64,000 nucleotides of DNA from positions 62,001 to 126,000 of the forward strand of contig WHVA01000305.1 in the NCBI GenBank assembly GCA_015179125.1. The letters run 5' to 3'. A program made the position numbers and the translations under genes. The DNA comes from Gautieria morchelliformis (Eukaryota > Basidiomycota > Agaricomycetes > Gomphales > Gomphaceae). A model generated the notes under the pieces. It had not been told where the DNA came from. It saw nothing but the letters and a program-made list of their open reading frames with translations, and ran no database searches. Position 1 is the first letter of the stretch. Each line of letters opens with the position of its first letter. Positions 1 to 64,000 of this stretch are shown one piece after another.

Positions 1-1060
1 CTTCGATACTTGATTTCCTTCGCTCGATCTCCTGTTCTTAGCACAGTGAGTCTAGCAAGATCTCAGTCTCTCTCTCAGCCTTCCGTCTTCCGCCTTCCGC
101 CTCAGTTCCGACACAAGTTCCGACCAAACCTTTGGTTCAGTACTTTCCGACTTCCGACTCTGTTCCGAAATACTTAGGACGATAGTTCATCGGGGGCGCA
201 ACCTATAAGTTGAAGCCGCTGTCCTTTCCAGTTCCGACTTAGTGGAAATCTCGATACGTAACACACGTCAAGCCATCTTACAAGGGCTCAGCATGCATCT
301 CTGTCGACTAATGTCCAACATGTGTGGTTGCAGATAAGATAGAGGAAGCTCTAATAGGGCACCCTTATGTAATCTCTAACCCTAACCCAAAAAGTGGCCA
401 AAATCCTGAAGTTGAGTTTGAAAAAAAAAAAACTACTCATCAGATTTCACATCAAGGATGCCTCCCCACTCATAGTCTACGGAGTAACCTGGGAGAGCAT
501 AGCCTGGATCGGATCTTTTGTCCAGCGTGAGCTGACCGGGGCCTCCTTCAATGCGCCTGCCCAGCGAGGGGAGGAGAGGCTGCAAGTGGCGGCCCTGCGG
601 GACCATGACCAAGTGGTATCCATGACTGCCACGGGCTCAACGGTCACCGGAGCACAGCTAGACCATGAGCTAGCCGCAACTTGAGGCCCATCACCAGCCT
701 GCAACCTTTCAACAGGACATGGGCATCAACTCCCCACCCCATGTCCTCACCAACATCCAGGGTCTTCCAAGAGACCCACGATCACCACCGGCCCCGTACT
801 CTGACATTCATATGTCAGACCCAGGCTCTGATGACCTCACCAGGTCCCTCTATGAGGATACCTGAGTTGTTCGTAGAAGGGGAGGGTGTAAATACCCTAT
901 TTACCCGCATTGCCCTTAAGGCCATGCGCGCTGCTGGAATAGATTAGCTAATGTTAGTGGATCCCTATGGATCCACTGTATAGTTCTTGTGTGGGAACCA
1001 TGCAGCGGTTCCCCAGATAATCTTACCTTACACTGTCACTACATAGCACACAGAATAACC
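1..1060 (+). mobile_element. Possible LTR-retroelement relic (Ty3-like 5' part)
   Basis: The first 300 bases are rich in CTTCCG/GTTCCGAC runs like an LTR or leader. They are followed by short proline/serine-rich reading frames (about 530-870) resembling the N-terminal gag of basidiomycete Ty3 elements. A purine-rich stretch ending GGGGAGGG at about 880-888 is followed directly by TGTAAATACC, which resembles a polypurine tract and 3' LTR start. The copy is clearly broken in several places and old. The family call rests on layout more than on protein similarity. Confidence 0.3.
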
Positions 1061-1104
1061 ACACATTGGTCGAGTTCCGTTTGCCCTTGTGATACAAGGA
1101 CCTA

Positions 1105-1480
1105 AGATCCACTCACTTACATCCAGCTCCCCTATCGACGTTGTCACTGATCACAATAACTTGGAGTATTTTTCCACCATTAAGTTGCTAACCTGATGAC
1201 AAGCATGCTGATCCAAGTTGCTCTCTCAGTTCAACCTCATTATTTGGTTCCATCATGGAAAGCTTGGTACAAAACCTGACGCTCTAACTAGATGATGGGA
1301 CATCTACCTTAAAGAGGGAGGTAATGACTACGCTGCTGTCAATCCACAAAACTTCTGACCAATGTTTACTAATCAACAACTATTGGAATCACTGTGGGTG
1401 ACTTATTTGTTTGCACCCATCCTCCAAGCGAGCAATATGATGGACTTGGAGAAGCTTCATGTAGGAGACAGGAATTATAG
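1105..1480 (+). mobile_element. Ty3/gypsy RNase H fragment (fossil)
   Basis: Conceptual translation shows the end of a Ty3/gypsy reverse transcriptase-RNase H region. It includes the IDVVTDHNNLEYF motif, the downstream SQFNLIIWF block and KPDALT, in the order usual for fungal chromovirus-like Pol. Only about 100 codons of the roughly 1,000-codon Pol are present, with multiple breaks, so this is an old fragment. It may belong to the same relic as the upstream LTR-like stretch. Confidence 0.6.
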
Positions 1481-1499
1481 GCAGAAGGAATGGACTTGG

Positions 1500-2045
1500 A
1501 GTTCGAAAGAAAGGACTAGAAATCAATTCACTCTCTCAGTGAATTTAATTATCACTGATTATATTATACAATACCTAGAAATCAATTCACTACAGGATTT
1601 CTTAGTCAATAAATCAAAGAAAACAAAACTAATTTACTTGCCTCTCGCAGTGAATTTAATTGTCACTGAGAGAGGTTGAAATCATGTCTTACTTCGCATA
1701 TACTACCACCTGGCCCTTTAGTGCCGATGGCAGAGTGGGCGCCAAACTATTACATAAGTTGGCTGGAAAAAGAAGAAAAACAAACTGAAATAGAAGTACA
1801 CATGTTTGATAGAAAATCTCTGAAAAATTCTGAAAAATAAAGTGATCATAGGATAACAATCTGAAATGAAATTAGAATGAAACACAAATTATGGAATGTA
1901 TTTGGCTTGATTTTGGTGCAGGAGCACATATGCACCCAACACTTCATGACATCTCAGCCAATCTGGCATCTGACCCTGTTGCCTGCCACTGCAGGCATAT
2001 AAAAGTTTTCTTGTCTGAAAAACTGTTGAAAAACTGTAAAAATTT
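1500..2045 (+). repeat. Dispersed repeat R1, copy 1
   Basis: AT-rich segment with short inverted motifs (CTCTCAGTGAATTTAATT / TCACTGAGAGAGG). It also has a block reading CTTGATTTTGGTGCAGGAGC and a TATA-like GGCATATAAAAG near 1996. It recurs in reverse complement at about 60735-61195, and its 3' end recurs again at about 63690-63790 (minus). No coding capacity is visible. It may be a solo LTR, given the TATA-like motif and the neighbouring retroelement pieces, but clean TG...CA ends and a target duplication were not found. Confidence 0.6.
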
Positions 2046-2229
2046 TCCATAAGTACACGACACTTGTATGACGGCGGCTTAGACCTTTATCTGACGCCGC
2101 CTAGGTAGTTGTAAGCTGCGCACAGAAGCTGCTCTTACAATAGGGCCCACAATCAGCAAGAAATAGCAATGGCCTGCCCTCCTCAATAGCAACCGGCGGT
2201 AGTGAGAATATATCAAATAGCCTAATCGT

Positions 2230-2657
2230 GATTAGAAGGCTTAAAGTAACGGCAGATGGTGACCTGGATGAACCTTTGGGTCAGCCGTAAACAGTACAGC
2301 GACCTGCGCATTCCTTCTTCACTTCTTCATAGAGAAAGGTCCAGTCTTAGTCACACAAGGAAGGACACACGTACACCCCAAATGCTGCCTTGATTTTAAG
2401 TTAATGGCAGTCCCATACTTCTCGATCCACGCAAGTTCGGCCTCCCCTACGTTTTCTGGTCTCAGGAGTTCAGGGAGATTGCCTGTTGTATAATTCAGCC
2501 CAGATTCCATGTTCAGCGAATATATGATATTACCGATAACCCAGGGTCCAGGATCTGGTCCCGGAAGGTGTGAGATAGATCGACTGGGGATCTGGCGGAC
2601 AACGACACAAACGACGAAGAAGAGTAGAAGCAGTGGAAGGTCGATCAAGAGACTCAT
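2230..2657 (-). pseudogene. Truncated cytochrome P450 gene (5' exons)
   Basis: The 5' end of a basidiomycete microsomal P450. It has an N-terminal hydrophobic anchor of about 20 residues (starting MSLLIDLPLLLLFFVV), then the proline hinge HLPGPDPGPWVIGN. A 51-base intron with GTAATA...ACAG borders follows, then NLPELLRPENVGEAELAW and EKYGTAINLKS. A second intron seems to lead to a short exon containing FTADPK, equivalent to the VxDPKAL segment of P450s. Nothing of the I-helix, ExxR or heme-binding cysteine follows, so about 80% of the usual 500 codons are missing. The start is the first ATG, immediately before the anchor. The intact parent would be an ER-bound monooxygenase; this copy should be non-functional. 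Confidence 0.7.
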
Positions 2658-2832
2658 GCTGTCCTACGTATTCTGCCCCACTGAGTCTTGAATTATACGA
2701 CTTATATGTATTATCAACTGAGGCACAGCTTGTCGAGTTTGGCTATGACAGGCTGGTAGAGAATTTGACGGACAGCGAGTACTTCGCACAATTTTTTATA
2801 ATTATGTAATAGAGAATTATTATGTTGACTCT

Positions 2833-3062
2833 AAAAAAAAAGTACTCAGGTGCATGACACATTGGTGTCGTCGAATCTTCAGTAATCTTCAGCAGAGAAG
2901 GGTAGGTTGGTCAGGACACTGTCCGGGAAGACGTTCGATAGGCTTCAACGGAAAAGGGTAGGCCGGACAGTGTCCTGACCTACGTACCCTTATCTGTTGA
3001 AGATTACTGAAGACCCTTCGACGACACCAATGTGCATGTCACGCACCTAAGTACTTTTTTTT
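2833..3062. mobile_element. Foldback MITE (~230 bp)
   Basis: The two halves are near-perfect reverse complements. The left arm begins AAAAAAAAGTACTCAGGTGC and the right arm ends GCACCTAAGTACTTTTTTTT. The shared arm continues through CACATTGGTGTCGTCGAA, TTCAGTAATCTTCA and CCGGACAGTGTCCTGACC. The whole element can fold into one long hairpin with a loop of about 30 bases. There is no coding capacity. A partial repeat of the arm motif (GGCACCAATGTGCCAGGCACC) lies directly to the right. A clear target-site duplication was not identified, so the superfamily is open. Confidence 0.75.
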
Positions 3063-3750
3063 CACTTGACGGCACCAATGTGCCAGGCACCTGATATACT
3101 TTACCAGCCTTTTTCGAAGGCTGTCGAATGTAGTGTACAAGGTCGAGTATTTAACTATCAAGAAAAGAACTTGGTGTTCTTGGTGTGTTACAAGATAGGA
3201 ACAAGAAAAAGGTCGTATGGGGCAACTGGCATAGGTTTGAGTATTAGGAGTAGGAGGGACATGTGTGTGGGATGTGATGTGTAAAGTATAATGGTGAATG
3301 GGGAATGTGGAATAAAGGAGAATAGGAGAAATGGTCGAGACACGTGCAGGGTCACCTCAGCATGTCACGTTCCTTGATCGGATCATGTGCACACGTGATA
3401 CGTGGCATGTGGGGAAAATACTTGGTTTGGCTTGGTCCACAGTGTTGTGATGATATTAGTGGTTCGGTGATATTTGTATATGTGCTTGGTGGGCTTGGTA
3501 ATGCGTGTGTGCATGATGGGATATGTTGTGACTGGTTCGTGACAGTTAAGCGCTGGGGCGGCCATGGTGTGTAGGCTGGGCATCACTGTGTGACAGTGTG
3601 ACATGCAAAGTCGTAACATGTGTGTGATTTGCAATGTCCAAATAAGGAAAGTGGTCCACAGTGGTCCATAGAGTTGAGATGATGTTTTCGTAGTATATCA
3701 GCGTGTTATAGTGATGAATGTTGTGTGGCATAGCTTTTAGTTGTGTATTC
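3063..3750. other. Non-coding stretch between MITE and copia relic
   Basis: It contains a partial MITE-arm motif at 3067-3110 and then TG-rich sequence without a convincing gene. Short ORFs on both strands have no recognisable domain. Confidence 0.4.
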
Positions 3751-4925
3751 ATAACAGTGTATATGAGGCAGCTGGAGGGATTCGTGAAACCAGCGGAGGA
3801 GGGTTTGGTATGCAGACTGAAGAAGGAGATATATGGACTGAAGCAGTCCGGAAGGGTGTGGCATGGGACACTGAAGGGAGAGATGGAGAGGATCGGGTTC
3901 AAAGCGGGAGAGGCAGACAAAACGGTTTTCTTTAGATTCGGGGATGGAGGAAGTATCAAGGTCGCGGGATGGTATGTTGATGACGGACTGCTCGCATCGA
4001 ACTCACCAGCAGCGATGGAGTGAATGGTAGCCGACATCAGGGGGAGTTTCGATATCCAGGACCTGGGCGACCCAACACGATTACTCGGGATCCAGATCGT
4101 CAGAAACCGGGACGTCGGCACCATTCACATGTCACAACCAGCATTCATAAACACAATCGCCAAATGGTTCGAAATCACCACAGGACGCACCGTGAGCTCC
4201 CCAATGGATCATAACATCGAATTACGCGCCTCCCCTTCCCCCAACGACAACATCGATTTCGCATACGCCTCTATAATCAGTAGCCTCAACTATTGTGCTG
4301 TATGGACCAGACCCGACATCGCCTACGCTGTCAACAAATGCGCGCAATACACATCCAAACCAGACGCCACTCACTGGGAGGCGGCAAAATGAATCGTCTG
4401 CTACCTCCTGTGTATGAGGGAGTATGGCATAGCATACATGAGGGAGGGTGATGGGGCTATGGGCTTCGCCCATAACCTCGCAGGCTTCACAGACGCCAAT
4501 TTCGCCAGCGACAGGGATGATCATAAGTCGATCACCGGATGGCTCTTCACCTTCAGCGGCGCACCCATATGCTGGGCGTCAAAGAAGCAGAGTCTGGTCA
4601 GCAGATCCACTATGGAATTGGAGTTGGTGGCGAGTTCATTCGCAACGGCAGAGGGCATATGGTTGATTAGACTCGGGAAGGACTTCAGACACGACTTCAT
4701 CCCCATCCCTGTCTTCACCGACAACCAGTCGTCGATCGCATTCTCAAAGGACAGAACGGGCAGCGGAAGGACCAAACATATCGACGTGCATTACCACTAC
4801 ACCAAAAAATCAAATAGCCACAGGGCACATCAGACTACACTACATTAAAACCCTCGAAAGCCCCACCGACATCCTGATGAAGCCATTATCACCACGCAAA
4901 CACATCCACATCCTAGGAATCCTAG
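3750..4925 (+). mobile_element. Ty1/copia reverse transcriptase-RNase H relic
   Basis: Three successive reading-frame stretches match the C-terminal half of copia Pol. First comes reverse transcriptase with LKKEIYGLKQSGRVW and the catalytic YVDD box, then DIQDLGDPTRLLGIQI and RPDIAYAVN. RNase H follows with GFTDANFASDRDDHKS, WASKKQSLVSRST and DNQSSIAFSKD. Gag, protease, integrase and the first RT blocks are absent. The fragment is followed by a polypurine tract and an LTR-like segment, so it is the 3' part of one insertion. It carries a few breaks and is inactive. Confidence 0.85.
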
Positions 4926-4949
4926 GAGTGCGTCGTGATTGAGGAGGAG

Positions 4950-5661
4950 TGTCACAAATATCACATACTCACACAGTCTCCCCTCCTTTTCATCTACATC
5001 TTCACAACAGTCTCCCGTCCTTCCGTCAATGCCGCGCACACACTCTTACGGTCCTCACCTGATAATCCACCAGTACACACACGTCTACCCAAGTCCACAC
5101 ATGCACATCCACATAGCCCACGTCACGCCATCAAATATCGACACCCGATGTAACACCCACGGACCCATCCCTGAGCCCGAGAGCAGCCCAAGAACGAGTG
5201 ATCCACGGAGTGGCACGGCGGCTGAGCCACTACATATGGACCTTTCCTTTTTCCCATTTCTCTTCCCCCACACATCACATATTTCTGATATCCCATTCCT
5301 ATGTCTCCATTCCCATTCGATAGGTAGAATACACATGCGTAACAGCAACCAGCACTCCAACCCCCATAGCACATGCCTTGCACATCTATCTACCGACGCC
5401 GGTAACATCCCTTTCGACATAGCACATCACACACAGAGGTTAAATAGCTGCTGCATGTATACTAGAACACCAGTCAATCGAACTCACCGTTTTCTAAAGG
5501 ATTCTCTCATCTCGAAGCGTAGCTACACCTGCAAAGACTCTATCAACAAGCACATATTTCTCATATACTCTCAGTCACTCGACTCTCGGACACACCTCGA
5601 TTCAGTTTCACTTGGAACCTGAATTATATTTCTATCGAATCAAAACATTCATATCCAAACA
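4950..5661 (+). repeat. Probable 3' LTR of the copia relic
   Basis: It begins TGTCACAAATATCACA immediately after the purine tract GATTGAGGAGGAG and ends near CCAAACA, giving TG...CA ends. No partner LTR is present in the window, so the right border is an estimate set by the start of the adjoining LINE scrap. Confidence 0.5.
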
Positions 5662-5666
5662 TCTTA

Positions 5667-5909
5667 TTACTCTGCGTATACCCGCTTCTGGCATATTATG
5701 AGCCCATTGGTTAGGACTCTGTTGGCCGTTTCTGCGCTGTTGAGGGTGATAAGCACATGCCTGCAGGTTTGGTTGGGCGAGTGATGGTTTGCAGGTTTGA
5801 TCCACTTAGCCCTGTCGATCGCTCCATTCGGGAGCCTGTTGGTGCCCTCGATGTGCCTTAGCTCGTTGTCCTTGTCGGGGCCGAAGTGGAGGGGGACGAA
5901 TTGGATCAC
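5667..5909 (-). pseudogene. LINE ORF1 (gag-like) fragment
   Basis: About 80 codons align with residues 277-355 of the ORF1 protein of the full-length LINE at 10.2-16.2 kb. Shared blocks are ELRHIEGTNRLPNG versus ELRKIERDSKLASG, then KWIKPANHHSPNQ and NGLIICQKRVYAE. The match ends before the zinc knuckles and has no start region. It is a diverged scrap of a related LINE, abutting the copia LTR, possibly from insertion or recombination there. It is unlikely to encode a functional protein. Confidence 0.7.
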
Positions 5910-6476
5910 GAGAGGGTATAACTGTCATGACCGGTTTATTTCTCCTACCGCGTTACTTTCATGTTCCCCCTCGTCACTCCCTAGCATCTTCGTCAGAGTT
6001 CGCCGCACCTACCGACCACTCCTCCTCTACATCCACTCTACTCATCGTTCGCTCCATCTTCTGAACCGCTATTCGCTGCTCGCGCATTTCGCCAGCAGGC
6101 ACTCCATCAAAATATGATTGAGACCAGTCACCCAGCATGAGGGTTCATCATTAACCCCATCACCTTCTTAATCCAACCCCATTGGGTGTTCGTATGGCTA
6201 AGGTGTGTTCGCAGGGCGTTCCTTCTATAGGTCGTGCGGGATCAACCCAGTAAACGAAGAGACCGTGCAGGGTGGCGTATATGTGGGTCCCAAGACATGG
6301 TTTTGTCCATAAGTGCTTTCGCCCCCTTTTACTCTCTGTCGTTTCATGTTCGCATTCTTCCCTCACTCTATTGTATGTTTATTCCATCTCCTTAGTCATG
6401 ACTGCGCACCCCTATCCAACCCTGACTTGTGACGGCCTCTTTCCTATTCGCTGATACCGTACGAGCATTCAATCTA
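5910..6476. other. No recognisable gene
   Basis: Unique-looking sequence with short ORFs on both strands. I see no domain, tRNA or clear repeat. It ends at the sharp start of the DUF6533-module homology near 6477. Confidence 0.4.
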
Positions 6477-7642
6477 TGGGTGTTCTTGGGTTGCTTATTC
6501 TTGGTGCTATTATCAGTGAAGTGGTATGTCCCTGTGCAGACTTTGTATGGATAGCATAAACTTATATTACTGCATGTAGTATGAGTCTGTTTTGGACAAC
6601 TGCAATCCTACTAGTTCACAATTGAATACAATAGCCTTGTCAGTACTGACTAGGACTTTCTGGCTAGATTAACACTGAAAAATTCATCAGGTGTAATATC
6701 TATGGACTTGTATTTGTCCAATTTGTCTCTGAATACCTTTGACAGTGGTCACCGTGAATGGTGTTGCTGTAATCCTTTTTGACACTGGAGTTGTCATAAT
6801 AACCATTCTGAGCTCAATTCAAACCCTGAGGCTTTGGCGGAAAGGTGAGATTTGGGATAAGAGATCTCTCATTAGTCTAGTGATTTACCAAGGTGAGCAT
6901 GCAACATATTGCTTATATATATGAACATATCACTAATCTACAGATAAGGCTTTGTCAGATATGGGTATGGAACATTATTCCTATGGTATTGCATATGTTG
7001 ATTCATATTCAGCTTTGTACTCACCATTACTGTAGCTACTACTATCACAACTAAGGTCTTGTTGCTTATAAACATGTTGAGCTTTGAGAGCTTACTCCAT
7101 CTTCTTTTACATTTCAGGTATTGAGGGTATGTAAGACATTGAACCTGATATAAAAATGGCTAACTTCAGCTGCTTTATGGTATAAAGCAAAGCATTTCTG
7201 GTATCGTGAGCTGGCTTCAGAATGGGTATCTTCTCAGCAAGTTCAGAAGAAAGACATATGATTGTACTAACAGTGCACATACAGCTTGTCAACAATTATC
7301 ATTTGCCGCTTTCATCTAACTCTCAAAGAGAGACACAGTCAACTTAACAGCCCCTCATTACCCTCTCTTTCATTCACCAGCTTCCAGGCAGCCAGACAAA
7401 GTGTTCACAATGCTATAGTGGCTGAATTTGGGAACCCTCACTTGAGCCGGGAGGATTTCAATGCTGAGAATTTGGAGGACAATGTGGCTGATCAGGAAGG
7501 CCAGCAGTCACCTGAGCAGGCTGGGTCAGCTGGGATAGAGTTGGATGAGTTTCCTCACAGGACTGGATGTCCTGGAGATGTAGAAATGGCTGGGCAGATC
7601 ACCTCTGGTGAGCAGTTAGTGTCTCTTTCAGGCACTGGTTAA
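6477..7642 (+). pseudogene. DUF6533-family gene, 3'-half copy A
   Basis: This is the 3' half of a multi-exon gene repeated at 19.8, 33.3 and 42.5 kb. One exon encodes VAVILFDTGVVIITILSSIQ and TLRLWRKGEIWDKRS, a transmembrane segment followed by the basic loop typical of agaricomycete DUF6533 proteins. The last exon (about 7391-7642) encodes an acidic tail with FNAENLEDNVADQEG and stops TAA. The N-terminal DUF6533 domain is missing: homology begins inside an internal exon (GVLGLLILGAIISEV in other copies). It is nearly identical to 19.82-20.98 kb, with only a handful of differences over 1.1 kb, so duplication was recent. It should be non-functional without its 5' exons. The protein's role is unknown. 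Confidence 0.65.
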
Positions 7643-8050
7643 TGGTTCGATAGGATCTGGAAGAATGGCAGAGGCTTAATGACAGCATCCAAGCCAATGC
7701 ATCATAGCTGTGCATCCAATGCAAAACCCCTAGCAGTGCAACATGCAGCAACTTACATCAACCCACCTTTCTAATCTATTGCAGCACTTGGAGAATGGTC
7801 ACCATAGAAGATATGCCTATCTGCTCACTCTGGCCAACACATACAATTAAAAACCTGTGGACACATATATATTCTGTACCATTTCAAATTGACTTTGTTC
7901 ATAATTTATTATTACTGTGCTTTGTGAAAATATTGTTCCTAGTTTGCTGCTGAGAGTCAGTCAACTGCATGCAGATTCGAGTATTGCATCCTCCTGGGAA
8001 ATGAACTGCGTGTAGTGTGTGCCCTGGATACTGATCTGGTGAAGTAGTGC
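7643..8050 (+). repeat. Module tail (partial) after copy A
   Basis: Sequence downstream of the DUF6533 stop, shared with 20.98-21.18 kb and the other copies (GGATCTGGAAGAATGGCAGAGG). Homology to the + copies ends near 8000. From about 8060 the sequence matches the module head in inverted orientation, so an inversion-type junction lies within 8000-8060. Confidence 0.6.
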
Positions 8051-8059
8051 ATGCGGATC

Positions 8060-8850
8060 AGTGTGGTGTAGAGCTGTTCCTGGTGGCACAGGAAGCTACT
8101 GAGGTGATCTGCAACGTGTTTGCAGTTTTATTTAGTATGATATTACATATTTGAATGACGTCGGTATTGGACCTCCTCTGACATGGTTTTTTAGTGCTAT
8201 CTTGGAACACCCGTATGCAATATCTGGTTGGACTCACTGTTAAATATATTATCTGTATACACAGCACACTTCCCTCGAATTTCGTGTAGTTCCTTGCATT
8301 GCCTTATCGACCGGATACTGATAATTCTGAAGCAAGAGAGCATCGTGCGTGGTTACATCAGGATGTTGGCAAAGCCACTCGCACCACACCAAACAAAGAC
8401 ATGCACACCGACGGCAGGGCTCCATAGTTACAACGAGCAGCATGACACGGACAGAGACACAGACCCAACAAGCCTGACACCGTCGTCGTCGCGCGGTACG
8501 TGCATGTCGTCCCGTCCATTCTCCCCGCACTGCCCTATATCTCAGGCCATGTTTTACTCCTCTACTCCAATAAACAACATTTCACCTCCAACTACACAAC
8601 AGTGACAGCCTGCCCTCCCAGACTTCACATCTCCCACCGTCCGCTACCGCCCACGGACATGTACTCATAATGATGCTCCCTGTGTGTCCGACTGTCACCC
8701 GATCTTCCAGGGCGAAGGGCCACGTCTTAAAACCAGGGGGTATGGACATCATGTTAAACGCGGGAGTAAGCGGCGTGTTTGTCGGTGGGGACATGTGCAT
8801 GTGCATGTGCTCGGTGTGCAAGAGCTCCACAAGCGCACGTACGTGAGCGA
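8060..8850 (-). repeat. Module head, inverted copy (intergenic part)
   Basis: It matches 36.41-37.06 kb in the same orientation and 17.9-18.4 kb in reverse complement. Shared anchors are GATCTGCAACG...TTTAGTATGATATTA, TATTATCTGTATACNCAG and CACCAAACAAAGACATGCACACCGA. It corresponds to the spacer between the DUF6533 gene and the GC-rich gene. I see no ORF of its own. Confidence 0.65.
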
Positions 8851-9186
8851 GTGTCGGACGGAGAAGGTGGCTCGGTACAAGCGCCTGCTAGTTTCGAGCA
8901 GGCCGAACCAACACGGCGCAGTAGGAAGCACGCGGGGCCCATCACCCCGAACGCCGAAACCTGGAGTTGCTGGTGCTGTGATGGAAATGAGCTGTATTCG
9001 CGTGCGGGTATGAGCAGTGATGTGCATAAGCTGAGAAGGGTATGTATGGAGGAGGCGGAGCGAGCGTATTCCCCGTGGCCTTCCCCGGAGAAGGTATTCG
9101 TGGCGTTGGATACCCGGTACATGCGCACTCTGTCATATCTCTGGACCATGTGGAGCACCCATGTCCGGAGGAAGGAAGAGAAATAG
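8684..9186 (+). pseudogene. Possible diverged remnant of the GC-rich module ORF
   Basis: The segment occupies the position where the inverted head should carry the GC-rich gene. Short overlapping frames contain a cysteine-dense stretch (TCACACARCARAP) and SPWPSPEKVFVALDTRYM before a stop at 9184-9186. Similarity to the other GC-rich copies is weak beyond the cysteine-rich start, and the downstream half is absent or unrecognisable. A different short gene cannot be excluded. Confidence 0.25.
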
Positions 9187-9489
9187 TAAACACCCCCCTA
9201 CCCACCCACCCACACCTCAATTAATGCTCACGCTCGAGGTCCCCAATCCTCGCTCCATCACCCCGCCCTTCTCAAACGTTTACCCCATCATTCCCCAACT
9301 ATGGTGTTGCCCCCTCTCTATACCCGCAAAATAACCCCTGCATCCCAATCCACGCGCTCATGCCAATCATCCCGTCCTCATCGTGCGCTGTTCCGCGGTG
9401 TGGCATTCGTTCGTGGACGCAGAGCTGATGCGCAGGTACGTGGTGGCGAAGCACGAAACAGCGCTAGATCCGAAGAAGGAAAGCGTGGG

Positions 9490-10020
9490 AGCATGGGACC
9501 TAAATTACGGAGTCCGCCCTAATCCGAGTCAGGAACTCGAATTGCATCGGCCAGGGTCAGAATCTACGCGCATAGCACGTCGGAGAGTCGGAGCTAGCGC
9601 TGGGAGATCGTGCGACGGAGATCTTTCCGAATCAAGGTGTGGCAGTGGCGGTGTGATCTGACAAGAACAAGTACTTTGCGAGACGTGTGGCAAACGACGA
9701 GTGCGGTGAACTGACCTACAGACACTGCCTCGGAAATACAACTACACTTATGACACAAGTTACAACTTGAATTCAAGCAAAAGCGCACCGCGCTGTCTCG
9801 TCCTGGGACATAAATAAATCAGGCACCGTTGCTCTGTCTGGTGCCTGATCCGAGTCGGGAGCTCGAATTGCGTCGGCCATGGTCAGGAACTAGCGCTGGG
9901 AGATCATTCCGAATCGAGATGTGGCGGTGGCGGTGTGATCCGACAGTACCATGTGGCAAACAACTGTAAAGTGACCTACAGACTCTGACTCGGAACTACA
10001 GCTATACGTATTCATCTTAG
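9490..10020. repeat. Duplicated ~170-bp regulatory-like repeat
   Basis: Two related copies (about 9590-9750 and 9885-10000) share AGCGCTGGGAGATC, CGAATC(A/G)AG(G/A)TGTGGC(A/G)GTGGCGGTGTGATC and TGACCTACAGAC. A third copy lies in reverse complement at about 38450-38640, at the equivalent place in the second super-copy. This is the spacer region between the two inverted module heads. Between the two copies is a hairpin at 9818-9849 with 10-bp arms (ATCAGGCACC / GGTGCCTGAT). Confidence 0.6.
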
Positions 10021-10180
10021 TAGGACAACTTGACTTCAAGAGCAAAAGCGACAGACAAAGGCTCGTAACGGTCAACAACAACATTACTTGTTACTCTTTG
10101 TCTTTCGATAATGTCTCAGCGGGTTTCGCTAACACAGAACTGTTGTCTCGGTCTCGCACCTAACGTTAGCAGATGACATT

Positions 10181-10192
10181 AACAGATGTCTC
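10181..10192. repeat. LINE target-site duplication, left
   Basis: The 12-mer AACAGATGTCTC is repeated at 16207-16218 just after the LINE poly-A tail. Its first two As overlap the tail, so the strict duplication is at least 10 bp (CAGATGTCTC). Confidence 0.8.
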
Positions 10193-10279
10193 GAAGTGAC
10201 CTCGTTTTTTCTCACGCTTACCACCACCACCAAACTAAAAAAATACCAATCCACGCCCACACACAATCAACTGCAGTAG

Positions 10280-12007
10280 CTAGCTCCTCGAAAACAGATC
10301 CTAGACGCAGCACCAAAAGCTCTACAGAGAAAAACCCAAAAAGGGTCATGCCGTCCAACGCAAGACCCCCAGACGACAGCCGTGACGCCAACCCCTCGAA
10401 CGAGAGCCAACAGTCAGCAGGCGAGCGTCAGAAGCAGAGCAGACTTGCTGGCAGACCCGTACGCTGCGGTCCGCAACAAAGAGCAAGCTAGAGCCTTCCT
10501 CGACAGGCACGGTTTCCTCGCCAAGGACGCCCCTGCCATCCCAGACCAACTCAGCTACGTATTGCTGTCCCTAGCACACAGCTCCTCGGGCAAGACTATG
10601 GAGGAGGGCGTCAGGGCCGTAGCCATATTAATGGTCGAGGACGCAGCAAGGGAAGCCAGCAAAGCAATACTGCAGTACGTGGAAGAGAAATTGGCGCCCG
10701 TGCTCACCAAGCTCGACACTGTCGTGGAGTCGGCGCGAGAAGTCACGGATGCCACCAAAAGCATCACGGAGGAGGCGAGTCTGGCGGTCGAGGAAATATG
10801 CAGCGTGCAGAGAATAAGAAGCGAGATTAGGGAAGAGAACGCGGCAGGGACGACGTACGCAGCTGCGTTAAAAGGTAACGTACCCCTCTCCCACCCCAAC
10901 AATCTAGCCAGGGCGAAAGCCCGGGAGTGCCAGCTGCTAATAGACAAGGACCCCGCGACGGTGCACAACGCGCTCGACAAACTCACAGAACAGGAGCTGG
11001 TAGCGAAAGCCAACGAAGCTATAGCACAGATCGCGGACCCCCACCAGCAGATGGAAGTCGGCTTTGTGGGAGCAAAAATCCTGGCGAACGGCGGAGTTGT
11101 GTATGAGCTCAACAGTTCGAGCGCGGCCGCCTGGGTACAATCAAACAAGAAAGCTTTTGCAGAGAAGCTGGGGGGGACCTCGGTCGTCAAGGACCGAGCC
11201 GTATCAGTCCTGATAGAATACGTACCAGTAACACACTCACCCGAAGCCATGGGCGAACTCAGGAAAATAGAGAGAGACTCGAAATTGGCAAGCGGCACCC
11301 TGATCTCGACCAGATGGATCAAACCAGAGAGCAGAAGAATGCAAGGGCAAAGGTCGGCACACCTAATAGCTAAGTTTTCATCTATAGAATCGGCCAACCT
11401 AAGCATAAGGGACGGGCTAATCATTTCAGGAAAACGCGCGTGGGCCAGGCGGATGAAGAGAGAACCAAGGCGCTGCCTAAAATGTCAGAAACAAAACGCA
11501 AGACACATGGCAGCGGACTGCAAGGGAGAGGATACGTGCGGAACATGCGCCAAAGGCCACAGAACGGCGGAGTGCGAAGAAATCGACCCGGCCCGCTACA
11601 AGTGTGTGAACTGCGACAAGGAAGGCCACGCATCGTGGGACCGAACATGCCCCAAGTTTGTAGCGGCATGTCAGACGATAGAGAGCGCAGATCCGGAGGG
11701 AACATACAAATACTTTCCCAACGAGCAACCGTGGACCTGGGAGCAACACAATCAGACAGGCCCAACCACAGACACAGACGAGACCACCCAACGAGTCAAC
11801 ACCGCATTCGTCAGGAGCAGCGCTGAGCAACGACCACAAGAGAGCCGCAGATGGAGCCACAGAGAAGGAAGAGAAGTGGGAAGCAGAAGCAGGAGTAGGC
11901 CCAATACAAACCCGACGCTGGGGCACAGAGATCAGGGGTGGACAAGCGGCGGAACAAGGCAGAGGACTCTAGACGAGTACGAGCAAGGGCGGACCGACCA
12001 AACATAA
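10280..12007 (+). CDS. LINE ORF1: gag-like RNA-binding protein with zinc knuckles
   Basis: Nucleic-acid-binding protein of the LINE, expected to coat its RNA and help assemble the retrotransposition particle. Numbering from the GTG at 10382, residues about 70-155 look coiled-coil (KLDTVVESAREVTDATKS). A gag-like core follows (EYVPVTHSPEAMGELRKIER, TRWIKPESRRMQG). Three CCHC-type knuckles lie at about 364-430: CX2CX6HX4C, CX2CX3HX4C and CX2CX4HX6C. The frame is open from 10280 but has no ATG until about codon 74 (LAHSSSGKTMEEGV). The ATG at 10348 lies in another frame, which is open from 10186 to 10491. Either translation begins elsewhere or a one-base indel separates the true start from the body. 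The stop is 31 bases before ORF2. Confidence 0.85.
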   Translation, partial: LAPRKQILDAAPKALQRKTQKGSCRPTQDPQTTAVTPTPRTRANSQQASVRSRADLLADPYAAVRNKEQARAFLDRHGFLAKDAPAIPDQLSYVLLSLAHSSSGKTMEEGVRAVAILMVEDAAREASKAILQYVEEKLAPVLTKLDTVVESAREVTDATKSITEEASLAVEEICSVQRIRSEIREENAAGTTYAAALKGNVPLSHPNNLARAKARECQLLIDKDPATVHNALDKLTEQELVAKANEAIAQIADPHQQMEVGFVGAKILANGGVVYELNSSSAAAWVQSNKKAFAEKLGGTSVVKDRAVSVLIEYVPVTHSPEAMGELRKIERDSKLASGTLISTRWIKPESRRMQGQRSAHLIAKFSSIESANLSIRDGLIISGKRAWARRMKREPRRCLKCQKQNARHMAADCKGEDTCGTCAKGHRTAECEEIDPARYKCVNCDKEGHASWDRTCPKFVAACQTIESADPEGTYKYFPNEQPWTWEQHNQTGPTTDTDETTQRVNTAFVRSSAEQRPQESRRWSHREGREVGSRSRSRPNTNPTLGHRDQGWTSGGTRQRTLDEYEQGRTDQT

Positions 12008-12038
12008 CCGACGGAGACAACCACGCCACACAACTTTA

Positions 12039-15000
12039 ATGACCGAGGTGGACAACGGAATAACACAATTGCGGATCAGACAACAGAACGCCAACAGGTC
12101 ACTGACGGCCACATCCGACATACTATCGACAAGCACGCCGGACAAATACGACATAATTGCAATACAAGAACCGTACATAGACTTCCTAGGAAACGCTCGA
12201 GCAACACCGAACTGGTACACGGTCTACCCAAAGACACACTACATAGACAGACAAAAGAGGACGAGAGCCACTATCCTAGTCAACAAAAGGATCGCAACCA
12301 ACGCATGGGCGGCAATAGATGTCGGCACGCCGGACGTCACAGCAATCAGAGTGAAAACAGGCGTAGGCGACATCACAATAGCGAACATTTATTGCGACTG
12401 CAACAACTCCGACAGCATACAAGCAATGAAGACATTCATGCGAGCACAGGTTATGTCGAGAGTCGACAGACAGACCGATGCGGGAATGATATGGCTGGGC
12501 GACTTCAACCGCCATCACCCGCAATGGGACGAAGAACGGAATAACCACCTATTCACAAGAAGCAACCTGGATGACGCCCAGCTGTTAATATATACGACGG
12601 TGGAGTGGGGACTGCATATGGCGCTGCCCAAAGGCATCCCAACGCTAAGAGCCATGTCGACAGGCAACAATACGCGCACAGACAACGTTTTCCTCACACC
12701 TGATTTAATAGAAAGACTAACACAATGCCACACAGTACCGGAAGACCAACCTACGAAAAGTGATCACTACCCAATCGACACAACGATCGAAGTCAAGGTG
12801 GAGGCTGCGAACACAGTGCAACAACGGAACTACCGACAGGTAGACTGGAGACAGTATAATGAAGCACTCGAAGGAAGACTAAGACAGGCCATAACTGAAC
12901 CAAACCCGATAGACAAGCAGCATTTCTCACAAATTCTAGAAGTGATGACTGACGCGATCACACAGACGACGGAAGAACTAGTCCCGGTAACGAAGCCATC
13001 CCCATTCATGAAACGCTGGTGGTCCAAGGAACTAGCTCAGCTAAGGAAGGAAGCCAGACGAGCAGGTAGGAGAGCCTATCAACTCAGAGGCGATCCGACG
13101 CACGAGGCACACCAAAAATACAAGAAGGCTAGGAACAAGTACGCGGAAACGATAGAGAAGTCCAAGCGAGAACATTGGGAGGATTTCCTGGAGAGAACCA
13201 ACCAGTCAACGGTATGGACAGCACACAAATATGCATCCGCCGACCCCTCGGATGGGGGACGAGCAAGAATTCCGACGCTATCAACCAAGCGCAGCAATGG
13301 CACCGCATGGGTTGCTGACACGAATGAGCAGAAGGCTGAGATGCTATTCCACACATTCTTCCCAGAACCAACCAACGACCCCGCAACGTACTCGGACGAA
13401 CAGCAATACCCGCCAGAAGCTTTTGAGTACACCGGCATACCGGATGAACAGATACGGCGAGCGGCGGAGAAGTTAAACTCGTTCAAAGCGCCTGGCGCCA
13501 ACGGTATCCCCAACGCAGTAATAAAGCAATGTATTGACGTACTGTTGCCCTACATAGGACCCCTGTTCCGTGCCACCTTCGAGCTGGAAGTGTACCCGGC
13601 CGAATGGAAAGACTCAATCACAAAAGTATTGAGAAAGCCGGGGAAAAAAGACTACTCGATCCCTGGCGCCTATAGACCAATCGCTCTACTTGACACGCTA
13701 GGCAAAGTACTATCAGCATGCGTAGCGGAGGACATGGTCAAGATGGCAGAAAGGTACCTTCTACTTCCAAACAACCAGTTCGGGTGCCGCCCGGGGCGAA
13801 CGACTACAGACGCCATACATTATATGGTGGGAGCAGCTAAGGATGCGCGGCGCAGGGGAAAGGTATTGGGGATACTGTTCCTAGACATAAAGGGCGCCTT
13901 CCCGAGCATCATGCTTAGGCGGCTCGTACACGACATGCGTACGAGAGGGGTGCCCCAAGAATATGCGGAGTGGATTCAAAGGAAGGTAGATGGGAGACTC
14001 ACATCGATGCAGCTAGATGACTATGGCACACCAATGCGCGAGATAGGGCGAGGCATGGACCAGGGATGCCCCCTATCCGCGATAGCCTACCAGTTCTACA
14101 GCGCCAGCCTGGCCGAAACTACGCATGGGAGAAAGGGCGAGGATTGCATCAGCTTCGTTGATGACACCACGATAATGGCGGAAGGAACCGACCTAAGGGA
14201 AGCGTTCGACAAGTTGGTGCACATCATGACAAGGCCAGGGGGAGCACTCGACTGGGCGAAATCACATGACTGCACTTTCGCGGTTGAAAAGTTTGCGCTC
14301 ATGGGGCTAACCAGACGACGTGAACCAGATCCCGCCAGACCAAGGAAAACCAAGCCGCTGACCAGACCGTCGATAAAGATCGGCCACCACGTCATCCAAC
14401 CGGTGTCATCGCATAAGTTCCTCGGAGTCATAATCGACCAAGAGCTGCGCTTCAAAGAGCATGTGAACTACGCGCTCCAGAAAGGCAGTAAATTCCTAGA
14501 ACAGTATGGCAGGCTGGCAAGGCCGTCAAAGGGGATACCAGCTAAGCATATGCGCCAATACTATCTCGCGGTAGCGGTCCCAAGACTACTCTACGCAGCT
14601 GACGTGTTCTTAATACCAGGCACAGCGCGGAAAAAAGGAACAAAAGGCTATATAAACAAGCTAGCTAGAGTTCAAAGGCAGGCAGCGATAGCCATAACTG
14701 GAGCTATGAGAACCCCGGCAGGTGACCTGCTTGACGCGCACGCAAACCTACTGCCCTTCCACCTGCTGGTTGACAAAGTAATACACAGGGCCGCCACGCG
14801 ACTAGCATGTCTCCCAGACAAGCACCCCCTGTCCGCGAAGATACAGAGAGCCGCCTCGAGGTACGTGAGGAGACACAGAACACCGCTGCACGAAGTCATG
14901 CACACATATGGATTGCAACCGGGTAGAATGGAGAAAATACAAACGGTATGCAAGGGGCCGAAATGGGCCCCAGCCTTCCAGATCAGGATACCGCCAGATG

Positions 15001-15980
15001 AAAAGAAGGCGATAGCAGAGATGGAAGCGGATACAGCGCGGGTGCAAGTATTCTCAGATGGATCCTGCGTAGATGGCGGAGTGGGAGCGGCAGCAGTCTT
15101 ATTCAGAGATGGCAAGGAGGAGAAGGCGGTAAGACTCTACCTAGGCACTGACCAAGAACACACAGTGTTCGAGGCCGAGTTGATAGGAGCGGCGATGGGA
15201 GCGAAGCTGTTATACAGCGAACGCAGCACGAGATACGTCATTGGCACAGACAGTCAGGCAGCCATACTGACAACGAGGAAAGAGAAACAAATGTCGGCAC
15301 AGTACTTGGTTGAGGCGCTGCACAGACAAATAGAAGGAATCAAGAATAGGCAGCCGAATACCACGATAGAGATGAGATGGACGCCAGGGCATAAGGGAAT
15401 CAAGGGGAACGAGAGAGCAGACGCAGAGGCGAAGAGAGCGGCGAGGGGGGAGAGCAGCGAAGAGATTTTCATCCCCATCGAGTGCAGAGGAGAGCTGCCA
15501 CTGAGCAAAGCAGCCGAGCTACAGAGATTCAAGGTCGAGCTCAAGGGAAAGGTCAGAGACACATTCGCCAGGTCCCCGAGGTCGGAATACGCACATCGAA
15601 TCGATAAGACCATGCCGTCCCCAGCATTTGCAAGATTGACAGCGGGCATGGCGCGCAGACAGGCGGCGATCCTAATACAGCTTAGAACGGGCCACATATC
15701 GCTCAACAAGCACCTATACAAGATAGGGAAAGCAGACTCGCCCACGTGCACAGCATGCAAACGAACAGACGAAACGGTACACCATTTTCTGTTTCGATGT
15801 CCAGCATACAGGGAGCAGAGAAAACAACTCGAGCACTCACTGAGGAGGAGCGCGAAGGAGCTCAGCACGCTGCTAGCCAGGCCGAAAGCGATGAAACCGC
15901 TATTCAAGTACATAAGAGGCACAAGCAGATTTGAACAAACACACGGGAATTTGGAGACAAGGGAAAGAGGCGGGCGATAA
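12039..15980 (+). CDS. LINE ORF2: endonuclease / reverse transcriptase / RNase H polyprotein
   Basis: A 1,313-residue protein that nicks target DNA and primes reverse transcription of the element RNA. Residues about 10-245 are an exonuclease-endonuclease-phosphatase domain with QQNANRS, IQEPYIDF, WLGDFNRHHPQW and SDHYPID. Residues about 475-760 are the reverse transcriptase with FKAPGANGIP, YRPIALLDTLGKVL, NQFGCRPGRTTTDA, LDIKGAFPS, GMDQGCPLSA and the catalytic FVDD at about 706. Residues about 1003-1135 are RNase H with FSDGSC, FEAELIGA, TDSQAA and MRWTPGHKGIKGNERADAEA. A terminal cysteine/histidine motif lies near 1236 (CTACKRTDETVHHFLFRC). All key residues are present and the frame is uninterrupted. 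The ATG follows ORF1 by 31 bases in a different frame. Confidence 0.95.
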   Translation: MTEVDNGITQLRIRQQNANRSLTATSDILSTSTPDKYDIIAIQEPYIDFLGNARATPNWYTVYPKTHYIDRQKRTRATILVNKRIATNAWAAIDVGTPDVTAIRVKTGVGDITIANIYCDCNNSDSIQAMKTFMRAQVMSRVDRQTDAGMIWLGDFNRHHPQWDEERNNHLFTRSNLDDAQLLIYTTVEWGLHMALPKGIPTLRAMSTGNNTRTDNVFLTPDLIERLTQCHTVPEDQPTKSDHYPIDTTIEVKVEAANTVQQRNYRQVDWRQYNEALEGRLRQAITEPNPIDKQHFSQILEVMTDAITQTTEELVPVTKPSPFMKRWWSKELAQLRKEARRAGRRAYQLRGDPTHEAHQKYKKARNKYAETIEKSKREHWEDFLERTNQSTVWTAHKYASADPSDGGRARIPTLSTKRSNGTAWVADTNEQKAEMLFHTFFPEPTNDPATYSDEQQYPPEAFEYTGIPDEQIRRAAEKLNSFKAPGANGIPNAVIKQCIDVLLPYIGPLFRATFELEVYPAEWKDSITKVLRKPGKKDYSIPGAYRPIALLDTLGKVLSACVAEDMVKMAERYLLLPNNQFGCRPGRTTTDAIHYMVGAAKDARRRGKVLGILFLDIKGAFPSIMLRRLVHDMRTRGVPQEYAEWIQRKVDGRLTSMQLDDYGTPMREIGRGMDQGCPLSAIAYQFYSASLAETTHGRKGEDCISFVDDTTIMAEGTDLREAFDKLVHIMTRPGGALDWAKSHDCTFAVEKFALMGLTRRREPDPARPRKTKPLTRPSIKIGHHVIQPVSSHKFLGVIIDQELRFKEHVNYALQKGSKFLEQYGRLARPSKGIPAKHMRQYYLAVAVPRLLYAADVFLIPGTARKKGTKGYINKLARVQRQAAIAITGAMRTPAGDLLDAHANLLPFHLLVDKVIHRAATRLACLPDKHPLSAKIQRAASRYVRRHRTPLHEVMHTYGLQPGRMEKIQTVCKGPKWAPAFQIRIPPDEKKAIAEMEADTARVQVFSDGSCVDGGVGAAAVLFRDGKEEKAVRLYLGTDQEHTVFEAELIGAAMGAKLLYSERSTRYVIGTDSQAAILTTRKEKQMSAQYLVEALHRQIEGIKNRQPNTTIEMRWTPGHKGIKGNERADAEAKRAARGESSEEIFIPIECRGELPLSKAAELQRFKVELKGKVRDTFARSPRSEYAHRIDKTMPSPAFARLTAGMARRQAAILIQLRTGHISLNKHLYKIGKADSPTCTACKRTDETVHHFLFRCPAYREQRKQLEHSLRRSAKELSTLLARPKAMKPLFKYIRGTSRFEQTHGNLETRERGGR

Positions 15981-16183
15981 AGAAGGGAGAGGCATGGAGA
16001 CAGAAACAGACCGCGCGAAAGCGCGACCACACCTCGCCGCCGGAGGCATGGAAACGCCCAGGGCTTCGCCCACTGAGCAATAGCGGAGACTGAGAAAGAG
16101 AGGCTAGAAAGAGGCCAAGTCAAGTGTGCATAGACAGTCGCGTCTTACATAGGGCCGCGCCCCAAAAGACGAAAAATTGGATA

Positions 16184-16208
16184 CAAAAAAAAAAAAAAAA
16201 AAAAAAAA
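16184..16208 (+). other. LINE poly-A tail
   Basis: An uninterrupted run of more than 20 As ends the element directly before the right copy of the target duplication. Confidence 0.85.
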
Positions 16209-16218
16209 CAGATGTCTC
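16207..16218. repeat. LINE target-site duplication, right
   Basis: AACAGATGTCTC, identical to 10181-10192. Confidence 0.8.
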
Positions 16219-16620
16219 ACACCTAGCGTATTTAGTAGTACACGATACACGATACACTCTGCCGACACCCCGGCCCCACCCTCACTCCAGTCTATACGTA
16301 GTGTAGTCGAGCCGCGACGGCGTCACTTACCTCCCATTCCCCATCCCTCCCCTCCCCACCTGAAACGAATACCGACGACCCCCGTGCCGGTGCACGTACC
16401 CGGCACACATAACGCTCCTGATGCTTTCGAGTTGCTCTGCGCCTCATACCTCATACCTCATACCTCATACCTCATACCCATACACCCACGCATCCCACGC
16501 CAGCCAGGACGTAGTAAATGCGCCTAATCCCACCGTACAGGCACCAAACTCGGCACCCCCCGCACCAGCCACAGGTCCCACCCCGGGACCCAGACCCACA
16601 CCAGACCCACGCCAGGACCC
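16219..16620. repeat. Left end of module copy B
   Basis: It matches 38.84-39.21 kb in the same orientation: CATACCTCATACCTCATACC, CATCCCACGC, then TAATAAATGCGCCTA or a close variant. A short CTCATAC tandem run lies at 16445-16480. It is also matched in reverse complement by 38.35-38.46 kb. Confidence 0.65.
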
Positions 16621-17805
16621 ATGACCGTAACAGCCCGCAGGGCTGGCGCGCGTGGCATGGCATTTGCGTTAACGTTAGCACTGAAGTGCTGCGGCGGGTC
16701 ACGGTGTACATGCGGGCGCGGGGGGTGCGGCAAGCTCAGGTAGGCGTGCGTGTACGGTGGGGACGGGGGTCGGGGGGAGCATGTGCGCGGGGTACGCGTT
16801 GGGCGCGGGTCCGCTTTCCCGTTCCCATTCCCGACTAGCGTGGTGGGCGGGTGCAAGAAGACGCCGCCCGTGCATTTGCCGGCGTGGCGGCGGCGGGGTT
16901 TAGGAGGCTCTGGGAGGGGGCGGGTAAGGGTAAGGGTACGGGTAAGGGTAAGGGTACGGGTAAGGGTGCGGTGGCGGCGCCGGTGGTGGGCGCGGATAAT
17001 GGGGTTTGCGGGGGGTGTGTGGCGTTGCGGGTGCGGCTGTAGTTGTTGTGGGCGGCGACGGCGTGTGGGTGGAGGGATGAGCGGGACGACACGCGCACGT
17101 GCTCACGTGCGTCGCGTACGCGGCTACCAGGAGAGACATACAGCATCGCCAAGACACATCGACGTTGGTAGTGCTCTCCAGCCCCAGCCCCAGCCCCTGC
17201 GCAGCTTCGCGGAGGCTCGTCCCCGGACCCCGCCGCGCCAATCGCGCGCACGCGCGCCCCGCGGACATGAAACTGGCGTTTGGCCGCGGGTCTGAACTCC
17301 CGCGGGGGCGCCGCCTTGGAGTACTCCCGCCGTCTGGGGGGGTCGGTGTCATCGCACGTGCACCCGCCTTTGAGTACGCGCGAGCTCCCTTCTCCGCCTC
17401 CGACCCCGTCGCCGAAAAACGCACGCCGAACCACGCGGACGTCCCGCGCCACGCGCCGCGGTCGCGGCCCCGCTCCAGGTGCCGATTTCTACTCGAGCTC
17501 GCCCCGCGCACACGCCTCGCACGGGCAGCGCGCGTCCTCCGCGGGGAAGCCCCCCGTGTCGCGGTGGGCGTGTGGGTCGTGCGGGAAGGGCCCGCTGCGG
17601 CCTGGGAGGGCGGTGCAGGACGTGAGGGGCGGGAGGGTGGAGTCTAGGGAGCAGCGAGTGGCGCTCGGTAAGCGACACGAGGGACTGGACAAGAGGACGT
17701 ACCATCCGCGTCTCCAGGGTCGCTGTTCGTGTGTCTGGGTCTGGGTCATGCTGGCGGATGGATGGATGGCGAGACGCGGTGGAGAAGGCAGTAAACGCGT
17801 CAACC
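16620..17805 (-). CDS. GC-rich module ORF, copy B (uncharacterised)
   Basis: I do not recognise this gene. On the minus strand a frame contains GPFPHDPHAHRDTGGFPAED, then the cysteine motif ARCPCEACARGELE. Further on, after a frame change or intron, come VLKGGCTCDDTDPPRRREYS and RVRAIGAAGSGDEPP. The same peptides recur with amino-acid-level differences at 37.2-38.3 kb (+) and 39.2-40.4 kb (-), which suggests a coding origin. GC content is far above the flanks. The 3' part is proline-rich and includes a GGGTAA/GGGTAC hexanucleotide array at 16915-16970. Exon borders are not resolved, so the limits are approximate. It is transcribed away from the DUF6533 gene 1.4 kb to the right. Confidence 0.4.
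16915..16970. repeat. Hexanucleotide array (GGGTAA/GGGTAC)
   Basis: About nine tandem hexamers, mostly GGGTAA GGGTAA GGGTAC. It is not the fungal telomere repeat (GGGTTA). It is absent at this exact place in the other module copies. Confidence 0.8.
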
Positions 17806-19099
17806 AGGATGGACGGCCTGTTTATATGGAAAGGGAAATACCGTATACTGGGCTCGTTCGTCTTGCTGGCCTCATCTACACCCGGCACAGACACACACAC
17901 CCCACCGTCCCTCCGCTGGCAGACACACCGGAAACATCGTGAGAAGTTCATGTTCGCGGGCGGGAGAGGGCGGGAGGATATATGAAGCCTGGGAGGGGAG
18001 GCTGTTAGTGTTATGTGAGGGGAGGTGAACTGACGTTTGGAGTGGATAGGTAAAATGCGTGGCCGGGATGACATGTGCGTACCATGAAGACGACGTCAGG
18101 GTTTGTTGTCTGTGTCCGTGTCATGGTGCCGAGTCAGGCACCGGTGTGCATTTGTCTTTGTTTGGAGGAACCTCTCTGCGCTTAGGATTATCCGGTGTTT
18201 GAAATTCGATTGGGATGTGCTGTGTATGTGGATGATGATGCTGATATTTAACTCTGGAGCCAACCAGTTACCAAGGGAGCAGACATGCTTCACGACAGCT
18301 ACACATTTGTCTGATCTGAATTAAAAACTGCCAGACGTCCAATACCGTTTGTTCTCGCTAGTGGCACTGTCGTCATTCTAATAATAGCATGCTAGATAAA
18401 ACAACAAACACGTTGCAGATCACCCTGGGCTTTCCCGGGTCACCGTGCACAGCTCTACCATCACCGTCACAGCCAATACACCGAGTGCACAAGATCGTGG
18501 TTACCATGTCGTTGTGCCTCATGTCGAAATTCGAAGTCCCTTCATACGACCTCTCCCCACGTCTTACAGGACATGCCGCCAAAATCAGAAATTTCCACTG
18601 TCGCTATGTCCAGTAACATTGACAGAAGCTGGTATGCCAGCAGAGATCATCCAACCTCGCTTAGAATGCAAACTCTGGCGATTGAGGTGGGATCACCCAA
18701 TCATCTCGCTTCCTCGTGTTCCCTCCTTTTTAAGTAATACCCCGGATCTGGTTAACCTTAATAGCCATCAGTGAGCTCTGTTCCAGTCGGTTTTCATGTG
18801 TCGTTATGCTGACACCGCACTTGCAGTCGTCAACGAGTGCCAGGTGCGCTTACATGATGTCAAGTTTTATATGCATTTTGGAGACCCTTCCGCGGATGTG
18901 ATAACCAGTTCCTGGCAAGAACCCAAGGCTCAATTACTCGTCCGAGCGGATCACTGTATCTGATGCTTCGACCTTGTATTAATTATTTTCACATGACGTC
19001 CTTCTATCAGACCCGCCCACCTTGCAAATTGCGCCATGCTTCGCACTGATGGGATGTTGTGAATATCGGTTGACCTGGCAGTACCCATGGCCAGAATCT
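17806..19099. other. Divergent intergenic region of module copy B
   Basis: Spacer between the GC-rich ORF (minus) and the DUF6533 gene (plus), conserved with 40.43-41.79 kb and, inverted, with 35.75-37.2 kb. Conserved blocks include GGAGCCAACCAGTTACCAAG, CATGCTTCACGACAGCTACA and TTGCAGATCACC. It should hold the promoters of both genes. I see no convincing third gene. Confidence 0.5.
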
Positions 19100-19107
19100 T
19101 ATATATA
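19100..19107 (+). promoter_or_regulatory. TATA-like box of DUF6533 gene copy B
   Basis: TATATATA lies about 90 bases before the predicted ATG at 19192. The motif with its flank (AGAATCTTATATAT(A/G)CACC) is kept in the copies at 41791 (+) and 35735-35745 (-). Confidence 0.5.
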
Positions 19108-19191
19108 CACCTGGCGCGATGTGCTACTCCAACCCCACATCGCTACGCACAATAGTCCCTCGTGTGCATCCCAGATTTTCTGGCTTATATC

Positions 19192-20979
19192 ATGTCTCAG
19201 GCGGACCCCTCGGCTGAAATCCAGGTGCTATCAGACACGTACGTACTTACCACATTGAGTGAGATGCAGGAGAACTTACCTGAACTAGCTTTGCGAACAA
19301 CGCCGTCATCTTCGCAGCGTTTGGTATGCATACATATCCCCTATCCAAGTCCACAATTTCCATACCTTGTTATACAGCACTGCTCATCTACGACACTCTT
19401 CTCACACTGCCATCAGAGATCAAGCACATTTGGTGCAAGACCGTCAAAATTGGCACCATTCTCTATTTATTCGCTCGCTACCTGCCCATCGTTTTGTTTT
19501 TTGTTACCATATATGCCGATTTATCTAACGTGTCCCTTGAGGTATATTGTGACAATGCCCTTGTGACACCCTTACTCATTGGAATGAGTATCTAGTATGG
19601 CTTGCATTCTTTATGAAGAAGCACCCTAGACACTCACCTCTTCAAAGGAAATGCAATACTCTAAGTCACCTAGCTAATGCTTTAGCAGTTCCTTCTCTGA
19701 TTGGTGTACAGGGTGAGTGATTATACCCATATATTTCTCAGGGAGAAGGATCAACACTGTGTATTATCTAGGCCTTCTGCTAGCTCGCACCTATGCTATT
19801 TCCATTCAGAATCAAAGAGTTTTGGGTGTCCTTGGGCTGATTATTCTTGGTGATATATTGGTATGTCCTGGTGCAGACTTTGTATGGATAGCATAAACTT
19901 ATATTACTGCATGTAGTATGAGTCTGTTTTGGACAACTGCAATCCTACTAGTTCACAATTGAATACAATAGCCTTGTCAGTACTGACTAGGACTTTCTGG
20001 CTAGATTAACACTGAAAAATTCATCAGGTGTAATATCTATGGACTTGTATTTGTCCAATTTGTCTCTGAATACCTTTGACAGTGGTCACCGTGAATGGTG
20101 TTGCTGTAATCCTTTTTGACACTGGAGTTGTCATAATAACCACTCTGAGCTCAATTCAAACCCTGAGGCTTTGGCGGAAAGGTGAGATTTGGGATAAGAG
20201 ATCTCTCATTAGTCTAGTGATTTACCAAGGTGAGCATGCAACATATTGCTTATATATATGAACATATCACTAATCTACAGATAAGGCTTTGTCAGATATG
20301 GGTATGGAACATTATTCCTATGGTATTGCATATGTTGATTCATATTCAGCTTTGTACTCACCATTACTGTAGCTACTACTATCACAACTAAGGTCTTGTT
20401 GCTTATAAACATGTTGAGCTTTGAGAGCTTACTCCATCTTCTTTTACATTTCAGGTATTGAGGGTATGTAAGACATTGAACCTGATATAAAAATGGCTAA
20501 CTTCAGCTGCTTTATGGTATAAAGCAAAGCATTTCTGGTATCTTGAGCTGGCTTCAGAATGGGTATCTTCTCAGCAAGTTCAGAAGAAAGACATATGATT
20601 GTACTAACAGTGCACATACAGCTTGTCAACAATTATCATTTGCCGCTTTCATCTAACTCTCAAAGAGAGACACAGTCGACTTAACAGCCCCTCATTACCC
20701 TCTCTTTCATTCACCAGCTTCCAAGCAGCCAGACAAAGTGTTCACAATGCTATAGTGGCTGAATTTGGGAACCCTCACTTGAGCTGGGAGGATTTCAATG
20801 CTGAGAATTTGGAGGACAATGTGGCTGATCAGGAAGGCCAGCAGTCACCTGAGCAGGCTGGGTCAGCTGGGATAGAGTTGGATGAGTTTTCTTGCACAAC
20901 TGGATGTCCTGGGGATGTAGAACTGGCTGGGCAGATTGCCTCTGGTGAGAAGTTAGTGTCTCTTTCAGGAACTTGTTAA
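19192..20979 (+). pseudogene. DUF6533-family membrane-protein gene, copy B
   Basis: Most complete copy of the module's AT-rich gene. The start is MSQADPSAEIQVLSDT followed by a GTACGT donor. The DUF6533 domain exon (about 19375-19540) reads ALLIYDTLLTLPSEIKHIW, then LFARYLPIVLFFVTIYADLS, ending at a GTATAT donor. Later exons encode LLLARTYAISIQNQRVLGVL, a transmembrane segment with FDTGVVIITTLSSIQ, and the acidic C-terminus ending TAA. DUF6533 proteins are multi-pass proteins expanded in mushrooms; their function is unknown. Compared with other copies it lacks about 10 bases at the end of the GVLGL exon next to the donor, which may break the gene. Intron borders are inferred from GT/AG and copy comparison only. 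Confidence 0.6.
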
Positions 20980-21195
20980 TGGTTCAGTAGGATCTGGAAG
21001 AATGGCAGAGGCTTAATGACAGCAATTCCAATACAGACCCACGAGCAGAGTAACATGCAGTAACTTATGTGGCTATCTGCTCACTGTGGCCAACCCATAC
21101 CATCAACAATGCTTAGATACATGTATATTCCGTGTCATTTTAAATTTGACTTTCTTCATAATTTATTCAAATTGTGGTCGCCTTCGGGGCCTTGC

Positions 21196-21369
21196 ATGTT
21201 TGTGAGTGGCTTAGGGAGAACCGCGGGCATCTGGCCAGGCGGCCGCCCGAAAAAAGAAAGTGTAGACAGTCCTTGGAATGACAAGTATCCTAAGTGGAAG
21301 TCCAATGAATACATGTACTCTAGAGAAAATCTGGGGCAGGAGCAGGGGGCTGGTATATCATGGCAATAA
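21196..21369 (+). CDS. Small conserved tail ORF (copy B)
   Basis: The frame containing VDSPWNDKYPKWKSNEYMYS and ENLGQEQGAGISWQ ends at the same TAA as its counterparts at 34650-34829 and 43900-44070, with mainly single-residue differences. It could be an exon or short gene lying after the DUF6533 gene. No start codon is fixed and no family is recognised. Confidence 0.3.
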   Translation: MFVSGLGRTAGIWPGGRPKKESVDSPWNDKYPKWKSNEYMYSRENLGQEQGAGISWQ

Positions 21370-21458
21370 AACCCAGTGGGAATGGCATGGACCCATGACC
21401 CCCTCGAACACCCTGTCAGACGCAAGTACACAAGACCCTATTGTGATGCTCATGAGTA

Positions 21459-21660
21459 TCAGCAAATTTTGGCCAGGATCGAGCCCAACATCGCATTAAA
21501 ATGAGTTAAACTGAGAGCGTAATGTACACGATCATGATGGACACTGATATTCCCATCGCATGCATAGCATACTGTATATTTATACTCCATGCGAGCGCCG
21601 CACAGTCTGGATGCGCACGAGTATACGCAGATGTGCCAAAAGCTCCTAAACTCACTGCGC
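21459..21660 (-). CDS. Cysteine-containing tail ORF, minus strand (copy B)
   Basis: The minus-strand frame carries WHICVYSCASRLCGARMEYK, then YTVCYACDGNISVHHDR and LTHFNAM. The same frame is readable at 34923-35135 (-), about 44215-44340 (-) and 63309-63430 (+). The family is unknown and the start uncertain. Part of the longer open frame runs into the neighbouring minisatellite and is probably fortuitous. Confidence 0.25.
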
Positions 21661-21663
21661 TTC

Positions 21664-21910
21664 ACTCTAGGGTCAGCAGGATATGGTGCACGTGAACCGT
21701 ACTGTGAGGTGCAGCGGCCTGCAGTGCACATGCACCGTACTGAGGGGCAGCAGCATACGGTGCAGGTGCACCATTCGGAGGGGCAGCGGCCTACGGTGTA
21801 TGTGCACCGTGCTGTGATGGGCAGCAGGATACAGTGCGCGTGCACCGTACTGAGGGGCAGGAGCATATGGTGCACGTGCACCGTACTGAGGATGCGAGGG
21901 GATGGTTCAG
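21664..21910. repeat. Minisatellite with CACGTG/CACATG palindromic core
   Basis: About seven imperfect units of 33-36 bases built on TGCACCGTACTGAGGGGCAG. The last unit contains the perfect palindrome GGTGCACGTGCACC. It is related in reverse complement to the array at 46460-46860. Confidence 0.75.
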
Positions 21911-22079
21911 GGGAACCAAAGGTGGAGGCGTAGGGACGGGCGTCTGAGTTTCACACCCATGTATTTTACAGCAGGCCATACATGTAATTTACAACGGGCT
22001 GGATATGATTCAAACCGCCGGCATCTGACTGCTATCCGCACCTTCCACTCCGTTCTTGATGTTAGGATTCGACTTGGGT

Positions 22080-22354
22080 GGTCGCCCTACTCATCAAATA
22101 TTAAGGATACTCGGGCTAATATATCCCTATGCTGCAACTTGATGATCATTTCCTGTCTCTGGACCACAAAAGGTGCGCTACTGGGAGCAACGCTGACACT
22201 CCAAAGTTCAATTATCTCGGCGTCTATGGTGTTGGCCTTGGCAAGACCCTAATGTTCCAGATGCATCACGAATGCCAGTCCTTGTGCATCATCACTGGCA
22301 CTGCGCACTGCGCATGCACGATGTTTCCAATTACAGCGCGCTGAGTCGCCCTAG
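22080..22354 (+). pseudogene. Fragment of unknown gene interrupted by the Tc1/mariner element
   Basis: It shares ATTAAGGATNCTCGGGCTAAT, ATGCTGCAACTTGA and GGACCACAAAAGGT with 46.22-46.31 kb. At 46 kb the frame reads KDPRANFIHMLQLEERFLSP, then ESGPQKVPLWRYCERIDARR. Here only parts of that frame remain readable, and the Tc1/mariner element cuts in at 22357. The gene family is not recognised. Confidence 0.4.
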
Positions 22355-22356
22355 TA

Positions 22357-25300
22357 GAAGTCGTTTAAATGCCGCACCTTTATATAAGCTCAGGACCATC
22401 CAATGGTGAGCTCAATAACTCTCAAAGGCAGAAACTTTTTGCCAAACTGCTTCCTAGATTCCATTTGGGTTATGCATAGCTACAATTTCTAGGAGAGACT
22501 TGGGAAATATCTACATTACTTGAGGAGAAATATCATGTTCAAAGTGTGACACAAAAAAATTTCCAAATTATTTTTTTGATATCCTCGAATGATTCCACAC
22601 AATTTTGATATTTGGACCGCAGAATTTGGCGGTCACCTGAATGATCACGTGATACATTTGTCAGCTTTGGAGGTCGAAGAAAAAACAACGTACTACCACT
22701 CCTAGGCCCTTCCTACCCCCTCTGCTTCTCAAGATAGTTATATTTGAACAATCTGAGCCACAAGATGGGACGAAAATCTAAAAATAAAGCCTCTCGAGTC
22801 CACAATCTCAAATCCATGCATCCAAGGTCACCAAAGAACGCAGTCACGGTTGCAGAGTCAGAGGATTCGGATGACCAGTACGTACCTTCATTGATGAGCA
22901 CACTTCACACACAGCTGAATGAGAGGATGGTGCTTCTAGATGGCTTCCAGTGCTTGGAGATGAAGGATTTATTACGGGGTTGGATGACGAAGATTCAGTG
23001 GGGTCGGATGTCGAAGATTCAGCGGGATCAGAAGATAAAGAGGCCGAAGATGAAATACGTACCGACGCTGAGCTATTGACCTTTGCAGAAGCACTGCAGA
23101 AGGCTCATGATGCTGCTACTGCCGCTGAAGGAGAGAGCCAAAAGAAGAGAAAGCGGTCAAGACACTACACCAGGAATTCAGTGAGGTTGAAACAGCGGTG
23201 GGTTGCAAAAAGAAGAGACATAACCAATGCAGGGAATAAACTAATCACAAGTTTCTTCTCCAAAACAAATATAAGTGTCACAGTACCTGAAGACATTGTA
23301 GAACTATTGTCAGATCCTTCGTCGGACAAAGAGCGTGCAGTGGAGACTCAGGTACGCTGTTCAGTTCACCGTTGATTTAAATTCTCTCCTGAAGCCTGCT
23401 TAGCCTGCTGTTACTGCCACAACCACCGAGGAAAGTGCACCTGGCAAAGTGCTAGTGACTCAGAGTCTCAGGAAGAGGCTGAGACTGGAAATACAGGCGA
23501 AGCGCAGATAAACAGTGCAAATAACGCTGCACAAAAAATACAGCGGCTGCTTCAAAACTTACGAGATGAGAGTCTGCCAAATGCCACAGACAGGGCATTG
23601 GGTAGCCTTAACTGGCATGATTTCGCCACACTGCGCCAAGCACAACCAAAGCTCACAGTGCCTAGTAAAGATAAGAAACTAGGTGTGTTCTTCCGGAGCC
23701 GACTCACTGCGATGGTTGGTACTCTGAACCTGTACCTTGACCCTGAGCTTTCGTTTTCATGGTGCGAAGCATCCCTACTCACTGCCAGAGCAGCAGGTAA
23801 AGGAAATCGACATGCACGAGCTTTGCGTCCTTGGATCCACTGGTTTCTGGCCAGTGGCAAACTGCTGGTGCATTGGTATGGTCGGTGTACTTGTTCAGTT
23901 CTTGAGGATGAAGACTTGTCCCAGGCAATTCAGCTACACATGCAGGCAATTGCAAAGGAGGGTTACATACGAGCACAAGACGTTGTTGATTATATGGCAA
24001 CCCCGGAGATGCAGGAAAGACTTGGTGACGAAAAACCTAAAATCAGCCTCTCAACTGCACAGCGGTGGTTGAACAAACTTGATTGGCAGTTTTCAAGGAA
24101 ACAAAATGGGATGTATATTGATGGCCATGAACATGATGACGTTGTGGCATATCGTCGTGGGTTTCTGGCACGCTGGGAAGAATACACAAAGCGAATGGTC
24201 ACATATGACCATTTAGGCAATGTGCTCACCACACCTGATGGATTCTCTTACCTGGAGGTCGGTTCCGGCTCATTTTGGTCACACATGATGAGTCGACATT
24301 TTATGCAAATGATCATCGAAAAACGAAATGGACACATTCAAGTGAGAAGGCAGTGCCAGAGCGGAAAGGGGAAGGACCATCTCTCATGGTGTCAGACTTT
24401 CTTCCATCTGAATGTTAAAGGATGATAATGAGTGAGTACCTTTACCTTTAACTGGTTTATGTTTTGAAATGTGTCCAGTGAGGCCCGAATTGTCTTCAAA
24501 GCTGGCAAGAACCGAGACGGTTATTTTTCTGCAGAGGATTTACTCAAACAGGTTGAGAGTGCAGTGGATATATTTGAATCCAAAACAAATGGCACAGCAA
24601 CAGGGATATTTATGTTTGATAATGCTCCAAGCCACCAGAAAGGTGCTGCCGATGCACTCTCTGCTCGTAGGATGATCAAATCACCACGGGAAATATGGAT
24701 GCATGAAAAGGATGGCCTAAAGATGTGGAATGGAAATTTGCTGACGGAAAACCCCAGCCTCTCTATTTCCCTGAGAATCACCCCACAATGCCAGGCTGGT
24801 TGAAGGGCATGGATGTCATAATAAAAGAGTGGGGTCTCTGGCCAGCAACTGGACTTCTTGCACAATGTGCAGTGTTTAAGTGTGAGGCTGGCCACACAGA
24901 TTGCTGTTGCCAGCGGCTTCTATTCACCCAACCAGACATTGCCTCACAGAAGTCTGAATTGGAAGAATATATCACCTCCCGGGGGCATATTTGTGATTTT
25001 TACCCAAAATTTCATTGCAAACTCAATTTCATTGAGCAATACTGGGGTGCAGCAAAATTACACTATTGATCCAGCACGTGCACCACCAACATTGGTGATG
25101 CAAGCAAACATGCTTGCCTGTCTAGACAATGTCCCCCTGGTACAGATTCAGAGGTGTGTAAGAATTGTTTCTTATTAGCTGATTCTAGTTTTTTAACAGG
25201 TATGCTAATAGGTCAGCCAGATTCATAGATGCCTATAAAAAGGAGTTGAATGGGGTGTAAAAACGGGAAGTTATAGGAGCTTTAAAACAAGCCTGATAAG

Positions 25301-25780
25301 CCTAACAAACACCCCAGCAGGTCTGGGATGTGTGGTGAGTGCACAAGATAAGGGGCACTCTCCCACACTCCCCAGCTGTTAGCTGGCGCTTTTTGGCTTA
25401 TGTAAGCATGCCAAAAAGCGCAGATACAAAGGAAAGAGTCAACAAGAAGTCACTAACTACTGGAGGGAAAATACCAAGAAAATTAGAGGAAATATAGCAT
25501 GGATAGGGCTTCTAATGTTACCATTCAACATGGGGTGAAAGCTGTCTGGGTCAAACCGGAAATACCATGGCCATCGTACTTTACCTCAAAACATTATGTC
25601 CAATCTTGACAAAGCATTCATGTAAACTGATTTGATAGTGGTCACTGCTCTTATTGGATGTATCATTGCATCCAGGTGCTGTCTTGACTAAGAAAAAAAA
25701 ATTTTTCCCAGACAAGACTTTGGCGCATCACGTGACATAAACGCCCATATTACGTAAAGGTGCCGCATTTAAACGACTTC
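22357..25780 (+). mobile_element. Tc1/mariner (IS630-superfamily) DNA transposon, 3.4 kb
   Basis: The terminal inverted repeats are about 25 bp with one mismatch: left GAAGTCGTTTAAATGCCGCA then CCTTTA, right the reverse complement with GCGGCA. They are flanked by TA on both sides (22355-22356 and 25781-25782), the duplication expected for this superfamily. Inside is a multi-exon transposase gene on the plus strand. The element lies within an unknown gene fragment that also has a copy at 46.2 kb. Confidence 0.85.
22764..25625 (+). pseudogene. DDE transposase gene of the Tc1/mariner element
   Basis: It encodes the cut-and-paste transposase type widespread in agaricomycetes. It opens with MGRKSKNKASR and a basic/acidic N-terminus (SQKKRKRSRHYTRNSVRLKQ). 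The main exon (23400-24290) contains RLTAMVGTLNLYLDPELSFS, GYIRAQDVVDYMATPEMQ, SLSTAQRWLNKLDWQFSRK and MYIDGHEHDDVVAYRRGFLA. Then come FKAGKNRDGYF, LFDNAPSHQKGAADALSARR (second catalytic Asp), a CX6CX4CCC-like cluster (CEAGHTDCCC) and HCKLNFIEQYWGAAK (catalytic Glu). Homology ends with KYHGHRTLP and TAA at 25623-25625. Several introns are visible, for example 23351-23401 and one before 25201. The first-catalytic-Asp block (THDES) and some joins are in shifted frames, so this copy looks inactivated by a few indels. Confidence 0.75.
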
Positions 25781-25782
25781 TA

Positions 25783-26156
25783 TCTTATACATAAATAAAT
25801 CAGGCTCCGTTGCAGAGTGCATAGTCGATTGTTACAAGTCGGCTAGATACCGATGCCATCTCCAGGGTGGTTTTTCTCTGGAAAACCAGCCTTCCGGTGC
25901 CCGAATCGTTGTCAGCAAAAGACCCCAGGACCCGTCAAAAAATATTGTTAAGGTATATAGACACCCATCTGGCACATATGTCCTCACAGCCACCAAGTGG
26001 TCACACCGTTAGTTTGATTTTCCATGTTAGCGTCCGTTCATCCTTGTTCATGTCAATTCATCAATTTCTTCCCACATTTCCAATTTTTATTCGGGGCTCA
26101 GTTAGGTCTTAACGTCTTAAAAAAAGGCAACCATGCATGTTCATACATCACTACTA
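25783..26156. other. No gene seen
   Basis: Starts with ATAAATAAATCAGGCTCCGTTGC, which resembles the hairpin arm at 9811-9830. Otherwise I see only short ORFs. Confidence 0.4.
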
Positions 26157-29100
26157 CTAAACAGAGTCGGGCTGTCCAATGTGCAGCATGGCCCGAGCCG
26201 CCTCTGTCACAACTTCCGGCAGGCCCTCCAACCCTTTGATTCCAAATAGTCCACGCGCAGTGCCACCCGAAATACTATGGATAGGCATCTGGTCCCGGGT
26301 GCCAGTAGGGCAGTCGAGTGAGGGCCGCAGAGCTGTACACGGAGGGTTCATTGGAAGGCCCCGGGTGCGAGCTGGGCGGTCCCGCGAGGGCGGCAGAGCT
26401 GTAGATGGAGGGAGCAGCCTGAGGTCCTGGGTGCGAGTGGGGCGGTCCCACGAGGGCGGCAGAGCTGTACACGGAGGGAACAGGCTGAGGGGGCGGGTGT
26501 GAGCTGGGTGATCCCGCAGAGCGATAGATGGAGGGGACAGTGGGAGGTCCATGATGCCTGGGATCGGGTTCTGAAGCCTGTACAAGTGAGTCAGCATGGT
26601 AGTTTGCAAAGTGCGCACTACGTGAACTCACGATGGGCACTGCAGTGAGGGACTCCTCCACAGCTCACACCGATGGCTGCGGCGGTGTCGTCGACGCAGC
26701 ACCTGCGTTGGTGCAACGCCGTTTCAGGACTGCTGTGTCAGCTGCTGGGAGCGTGGCGAGTGCTTGGTGCTCGAACACGGTCCACAGACTCAGATCACAC
26801 ATGGGAACACGCCCAGAGCCTCGCTGGGTAAGCTCCTTGGCCTGTGCTCGCAGGTGTTCATGTTGGGCGTGGAGAACTTGTAATTTACGCAGGCTGCTAT
26901 GTTTAATTTGGTCTGAGGCATTTGCACTCTCCAATGACACCATGATGTCGTACGCGGTCTGCAAGGTTTCGTCATAATGTCTGAACGTGTCGGCAAGGTC
27001 GTTGTCGGCTGCAGATACCTTTCTCTTCTGTACAAGTACTAGAAGACAACTGGTGTGTGAGACTATGTGAGCTGGAAAATACTGGGTGAGTACACACCCT
27101 GACGTCGCACTGCCCGTCCCGCTCGACGGAAATAATCATGTGGCTGATCTCGCTGGTGGATGCCCGCACCATCCATGAGGTCTACAGCGGCCATAGCCCG
27201 CTTGTCATAGTGCATGCCTCACATGATGCCTGCGAGAAGCGTCAGTCGTGTCCCGTCTCGGTTGATGTTTCGGTGGGCTTGCTCATTGCCATTGGAGGTG
27301 GAAGGGCAGGCTTGCCAGGTGGCAAGCGGTATATGGCTCGCCGGTTGGTAGATGGCTGGAATCACAAAGGGGGAGCCCGTTTCTTTGTCCTCCATCCATG
27401 CTGTGTGAAGGTTCATGTCAACACACTAGCAGTTATTGGAAGGTTGCGACACACCTGAGGCTTGAGGGCCGCCCCTACATATCAACTCCTTGGTCTCTTC
27501 AACGTTGTGAATGGGGTAAGCAGACACGAGGCTATGCATAGCTGTGCGAACTTGTGGGGAGATGTTATTGCCTAGCTTGTGAATGCCACGGCAGAAATGG
27601 TTAACACAGAGAATGAAAAAGTGCTTCAGGTGGTCGTAAGGAGACAGGGTGTGTAAGGGGCAGGCACAAGGGTATGAGCACGTCTCAGGCCCTTTCTCAG
27701 ATAGGGAAGCACAGAGCTGGCCTAGCCCTACAGTCACTGAGATCAGATGTGGACCATTTCCATGGGACAGTCGGGCTCACTGAGGGCCTGGCCTTGTGCG
27801 CATCAGCTACAATGGTCTCAATTCCATCACCATGGATGTGTCGGAAGTGGACGGGCCTCCCAGTGTAATGTTCCACGATCTCGAAGATGCGCTTGAAGAG
27901 GTGGTAGTGGGCAGGTGCAGATTGTGATGTGGTGAAGGCACGTGCGCAAACAATGGCTGACATGAGAAAGCCCTTGGTCAGACAGGCATGGGATGTCAGG
28001 AGGACAGACAGACAGACGTTTTTTTTGTTCCGGGTACCATGCTTCATTTCAAATTCCTGATATGAGTCAGCCCGTTTGAATGAGGTGTCAATGGAGGGCC
28101 GCCTGGTGGGTATTAGCAGCTGACTCATGGCAGGGAGCATGCAAATTATGATGATGAACGGTTCATGGCCTGGGATGCTGACAGACTCGACACAGCGCAG
28201 GTATTGTTCAGGGAGCAGCATAGTCTGCTGATAGGCAAGAAATCGTTCTGCTCCTATGACATGGATTACGCAGCGTCACCCAGGTAGGACACAACATAAG
28301 GGGGGAATGCTAAACTTTGATCCCAGTACCACCAGGATATAGTTCCAGGCGCAGGTCCTGAATGATGCGACCAACATGGTCGGAATTCCCGAGGGATGGA
28401 TGCAGGTGGGATAGGGCAGGGTCATGCGGGTGGGCCCAGTCAAGCTCTTGACGTAGAGATGCCATGAAGGCGCTGTTTAGAGCGAGCCAATGAGGGGTGG
28501 CATCTGCAAGATGCCACCCGAGGTCACGCACCATCTTTTGGAACTTGCACAGAATGGTGAGCGGCGTGCGGGTGGGCTTGGGATCAGGGTGCGAGTGAGG
28601 GTGGCGTGACACAAGCACAATGTATGGCGTGGCCTCAAGATTGTTGGGGACATACATGTCAAAACGGGTCAGACAGGGTTCATGGGGCATCAATATGCCC
28701 CGCTCCAGGCTGCTGCTGGGGGTTCGGTGCCAGTGGGCTACAAAGAGCAACATGTGCATGTGAGCTTCAGGCGCCAGCAAGAGCGAGAGGAGAACTTACA
28801 GCAGAGTTGCTTTTTCTCCTTCCGCGTGGCCATGAAATCACATGTAGCGAGGGGCCTGTATCCATCTTTTTGCGCGACTTTTTCCAGGGCATCGACGACA
28901 GGCCTGTTTTCGGTCAAGAGGGCATCCAGGTAGATCAAGTCGAACTGCCCTAATTGGGACAGCTTGAGGTGTGCACGGCCGGCATTTCAGTATTCTGAGC
29001 ATCTGAAAGGGGTCAGCCAGAGGAGGTTGTGGTAGCTGAGGACTCACTGCAAAAAAGGACTCCCTGACGCGCTCCAGCATAGGAGGAAGTGGCCCCCACA

Positions 29101-29880
29101 TGGACTTGGTTCGATGGCGCGTGCATCCAGAGGTATCCCATCACCATTGGGCGGCATCGCATCGAGCCAGCCGCTGGCGTCTGCATGTGGCTCCCGGTTG
29201 CAGGCCCCATCCGACGCAGAGTCGAAGGTCCTGGTGGCTTCCACTGCTCTCATGTCCCGGGGCCATGAACAGCCACGGGACAGGAGAGCCACATAGAGGC
29301 CCAGCGTCTTGTTGAACACCTCGCAGGTGGCCTCACGTGACAAGTGACATGACGCACCCGCGCATGTTTGGCGTGGCGCGTTGACCTGTCCGTCATCCGT
29401 CACACCTGCGGCTGGCGCGCATGGACCGATGTAACCGCACACCTTGACTGAGTGGCCTGATACATGAGGTATGTCAGTAAAGGCGTGCAGTTATGTGGCA
29501 AAAACTCATGAATCATACAGCTCAGTCGTGTTTGGTAACACAGGATGGGGGTGCCCCCCACGGCGTTGGACAGTAAGTGGCATTTGACATCTTTGTGCCC
29601 ACCATGTGCGTCACCCAGCGAACACTGTAGGTTGTCCTTCGGATGGACCCAGTCCGCACATGTGATCACAAACATGTGGGCAACCGCTTCTCCCTCCACC
29701 GCCCCAGACAGGGGGAATTCGACGACCGCCCCCTGAGGATGGTTCACTGTCCTATGCATGTATGTCTGCCTTGTCACACGTTACCGCAAGCTCACAATAG
29801 TGTGCTCGCGGCCTGACTGGGGAGTTGGGATCGACATTTCAAGGAATCCGTCGAGAAGGCCACCCGTGAGAGCCTGTGTT
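26157..29880 (-). pseudogene. Transposase-like gene of a large agaricomycete element (degenerate or multi-exon)
   Basis: Minus-strand blocks, read from 29880 downward, resemble a multi-copy mushroom protein family that I recall as transposon-derived but cannot assign to a superfamily. They are TQALTGGLLDGFLEM and PTPQSGREHTIVSLR followed by GTAACG, and then MFVITCADWVHPKDNLQCS with DAHGGHKDVKCHLLS. Further on come LPAMSQLLIPTRRPSIDTSF, PVHFRHIHGDGIETIVADAH, SPYDHLKHFFILCVNHFCRG, ISPQVRTAMHSL, FVIPAIYQPASHIPLATWQA and NGNEQAHRNINRDGTRLTLL. A coiled-coil tail (26665-26964) and a repeat-encoded proline-rich stretch follow. The blocks lie in different frames, so introns plus some decay are likely. 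The HxxG...DAH and NEQAH motifs are the best candidates for active-site segments. Confidence 0.55.
26328..26560. repeat. Coding-type minisatellite, 66-bp period
   Basis: CAGAGCTGTA recurs at 26328, 26394 and 26460 (exactly 66 bp apart), with a fourth, slightly shorter unit at 26517. The period is a multiple of three. On the minus strand the units encode SVYSSAAL and SIYSSAAL followed by a proline/histidine spacer. The array therefore behaves as a 22-residue protein repeat at the C-terminal side of the transposase-like gene. Confidence 0.8.
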
Positions 29881-30870
29881 ACACAGTGAATGGAACACGT
29901 GGCAGAGTATCGTGTCAGAGTATGGAGCAGCACGTTATGTTGCATGCGCCGTTCATTAACACGTTTGCCCAGGAGGTTCCTGGTGAGATGTCAGTTGTCT
30001 TGTGCGCATGTGATTGCCAACTAGGTACGTGTATCAGGTTCAGCTACCCTGCAGCTCATAACCCAACTACGGATATAATCCCCGGTCCAGGAACTCACTA
30101 GTGCACCGGCAGCGTCGAGCAGGCCACCCGCAAGAGCCTGGGTTATGCAGGGAATGGTGCGTGGGTCAGAGGTTCGCGACATATATATGAGCGGTGCGTT
30201 ATGTTGCACATGCCGTTCTCTCACGCGTGTGCACAGCAGTTTGCTCGTGAGATGTCAGTTGTCTGGCACACATGTGATTGCGAACGAGGTACATGTATCA
30301 GGTGCCGCTACAGTTGACAACCAAATTACACACATTATCCCTGGTCCAGGAACTCACTAGCGCACCAGCAGCGTCAAGCAGCCCACCTGCGAGAGCCTGG
30401 GTTACGCTGGGAATGGAACGCGGGTCAGAAGTTCGCGTCATATTATCGAGTGGTGCGTTATATTGCACGCGCCGTTCACTCACATGTGCGCCCATCGGAC
30501 GATGCATGCACACAGCAGTTTGCTCGTGAGATGTCAGTTGTCTTGCACGCATGTGATTGCGAACGAGGTACGTGTATCAGGTGCAGCTACCGTTGACAAC
30601 CAATTTAAACTCTTTATCCCTGGTCCAGGAACTCACTAGCGCACCGGCAGCGTCGAGCAGCCCACCCGCGAGAGCCTGTGTTACGCAGGGAATGGGGCGT
30701 GGGTCAGAGGTTCGTGCCATATTATCAACCGTGCACAGGCCGTTCACTCACACGTGCGCACATTGGATCATGCTCACCTAGCCTCATACAGCACACACGC
30801 ACCCTGCCGACCCCATTGATGGCCTCGGTTTGAGCCCCGGTCCAGGACGGCACTAGCGCGTCCGTTAGCG
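29850..30870. repeat. Tandem array of ~265-bp units carrying a repeated exon
   Basis: Four units start at 29850, 30114, 30373 and 30652 (lengths 264, 259, 279 and about 210). Each has GTCNAGNAGNCCACC, GAGAGCCTG, CAGGGAATG and GGTCCAGGAACTCACTAG or variants. On the minus strand units 2-4 each encode ITQALAGGLLDAAGALV followed by a GTGAGT donor. Unit 1 encodes the related TQALTGGLLDGFLEM that continues into the main gene. This looks like tandem duplication of an exon-intron unit at the 5' side of the transposase-like gene. Confidence 0.75.
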
Positions 30871-31211
30871 TGCCACGGCCGCAAATTAGGACACGTGCAG
30901 CCAATGGGGTTCCAGGATGGATCGCAAGTCATGCTCACGTGACTTGCGGGCATGGCCCGTGCCTGACTAGGACGGCTCATGATGATATACGGGCATCAAG
31001 GGTTATAAGAGGGCATAGGATCATGGGTGCCCCAGTAACCGCTGGCTTTCCCTCCATCCCATGTTGTCTGCCGAGGAAGACGCCATCCTCCAACCTGCGC
31101 GTGCTCTCGCACGCAACTCGCGTGAAGTTGTCATAGGGGTCCCTGGGATAGGTGCCGCGGCAATCGCCTAGTACGTCCTCGTGGGTGGACCATACACACT
31201 AACCCATACTG
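30871..31211. other. No gene seen
   Basis: Unique-looking sequence upstream (minus strand) of the tandem array. Only short ORFs are visible. It could contain further 5' exons of the transposase-like gene, but none is recognisable. Confidence 0.35.
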
Positions 31212-31735
31212 GTGTCCAGCCCGCTCTCGCACCTTGAGAAAAAGAAGATCGTCCCTCGGAACTTGGGCGCACACTTTGCGAAGCATGGGGTGACATTGCA
31301 CTGTCTCTGCCTACTGATTTCCCAAAGTGCTGCCGAGGACAGTCAATGTGTCCTGCGCGTCAATTGCCGCATCGAGGCTGATACAACATCGAGCTGCAAG
31401 GAATGCCAATTTTACAGTACGTAACAACTGTCTCATGCTCCCTGCAAACTGGCCTGTGAACTGACCCGTGCGGCCCAGTCAATTGGAGCACGAAATTTCC
31501 AACGGCCACTCGCATGCGCGACTACAGTGAGGAACGCTGGGTAACCTTGCTGTTCGGTGAGCATCTCCTCCATGCACAGGGCCAGCTGCTGAAACCCTAC
31601 GCACCAGTCTATTACTTGCCCCCTGGAGAACAGAGCTCTGTGCCTTCCACCCACAGACCTCTGCACCAGGCTCAGAAGTCTACAGCGCACATCAGTACAG
31701 GAGGGAAACCACCCAGGAGTGAGTATTCCTGACAT
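31212..31735 (+). other. Uncertain coding stretch
   Basis: The plus-strand frame 31212-31424 contains CLLISQSAAEDSQCVLRVN and SSCKECQF and ends just after a GTACGT. A second frame, 31514-31732, encodes ERWVTLLFGEHLLHAQG. They might be exons of one gene leading to the zinc-finger-like ORF at 31852, but no family is recognised and an opposite-strand frame of 100 codons (31433-31735) is equally open. Confidence 0.2.
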
Positions 31736-31851
31736 GCCCCTGCTTTGGTCACTGACCCCCTCACGATCGATGCTTTGTAGTCACCCCCTCCGAGTTACAC
31801 TGGCTCTCCCTCTCCCCTACGCCCTCAACCACCTCGGTTGGGGGCTACATC

Positions 31852-32190
31852 ATGTCCACTGACCGGACCCCATTACAGGCCCTTCCACCTGTACCATGCC
31901 CATTTGTGGCTTCCTCCATGGCCTTGGTCGCATCTACATCCAGCACCCCTTCATCCGCCGGCTCTCACACCTGGGGCCCTGACTTTGCCAGTATGTCTTT
32001 GGCCGCTAGCCACACTGGGATCCAGATTGCAGATGGACCGAATGGTCCCTATGTGCATGTGTTCAAAGATGCAGGGAATGAGCATTGCGCAATCACGGAC
32101 TGGGAAAAGAATTGTTTGTTTGAGTGTGACGTGTGCGGGCATTGGTTTAGTGCTCGTGCCTTTCGGGCACACATCCCTACTCATGACTGA
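31852..32190 (+). CDS. Small protein with C2H2-like zinc finger
   Basis: A 112-residue frame with a serine/proline-rich N-terminal half and a C-terminal segment FECDVCGHWFSARAFRAHIP plus THD-stop. Its spacing CX2CX11HX3H is one residue shorter than a classic C2H2 finger. Between them lies GPNGPYVHVFKDAGNEHCAI. The start is the first ATG of the frame. An overlapping frame (31838-32242) is longer but has no motif. It may be the last exon of a longer gene. It lies just upstream of a minisatellite and ORF Q, but no functional link is evident. Confidence 0.4.
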   Translation: MSTDRTPLQALPPVPCPFVASSMALVASTSSTPSSAGSHTWGPDFASMSLAASHTGIQIADGPNGPYVHVFKDAGNEHCAITDWEKNCLFECDVCGHWFSARAFRAHIPTHD

Positions 32191-32379
32191 AACAGAAGCC
32201 TTGGCACCCACCCTTCCATGTACCGCAGTTTATAGTTTGTAACTACTTCACTGCTTCAAAGTATCTGATCATTGCGGAGCCCTAAGCCACGAATCATGTC
32301 CTTACTTTCAATGATACTGTTAAAGTCAACATCACTGCACCTGCTTGCCCACGGGGGCACTTGCGTGAAAGCCATACAT

Positions 32380-32755
32380 GCATGCAAACCTCTAACACAC
32401 CCAAACCAGGTCACTAGCTCCTGGACAAGGTCTATTTGACACATGCCATTCCTTAAAATGCTCACATGCCAGATCCCGAACCCAGGCTCTTTGACACACA
32501 TGGACACCCATTCCTTAAAATGCTCGCAGGATCCCAAACATGGACACACATGCGTGAAACCGAACCAGGTCCTTCCATTCCTGAAAATGTTCACACGCAG
32601 GATCCTGAACACGGGCTCTCCGACACATGGACACACACAGGTCCTTCCATTCCTTCAAATTAAAACGTTCACATGCAGGATCCCAAACACGGGCTCTCGG
32701 ACACATGGACACACATGTGTGAAACCGAACCAGGTCCTTCCATTCCTTCAAATTC
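32380..32755. repeat. Irregular minisatellite (70-92-bp spacing)
   Basis: GTCCTTCCATTCC occurs at 32569, 32641 and 32733. Blocks GGATCC(C/T)(A/G)AACACGGGCTCTC and GACACATGGACACACA alternate with them, and a diverged unit precedes from about 32440. Short open frames across it (for example 32443-32802) are products of the repetition. Confidence 0.75.
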
Positions 32756-32810
32756 CACTACCTTGTCTCCAGCCCCGCTCTCTTTCTTTTCTCGTGCGTT
32801 AGCTTATGTC

Positions 32811-33080
32811 ACACCGTCCCTTCCTATTCAATCGACAGTGTCATTTACGCTGGCGCCCTCGTCTCCCCAGGTGGGAAATATGGCTGTGCCACTCTTAACC
32901 TTCACGCACCGCATGCCAACGTTCTCCATGCTTACTATGGGCTTGCTTGAGATCAACAAGGGGATTGAGCGACAGCAACAGCTGGGTGTTGCTCCCAGGT
33001 TTTGGGTGGCAGTTGCGCTGGCGTACCTCGAATTTCTGACAGAGAGAGACGTGAGTGAGGTATATGTGGTGGAATCATAG
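32811..33080 (+). CDS. ORF Q exon, copy 1 (uncharacterised)
   Basis: After a conserved acceptor (TTTCTC...CGTTAG at about 32805) the frame reads VSFTLAPSSPQVGNMAVPLL, MLTMGLLEINKGIERQQQ and RFWVAVALAYLEFLTERDVS, ending TAG at 33080. A second copy lies inverted at 44733-45015. The two differ by scattered substitutions and in-frame insertions near GIE(R/G)QQQLG, and share the same acceptor and nearly the same end, which argues for a coding exon. I do not recognise the family. No upstream exon is identifiable here because the minisatellite occupies the place. Confidence 0.45.
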   Translation, partial: TPSLPIQSTVSFTLAPSSPQVGNMAVPLLTFTHRMPTFSMLTMGLLEINKGIERQQQLGVAPRFWVAVALAYLEFLTERDVSEVYVVES

Positions 33081-33099
33081 TTGATGTCATTTCCTATCA

Positions 33100-33290
33100 A
33101 TACACAGTCTTATCTCACGGCTGTGAACGGGTGATGTGATGGTGACAGAATAAGTCATATGAGCAGTGAGTTGGAGGTTCAGGTAATCTATCTTGTTCGC
33201 GATATCTGTAGAACATCTCACAAGAGCCAATATTCTAGGTGACTCTGTCTCAAAGCTGTTGCAGCATATTCAGAAGTAGAAATGCTGCTT
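33100..33290 (+). repeat. Module-end repeat E, copy 1
   Basis: About 170 bases (GTGATGNNATGGTGACNGAATAAGTCAT ... CAGCATATTCAGAAGTAGAAATG) also found inverted at 44.52-44.70 kb and direct at 62.98-63.15 kb. In this copy it is joined directly to an internal DUF6533 exon at about 33290, a different junction from the other two. Confidence 0.7.
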
Positions 33291-34429
33291 ACTCTTGGTG
33301 CTATTATCAGTGATGTGGTATGAGCCTGTGCAGACTTTGTATAAATAGCATAAGCTCATTTCACTCAATATAGTACTTCTCTGTTTTGGACAACTGCAAT
33401 CCCACTAGTTCACAATTTAATACATGGACATTGTCAGTACGGACTAGGACTTTCTGCCTCAATTAACACTAACACACTCATCAGGTGTAAGACCTAGGGG
33501 TCTGTATTTGCCTGATTTGTCTCTGAATACCTTTGACAGTGACTATGATCAGTGATGTAATCCTTTTTGACACTGGTGTTGCAATAGTAACCATTCTCAG
33601 CTCAATTCAAACCATGAGGCTTTGGTGGAAAGGTGAGATTTGGGATAAGAGATCTCTCATTAGTCTAGTGATTTACCAAGGTGAGCATACAACATATTGC
33701 TTATATATATGAACATATCACTAATCTACAGGTAAGGCTTTGTCAGATATGGGTATGGAACATTATTCCTATGATATTGCATATGTTGATTCATATTTAG
33801 ATTTGTGCTCACAATTACTTTGACTAATGTTGCCACATCTCAGGTATTGTTACTTATAAAGACATGGAGCTTTGAGGGCTTACAAGTCTTCTTTTACACT
33901 TCAGGTATTGGGGGTATGCAACAAATTGATCATGATAAAAGAATGGCTAACTTCAGCTGTTTTGTGGTATAAAGCAAAGCATGGGTGCTATCTTGTCCTG
34001 GCTTCAGAACAGGTACCTTCTCAGGAAGTTAAGAAGACAGACATATGATTGTACTAACAATACACATACAGCTTGTCAATAATTATCATCTACCGCTTCC
34101 ACCTAACTCTCAAAGAGAGACACAGTCGACTTAACAGCCCCTCATTACCCTCTCTTTCATTCACCAGCTTCCAAGCAGCCAGACAAAGTGTTCACAATGC
34201 TATAGTGGCTGAGTTTGGGAACCCTCACTTGAGCCGGGAGGATTTTAATGCTGAGAATTTGGAGGACAATGTGGCTGATCAGGAAGGCAAGCAGTCACCT
34301 GAAGAGGCTGGGTCAGCTGGGATGGAGTTGGATGAGTTTCCTTGCACAACTGGATTTCCTGGAGATGTAGAACTGGCTGGGCAGATCGCTTCGGGTGAGC
34401 AGTTAGTGTCTCTTTCAGGCACTGGTTAA
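33291..34429 (+). pseudogene. DUF6533-family gene, 3'-half copy C
   Basis: It begins within the GAIISEV exon (CTTGGTGCTATTATCAGTGATGTGG). The following exon encodes VILFDTGVAIVTILSSIQT and the terminal exon (34168-34429) encodes FNAENLEDNVADQEGKQSPE with a TAA stop shared with copies A, B and D. The N-terminal DUF6533 domain and start are missing, so the copy cannot make the full membrane protein. It is more diverged from copies A and B than they are from each other. Confidence 0.6.
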
Positions 34430-35275
34430 TGGTTCAGTAGGATCTGGAAGAATGGCAGAGGCTTATTGACAGCATCCAAGCTAATGCATCGTAGCCATGA
34501 TTCCAATACAGACCCACTAGCAGAGTAACATGCAGCAACTTATGTGGCTATCTGCTCACTCTTGCCAACCCATACCATCAAAAACCCGTAGATACATATA
34601 TATTCTGCGACATTTCAAATTTGACTTTCTTCATAATTTATTTGAATTGTGGTTGTTTGTGAGTGGTTTAGGTATAACAGCCGGCATCTGGCGAGACGCC
34701 TGCCTGCCAAAAAGGGAGTGCATAGACAGTCCGTGGAATGACAATTACGCTAAGTGGAAGTCCAAGGAATACATGTACTCTAGAGAAAATCCAGGGCAGG
34801 ATCAGGGGGCTGGCAGCTCATGGCAATAAAAAAAACACAGTGGGAATGCAATGAACCCATGACCTCCTCGAGCAACCTGTCAGACGCAAGTACGCAAGAC
34901 ACTATTGTGATGCTCATGAGTATCATAAATGTTTGGCCTGGATGGAGCCCGACATCGCATTAAAATGAGTTAAACTGAGAGCGCAACATACCCGATCATG
35001 ATGGACACTGATGTTCCCGTCGCACGTGTAGCATACCATATATTTATACTCCATGGGAGGGCCGTACAGTCGGGATGCGCACGAGTATACGCAGATGTGC
35101 AAACAAAAGCTCCTAGGCTCAGCACCGTGCTTCACTTTATATTTTTATCGAGTGGCGTATAAGTATCCTTTTACACTCATATTATTAGTTGCTTGGAATG
35201 AGCCGAATTGGGATGTGGATAAATTCAATCACCGGTAACACTGAACACAGATGAGTTCGAGTATGGAAAATATAT
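34430..35275 (+). repeat. Module tail, copy C
   Basis: It matches 20.98-21.66 kb and 43.65-44.51 kb. It contains the conserved short plus-strand frame 34650-34829 (IDSPWNDNYAKWKSKEYMYS) and the minus-strand cysteine frame 34923-35135. It ends at GGGATGGAATAACATTG near 35275, where an inverted DUF6533 5' half begins. Confidence 0.65.
34650..34829 (+). CDS. Small conserved tail ORF (copy C)
   Basis: Same frame and stop as the copies at 21196-21369 and 43900-44070. Here it reads RECIDSPWNDNYAKWKSKEY and ENPGQDQGAGSSWQ. Function and start are unknown. Confidence 0.3.
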   Translation, partial: WLFVSGLGITAGIWRDACLPKRECIDSPWNDNYAKWKSKEYMYSRENPGQDQGAGSSWQ

Positions 35276-35284
35276 TAATTGGGA

Positions 35285-35658
35285 TGGAATAACATTGTCA
35301 TAATGTACCTTGATGGAGATGTTAGATAAATCAACATCTATGAAGAGAAGAAACAGAATGATGGGCAGGTAACGAGCGAATAAATAGAGAATAGTGCCGA
35401 TTTTGACGGTCTTGCACCAAATGTGCTTGATCTAAGAAGGCAGTGTGAGAAGAGTGTCGTAGACGAGGAGTGCTGTATAACAAGCTATGGAAATCGTGGA
35501 CTTAGATATGGGATATGTACGCATACCAAGCGCTGCGACGATGGTAGAGTTGACCGCAAAGCTAGTCCAGGTAAGTTCTTCTGCATCTCAATCAATGTGG
35601 TAAGTACGTACGTGTCTGATAGTACCTGGGTTTCAACCGAGGGGTCCGCCTGAGACAT
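35285..35658 (-). pseudogene. DUF6533-family gene, inverted 5'-half copy
   Basis: Read on the minus strand from ATG at 35658, this encodes MSQADPSVETQVLSDT, then after intron-like sequence TALLVYDTLLTLPS, IKHIWCKTVKIGTILYLFAR and YLPIILFLLFIDVDLSNIS. A TAG codon interrupts the conserved LPSEIKH motif. The copy stops where the tail of copy C begins. Its TATA-like box (35735-35745) and upstream region are conserved with those of copies B and D. It is a truncated, non-functional gene. Confidence 0.65.
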
Positions 35659-37189
35659 GATATATGAAAGACACAATGGGATGCAGACGAGAGAGCGTAG
35701 CGATGTGGGGTTGGAATAGCAGATCGCGCGAGGTGCATATATAAGATTCTGGCCATGTGTGCTGCCATGTCAACAGATATTCACAGCAGCCTATATCAGT
35801 GCCGTAGCATGGCACCATCTGCGCTGCGGATGGGTCTGATAGAAGAACATCATATGTAAAAGAATTAAAGGTAGTAATACAACGCAGAAGCATCGGATAA
35901 GTATAGTTAGCTGCTCGGGCGAGCAATTGAGGCCTGCCAGGAATTGGTTATTACATCCGATTTTCCTGGGCGGAATGGTCTCCAAAATTCATCTAAACCT
36001 TGTCGTCGTGAGCACAATTAGCACTCATTGACGACTCATAGTGAAGTGTCAGCATAACGGCACACGAAAACACTACGATAAAGCTCACCGATGTGTATTA
36101 AGATGGCGCATCTCTAGTGGTTTACTAATGAAGCCGAGAACAGGAGGAAGCGTGATCCTATGGGAGATCTAGCTCGGTCAGCTCAATCACCAGAGTATGC
36201 ATGCATGTGGCTGTAATTGTTAACGATGCTGGATGTGGCGACATGAGACAACTCTTATTCGGGAGGCATGTCCTGTACAAAGAAGTGGTATGAAGGGACT
36301 ATTGAATTTAAACTTGGAGCACAACAACATGGTATCCGCGAGGCTGAGCATTCTGTCTATCGCATGTGACGGTGATGCAGAACTGTGCTCGGTGGCCGAG
36401 GAAAGCCCAGGAAGTTACTGAGATGATCTGCAACGTTGTTGCATTTTTGTTTAGTATGATATTATTAGAATGGTAACAGTGCAACCTAGCCAGAATAAAC
36501 GGTATGGAACGTCCGCCTGTTTTTGCAGTCATTAAAATTTAACTATTGGTCTGGCATGTTTTCGCAATCATTCGATTATTCAGATTGGAAAAAATTGTAC
36601 CTGTCGTGATCGAAGCATGTCAGCTCCCTTGGTAACTGGCTGGATCCAGAGTTAAATATAAAAAACATTATCTGTATACCCAGAAAATCTCCATCGAACT
36701 TCGTAAACACTTATCGACCGGATACTGATAATCCTGAGCGAAGTGTGGCTTCGTCGTGCCACGGCGACATCAGGAACCCACCAAACAAAGACAAACATGC
36801 ACACCGACTCGGCAATTACAACGAGCAGCATGACAGACACGGACACGGACAAACTCTGACGTCGCCGTTGCATGGTACGCACATGTCATCCCTCTACTCC
36901 CTCGTCTTCCACGGCATTACCAACCATTTTACCTGTCTACTCCAAACGCCAGTTCACCTCGCCTCACATGACACTAACAGCCTCCCTCCCAGGCTTCTTA
37001 TCACCCACCGCCCTCTCCAGCGCACGGACATGACCTTCTAAGGATGTTTCCGGTGTGTCTGCCAGTGGTGGGGTGTGTGTGTATCTGTCGGGTGTAGAAA
37101 AGGCCGCAAGAGGAACGAGGGAACGAACGGAGTATATGTTATTCCCATAGAAACAACCCGTCCATCCTGCATGACGCGTTTACCACCAC
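35659..37189 (-). repeat. Inverted module head: divergent intergenic region
   Basis: Reverse complement of the spacers at 17.8-19.19 kb and 40.4-41.85 kb, and parallel to 8.06-8.85 kb. Together with 38.82-41.85 kb it forms one arm of a large inverted repeat. No independent gene is seen. Confidence 0.65.
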
Positions 37190-38338
37190 GTTTCGCCATC
37201 CACCCATCCGGCAGCCTGGCCTAGACCCAGACACGAACAGCGACCCTGGAGACGCGGATGGTACGTCCCGTTTCCCAGTCCCTCATGTCGCTTACCGAGC
37301 GCCACCCGCTGCTCCCTAGAATTCACCCTCCCGCCCTTCACGTCCTGCCCCTCCCTCCCACCCCGCAACGGGCCCTTCCCGCACGACCCGCACGCCCACC
37401 GCGGCTTCCCCGCGGAGGGCGCGCGCTGCCAGTGCAAGGCGTGTTCCCGGGGCGAGCTCGAGAAGAATCGGCACCTGGAACGCGAGCGCGGCCGCTGCGC
37501 GTAGCGCGGGACGTCGGCGTGGTTCGGCTGGCAGGACCGCGCGTTTTTCGGGGGCGGGGACGCGGCCGGGAGCGTGCTCAAAGGCGGCCGGGTGCGGGAC
37601 GACTGCGACACCCCCAGACGGCGGGACTTCTTCAAGATGACTCCCGCGCGGGAGTTCAGCGGCGCGGTCGAGCGCGAGTTTCGTGTCGGCGGGGAGCGCG
37701 TGCGTGCGATTGGCGTGGCGGCGCCCGGGCATGGGCCCCCCGCGAATTGGCACAGGGTGCTGTGGCTGGAGAGCGTGGCCGACGTCGATGCGTCGCTGCG
37801 CCTCTCGCCGGGGGCCGCGTGCGCGACGCACGTGAGCACGCGCGATTCGCCCCCGGGTCGTCGCGGCGGAGCACGGCCATCCTGGCCCGCCGTACATCAC
37901 CGCACCCCTGCACACACACGCCGCCGCCGCCCACAACAACTACATCTGCACCCGCAGCGCCACAGATGCCCCGCAAGCCCCCTTACCCGCGCCCACCACC
38001 ACCGCGGTTATCCGCCCGCCTCCCAGAGCCACCCAAACCCCGCCGCCGCCATGCCGGCAAATGCACGAGCCGCGCCTTCGTGCACCTGCCCACCACGCGA
38101 CTCGGGAACGGGAACGGGAACGGGAACGGGAACGGGAACGGGAACGGGAACGGGAACGACCCCGCACAATGTGTACCCCGCCCACAAGCTCCGCCCCCGC
38201 CCCCCGCCCCACGCGCACGCCTACCTGGGCTCGCCGCGCTCCCCACGCCCGCATGCACACCGTGACCCGCTGCAGTACTTGAGCGCTAACGCAAACGCAA
38301 ACGCAAGCCACACCACGCTCGCCTGCGCCAGCTGTTAG
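37190..38338 (+). CDS. GC-rich module ORF, inverted copy (uncharacterised)
   Basis: Plus-strand counterpart of 16.6-17.8 kb and 39.2-40.4 kb (both minus). The conserved frame reads FTLPPFTSCPSLPPRN, GPFPHDPHAHRGFPAEGARC with the cysteine motif CQCKAC, then SRGELEKNRHLERERGR. After a break it reads VLKGGRVRDDCDTPRRRDFF, GAVEREFRVGGERVRAIGVA and LWLESVADVDASLRLSPGAA. The longest open frames (37258-38265 and 37574-38338) both run into a GGGAAC array at 38101-38155, which translates as Gly-Asn or Gly-Thr runs and is not meaningful. Gene borders and introns are unresolved. Protein family unknown. Confidence 0.4.
38101..38158. repeat. Hexanucleotide array (GGGAAC)n
   Basis: About nine perfect GGGAAC units. 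The homologous sites in the other copies (16.82 kb and 39.41 kb) have only two or three GTTCCC units on the other strand, so the array expanded in this copy. Confidence 0.85.
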
Positions 38339-38344
38339 AGTCAC

Positions 38345-38820
38345 GGGTCCTGGGCTGGGGCGTGGGGCGGGGCCTGCTGTGGGGGTGACGAGTCTGGTGC
38401 CCGTGCGGTGGCATTAGGCACATTCATTAAGGCCTGGGTGCGTGGGTGTGTGGTATAAGGTATGCGGAAAGTTGTAGTTCCGAGTCAGAGTCAGTACGTC
38501 ACTTTACCGCACGCGTCGTTGGCCACACGCTGATCAAAGTACTGAGTTTGTTCTTGTCCAATCACACCTGGGCCGCCACCGCCACATCTCGATGCCGAAC
38601 GATCTCGCCCGATCTCCCAGCGCTAGTCCGACTACGCATAGGTGCCTGGAATCAGGGACCCGGGACTCGGAGGCAAGGATGCGCGGGAACGACGTTGCCA
38701 CGGTGTTTCGGTGAATTGATGATTGGTGTACTAGTGTATTGGTGGAGTTGGGGTATTGGGTTGGGAATGTAGGGATATGACAATTGCGAGCACCACGAAG
38801 CTTGAGAGTCGAGACAGAGA
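38345..38820. other. Spacer between inverted module heads
   Basis: It separates the minus-oriented head (35.3-38.45 kb) from the plus-oriented copy D (38.82 kb on). It includes one inverted copy of the ~170-bp repeat of 9.59-10.0 kb (38450-38640). In the first super-copy the equivalent spacer received the LINE. Confidence 0.55.
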
Positions 38821-39203
38821 TAGATACCATAGTACGCGAATACAACACATTACACGCTACGCGTGGCGCGACACACGATGCACGATTCGTATCCACACTC
38901 CCACCCCACCCCCATACCCCACTAGTCTATGGTCTAGTCGAGCCGCCGCGGCGCAGGTCGGCAGCACGTTTCCTCCTCCCCTTCCCTCCCCATGCGCCCC
39001 TCCTGAATCGAATACCGAGGACCCCCGGGCCCGGGGCATGTACCCCGCATCACATCATGATAACGCTCCCGTTGCTCTTGCTTTGCACATACCTCATACC
39101 TCATACCCACAGACCTAGGCATCCCACGCACCCAAGCCCTAATAAATGCGCCTAGTGCCATCGCAATAGCACCAGACTCGTCACCCCCACACCAGGACCC
39201 ACC

Positions 39204-40430
39204 CTAGGACCGGTGACCGTGACAGGCCTTGGTGCAGGCGTCGCGATGGAGGGGAGCTTGTTTGAGCTGTGGTTCGGGTTCGTGTGTGTGAGGCTGGGGA
39301 GGAGGCGACCCCGCGAGCGGGTAGGCGTGGGCGTGAGCGTGGGCGAGCGCGGGAGGAGCATGAGCGAGTGGGGTGGGGTACGCGTTGGGCACCGGCGCGG
39401 GTCCGTTCGCGTTCCCGTTCCTAGGAGGCGTGCGGGGCGGGATCACGAAGACGCGGTTCGTGTATTTACACGCGGGTCGGCGGGGGGGGGGGGGCTCTGG
39501 GAGGGAGGGGGCGGACAAGTGCAAGGGTGCGGCGGCGGTAAGGGGGTTTGCGGGGCCTGTGTGGCGCTGCGCGTGCGCCTGTAGTTGCTGAGGGCGGCGG
39601 CGGCATGTGTGTGCGGGGGTGCGGGGATGTGCCATGCGCCAGCATGGCCCTGGTCCACCGCGGCGACCAGGGGAGCGACGCGAACATGTGTTCACATGCG
39701 TCGCGCACGCGGACCCTAGGTGAGAGGCGGAGCGACGCGTCGACGTCGACCGCGCTCTCCAGCTCAAGCCCCAGCCACAGCCCCAGCCCACTGCCCCGCT
39801 TCACGGGGGGCTCTTCCCGGGCCCTGCCACGCCAATGGCGCGCACGGGCTCCCCGCCGACATGAAACTCGCTCTCGGCCGCGCCGCTGAACTCCCATGCT
39901 GGCGCCGTCATGAAGTACTCCCGCCGTCTGGGGGCGTCGGTGTCGTGGCGCGGCCGCCCGCATTTGAGCACGTGCAGCGCGCCCGTCCCCGCCGTCGAAA
40001 AAGGCACGCTACTGCACACCAAACCATGCATAGCGGCCGCGCTCGAGCGCGATCCGCCTATTCTTCTCAAGTTCGCCCAGGGCCCACGCCTCGCACGGGC
40101 AGCGCGCGTCCCCCACGGCGAAGCCCCCCGCGTCCCGGTGGGCGTGCGGGTCGTGCGGGAAGGAGCCGCCGCCGGGGAACAAGTTGGGAAGAGCTTCAAG
40201 AGCTCGTGCCATGTGGGCGAGGGCGGGCAGTGTCCGCCGCGGGGTGGGAGATCGGTGCGGGACGTGAGGGGCGGGAGGGTGGAGTCTAAGGAGCAGCGAG
40301 TGACGTTCGGTAAGCGACACGAGGGACTAGGCAACGGGACGTACCGTCTGCGTCTCCAGGGTCGCTGTTCGTGTCTGCTGGTGGATGGATGGATGGCAAG
40401 ACGTGGTGGAGAAGGCAGTAAACGCGTCAT
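39204..40430 (-). CDS. GC-rich module ORF, copy D (uncharacterised)
   Basis: The minus-strand frame matches the other two copies: SFPHDPHAHRDAGGFAVGDA, RCPCEAWALGELEKNRR, VLKCGRPRHDTDAPRRREYF, then GAAESEFHVGGEPVRAIGVA and VDVDASLRLSP. The second cysteine of the CxxC pair is Trp here, unlike the other copies. As in copy B, the downstream part is proline-rich (for example LPEPPPPRRPACKYTNRVF). The gene is GC-rich against an AT-richer DUF6533 partner, from which it is divergently oriented. Exon limits are approximate and the family unknown. Confidence 0.4.
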
Positions 40431-41790
40431 TCAGGATGGACGGCCTGTTTATATACAAAGGGAAATACCGCACACTCCGCTCGTTCCTCTTGCTGGCCTT
40501 TTCTATACCCAGCACATACACACACACCCCACCACTGGCAGACACGCTGGAAACCCAATGAGAAGTTCATGTCCGTGCGCTGGAGAGGACGGTGGGTGAT
40601 AAGAAGCCTGGGAGGGGAGGCTGTTAGTGTTATGTGAGGGGAGGTGAACTGGGGCTTGGAGTGGACGGGTAAAACGCGTGGTGATGCTGTGAAAGATGAG
40701 GGAGTGGAGTGATGACATGTGCGTACCATGCAACGGCGATGACGACGTCAGGGCTTGTTGGCTGTGTCCGGGTCCGTGGCTCGTAACTGCCGAGTCGGTG
40801 TGCATGTTTGTCTTTGTTTGGTGGGTTCCTGATCCGCGCACGACGGAACCTCACTTCGCTCGGGATTATCAGTATCCGGTGTGTGAAATGGGGATGTGCT
40901 GTGTATGTCGATAATGTTGTTTATATTTGACTCTGGAGCCAACCAGTTACCAAGGGAGCTGACATGCTTCACGACAGCTACACATTTGTCTGATCTGAGT
41001 TAAAAACTGCCAGACGTCCAATACCGTTTGTTCTCGCTAGGTGGCACTGTCGTCATTCTAATAATAGCATGCTAGATAAAACAACAGACACGTTGCAGAT
41101 CACCTGGGTTTTCCTGGGCACCGGGCACAGCTCTACATCACCGTCACAGCGGGTACACTGAATGCACAATATCGCGGCTACCAGTCGTTGTGCCCCATGT
41201 CGAAATTCGAGGTCTCGTGATATGACCTCTTCCCACGTCAGGACGTGTCGCCGAAATGAGAAATTTGTGCTGTCGCTATATCCAACAACATTGACACGAG
41301 CTAGTATGCCTGCAGAGCCCATCCAACGTCGCTTTAGAATCACAGACACATGCAGACGCTGGCGACTGAGCTGGACAGCGGAGATGTCTCATATCATCTC
41401 GCTTTCTCGTGTGCCCATCTTTATAAGTAACACCGGATCGGCTTCATCTTAATAGCCATCAGTGAGCTTTGTTGCAGTTGATTTTCATGTGTCATTATGC
41501 TGACACCGCACTTGAAGTCGTCAATGAGTGCCAAGTGCGCTTACATGACATCAATTTTTATATGCATTTTCGAGACCATTCCGCGGATGTAATAACTAGT
41601 TCCTGGCAAGAAGCCAAGGCTCAATTACTCGTCTGAGCGGATCACTGTATCTGATGCTTCGACCTTGTATTAACTCTTTTTACATGACGTTCTTCGATCA
41701 GACCCACCCACCTTCCAAATTGAGCCATGCTTCGCACTGATGGGATGTTGTGAATATCGGTTGACCTGGCAGCACCCATGGCGAGAATCT
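40431..41790. other. Divergent intergenic region of module copy D
   Basis: Conserved with 17.8-19.1 kb. A TATA-like TATATATG at 41791 keeps the same distance (about 60-65 bases) from the ATG at 41854 relative to this copy's shorter leader. No extra gene seen. Confidence 0.45.
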
Positions 41791-41853
41791 TATATATGCA
41801 CCTCGCGCGATCGTTATTCCCTTGTCTGCATTCCAGTCTTTCTTTCTTATATC

Positions 41854-43652
41854 ATGTCTCAGGTGGACCCCTCGGCTGAATTCCAGGTGCTATCAGACTA
41901 GTACGTACTTACCACATTGAGTGGGATGCAGAAAAACTTACTTGAAGTAGCTTTGCGGTCGACTCTACCATCGTCGCAGCGCTTGGTATGCGTACATATC
42001 CCCCATCTAAGTCCACAATTTCCATAGCTTGTTATCCAGCACTGCTCATCTACGACACTCTTCTCACACTACCATCTGAGATCAAGCATATTTGGTGCAA
42101 GACCGTCAAACTCGGCACCATTCTATATTTATTCGCTCGTTACCTGCCCATGGCTTTTTTTCTTCTTGCGATATATCTTGATATATATAATGTGTCCATT
42201 GAGGTATATTACAACAACGCTCTCATGTGTAACACCCTTACTGATTGGAATGAGTATCTAGTATGACTTGCATTCCTTATGAAGAAGCAACCTAGAGACT
42301 CATATGTTTGAAGGAAATGTAATACTATCGGTCGCCTAACTGATGTTGTACAAGGTCTTTCTCTGATTGGTGTACAGGGTGAGTGATTATACCCATATAT
42401 TTCTCAGGCAGAAGGATCAACACATTTTATTATCTAGGCCTTCTGCTAGCTCGCACCTATGCTATTTCCCTTCAGAATCAAAGAGTTTTGGGTGTTCTTG
42501 GGTTGCTTATTCTTGGTGCTATTATCAGTGAAGTGGTATGTCCTGGTGCAGACTTTGTATGGATAGCATAACCTTATATTACTGCATATAGTATGAGGCT
42601 GTTTTGGACAACTGCAATCCTACTAATTCACAATTGAATACAATAATCTTGTCAGTACTGACTAGGACTTTCTGGCTAGATTAACACTAACAAATTCATC
42701 AGGTGTAATATTTATGGACTTGTATTTGTCCAATTTGTCTCTGAATACCTTTGACAGTGCTTACCATCACCAATGTTGCTGTAATCCTTTTTGACACTGG
42801 AGTTGTGATAATAACCATTCTGAGCTCAATTCAAACCCTGAGGCTTTGGTGGAAAGGTGAGATTTGGGATAAGAAATCTCTCATTAGTCTAGTGGTTTAC
42901 CAAGGTGAGCGTCCAACATATTCCTTATATATATGAACATATCACTAATCTACAGGTAAGGCTTTGTCAGATATGGGTATGGAACATTATTCCTATGATA
43001 TTGCATATGTTGATTCATGTTTAGATTTGTGCTTACAATTACTTTGGCTAATGCTGTCACAATTAAGGTATTGTTACTTATAAAGACATTGAGCTTTGAG
43101 GGCTTACTCAGTCTTCTTTTACATTTCAGGTATTGAGGGTATGTAATACATTGATCATGATAAAAGAATGGCTAACTTCAGCTGCTTTATGGCATAAAGC
43201 CAAGCCTTCAAGCCATCTTAGGCGAGCTTCAGAACAGGTATCTTCTTACCAATTTAACAAGAAACACATGACTGTACTAACAGGGCATAAGCAGCTTATC
43301 AGTAATTATCATCTGCCGCTTTCACGTAACTCTGAAAGAGAGACACAGTCGACTTAACAGCCCCTCACTACCCTCTCTTTCATTCTCCAGCTTCCAAGCA
43401 GCCAGACAAAGTGTTCACAATGTTATAGTGGCTGAATTTGGAAACCCTCACTTGAGCTGGGAGGATTTTAATGCTGAGAACTTGGAGGACAATGTGGTTG
43501 ATCAGGAAGACCAGGAGTCACCTGAAGAGGCTGGGTCAGCTGGGATAGAGTTGGATGAGTTTCCTCACACAACTGGATGTCCTGGAGATGTAGAACTGGC
43601 TGGGAAGATTGCCTCGGGTGAGCAGTTAGTGTCTCTTTCAGACACTGGTTAA
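41854..43652 (+). pseudogene. DUF6533-family membrane-protein gene, copy D
   Basis: Same exon series as copy B. The start is MSQVDPSAEFQVLSD, followed here by an in-frame TAG where copy B continues, so either an intron begins earlier or the copy is dead. The domain exon reads PALLIYDTLLTLPSEIKHIW and FARYLPMAFFLLAIYLDIYN. Later exons encode LGLLLARTYAISLQNQRVLG and LLILGAIISEV with a GTATGT donor, then FDTGVVIITILSSIQTLRLW. The acidic terminus (FNAENLEDNVVDQEDQESPE) ends TAA at 43650-43652. The GAIISEV exon is complete here, unlike copy B. Predicted multi-pass membrane protein, function unknown. Confidence 0.6.
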
Positions 43653-44515
43653 TGGTTCAGTAGGATCTGGAAGAATGGCAGAGGCTTAATGATAGCATCC
43701 AAGCTAATGTGTCATACCCATGATTCCAATACAGACCCACTAGCAGAGTAACATCCAGCAACCTATGTGGCTATCTGCTCACTCTTGCTGACCCATACCA
43801 TCAAAAACCCATAGATACATATATATTCTGTGACATTTAAAATTTGCCTCTCTTCGTAATTTATTTGAATTGCGGTGGACTTTGGGGGCCTTGCGTATTT
43901 GTGAGTGGTTTAGGTATAACGGCCGGCATCTGGCGAGACACCTGCCTGCCAAAAGAGAGTGCATAGACAGCCCGTGGAATGAAAAGTATGCTAAGTGGAA
44001 GTCCAAGGAATACATGTACTCTAGAGAAAATCCAGGGCAGGATCAGGGGGCTCGCAGCTCATGGCAATAAAAAACCCAGTGGGAACGCCATGAACCCATG
44101 ACCCCCTCGAATAACCTGTCAGACGGAAGTATGCAAGACCCTATTGTGATGCTCATGAGTATCAGAAATGTTTGGCCTGGATGGAGCCCGACATCACATT
44201 AAATTGAGAGCGCGACGTACCTGATAATGATGGACACTGATATTCCCATCGCACGCGTAGCATAGCGTATATTTATACTCCATGCAAGCGCCATACAGTC
44301 TGGATGCGCATGAGTATACGCAGATGTGCCAAAAGCTCCTAAACTCACCGCACTTCACTCTAAATTTTGAGTGATGGATAAGTATCCTTTCACGCTCATA
44401 TTCTTACTTGCTGGGAATGAGCCAAATCGGGATGTGGATAAATTCAATCACCAGTACCACTGAACACTGATGAGTTCAAGTATGGAAAATAGATTAATTG
44501 TGATGGAATAAAATA
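43653..44515 (+). repeat. Module tail, copy D
   Basis: It matches the tails at 20.98-21.66 kb and 34.43-35.27 kb. The last 140 bases (GGATAAGTATCCTTTCACGC onward) are also present, inverted, at 63.15-63.30 kb. Confidence 0.65.
43900..44070 (+). CDS. Small conserved tail ORF (copy D)
   Basis: Reads RECIDSPWNEKYAKWKSKEY and ENPGQDQGARSSWQ with the same TAA as the copies at 21.2 and 34.65 kb. No family recognised. Confidence 0.3.
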   Translation, partial: CEWFRYNGRHLARHLPAKRECIDSPWNEKYAKWKSKEYMYSRENPGQDQGARSSWQ

Positions 44516-44700
44516 GAGGGTGGGACATTTCTACTTCTGAATATGCTGCAACAGCTTTGAGACAGAGTGACCTAGAATATTGGCTCCTGTGAAATGTTCT
44601 ACAGATATAGCAAACAAGATGGATTACCTGAACCTCCAAGAACATGCGGCTGACATGACTTATTCCGTCATCGTCATGTCACCCATTTGCAGCCGCGAGA
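44516..44700 (-). repeat. Module-end repeat E, copy 2 (inverted)
   Basis: Reverse complement of 33.10-33.29 kb and 62.98-63.15 kb, joined on its left to the module tail and on its right to ORF Q. Confidence 0.7.
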
Positions 44701-44732
44701 TAAGGCTGTGTGTTGACAGGAAATTGCGTCAA

Positions 44733-45420
44733 CTATGATTGCACCACCACATATGCCTCGCTCATGTCTCTCTCTGTCAGAAATTTGAGGCATGCCAGTG
44801 CAACTGCTACCCAAAACCTGGGATCAACACCCAGCTGGCCCTCAATCCCCTTGTTGATCCCAAGCCATCCCGTAGTAAGCATGAAGAGCGTTGGCGTGCG
44901 GTCCATGAAGGTTAAGAGTGGTGCAGTCATATTTCCCACCTGGGGCAAGGATGGTGCGAGCCTAATTGACATGGTCGATCGAATATGAAAGGATGGTGTG
45001 ATGTAAGCTAACGCAGCAGAAAAGAAAGAGAATGGGGCTGGAGACAAGGTAGTGGATGTAGGAAGGGGTAAGGGTAGAAGACAAAATGTGTGACAGTGGT
45101 GGGATTCTGGGGCATGATTGCGTGTAGCCTTGCTTTTATTTCATGAGGGGACGGTACTGAGAGGGTCTGAGAGGAGGATGGTGATGGTGAAACAGGTGGT
45201 GTAGGCGGGTATGGGTGCGTGTTAACATTGATGCCTGGTGACGCTTTCTCCAGTGTAGGCCGCCAAGTGTGTACTGAAAATCCCAGTGTTCCATCGAGAT
45301 GCTCAGGTGCCCTAATGGTTGGTATAGTCCCCACAGTCACAAAAGCTGGGGCTGGCTTTGTGGCTGGTGGAATGAGAGGAATGAATGTGCCTGGTGGGAA
45401 GGATGAGGATCGGACTTGAA
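44733..45420 (-). CDS. ORF Q, copy 2 (uncharacterised, two exons visible)
   Basis: On the minus strand an upstream proline/serine-rich frame (from about 45420) runs through HLDGTLGFSVHTWRPTLEKA and PPTPPVSPSPSSSQTLSVPS to IMPQNPTT. A GTCACA...CGTTAG intron-like stretch (about 45100-45016) follows. The second exon reads MSIRLAPSLPQVGNMTAPLL, TGWLGINKGIEGQLGVDPRF and WVAVALACLKFLTERDMSEA, ending TAG. This exon is conserved with 32811-33080. The first exon has no counterpart there. It could belong to an element of which the module end is part. Function unknown. Confidence 0.45.
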
Positions 45421-46199
45421 GATACCTGCCACGTTTAGGACAGTGGATAGACCACCACAGGGATGTTGTAAACTGGTATATGTTGCTTCATTTCTTTACT
45501 ATGCCAGCACCGCCTGTTTTGCGAACCGGCACTTTCCCAGGAATATCCGCATTAGGATCCACCTACCTAGTTCCCACTCCGCAGTCCCCTGACCGAGCGC
45601 TCGCATATCAACCATTGTATAAGTAGGTAGCGCCATAGTTACAACAAATCCAATGGTTTTAGCCCTTCACTCCCATGAGGAGTCCGGTCGAGCGAGTTAA
45701 CAGTGTCCTCGCTAGTGTCTATTCTCTCGCGCATTGCGCTTCGTGTTCCGCTCCGTCTGTCTCTATCTCCCTCCTTCTCCCTTTTAACAAGGGAGCTTGT
45801 TGCAGTGTCCTGGGGAGGGCATGAAAGTGAGAAGACTACCACAGCGTACAACCCACCACCACGCTCTCAACAATCTCATCCTGCGTCATGACCCTTTCCT
45901 AAACAAAAACGACATATCAATATGAAACAAGGATAGAATAAGTGGTGCACGTACATACCTTAAACCACAGGACATTATCCGTCCTCTCTTCGAGGATATT
46001 CACTTGCACTTCAGCGAGAACATCTGAGGTAACGGGTCAACGGTTAGACTGCTTATGTCTTAATGGTGTACTGTGCCAGGTGAGCTTTGGCTAACAGCGC
46101 AGCTGGCATCCTGTGGAGTGAGGCCAGCAATGGAGTTGGTTACGTTGGTTTTCCACTGCGAATGGTCATAGACCAACTAATTACGCCTGTCACATCTGA
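45421..46199. other. No confident gene
   Basis: It contains a promoter-like pyrimidine-rich stretch (45740-45790) and short open frames on both strands (45639-45851 minus, 45703-45891 plus), with no recognised motif. An intron-like GTACATACC lies near 45949. Confidence 0.35.
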
Positions 46200-46395
46200 C
46201 ACTTCCCTTCAAAGATTAAGGATCCTCGGGCTAATTTTATCCATATGCTGCAACTTGAGGAGCGTTTCCTGTCGCCGGAGTCCGGACCACAAAAGGTACC
46301 TTTATGGCGCTACTGTGAGCGGATAGATGCCAGACGCCCACTGTATGAAACGTATACAGCCCGCTGTAAATATGTATGCAGCGGGTTGTAAATAC
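46200..46395 (+). pseudogene. Unknown gene fragment (second copy of 22.1-kb fragment)
   Basis: The frame reads KIKDPRANFIHMLQLEERF, then LSPESGPQKVPLWRYCERID and ARRPLYETYTARCKYVCSGL before a stop, next to the minisatellite. The related fragment at 22.08-22.35 kb is interrupted by a Tc1/mariner element. The two lie on opposite sides of related but inverted minisatellites. I do not recognise the protein. Confidence 0.4.
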
Positions 46396-46459
46396 ACTAT
46401 CCGCCCCTTGTTTGAATTAGCCTATGGTGCTCGTGCACCATTTCTTTAGCTTCCAGTAT

Positions 46460-46860
46460 GGTTTACCTGCACCATCCGCCGCGTGCGCCGTACGGTTCAC
46501 CTGCACACCCACCGTGTACACCGTACGGTTTACGGTTTACCTGGACCACCCGGCGTACGGTTCACCTGCACCACCCACCGTGTGCGCGTACGGTTCACCT
46601 GCATCATATGGTGCGTGCGTGCACGCTTCACCTGCACTGTCCGCCGTGTGTGACACATACAACGGACGGTGCTTGGGAACCATACGAGGGGCCGGTCTGC
46701 AGCGTACGGCACATACGACCGACGGTTCACATGCACCGTCTGCCGTGGGCACTGTCGTACGGACCCTCCGCCCTGTGCGCCGTATGGTTCACCTGCACCA
46801 TCCACCGTGTGTGGGTACGGTTCACCTGCACCGTCTGCAGTGTGTGCCATACTGGCGCTG
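46460..46860. repeat. Minisatellite related to 21.67-21.91 kb
   Basis: About ten imperfect units of 30-36 bases on the theme GTACGGTTCACCTGCACCA then CCCACCGTGTGNGC. It is the reverse-complement relative of the 21.7-kb array. Open frames across it on both strands (for example 46424-46988) reflect repetition. Confidence 0.75.
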
Positions 46861-46989
46861 AAGCAGTTCCTTTGGGCAGCAACTACCATCAGCATATCGT
46901 ATCACTGGCAAGGAACAGGCCTAACTTACTGGAATATATCGACGCCGTCTCAAACACCACTGCCGCTGTGTTGACCGGATCGCTGTGAA

Positions 46990-47560
46990 AGTTGACACTC
47001 GTCGTGGGAGAAGAAACAAACATGCCACGCGCGTCGTGGGCGCGTCACGTGATGACATCGATTATCAAAGACTGGTGGAACTTATGAGGCGCATCGCTGA
47101 GTACCATCTCCACTGGAAACCTCTTAGGTCGTTTGTCTTCCTTGTCTTCCATCAGCTCGTGTTCAGTCCTCGGCCCTAAGGAATTACACTAATTGTTCCG
47201 AATTCTTACAGTTTCTTGGTTGTACTTTGTCTGCTGTTATTGGACGTTGTATCGGTGTTCCTGTCAGACCCCCAGGTGCTCCCATGAGCATCTCTACTAT
47301 TTCTTAACTTAAGCTGACCACCGTATTTCTTTTTTTGGGCAGAAATGCGGCGTTTATCATTGAAATGTGGAGGTACATGTTGCAATTCCCCCTTGCCATC
47401 GTTCTTTGGGCTCCCTTCACTTTACTTTCTGTGTCACTTATCATTTTATAATTTCCCGGTTGCATGCTGACCAATATTACCCTTGCCCCTCATCCAGGGA
47501 GGGCTGAGATAGCACTAAGGTGGCCAGCATGTCAACCCCTTCAACACGTTGGCGTCCTTC
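46990..47560. other. No confident gene
   Basis: A short frame near 47060-47178 (RLVELMRRIAEYHLHWKPLR) precedes AT-rich sequence with polypyrimidine runs. No domain recognised. Confidence 0.3.
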
Positions 47561-47561
47561 T

Positions 47562-48010
47562 CTGGCAGCAGGCGTGAGTGTGATTCATTGTTAATTTATT
47601 AATACACCTCATCCACATGTGCCATTCATTCATGACATTTGACAGGAAGCCTGTCCCGGGCCCACCATGACAAGCGACTTGGGAGTTAGCCTCGAGGATA
47701 TGCGCAAGGGTGCACAGATCGATGTAGGTTCCATACATCCTCTTTGTGTGACTTCTGCTCTGACACGTATGCTTTCGATGCCCATTCCGATCCTCCACAA
47801 AGTTTCACTTGTACCCCATGTAAGTCTATAACGACTCTTCGATGCCACACAATATATACTTATTTTATTTACAGGTCCTTGAGGAATGCCCGGGGCTAAA
47901 TCAATTCGAACGCGTATGGCCGATCAAAGCGCTGATCCAACAGTTCCTCAAATAGCTCGGAGCTCAAACGTGCGTCTGCAAGGCGGCGAGAGGAACGATT
48001 GGCCCGCCTG
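47562..48010 (+). pseudogene. Unknown multi-exon gene fragment
   Basis: Exon-like blocks on the plus strand are a frame with MTSDLGVSLEDMRKGAQID, then LCVTSALTRMLSMPIPILHK, and after AT-rich intron-like sequence VLEECPGLNQFERVWPIKAL, then a basic helix ELKRASARRREERLARLRHE in another frame. The CPGLNxFxxxWP wording resembles C-terminal parts of multi-copy mushroom proteins, but I cannot assign it. The frame change between the last two blocks suggests decay or a missed intron. Confidence 0.3.
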
Positions 48011-48173
48011 CGACATGAGCAGCCTCAAGCTCCCTGTGTCTGTCTTGTACCAGTTCATATCTGCTGGCTAGGCCATAATATATTTACTTAAAATTAGTTC
48101 TGAATGTAATTTTGATTGGTGCTAAACTAGCTAGAATTAAGTTCTCTTTGAGCTAAAAAACAGTACATGAACA

Positions 48174-50378
48174 CTATTCCATGCTGGCTGATATGGCCAG
48201 TCTTTGTCTTTTCAGACGGTTCCATATGGAAATGAAGACATGGGTGTATACAATTGCATGTGATTGGGACATGTAGCTCACAGACTTCCGTATACCGTGC
48301 AATCCACTATTGCCACACTCTGCAGCACTCATGTTGATCTTGGCAAGACGTGGATCCAGACCGGCATAAGTGGATAAAAAGGAAGCAGGAGAACATTTGG
48401 TGTGTCCCCGGGCATGAAAGTCATCAATGGTGAACAGAGTGTCTGCAAAGAATTCTGGTTCACGGGTGAGACAGTATGGCCCCAGGGCACAGGCAAAATC
48501 ATATACAACCAATTTGGGGGCTACAGGCCAGCGGGTGAGAATCGCTGAAAAGACGTCGTTGCGGCCTTCTCCATGGGGGATGCAGTGGAAGCCGTAACAG
48601 ATGCTGTGAGTACACCAACAGCACATAATACCGCCTGTGAGCCCCTGTGTCTTGTAAGTGGAGTAGTATTTGGAACACTGGCCACCACGTTCCTCAGGTG
48701 GTTCAGGTCTGGTGTCATGGGGCAGGCGTGGATATGAGGGACGTATGCGGATGGGTGGTTGGGTGGTTGGGTGTAAAAACAACCGGTCTGCATGACCATT
48801 CAGGTTTTGTCAGGTTCCAAGCTTCAATGTGTCAGAGTGGTCAACGCACCTCCTGCCAATCTGCATCCAAGTTCCCCCACGCTACATCCGACAGGCTTGA
48901 GCCCCCTTCAAGCAAGCAGGCAAGTGTCTGATGGGCTCAGCCCAGGAGCCATTTGATGAAATCAATGACAGCCAGTGGGTATGGGTCATCAAGCATTGCA
49001 TAATGCTCAACAAGAGAGTAAACACATGGCACCGAAACCAATAGGGTGCACGTAGTTTCATTAGGTGTTGTGACGAAGCGTAGGAGGTCATTTTGAGCTC
49101 GCCGGTTGACGACCTGGAGGACCGATTCCTTGGCAGACATCTGTGCATGCGCACACCTGAGGAGGACAAGTGGGCGGTGGCTGGGGAGGCTTGAATGTGC
49201 CCTCGGAGGTCGATGAAGTGTCTCAGGGCTGAGCGGACACGCTTGTCTGGGATGCACTGTTGTTGTGAAACATGTCGCGTCTCAGTACGTGATATGGTCT
49301 CAGGTGGGCTAAGCATGGGTGGTGTCAGGGAAGGGAGGAGGTGCTTTTGATTGAAGGCAAGGGTGACGCCATCCCAAATGGTGTCTGCTGGAGAGGGACC
49401 GCACAGAGGGCAGTCACCTGGGCATGAGTAATCCTGCAGGGACACAAAGGCAAACCAAACATGGCAAAAGGTGTCATCAGACATGAACGGGTGCGGAGAC
49501 CCGTATGTGGTGGAATGGCGGGATATGCCTTGGGTCCACGCTGTAAATGGTGTCTCGGACAGGGTGTAGGCACTCGTATACTCATCAAGGAGGTCGTGAC
49601 TGACGAGGATGCGGTTGTTGAAGTTGAAGAGGCCATGGTCCTGCGCATCGGGCCCAATATGGTGCCGGGCTTGCGGTGGGCAGGCAGGGCAGGCCTGCAC
49701 CTCAAGCTCATGGGTTTGCGCACAGGTGAGCATGTAGACAGTGCACGGAATGGATTTGGAACTCATGAGGGGGTCATAAAACTTCCGGGGTGTGTGGTAT
49801 CCGCAAGATGCTGACGGCATGAGTGGAATCGTGTGTGGAGGGCATGCAGGAGGGAGCGAGGTCGCATGGGGTGGTGCCTCACCTGGAAGCAACGCCCATC
49901 GGGGAATAGCGATGGGCAAGTGTGACACCGAGGGTGGCAGCTGAGGTGGACATCTAGGAGACATCATGCTGTCAATGGTTGCCGAACCATCAGCAGCCTC
50001 CGGACTCTGACCCTCGGGCCCGACATCCATGTTGTCGCTTGCAGGGCTCACGTCTCCATCTGGGGGTGGCGACCTAGCGTGCTCGGCTCGCATTTACAAG
50101 CAGGCCTGTAGATGCGTATGAGCGGCCGTCACATGCACACATGGGTCCCCAGCGTGATGAGAACAATTCCACTGGCCCTCTCCACCATCCGGGCCATGGT
50201 ATGTGATGAATACGCGGTGCTTGATGCCACGTGTTCCACCCGTTCCTACAGAAAACCAGGAGACATGGGGCTCTTGGTGGGTCTCACGCTGAAACAGGAC
50301 AACTGGTTTAGTGGCAGCAAATGGGGTGTGAGCCTGGGCCAGAAGTAGGGAAATATAATGACTCACCTTGAGAACCAC
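48174..50378 (-). pseudogene. KDZ (Kyakuja-Dileera-Zisupton) transposase gene with CxC5-like cysteine cluster
   Basis: DNA-transposon transposase on the minus strand. The N-terminal block (50378-50094) has VFITYHGPDGGEGQWNCSHH then AGDPCVHVTAAHTHLQACL, a SWIM-like CXH...CXH motif, and is separated from the next block only by one in-frame TAA. The 403-codon block 50093-48882 contains ACPACPPQARHHIGPD, GLFNFNNRILVSHDLLDEY, TSAYTLSETPFTAW and CPLCGPSPADTIWDGVTLAF, the pattern of CxC5-like cysteine clusters attached to KDZ transposases. A frameshift near 49240 moves homology to NDLLRFVTTPNETTCTLLVS. The KDZ core (48782-48174) reads YDFACALGPYCLTREPEFF, FTIDDFHARGHTKCSPASF and HGIRKSVSYMSQSHAI. 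It is inactivated by these changes. No terminal repeats were identified. Confidence 0.75.
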
Positions 50379-50539
50379 TGCCTACCGCGGGCGGGGTGGC
50401 CAGCGCAGTGTCCAGATGTGCAATCAGGAATCGTGCATGAACGCATGCACGTTGCCTGCCATATGGACACTGGCAGACAAAAACCTGGTCTGGTCCAATG
50501 CGTTGCTCCTGCAGGTGATACCAAGTGTCCTAGGTTTAT

Positions 50540-50985
50540 GAGTCAGTGGGAGACCGACCACGAACCTTGCCTGTAAGTCTCAATTCGTCCCACCCTTGTA
50601 CCACATATAGACTGCCCCCGAGGGAATAAAACCCCAAAGCCCAGGCCTCTATGCACAGTGCGAACGTCTCATCGCCCGTGGGCCCGGCTGCCACGTGCAC
50701 TGCAGGGCTTACTGAGGAGCCGATATCTGCACCAGGAGCAGACGGCCACTTGCTGGCCGCGGGTGAGTGAGAGCCCGTATGCCACCGAGCATGGATACCA
50801 CCCCCGTCTGTCCGGGGTTGCTTTTGAGGGGAAGCGGGTATGGGGCCCGGTTCTCGTCGCAGGTGCACTCTCGGTTCTGATCCGCGATTGCGGCCAGGGT
50901 GCTCAGACAAGTCCACACCGGGTCCGTGCAAGTCAGGACGGCTCAGTCGAACCTCACGCATTGGTTCGAAGCGGGACATAGGGAT
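50540..50985 (-). other. Possible upstream part of the KDZ gene
   Basis: Minus-strand frames of 69-147 codons include CTCDENRAPYPLP and PAASKWPSAPGADIGSS. They lie 160 bases before the SWIM-like block and could be 5' exons, but no family motif confirms it. A plus-strand frame (50658-50981) is also open. Confidence 0.25.
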
Positions 50986-51161
50986 AAAGAACCCAGCAAT
51001 GGTGTGGGAAACTCCGATGAAACTCCGATGTTACACTGCAGAAAGCGCCAAAACCTATTTGAAACTAGTCTATTTCAATGAGGTTGACCTGGCTATCGCC
51101 TTGGGTCATGCAATTTTTGTCATACTCCATAGACCCTCCCAGCCAGGCAAGTCCACCTACT

Positions 51162-51219
51162 ACCCAAAAGGTTCATGTTTCCGTGGATAATATCCACGGA
51201 AATAGGAACCTTCTGGGTT
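51162..51219. repeat. Imperfect 27-bp inverted repeat
   Basis: CCCAAAAGGTTC / GTTTCCGTGGATA is mirrored by TATCCACGGAAA / GGAACCTTCTGGG with almost no loop. It could form a hairpin or mark the end of a palindromic mobile element. A second TATCCATG-type motif follows within 40 bases. Confidence 0.65.
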
Positions 51220-51302
51220 ACACGTCTCAATATCCATGTGCATTTATCCGTCAGGAAGGCCCTGCGACGGTGAAAGTTGACATCGCGTATGACAAGTGAT
51301 GG

Positions 51303-52083
51303 GTCAGTGAACATCCTTACGGCACCGGCATCCCCGCCCCGTCTCCTCCCGTACGACCGCCACGTCGTCGTCGTCGACGTCGTCAGCCGCTCAGCGCCAG
51401 CCCGGCCACGCAGATGCGCCCCCCACCCGTGCTCCCCGGGGACGCTTTGCATGCGCTCCAACCGCGCCACCTCCCTGCGCGTGCGCTCGTTCTCCAACCG
51501 GAGGCTCTTGAGCGAGTATTGCCAGCTGGTCTCTGAGAGCGCAGCCATCGGCGATGGCAAGGACGTCAAGGCGGGGGCGGAGGCGGACGCCGGTGTGCAG
51601 AGCGGGGATGCGGGGGAGGAGGGGAAGGATGCGGGAGACGGGGGGAAGGGCGTGGGTAAGGAAGGACAGTGTATCAAGCTCGGCAAAAATGTTACCCCAC
51701 GAGGCACGGGGAGTTCGTGAGCGGGTGGGGGTGTGCTGGGGTGAGTCGGCGGATCGGGATGGCAGTGCTGCCGATGGCGGCGAACCCAGCGAGGCTTGGT
51801 GATGGTGCGTATCTGCACCTGCGTCTCCCCTGGCAGCGCCCTAGCCCAACAGAAGCATCTGGAACACCATCTTGCCCGGCACTGCCGGGGTGCGCCGGGC
51901 CTCTTCCTCGCTCATGACGCCCTGTTCTCTGTCCCGGGGCTGGGAGATGAAACGGAGTTCGACGGGAATCGGGCGAGGCGCTGCCACCCCCGCACCCATA
52001 CCGGACACGGACACATCTCCTGTCCCATCGCGCTGCACGTCCCCGCCCCCCTGTCTCTGCCTGTCTCCGTTTGCACTCTCCAT
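51303..52083 (-). CDS. Putative uncharacterised gene with coiled coil
   Basis: A GC-rich minus-strand frame begins MESANGDRQRQGGGDVQRDG and contains VELRFISQPRDREQGVMSEE and PAVPGKMVFQMLLLG. The longer following frame (51818-51120) is proline-rich and carries a heptad-like segment SLKSLRLENERTRREVARLE. The frames differ, so an intron near 51830 is assumed. The two parts may not belong together. No family is recognised. Its composition (GC-rich, biased codon use) looks more host-like than its neighbours. Confidence 0.3.
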
Positions 52084-52149
52084 CCCCTCTGCGACATGTG
52101 ATCCTAGCTTGCTTCTTAAGACTTCTGATTCACCCTGGCGAAATGTGTT

Positions 52150-52650
52150 AGCATAGGGGCCCGGGTAGACTGTATTACTACAAGGAATGGCTTGTTTTTT
52201 GACTCGTTTACACCATCCTCCATTCGGGTAAATGCCATGAATCTAACGACAAAACGTCAAGAACCTGTATGATATGAAAGACACTTCCTCACTGAGCAGC
52301 ATGTAAACCAGCCAGCGTGCACATGGATAATAAATCTGCTTCGAGCTTCGTAAACAGATTTCGCGTCTCGCCCACTTCTGAAAACTTCTTCAACTCGGAA
52401 ACGAGCTTTTGATAGTGGCGTGTCTTTGCTCAACCAGTGGTGTCCAAGTGGTCTGGGTTCATGGATATGTGACGCGTACACATGACCTCATAGTTACAAA
52501 TAACACCATGGCAGTACGTTGGATATTATTATTGGGCACCCAGTATAAAGTAAGCATACAGTCTCACAGGCATACCTTTCATAATATAATATATGTAAAA
52601 CACGGGGTGCGAGTATGTAACTTTGCTGCAGTTTTTTGCTGGCCCTTCCT
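52150..52650. other. No gene seen
   Basis: AT-rich sequence with short ORFs only. Confidence 0.4.
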
Positions 52651-52654
52651 TATC

Positions 52655-52900
52655 AAGCTTATGGCCCCTCGCTTGGGTTCATTGCCCTCAATGCTCTGGA
52701 CGCTCTGAACAAAGAACACGTGGAGCTGGAGACGAAGTTCGAGGAAGGCATTGGTCAATGAGAAAGAATGCTGGAGTGTGAACGAGGAGAGTATGGGTGA
52801 GTTGATGTTTGGGTTGAAATTTTATGCGTGTTCAATTCATATAATACTATTTTTTGTATCGCCATTGTACGTTCCAAATAGACGTCATGTTAGATTTAAA
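52655..52900 (+). pseudogene. Possible nucleosome-assembly-protein (NAP) fragment
   Basis: The frame ALNALDALNKEHVELETKFE resembles the conserved NAP1 dimerisation-helix segment (LxALKxLNKEHxELExKFxEE). After a GTGAGT donor and AT-rich intron-like sequence comes SPLYVPNRRHVRFK, where NAP proteins have PLYExRxxIV. If correct, this is a short decayed piece of a histone-chaperone gene, lacking the acidic earmuff regions. The match is short and made from memory, so the call is tentative. Confidence 0.3.
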
Positions 52901-53186
52901 CCTGAAAAAAGTAGTTGTGAATCCCCTGCAACAAGGGCTGTGGGATGTCGAGGTAGAGGAGGGGAATTCACCAGTGCCACCATTTTTTGTTCGTAGTATA
53001 ATACACATACTATGGCTGCAGCTACGACGAGGCGAGTCGAGGGGCTGACCGTGGTGGCGGTGGCGATGGCGCCAGCAAAGGATGAAGAGCCGCTATATGC
53101 CTAAGTTGAGTGAGTAAATCAGTATGCCGTCGCAAAATGCTTGATGTCTGCAGACCGGGGAAAGATGCACAAATAAATGTGTCGTT

Positions 53187-54400
53187 CTACTCACACTCCC
53201 CGGGGTGGCTGGGGAGGTTCCCATACCGAGTCTGGTATTCCTGCAAAAGGGCCGACTGATGGGCACGCTCATGCAGGAGCGCGTCCTTCTCCTTCTCGAT
53301 GAGGGTGGCATGTTTGACCAACTCCAACGCGTCTTCACGGCGTGAGCGGCACAACGCGTTGGCGAGGGTGACCCACAAATTCGCCAGCTGCTCGGCGCCA
53401 TCTAGATCCTCATCCACGAGTTGGGAGAGGTGTAATGGATAGCCAGGGAAGTTGCCCCGGGATGCTGGGCACCCATGAAAAACAAACAACCTGTTTCGTT
53501 GGCAATGTTCTCACACTAAGTTAAGGGCACGAGCCAGGATCAGCCTGCTCTCGGAAATGCCGGGGACCCTTAGCAATTCGAACACTCACTCGCCAGGCTA
53601 AATCCTCCATGAGGCGGGCAAAATGTGCGGCTCGCTTGCGTTGATCTCCTTCGGGCGGTTTTAAAGCCCGGACACGCCGCAGTTCTGTGCCGCCCCCAGG
53701 AAGACAACGTCAGCTGTCATAGGAAGGAAAGGAAAGTGGCGGCCTCACTCCACGGTACCGTGCCATGCATAACGCCTTCAACATGACCCCAGATGGTGTT
53801 TGAACTTGTGACCCTACATCTCGCTGGGGTTCGAGCGTCGTCACCGTGGGATCGTGCTGGCGCCATGGTACGCATGATCTCTGGCTCATCGACACTCGGT
53901 CCGCGTTGATGTGGAGGTTCAGCCCTTTCAGCCTCCTCCTCCGCCTGAGGAGTGGACATCGGCTCGTCACCAAATACAGGTATGCGGTGCGACACTCGGG
54001 CTGGGGTTAGAAAAGGGGAGGGGGTGCCAGGAACGGGGTACTCGGCGGCGTCATCGGGACGCCTCGTGGGGCGTGGCGCTCGGCGGAGACTGTATGGCGA
54101 TGCTCTGGGAGTCCCCGGACCTCCAGGGGACGTGAGAGAACTTATAGGGGTCCCAGGCGTGCGCAGCAGGGTATATGGCAGCCGCTGGACGCCGGAGAGG
54201 GTGGGAGTTGGTTCTAGACCATCGCGGCCCAATCTCGACTCCATTTGCAGGGGCCACTGACAGGACAAGGTTAGGCTGCATCCTGGGTGACCATGGCTGA
54301 CTCACCGGGTGTGATTTACGCTGCGCTTTCGAGTTAGCACACTCAAGGAGCATTGATGCTCCTTCACATCGCCGACAGTGCCGCGGCATGGCTCGACGTT
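53187..54400 (-). CDS. Uncharacterised multi-exon gene, proline-rich plus coiled coil
   Basis: Minus-strand exon-like blocks start with RRCEGASMLLECANSKAQRK and a GTGAGT donor near 54301. A long exon (54268-53717) rich in Pro/Ser/Arg follows, with LLRTPGTPISSLTSPGGPGT. A short exon reads PPEGDQRKRAAHFARLMEDL then AWR with a GTGAGT donor. The last block reads LVDEDLDGAEQLANLWVTLA, then EKEKDALLHERAHQSALLQE, ending at a GTAGAA. The final part is predicted to be helical and coiled-coil. I do not recognise the family. It could be a gag-like or other element-encoded protein, since it lies among mobile elements. Confidence 0.35.
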
Positions 54401-54644
54401 TCTGAGCGCAAGCACGTGGGTTATAGGCAGAGTCCGCCCTATATATGATACCTCTGCTATATATGATACCTCTGGTGTGGTGGAGTCGGCGTAGTGGGCC
54501 CGGGGTGCCCATGCGCACCACAGGAATCCGTGCCTCTGATGGTGCTCAATGCCGAAAAACGAGTGCCGGAGGTTCGAAGGTGTCTCATTCATATACCCTT
54601 CATAGTAAATGTGTAACACAATGTTATAAAGGTTGGATGAATAT

Positions 54645-55190
54645 GGCAGATCGGATGTCAATGAAAGGAATGGATGACAACGTCGAACTTACCTTGATGA
54701 CCGTGTTGGAAACCGTGCAGTTGCAGAGTCCGTCGACCCCAGTACGCAGCTGGGTCATCTGCCAAAATTAATCGATAAAAGTTGGAATAAGTGTGTGCAG
54801 GAAGGTGTTTGCTGCATGTGTGCGCGACGTATGGAGTCAACAAAGACATGTTACAGGGCAAAGGGCCATGCTCACCAGGATGTTAAAGATAACAATGTGA
54901 AAGTTCTTCGACAAGGAATGAATGAGTGGATGTCAACAAAAGGATCGGATCACAACGTCGAACTTACCTTGATGACCGTGTTGGAAACCATGCAGTTGCA
55001 GAGTCCGTCGACCTCAGTACACAGGTGGGCCGTCTGCCAAAATTAATTGATAAAAGTTGGAATAAGTGCGTGCAGGAAGGAGATTGCTGCGTGTGCGCGC
55101 GATGTATGGAGTCAATCAAGACATGTTACAGGGCAAAGGGCCATGCTCACCAGGATGTAAAAGATAACAATGTGAAACTTCTTCAACAAG
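54645..55190. repeat. 275-bp tandem duplication carrying a cysteine motif
   Basis: GTCGAACTTACCTTGATGACCG occurs at 54682 and 54957, giving a 275-bp period over two units about 90% alike. Each unit encodes (plus strand) a frame with CVQEG(V/D)CC(M/V)CAR, then MES(T/I)KTCYRAKGHAHQDVKD. The duplication may represent a repeated exon of a C-rich gene of unknown type. Confidence 0.75.
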
Positions 55191-55517
55191 GGCCACCCCG
55201 GCAATGCCGGGCTCTAGTGGGCATCAGGGTCCATAGTCAGTGACACGTCCATGGAACGTGACTGACACGTCCATGGACGCTTAACCCCAGGAGACCATTA
55301 GGGTCCATAGGAACCATTCCCAACCGCGTTTCTCCTTCTATCCCTCTCGCTCTTCAAGGAGGGTCATGAACCTGCCCTGCCTACCTCCAGCCCTGCCTAA
55401 CTCCACACTCGACGCCTCCACACTGCCGCCTTCGCTGAACACTTGCGTTCGCCCCGCATCACGATGCGTACCTGCGAAAGACGCTATCGTGTCAATGGAA
55501 CGTGAGTGTGCCAGTTG

Positions 55518-55559
55518 AATACTGTATGGTGATTGCATACACAATCACCATACAGTATT
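55518..55559. repeat. Perfect 18-bp hairpin
   Basis: AATACTGTATGGTGATTG, loop CATACA, CAATCACCATACAGTATT. Arms are exact reverse complements. It follows GAACGTGAGTGTGCCAGTTG. Confidence 0.85.
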
Positions 55560-55740
55560 TTCTGAGATCATACGCCACAAATCTGACCCTGCCCGTGAAT
55601 CCGCAATGCCTGTGTGAGTGCATGGAGGCACAATGGCCGAAGCCATCATGCCCATCGCCTCTCGATGCCGAAACAACTTTCCAGCTTGTGGTGACCGTCG
55701 GAACCCCTAGCCGCTGCGCACTTTTCGCCTGCACCCCCTG

Positions 55741-56288
55741 TCCAGATGGCCACATTATCCGGTGAGCATGTGGTGTTCCCCCCACCATGTGCTTGACTGA
55801 CAGCTCGCTCTGTGACCCCAGAAGCGCAGGGGCATATCACTGGACTGGAAGCCCAAGTCTGAGCCGCCCAGGCTGCTCTGGAAGCCCTCCAAGAGCACAA
55901 GCGCAAGCGGAGGCATGGTGCAATGAAAGGTTCATCTCCCCTACGCCCTATTCCCGCCTTCTTGCCCATTCCCAAACCTCATGACCGCTGCAGCGGCCAT
56001 CCACACCGCGGAGCTTGTGTTGGAACAAGCCAAGGGCCGCCACATGGCCGCCCTTGAAGATGCCAAACCACTCGAAGTCGCGCGCAAGCGTGCAAGTGAG
56101 GACCTCTTAGACCAGAGTCCTCAGCCAGGTGAGTTGGGCTGTCAGGTTACTGCCATGGTCCCTCACCTGCGTTGAAGCCCCCAAGAGGAGACAGCCCAAC
56201 ACAGACGATGCCGATCCATCATCCGACTCGGATGATGGCTCAGCGTCATCTGACTCTTCGAGTCATGAGGACCCCCGCTGCAAATGAG
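55741..56288 (+). CDS. Uncharacterised short gene: coiled coil and acidic Ser/Asp tail
   Basis: Apparent start MATLSEAQGHITGLEAQV, with an intron GTGAGC...CCCCAG (about 55761-55818) inside the fifth codon region. The next block reads AAQAALEALQEHKRKRRHGA. A further block reads ELVLEQAKGRHMAALEDAKP, then VARKRASEDLLDQSPQP, with a GTGAGT donor at about 56132. The final exon reads KRRQPNTDDADPSSDSDD, then Ser/Asp-rich sequence to a TGA at about 56286. Features are a helical coiled-coil body and an acidic tail. The family is unknown. It directly precedes the LTR of the Ty3 element, so a mobile-element origin is possible. Confidence 0.35.
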
Positions 56289-56346
56289 GTGAGTTCATAG
56301 CATGTTTGAGGGATCATATCTCACCTCCAACCAATCTCAGGGCTGG

Positions 56347-56830
56347 TGTCAGGGGAACACCGATCGCACTGTGCATGATCGCACTGTGCGTTATCGCACA
56401 CTGCATCATCGCAGCGTGTTGTTGGTGGCCCCTGAGCTTCTCCTAGCCTTTAGCATCCTTTTGTCTTGTGTTCCATTTATTTCCCTTTCTGTTCCGGCCC
56501 CTTCCGACATCATTCCTTCCTTATCTGTCCAGCCCTGTTATCGCTGGCATGATTGCTTATGTAACTCGGGCATTCGGTGATCGGGCTAGCATGCCCGCGT
56601 TTGCTTATAGTCGTAGTTAGGTGGCGAAGGGGTTCCTTAGAGTTTTCTCTTTGGATCCCCCTTCCCCAGGTATGTCTATGTCCTGTATATAGTTCTCTAT
56701 CTCACTTTGGATCCCCCTTCGCCAGTTCGCCGCTTGAGTGTAGAGCATCTGCCTAGGTTGCCCTTATAGTAGAAAACTCTCTCTAGAGCACCGGTTGCAA
56801 AATCGCCCGACTTCGAATCGACCACTCTTC
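56347..56830 (+). repeat. Probable 5' LTR of Ty3 element
   Basis: It begins TGTCAGGGGAACACCG, a start typical of basidiomycete Ty3 LTRs, and contains three GATCGCACTGTG-like repeats, two copies of TTTGGATCCCCCTTC and a TATATAG motif. It lies 55-60 bases before gag. The 3' border is approximate because the partner LTR is missing from the truncated element. Confidence 0.55.
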
Positions 56831-56886
56831 GAAAGCAGCGATTTTAGCAATCCTTTCTCATACCCTGACACCCTCTAACACTTACC

Positions 56887-57996
56887 ATGGACAACCTGCC
56901 ATCCGCTGAAGTTTTTGACCGCTTGGCGGCGATAGAGCAAGAGTTGATGAGGGAGAGGCAGGAAAAACAAGATCTGGAGACGAGGTTGAACACCCTGCAG
57001 GCTACGACCACTGGGCTGATGGCAGGACTCCCTAGTCGCGTTTGCGCCTCCTCAAAACGGACAGCAGAGCCAGCAAAGCCCTCCGAGTATGATGGGGATC
57101 GTGCAAATGGTCGCAACTTCATCCAGTCGTGCAGCCTCTACCTGGGTGTGTGTGCAAGCGACTTTCCAGACGAGCAGTCGCAGATCCTTTGGGCGATGTC
57201 CTTCATGAAAACAGGAAGGGCTGCGACTTTCACCACACGCGCATTCACTCATGAAGCGAAGCATGGGGCGCCGCTCTACGCGACCTGGAAGGATTTCGTT
57301 GAGGCCTTTCGCCAGCAGTTCTACCCCCTACATGAGGCCACTGATGCTATGAATCAACTGGAATCGCGCCAGTACCACCAGGGCAAGCGTGCAGTTGACG
57401 AATACATTGATGGGTTCGAGGAGCTGGTTGAGAAGGCCGAATACACAGATGGGCGATCGATTGTGATGAAGTTCCGTCGAGGTCTCGAGCCTGCAATCCA
57501 GAGTCGCATTGCATTGATGTTGGATGGCAGGCCAAAGGATGATGACCCTTCTGCATGGTATGGAGCTGCGAGAACAGTCGCACTCACACGTGCGGCCAAC
57601 GAAGCATTCCAGGGGCCTAGGGTGACGAACAGTGGCCCTCCCCCACCGCCAGTTTTTCGCAAGGCAGGTGAATCACACACCAGGTTCACCAGTAAGCTCT
57701 CTTCGAGGCTAGTGATAATGCCAGTGCCTACTCCCCTTCTAAATGCCTCTGGGCCTGCTCCGATGGACGTGGATGCTGCGAAGAAGCGGTTCCCACAGCC
57801 ACTCACCTGTCGGCGCTGCGGAAAGGTCGGACACTTTGCGCGAGAATGCCCGCAGGCCTACGACATCCGCTACATGACAGCTGATGAGCGTGAGGAGCTT
57901 TTGGAGCACTGGATGGTCCCTGCGGATGTGCGAGATGTCGCTGAGGAAGAGGTTGAGAAGGATGAGGTGGAGGATTTTGTGTCGGGCAGCGAGTGA
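56887..57996 (+). mobile_element. Ty3 gag ORF
   Basis: A 369-codon capsid-nucleocapsid frame: coiled-coil start (FDRLAAIEQELMRERQEKQD), retrotransposon-gag domain (KPSEYDGDRANGRNFIQSCS, DFVEAFRQQFYPLHE, DEYIDGFEELVEKAEYTDG), and a single zinc knuckle CRRCGKVGHFARECP near residue 310. Part of the truncated Ty3 element. Confidence 0.9.
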
Positions 57997-59355
57997 GAGA
58001 TGTGCCCTCGCTGCCCCTGTCCAATCGCTTTGCTGCTCTGTCAATAGCCCCAGATACTGAAGATACATTCCCTGTGTCAGAAACTGGGTCGCACACAGCA
58101 AGCGATAAAGACACATCAACCGCCAACATTCCGAAAGGTCCTTCACCACGACTGAAGCGTTGGGAGCGAGCTCTTCCCAAGCACTTTGTGGTTGCATCCG
58201 TTCCCTCTCCAAATTCGCTGAACCTCAAGGTAGAGATCCAGACAACAGACACTGCTGAGGTCAAAGGAGTGACTGCACTCCTCGACAGTGGTGCGACCAG
58301 GTTGTTCATCGACAGCGAATTTGTTGCCGCTCAGAAGTTAACCATGCGATCACTCACGCGCCCTGCCCCTGTCTACAATGTTGATGGCACTCCCAACGAG
58401 GGCGGAGCAATTCGCAATGTTGTTGATGTCATCCTGCGATTCCGCGACCACTCTGAATGCGCTGTCTTTGCCGTTACGGACCTTGGGAAGCACAAGATGA
58501 TCCTGGGCTATCCATGGCTCCGGGAGCACAACCCAGAGGTTAACTGGCGAACGCAGGAGGTGACACTGAATAGATGCCCTGCGCAGTGCCACACCTGCAG
58601 AGCAACACTGCGGGAAGAGCGGAGAGAGGAGGCGAGAATACGTGCATGCCGCATGGGCCCCCTGCCTCAGATCGTGGAAGAGGAAGAGGGAGATGCAGCG
58701 GGAGATGAGGCTGGTGAGGTTGAGCCCCTTCTTGAGCCAGGCGACCGCCTGTTTGCGACAGTGTCCACGCCCAATGTACCTGTACCCATTATCGCAGCCA
58801 CCACAACCACTTCGCAGCAGCTCGCGGAAAAGGCCCTTCGCAGTGTACCCCCAGCGGAAAAGGAACTCATCCCCCCGTACCTCCGTGACTTCGAGGATGT
58901 TTTCGCTAAAGAGTCCTTTGATTCGCTACCTGAGCGCAGGACATGGGACCATGCGATTGAGCTCGAGCCAGGAGCCAAGCCATCTGCGTGCAAGGTTTAC
59001 CCACTTGCCCCCAGTGAACAGTCACAGCTGGATGAATTCCTGCAGGAGAACCTGCGCACCGGTCGCATTCTCCCCTTGAAATCGCCTATGGCCACCCCAG
59101 TGTTCTTCATCAAGAAGAAGGACGGGTCGCTGCGACTGGTCCAGGATTATCGCGTGCTCAATGCCATGACAGTGAAAAATCGCTACCCCCTTCCCATTAT
59201 TTCTGAGCTCATTGCACAACTTCGTGGAGCGAAATACTTCACCAAGCTAGACGTGTGATGGGGCTTTAATAATGTGCGGATAAAGGATGGCGATGAGTGG
59301 AAGGCTGCGTTCCGCACTAATCACGGCCTCTTTGAACCCCTCGTCATGTTCTTTG
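57993..59355 (+). mobile_element. Ty3 pol ORF, protease and partial RT
   Basis: Overlaps the gag end and lies in the -1 frame relative to it, as in Ty3 relatives that use programmed frameshifting. An aspartic protease (ALLDSGATRLFIDSEF, MILGYPWLREHNPEVNW) is followed by RT blocks (YPLAPSEQSQLDEFLQE, FFIKKKDGSLRLVQDYR, YPLPIISELIAQL, FTKLDV). It is cut off within RT by the copia segment. Confidence 0.88.
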
Positions 59356-59359
59356 GACT

Positions 59360-60680
59360 CACAAACAGAGGAACCAAACCTGATGGATCTGTGGCACCGA
59401 ATAATAGCACACACTGGAATCTCGATAATCGAGAAGATGTCAAAAAGACGGACTGGGATCGGGTTACCTGAACTGAGTGCAGGACAGGAGCTGAGTCCCT
59501 GTACAGACTGTCCTTTCGGAAAACAGACCCGCTTACCATTCAAAAACATCGAAGACCTTCCATAATCGATCGGTGACATAATTTCCTCAGATCTATGCGG
59601 CCCCTTCGGAACCTCAGTCGGCGGTTTCAAATATTTCGTCACCTGGATCGATCACGCCACCAGATACATCAAAGTAGATTTCCTGAAGAACAAAGAATGC
59701 AGGACGGTTACCAATTCGTTCAAGGAATATTTGGCGTGGCTGAAGAAGCAGACGGGAGTTGATGTGAAGAGGATCAGAACGGATAACGGGGGGGAATACA
59801 CGGGAGGAGAGTTCAAGGAACTGTGCAGTGAGCTTGGAATCATTCATGAAACAACAACTCCTCACACACCTGAACACAATGGAGTCACAGAGAGATACAA
59901 CAGAACGCTCCAGGAAGGCGCACTCATGTTACAACACGACGCTGGCCTCACGAGCCGATTCTGGGTATCCGGTATCCACACAGTGAATTTCGTGAAAAAT
60001 CGAATGCTACACAGCAAAATCGATATGTCACCCTATGAGGCCTTATGGAGGACGAAGCCCAGACTTGACTGGTTGCGCACATACGGTTCCAAATGCTGGG
60101 CACTGATACCGAAGAACACAAGGAGGAAGGGCGACTACAAATCAACAGAAGGGATTTTCGTCGGATATTTTGATGATTCAAAAGCGTACAAGGTGTGGAT
60201 ACCACGCACCCAAACACTGATGAAGGCTCGGGATGTAGTTTTCGATGAACTGAAACAAATCGAACGTACCACACTACACATCACCGACGAAGACGAAACC
60301 CCACAGCTCTGGGTAGTCGACGGAAATCTCCCCACATTCTCCCATCCATCACAATCTAAAACTAACCCACCAATCGACGACAACGACGATGAGATGCCAC
60401 CCCTGACATACGACAACATGATGGACACTGATGATGAAGAAGAGGGAGATACGATAGAGGCGAGGCTGAATGTAGGAGAGGGGGAGTTACACACGGAGAG
60501 TTTCGACACAGAAGCCGAACCGGAGGAACAAGCGGAAGAGTCAGAAGTGAGCACAGGAAGAGGAGAGGGTGAGGACACAGCACCGAAGGAATTTCTGAAG
60601 GGACCCTGGATGAATCTGTCAAACACAGTTACGGAAGAGGCAGAAGACACGCCGCACTACTCACCGAAGTAGCAGCGATG
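59360..60680 (+). mobile_element. Ty1/copia integrase relic
   Basis: GAG-pre-integrase ([24 protein letters not shown]) and the integrase core (IRTDNGGEYTGGEFKELCSE, HTPEHNGVTERYNRTLQEGA, TYGSKCWALIPKNTRRKG, GIFVGYFDDSKAYKVWIP) are followed by an acidic linker. Gag, RT and LTRs are absent. The segment joins the truncated Ty3 pol on its left. It has a few breaks and is inactive. Confidence 0.85.
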
Positions 60681-60734
60681 GCATACGGGAGGAGAGAACT
60701 TGAGGAGACCGAGGCAGGATTTGTGGTATTAGCG

Positions 60735-61195
60735 GAGTGTTGGGTGCATTTATGCTCCTGCACCAAAATCAAGCCAAATAGATTCCACCATTCGTATTTC
60801 TTTTGATTTTGACTTGAAACCATGCTGACATTCATTCTATGATTTGTCGAATTTTCCTTTGATTTTTCGAAGCTGTATTTCTACTTCTTTTCATGTTCTG
60901 TCCAACCGACCCTTTGTGGGTGGTTGTGGACAAGTTTCCTTTTTGAGCTGCGACTGTTCACTACCGTGGTACGTTCTACAGGCGCTTAGCATGGCACATG
61001 GTGGTACCACAGGCGCTAAAGCGCCGGCTAGTAGTACATGCGCATGAGACACATTTCCCTCCTCTCTCAGTGACAACTAAATTCACTGAGAGAGGCAAGT
61101 AAATTAGTCTTGTTTCCTTTCAATTTGTTGACCTAGAAATCCTGTAGTGAATTGATTTCTAGGTAGTGTATAATATATTTATAGTGACAACTAAA
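60735..61195 (-). repeat. Dispersed repeat R1, copy 2 (inverted)
   Basis: Reverse-complement relative of 1500-2045. Shared: CTCCTGCACCAAAATCAAGCC, CTCTCTCAGTGACAACTAAATT and CCTGTAGTGAATTGATTTC. It lies exactly between the two oppositely oriented copia pieces. Confidence 0.65.
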
Positions 61196-62734
61196 TTCTA
61201 GGAATTGGTTTGCGCGTCATTTTCCCTTGCACGCATGACGTGCAGAACATAGGTACACTCTTCTTGTCTACTTCGATGCCGGTGATAACGCCTTTAACCA
61301 CGAGGCTTTTTATAGTGCGTGGGGAGATGTGACCCATCCGGCGATGGAGCTCGTCGATGGTGAGGATCTTCTGCACGGCGTTAGCCAATTCTGTAGGTGG
61401 TGCATGTTCCACCTTGTACAGTCCATCTCTGAGCGGTATCTTGCCCACAGTTGTGCCTTTCGTGTCTTGGATTGTGCAGTGTTGATCGCGTAGCAATACG
61501 GCGAATCCAGCTTTATCACATCGCACTAGCGATATCAATGTGAATGCCAAGTCCTGGCAGTAAAGTACATCCTTCAGCGTTTTGTGTGTCATTGTTTTCC
61601 CATTCGGGATGACCACGCGCATGTCTCCAACGCCGGTCACGCTGAAGATCGTCTGTTCGGCTGCAGCAATTCTACGGGGTGGGATCTCTTTGAAGGTGGT
61701 GAACCGATGGCAATCTGGGGACATGTGAGTCGAGGCTCCCAAGTTGTAGACATCGACTTCAGTTCCTTTGTGCTTGCTACTCTCCCGAGAGAGTATGTGA
61801 CCGGCGAATGTGGTGGTGAAGCCCACTCACTGTCTTCAGTCACGGCATTTACTGACTTGCTCCCCTTCTTTTTATCGCCGTCCCTCTCCTTTTTCCCTTT
61901 TGATCTACAATCAGCTTTTATATGCCCCTTTTTTCTGCATTTCCAGCACTCAATATCAGACTTCCCAGTATTGTTAGAGCTGTCGGTGCATCTGCCTTTT
62001 CCACGACCCTTCACGGCTGTGAGTGCGCTCTCGGTAGCCTTGAGCTGCCGTTCCTCGATCTTGAGCCACTCGAATTCGTCCAATAGACTCTGAACGACCG
62101 TATCGGGTGTGAGTGTGACTTGCGCGTGCGTAGCTGACAACGAGATAGCGTTGATGAGTGGTCGGTACCCTTTTGGCAATGATCCTAGAATCACGGTGAC
62201 GAGGTCGTCGTCGGTAAGGGCTGCATCCATTCCAGCTAACTGCTCTTGCATTTTCATGAGAGCTCCGAGGTGGGTGCGAACATTCGACTCATCCTCACAC
62301 TTCATCTCGTACATCCTGCGCCGTATATCGACCTTGACCGTGAGAGCTCTACTCTCGTGCTTTGCACATATCGCCTCCCAGATTTCCTTCGCTGAACTGA
62401 GCTTCCGAACCTCTATCAAGAGTGAGTCTGGTATTGTCGTGAAGATCTGTGCAGTAATTAAGGCCTTGCGTTGGTGATATTCATCCCAACGCTTCTCTGC
62501 CCTCTCGAGTGCCTGCTCATCGTCCTCATCCAGGACCTGGTTCGGAGGGTATGTCAGGATCGGGGCTGGTATCCGAGCTGTGCCATCGAGGTGTCATAGC
62601 ACACCCTTGTTTGCCGCGAGGGTAGCCCTCGTCTGTATCTTCCACGTTACCCAGTTCGACCCATCCCGGGCGAGCTTGGGAACTGCGAAGGACTTTGCGC
62701 CGCTGGTAGGTACTATACTATCAGCGGGGCCCAT
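61196..62734 (-). mobile_element. Ty1/copia gag-protease relic
   Basis: On the minus strand it starts MGPADSIVPTSGAKSFAVPK. Gag follows with AKEIWEAICAKHESRALTVK, DDDLVTVILGSLPKGYRPLI and zinc knuckle CWKCRKKGHIKADC. The protease region has GASTHMSPD, and the pre-integrase block ELHRRMGHISPRTIKSLV ends near CTSCVQGKMTRKPIPR. Homology ends at repeat R1. The copy has a few breaks and lacks integrase, RT and RNase H. Confidence 0.85.
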
Positions 62735-62769
62735 AACCTGAAAATGTCTTTGCGCTAAAGACAGTTATC

Positions 62770-62978
62770 TCAGTGAACGGCTGTTTCACTCAGTATATAG
62801 TTAAGTACCTAAAGACAGTTATCTATGGGGATATTGTAAGTAAACTGTCTGTCCAACGACAGGTAAGTCTCACCTCAGTGAACGGCTGTTTCACTGAGGT
62901 GAGATGATGTTCTACCGAGCTTATATAATAGCATCATGGTCCGTGCGTTCTCTGCTTACTAACACTAACACTAACACT
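62770..62978 (-). repeat. Probable LTR of the minus-strand copia relic
   Basis: Read on the minus strand it begins TGTTAGTGTTAGTGTTAGTA, has a TATATAA at about 62925 and lies directly before gag. It contains a hairpin (CTCACCTCAGTGAA ... TTCACTGAGGTGAG, about 62871-62906) and a second partial copy of its arm (CTCAGTGAACGGCTGTTTCA). Borders approximate. Confidence 0.45.
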
Positions 62979-63430
62979 GTGAACAGGTGACATGACGGTG
63001 ATGGAATAAGTCATGTGAGTGGTGAGTTCTTGGAGGTTCCGGTAATCTATTGTTCACGATATCTGTAAAACATTTCACAGGAGCCAATATTCTAGGTCAC
63101 TTTATCTGAAAGCTGTTGCAGCATATTCAGAAGTAGAAATGTCCTGCCCTCCATTTTATTCCATCACAATTAATCCATTTTCCATACTCAAACTCATCAG
63201 TGTTCAGTGTGACTGGTGATTGAATTTATCCACACCCCGATTTGTCTCATTCACAGCAAGTAATAATATGAGCGTAAAAGGATACTTATTGGTCACTCAA
63301 AATTTAGAGTGAAGCACGGTGCTGAGCCTAGAGCTTTTGTTGGCACTTCTGCATATACTTGTGCACATAGACTGTATGGCGCTCACATGGAGTATAAATA
63401 TACAGTATGCTATGCGTGCGACGGGATGAC
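62979..63430 (+). repeat. Inverted module end (repeat E plus tail scrap)
   Basis: Reverse complement of 44.26-44.70 kb: repeat E (62.98-63.15), then the tail in minus orientation, including ICxYxCAxRLYGAHMEYKYT in the plus frame. Homology ends near 63428 inside that frame. This is the third copy of the module end in the window. Confidence 0.7.
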
Positions 63431-64000
63431 AGTGAAATTTACTTCTCATTTTCACTGCATCTCTAGTTACTTGGTCTTATTAGCAGTATTGCAAGACATA
63501 TATACCTTGCTATTTCAGACCCACTTGATTTGACTTCTAGCAGGAGTTTAAATCATATTCCTATTAATTTTACACGTGACATTATAACTAACAAGATTTT
63601 ATGTGTTTTTACAACTTTCTTGCTCTGCAAATTTTAATAAAAACACAAAAGTTTATTATAGTTTTATTATAGTTTTTTTACATAAAAAACACGAAAAATA
63701 TTTGGAAAATCTTCACAGTTTACAGTTCTTCAGACAAGAAAACTTTATATGCCTGCAGTGTCAGTAGTCCTGACATGCTGGAGAGTGATAGTGACACTTA
63801 CCAAAGGACAGCCAAGCTCCAGAAGCACATCCACTAACATCCATATATGTTCATTTCTCCAAGGTCAACACAAACTTCCGAAGAGACCTAGAGATTAAGA
63901 GTGGTCAAGGCTCCATAGTAACTCATGCTCACATGACTTAGGTAGATAAAAGATTGCTCTCCATAGCTTTTGAGCCAATTGTAAATTCATCACCATTGTT
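63431..64000. other. AT-rich, no gene seen
   Basis: Strongly AT-rich with two TTTATTATAG repeats. At 63690-63790 it carries, inverted, the 3' end of repeat R1 (AGACAAGAAAACTTTATATG then CCTGCAGTG). Confidence 0.5.

Follow-up and report, generated by a model that had tools for sequence, protein, structure and literature searches.

The 64,000-bp stretch of Gautieria morchelliformis DNA analysed here (the window) raises the question of what recurs in it. The original prediction saw in its two blocks of repeats either a large, undescribed mobile or amplifying element or a segmental duplication carrying host membrane-protein genes. The source is an ectomycorrhizal false truffle, with an assembly of 122 Mb in 1113 contigs. 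We consider it probable (roughly two chances in three) that an expanded DUF6533 gene family, ordinary duplication, local rearrangements and long-term CpG methylation of gene bodies together explain the units.

Layout of the repeats

Self-BLAST of the window bore out the predicted repeats and their order, i.e. tail (+), head (-), then head, gene and tail (+) (Table). The tails match directly (6477-7692 with 19823-21031, 97%; 33286-35295 with 42504-44514, 87%), the heads match in inverted orientation (35295-38446 with 39123-42217, 70.5-73.9%) and the main units are alike at 84% (17581-21669 with 40223-44362), all well past chance level. The second block approximates a palindrome (A, tail, head-, head+, tail, A'), of which the left tail is the sole turned part. 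The additional inverted end that had been predicted was also found, at 62977-63426; it probably goes with a DUF6533 body on the minus strand (C344:128159-129297) that lies just beyond the window, about 2.6 kb away. The LINE of the first block has RVT_1, RNase H and endonuclease domains in ORF2, and its ORF1 had no match in Pfam.

Table. Features of the two blocks and of the inverted end, in window coordinates
Feature	Position	Strand	Evidence and remarks
DUF6533 gene body without 5' end, and start of 3' flank	6477-7910	+	97.1% to tail at 19811; CpG o/e 0.10 over 6477-7642
Inverted head remnant (upstream DNA and GC-rich core pieces)	8063-10193	-	matches H2(-), Gc(-); C448 copy 85%, C355 copy 78%
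LINE inserted into first block	10382-15980	+	ORF1 10382-12007, ORF2 12039-15980; CpG o/e 0.89-0.94
Unit 1 head: GC-rich core and upstream DNA	16207-19187	+	block alignments to other loci
Unit 1 DUF6533 gene, limits approximate	19188-20990	+	PF20151 47.1 bits at C344:81374-81493 = window 19374-19493; CpG o/e 0.08 past DUF6533 exon
Unit 1 gene 3' flank	20990-21669	+	block alignments
Downstream block A, inverted copy	32740-33284	-	84% to 44526-45067 (self-BLAST)
Left gene's inverted body and 3' flank	33286-35295	+	junction alignments; CpG o/e 0.12 over 33286-34430
Left DUF6533 gene, first exons	35295-35771	-	DUF6533 exon has a stop
Left head: upstream DNA and GC-rich arm	35614-38446	-	to right head 71.7% (H2), 70.5% (H1)
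GC-rich core between divergent gene pair	38450-39123		73-91% in six C448, C355 and C206 loci, along the full core or a part of it
Right head: GC-rich and promoter-side DNA, without coding signature	39123-41850	+	CpG o/e 1.03 (H1), 0.93 (H2)
Unit 2 DUF6533 gene	41854-43652	+	PF20151 47.7 bits at C344:104021-104152 = window 42021-42152; exons read by hand
3' flank T2	43653-44514	+	CpG o/e 0.59
Downstream blocks A and D, common to other units	44526-46320	+	no common end found
Block A and 3' flank end	62977-63426	-	self-BLAST, block alignments

The tail belongs to an expanded gene family

The tail consists of the body and 3' flank of a gene of the expanded DUF6533 (PF20151) family; the small conserved frames announced for it are present, and they are exons of this gene. 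The predicted DUF6533-type gene was confirmed by two exons of the window above the curated PF20151 cut-off (24.1 bits). Across the assembly, at least 150 exons exceed this cut-off, a lower bound as 150 of 637 candidates were scored. The 31 relatives that we found belong to Gautieria, Ramaria, Sphaerobolus and one metagenome. In the parts of three exons that were sampled, insertions relative to the window being left out, no in-frame stop was present in 13 of 13 copies of the C exon, 13 of 13 of the TM exon and 10 of 11 of the DUF exon, with dN/dS of 0.47, 1.3 (a short exon) and 0.72, respectively. In locus L027, two of the sampled exons show a single-base gap, and the copies at 6477 and 33286 are devoid of a 5' end.

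On a simple scale, five homologues display 7-11 hydrophobic stretches, and the AlphaFold model of protein P0008 is poor (pLDDT 52); the proteins of the family may be seven-helix and receptor-like. They resemble SNB1 ("snowball"), a basidiomycete integral membrane protein with DUF6533, in the PF20151 score over the cut-off, the multiple hydrophobic stretches and the basidiomycete homologues. PMC10949477 describes SNB1 as a highly conserved gene. Unlike SNB1, the Gautieria family comprises at least 150 PF20151 exons; a subset has a GC-rich head, and most of the compared loci have a body that is a CpG desert.

The head is GC-rich upstream DNA

The head, for which a GC-rich unknown ORF had been proposed, is GC-rich upstream DNA without coding signature, running into the first exons of the DUF6533 gene. 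Its substitution rates at the three codon positions are 0.144, 0.143 and 0.149, and 112 of its 437 alignment gaps are divisible by three. Among the coding controls, the DUF exon showed periodicity and 0 gaps and the last exon weak periodicity and one gap (seven alignments each); the TM exon gave no alignment. When homologues of the left head ORF were sought, none of the 7993 candidates scored was retained. Pfam gave a single weak match to the head ORFs, under the cut-off. We therefore rejected this ORF as a gene, given the non-coding substitution and gap patterns and the empty homologue search.

To relate heads to genes, we used all 150 listed PF20151 exons and 130 head loci, taken from the listed part of 161 matches with second matches per locus omitted. 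For 25 of the 150 exons, a head lies upstream in divergent orientation at a distance of up to 4 kb (up to 2.4 kb for 24 of these 25); for 4 exons, a head lies downstream. Conversely, for 105 of the 130 head loci the exon list contains no DUF6533 exon closer than 4 kb, which is an upper bound. At several loci, two genes stand head-to-head around a palindromic GC-rich core. A dispersed 2.6-kb repeat (L031-L033) contains a 440-bp piece of the head at 80% identity. The head as a piece of a captured gene was also considered; the frames of the 2.6-kb repeat gave scattered partial matches.

Origin of the two blocks

The two blocks had been described as super-copies with the same inverted layout. The repeats and the layout stand, but the blocks are most likely not copies of each other: they probably came to the same layout separately. 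In a tree of 13 tail copies, shown without branch support values, the tail at 6477 is sister to that at 19811 (97.1%) and the tail at 42477 is sister to that of a C448 unit (95.2%). The tail at 33286 has a long branch; its best identity, 91.1%, is to a C448 unit.

It is unlikely that both blocks go back to a single ancestral super-unit that already had the inverted layout and was then obscured by local gene conversion and deletion. Such a descent would fit the common order of the parts and the starts of the left tails, which are no more than about 15 bp apart in the body (positions 13 and 28 of T1). Moreover, once the copy at 6477 is set aside, the identity of the tail at 19811 to that at 42477 (90.8%) hardly differs from its identity to those of C448 units (90.7% and 90.6%), and local gene conversion could mask an older common duplication. 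However, the left heads of the two blocks are only 66% alike, over 484 bp, and the left tails are flanked differently on both sides: 33286-35295 lies between A(-) and an exon (-), whereas block and junction alignments gave no match to A left of 6477 and none to exon 1(-) near 7910. Furthermore, unit 2 is nearer to a C448 unit in both tail (95.2%) and head (93.8%), and the unit 1 head is also nearer to a C448 unit (90.0% vs. 87.7%).

Under separate origins, later local events would have made the two blocks similar in appearance. In the second block, a 2-kb inversion at 33.3-35.3 kb would have turned a gene body round in place; junction alignments place the far edge of this body and the edge of A(-) both inside the T2/A spacer and show that some 0.3 kb is lost around intron 1. 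The first block would have arisen through a second copy of the adjacent tail (6.5-7.9 kb) and the LINE insertion.

A CpG desert in the gene bodies

CpG observed/expected (o/e) falls where the DUF6533 exon ends; this holds for 14 of 17 DUF6533 loci, with pooled values going from about 0.85 to 0.1-0.3. Nine aligned units have a value of 0.89 over the 100 bp that precede the exon end and of 0.12 and 0.06 after it. Up to +1.6 kb, where the stop codon has just been passed, no value exceeds 0.32; beyond, the values range from 0.32 to 1.17. Five further loci pooled at the exon end pass from 0.82 to 0.30, 0.20 and 0.16; they are five of eight, since L009 and L012 (no step) were kept apart and L015 (step present) was omitted as a relative of L014. 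Per locus, the 300 bp after the step have a CpG o/e of 0.00-0.43 in 14 of 16 loci. The 5' limit of the desert is sharp to about 100 bp, and in unit 2 the CpG profiles place the desert from about 42217 to just beyond the stop codon. CpG o/e is 0.06-0.17 in T1 (13 of 13 copies) and 0.97-1.17 in H1 (10 of 10 copies).

The step comparison excluded short extra DUF6533 matches in L013, L014, L015, L016 and L048; L019 and L020 are in the T1 set but outside this comparison, and L031 was judged by body CpG alone. As L014/L015 and L013/L016 are 87-89% identical, the loci are partly non-independent. The step is weaker in L026a (0.57 to 0.34) and L013 (0.80 to 0.43). Three DUF6533 loci have no desert (L009, L012 and L031, the last with a body at 0.79), so the desert is a trait of a subset.

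No such depletion was found in the P450 control (0.72-1.23 in 6 of 6 exons, short pieces taken by hand from 98 matches) or in the seven transposable-element ORFs of the window (0.60-0.94). A transposable-element relic at 24.55-25.45 kb, outside the family, is also CpG-poor (0.22). The count of 79 of 83 low-CpG 500-bp windows, among 981, is not a genome-wide rate, since the loci were chosen for their family match and the windows overlap.

Cause of the CpG step

The bodies combine CpG depletion with an excess of TpG/CpA, and the 5' end is spared, the three loci mentioned above excepted. At sites bearing a CpG in some copies, the share of TG/CA is 0.77 in T1 (GpC control 0.29), compared with 0.39 (0.30) in E1, 0.35 (0.31) in H2 and 0.19 (0.17) in H1b. 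We infer that 5-methylcytosine caused the step: CpG of the gene body only would be methylated over the long term, the 5' end and first exons being kept free, and 5-methylcytosine past the DUF6533 exon would decay to TpG/CpA over many generations. A CpG-rich head and a CpG-poor tail would be the outcome. Three matches to the methylase domain PF00145 exceed the cut-off in the genome.

Repeat-induced point mutation (RIP), or some other process that homology triggers in duplicated DNA, is an improbable source of the step. The family is heavily duplicated, and a CpG-biased hypermutation of repeats, which its authors do not firmly assign to RIP (PMC6980582), has been reported in the mushroom Tricholoma matsutake; both cases show C-to-T loss at CpG in multicopy DNA. 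Unlike the Tricholoma process, the loss in Gautieria stops at the exon end and spares the duplicated upstream DNA of the same units. Indeed, the heads of the window and L027 are 93.8% (H2) and 97.7% (H1b) identical, yet their CpG o/e is 0.90-1.03, so that no RIP-like action over the whole duplicated stretch is seen. RIP in basidiomycetes is reported to favour TCG; TCG is not favoured in the decay observed here (T 12, C 9, A 9, G 6 vs. a background of T 121, A 111, G 87, C 69).

We give somewhat less credit still to a body that was CpG-poor from the start, through one ancestral fusion of a CpG-rich 5' part with a CpG-poor 3' part. The step does sit at an exon end and is common to the units by descent. 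However, the stretch after the DUF6533 exon (I1, 0.00-0.38 in 10 copies) and the last exon (0.00-0.23 in 13 copies) are both depleted, and at the remaining CpG sites the other copies mostly carry TG/CA (0.77), which suggests that the decay is still going on.

Gene-body methylation as the putative cause of the step recalls animals and plants, in which CpG depletion and TpG/CpA excess also run along the body with the 5' end spared. Unlike there, the pattern concerns one gene family and not the six P450 exons. In fungi, gene-body methylation is described, in the reviews PMC13297926 and PMC7862722, as largely lost in or absent from most species, with exceptions, and according to PMC13297926 its tendency to mutate coding DNA may be why it was lost. 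In the open-access literature, we found no earlier report of such a CpG pattern. Many members of one multigene family bear a mutational scar of the kind expected from gene-body methylation. If methylation is the cause, the family would offer a natural system for what recruits methylation to gene bodies and what halts it at the 5' side, and would allow one to ask why a membrane-protein repertoire should carry a mutational cost. A further reading, which we hold to be doubtful, is that a basidiomycete targets CpG methylation, with a sharp 5' limit at the DUF6533 exon end, to the bodies of one expanded membrane-receptor-like family and so controls heritably which members are expressed. Such a system would be the fungal equivalent of a receptor repertoire under epigenetic control.

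Spread of the units

It is very unlikely that the inverted layout is an assembly artefact: the genome is in 1113 contigs, but the window contains no N and head-to-head layouts are found again at other loci. Besides, no identity between the flipped tail and the 12 other tail copies exceeds 91.1%, so that this tail is not an assembly duplicate of any of them.

Among the matches listed in the assembly search, units lie on many contigs; together with the 150 or more PF20151 exons, this supports the predicted segmental duplication carrying host membrane-protein genes. Gene and flanks are duplicated with variable edges across loci, and the units would have spread by ordinary ectopic or segmental duplication. 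Four loci have four different left limits of homology to the window (36218, 37576, 38639 and 38981, which are BLAST alignment limits and not mapped breakpoints). On the right side, homology runs past 46320, the other copies staying alike for about 90-300 bp more (within pieces of 500-700 bp). Position 46320 was thus rejected as a common right end, being merely the point where the window diverges, and 46196 was rejected as a fixed end, since the window, compared with other copies, has a deletion there. Viewed by eye, the edges showed no target duplication. Edges that vary between copies are what the original prediction itself had named as speaking against it.

A large undescribed mobile element carrying the DUF6533 gene is the least probable reading: the spread over many contigs, the head loci without a nearby listed exon (105 of 130, an upper bound), the head piece in the dispersed repeat and the bounding inverted pair A/A' could suggest one, but the homology limits (of alignments) vary by locus, the pair does not form the ends, since A continues into D at four loci, and none of three ORFs scanned from the unit matched a Pfam transposase. 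The repeats can be explained without a new mobile element, which weakens a false lead. Four TTAGGG in a row occur on one contig of the assembly only.

The DUF6533 gene and its upstream DNA

Gautieria morchelliformis is an ectomycorrhizal species of the Gomphales; its genome is described in PMC7550596. Its assembly comprises 122 Mb in 1113 contigs, the window being C344:62001-126000. Self-BLAST of the window reproduced the repeats of the original prediction and added one inverted pair (Table). What had been noted as two inverted bipartite modules is mostly gene-family duplication plus two local rearrangements. We favour, with a probability of about two in three, an expanded DUF6533 family that would have grown by ordinary duplication and undergone long-term gene-body CpG methylation.

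The tail of the repeated unit comprises the body of a DUF6533 gene together with its 3' flank, and a profile search placed PF20151 above cut-off in units 1 and 2. A draft protein retrieved 31 relatives, the best-scoring from Gautieria (54% identity), with others from Ramaria, Sphaerobolus and one metagenome protein. The number of PF20151 exons in the genome is at least 150: of 637 candidates, 150 were scored, each of them above the cut-off. For SNB1, a DUF6533 protein, PMC10949477 gives seven predicted transmembrane helices; the structure model made here was of too poor quality for use.

The head, i.e. the GC-rich DNA upstream of the gene, had been read as containing a GC-rich ORF. In head alignments, the substitution rates at the three codon positions are equal (0.144, 0.143 and 0.149), gap lengths are a multiple of three in 112 of 437 cases, and the homologue search retained no relative of this ORF, which therefore most probably arose by chance from the high GC content. 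As a comparison, the DUF exon is periodic with 0 gaps, and the last exon weakly periodic with one gap. Of the 150 listed DUF6533 exons, 25 have the head upstream in divergent orientation within 4 kb (24 of these within 2.4 kb), versus 4 with a head on the downstream side. Most listed exons (125 of 150) lack a head match among those used. L045, a locus with a head copy, gave no DUF6533 match.

CpG loss in DUF6533 gene bodies

We computed the CpG observed/expected ratio (o/e) along nine aligned units, in 100-bp bins with 8-9 copies per bin. This ratio is 0.64-1.35 in each of the 30 bins leading up to the end of the first exon block, drops to 0.12 and 0.06 in the first two bins after it, stays at 0-0.32 in 16 of 16 bins to +1.6 kb, and is 0.32-1.17 in the final eight, the stop codon lying at about +1.44 kb. 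By copy, it is 0.97-1.17 in head part H1 (10/10), 0.83-1.06 in head part H2 (9/9), 0.65-0.96 in the first exon block E1 (11/11) and 0.06-0.17 in the gene body T1 (13/13). The same step was found in DUF6533 loci picked by profile score (L010, L011, L013, L014, L015 and L016) and was absent from L009 and L012; the body of L031 has an o/e of 0.79. The step is present in 14 loci and absent in three (L015 not counted), with an o/e of 0.57-0.98 in the 300 bp ahead of it and 0.00-0.43 in the 300 bp past it, per locus. This step was unexpected and is open to direct test.

At alignment sites with CG in any copy, the share of TG or CA in the other copies is 0.77 in the body (GpC control 0.29), 0.39 in E1 (0.30), 0.35 in H2 (0.31) and 0.19 in head part H1b (0.17). 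CpG is lost to TpG/CpA along the body until just past the stop codon, the promoter side being spared, which is the trace that gene-body CpG methylation would be expected to leave. The methylation itself is our inference. Three PF00145 matches in the genome exceed the cut-off. Sampled exons have no in-frame stop in 13/13, 13/13 and 10/11 copies (insertions not counted); in L027, two of these exons each have a gap of one base. Repeat-triggered mutation is an improbable cause of the CpG loss, fitting more poorly because heads are not depleted even in a pair whose head DNA is 94-98% identical, and because the CpG decay lacks a TCG preference.

For comparison, o/e is 0.72-1.23 in P450 exon pieces (n = 6, out of 98 matches), 0.60-0.94 in TE ORFs of the window (n = 7), and 0.56 and 0.60 in TE pieces of L044 and L045. 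Outside the DUF6533 family, one relic in the window is CpG-poor (0.22). An o/e under 0.2 was obtained for 83 of the 981 overlapping 500-bp segments into which the window and 29 loci were divided. DUF6533 genes, which touch 174 of the 981 segments, are overlapped by 79 of the 83; as the loci were chosen for this family, 79/83 is not a genome-wide rate.

Arrangement and edges of the units

Four of the six fetched loci (L025, L028, L029 and L030) follow a one-direction order: core (the GC-rich centre between head-to-head genes), head, first exons, body, 3' flank and downstream blocks A and D. In L025 and L029, an inverted head lies on the other side of the core. C448:194-214 kb (L026, L027) holds a divergent gene pair with neither body flipped. 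On the left side of the second block (33.29-44.5 kb, with unit 2), the gene body is inverted, and junction alignments show two breaks in the spacer between 3' flank T2 and A, one at A(-) and the other where the flipped tail ends, the pattern left by one inversion. In the first block (6.48-21.66 kb, with unit 1), the left tail is 97.1% identical to the right one and their neighbours differ.

The two blocks, predicted to be super-copies, are probably not copies of each other. Their left heads are 66% alike (self-BLAST). In a comparison of 13 tails and nine heads, unit 2 has its best match in a C448 unit (tail 95.2%, head 93.8%), and so does the unit 1 head (90.0%, with 87.7% to unit 2). The unit 1 tail, setting aside the tail at 6477, resembles unit 2 (90.8%) and C448 units (90.7% and 90.6%) to nearly the same degree. 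Tail identities do not cleanly separate the blocks, which leaves some room for an old shared duplication blurred by gene conversion, an explanation we consider unlikely.

Fixed unit ends, a check raised by the original prediction, were not found. Homology with the window starts on the left at 36218, 37576, 38639 and 38981 in four loci, and reaches 46002, 46191 and 46196 on the right, one locus having an extra piece to 46305. Position 46320 was rejected as a common right end, other copies being still alike ~90-300 bp further. These differing limits favour an origin of the units by duplication with variable edges.

Table. Positions of features in the window and in fetched loci
Feature	Sequence	Position	Remarks
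Unit 2 gene	window	ATG 41854, stop 43652	short exons; borders by eye, one middle exon uncertain
PF20151, unit 2	window	42021-42152
PF20151, unit 1	window	19374-19493
Inverted pair	window	32740-33284 and 44526-45067	self-BLAST
Direct repeat arrays	window	29849-30773; 32446-32754; 54653-55191	self-comparison
CpG-poor relic	window	24550-25450	transposase-like, as suggested by reading frames
Insertion in block D	window	45464-45782	~320 bp, compared with other units; itself a dispersed repeat, 90-94% on many contigs
ORF with CxC4 domain	window	48885-50093 (-)	domain associated with KDZ transposases
Insertion in 3' part of unit	L029	2849-3353	0.5 kb; related to window 1460-1948 and 61012-61198
Dispersed 2.6-kb repeat	L031; L032; L033	5413-8003; 358-2984; 4002-6628	no target duplication seen by eye; copies 98.7-99.9% identical; inverted ends (23 nt, 83% complementary); holds a 440-bp head piece (80% identity)
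Head copy adjoining transposase frame	L045	3956-7700	frame presumably Harbinger-like
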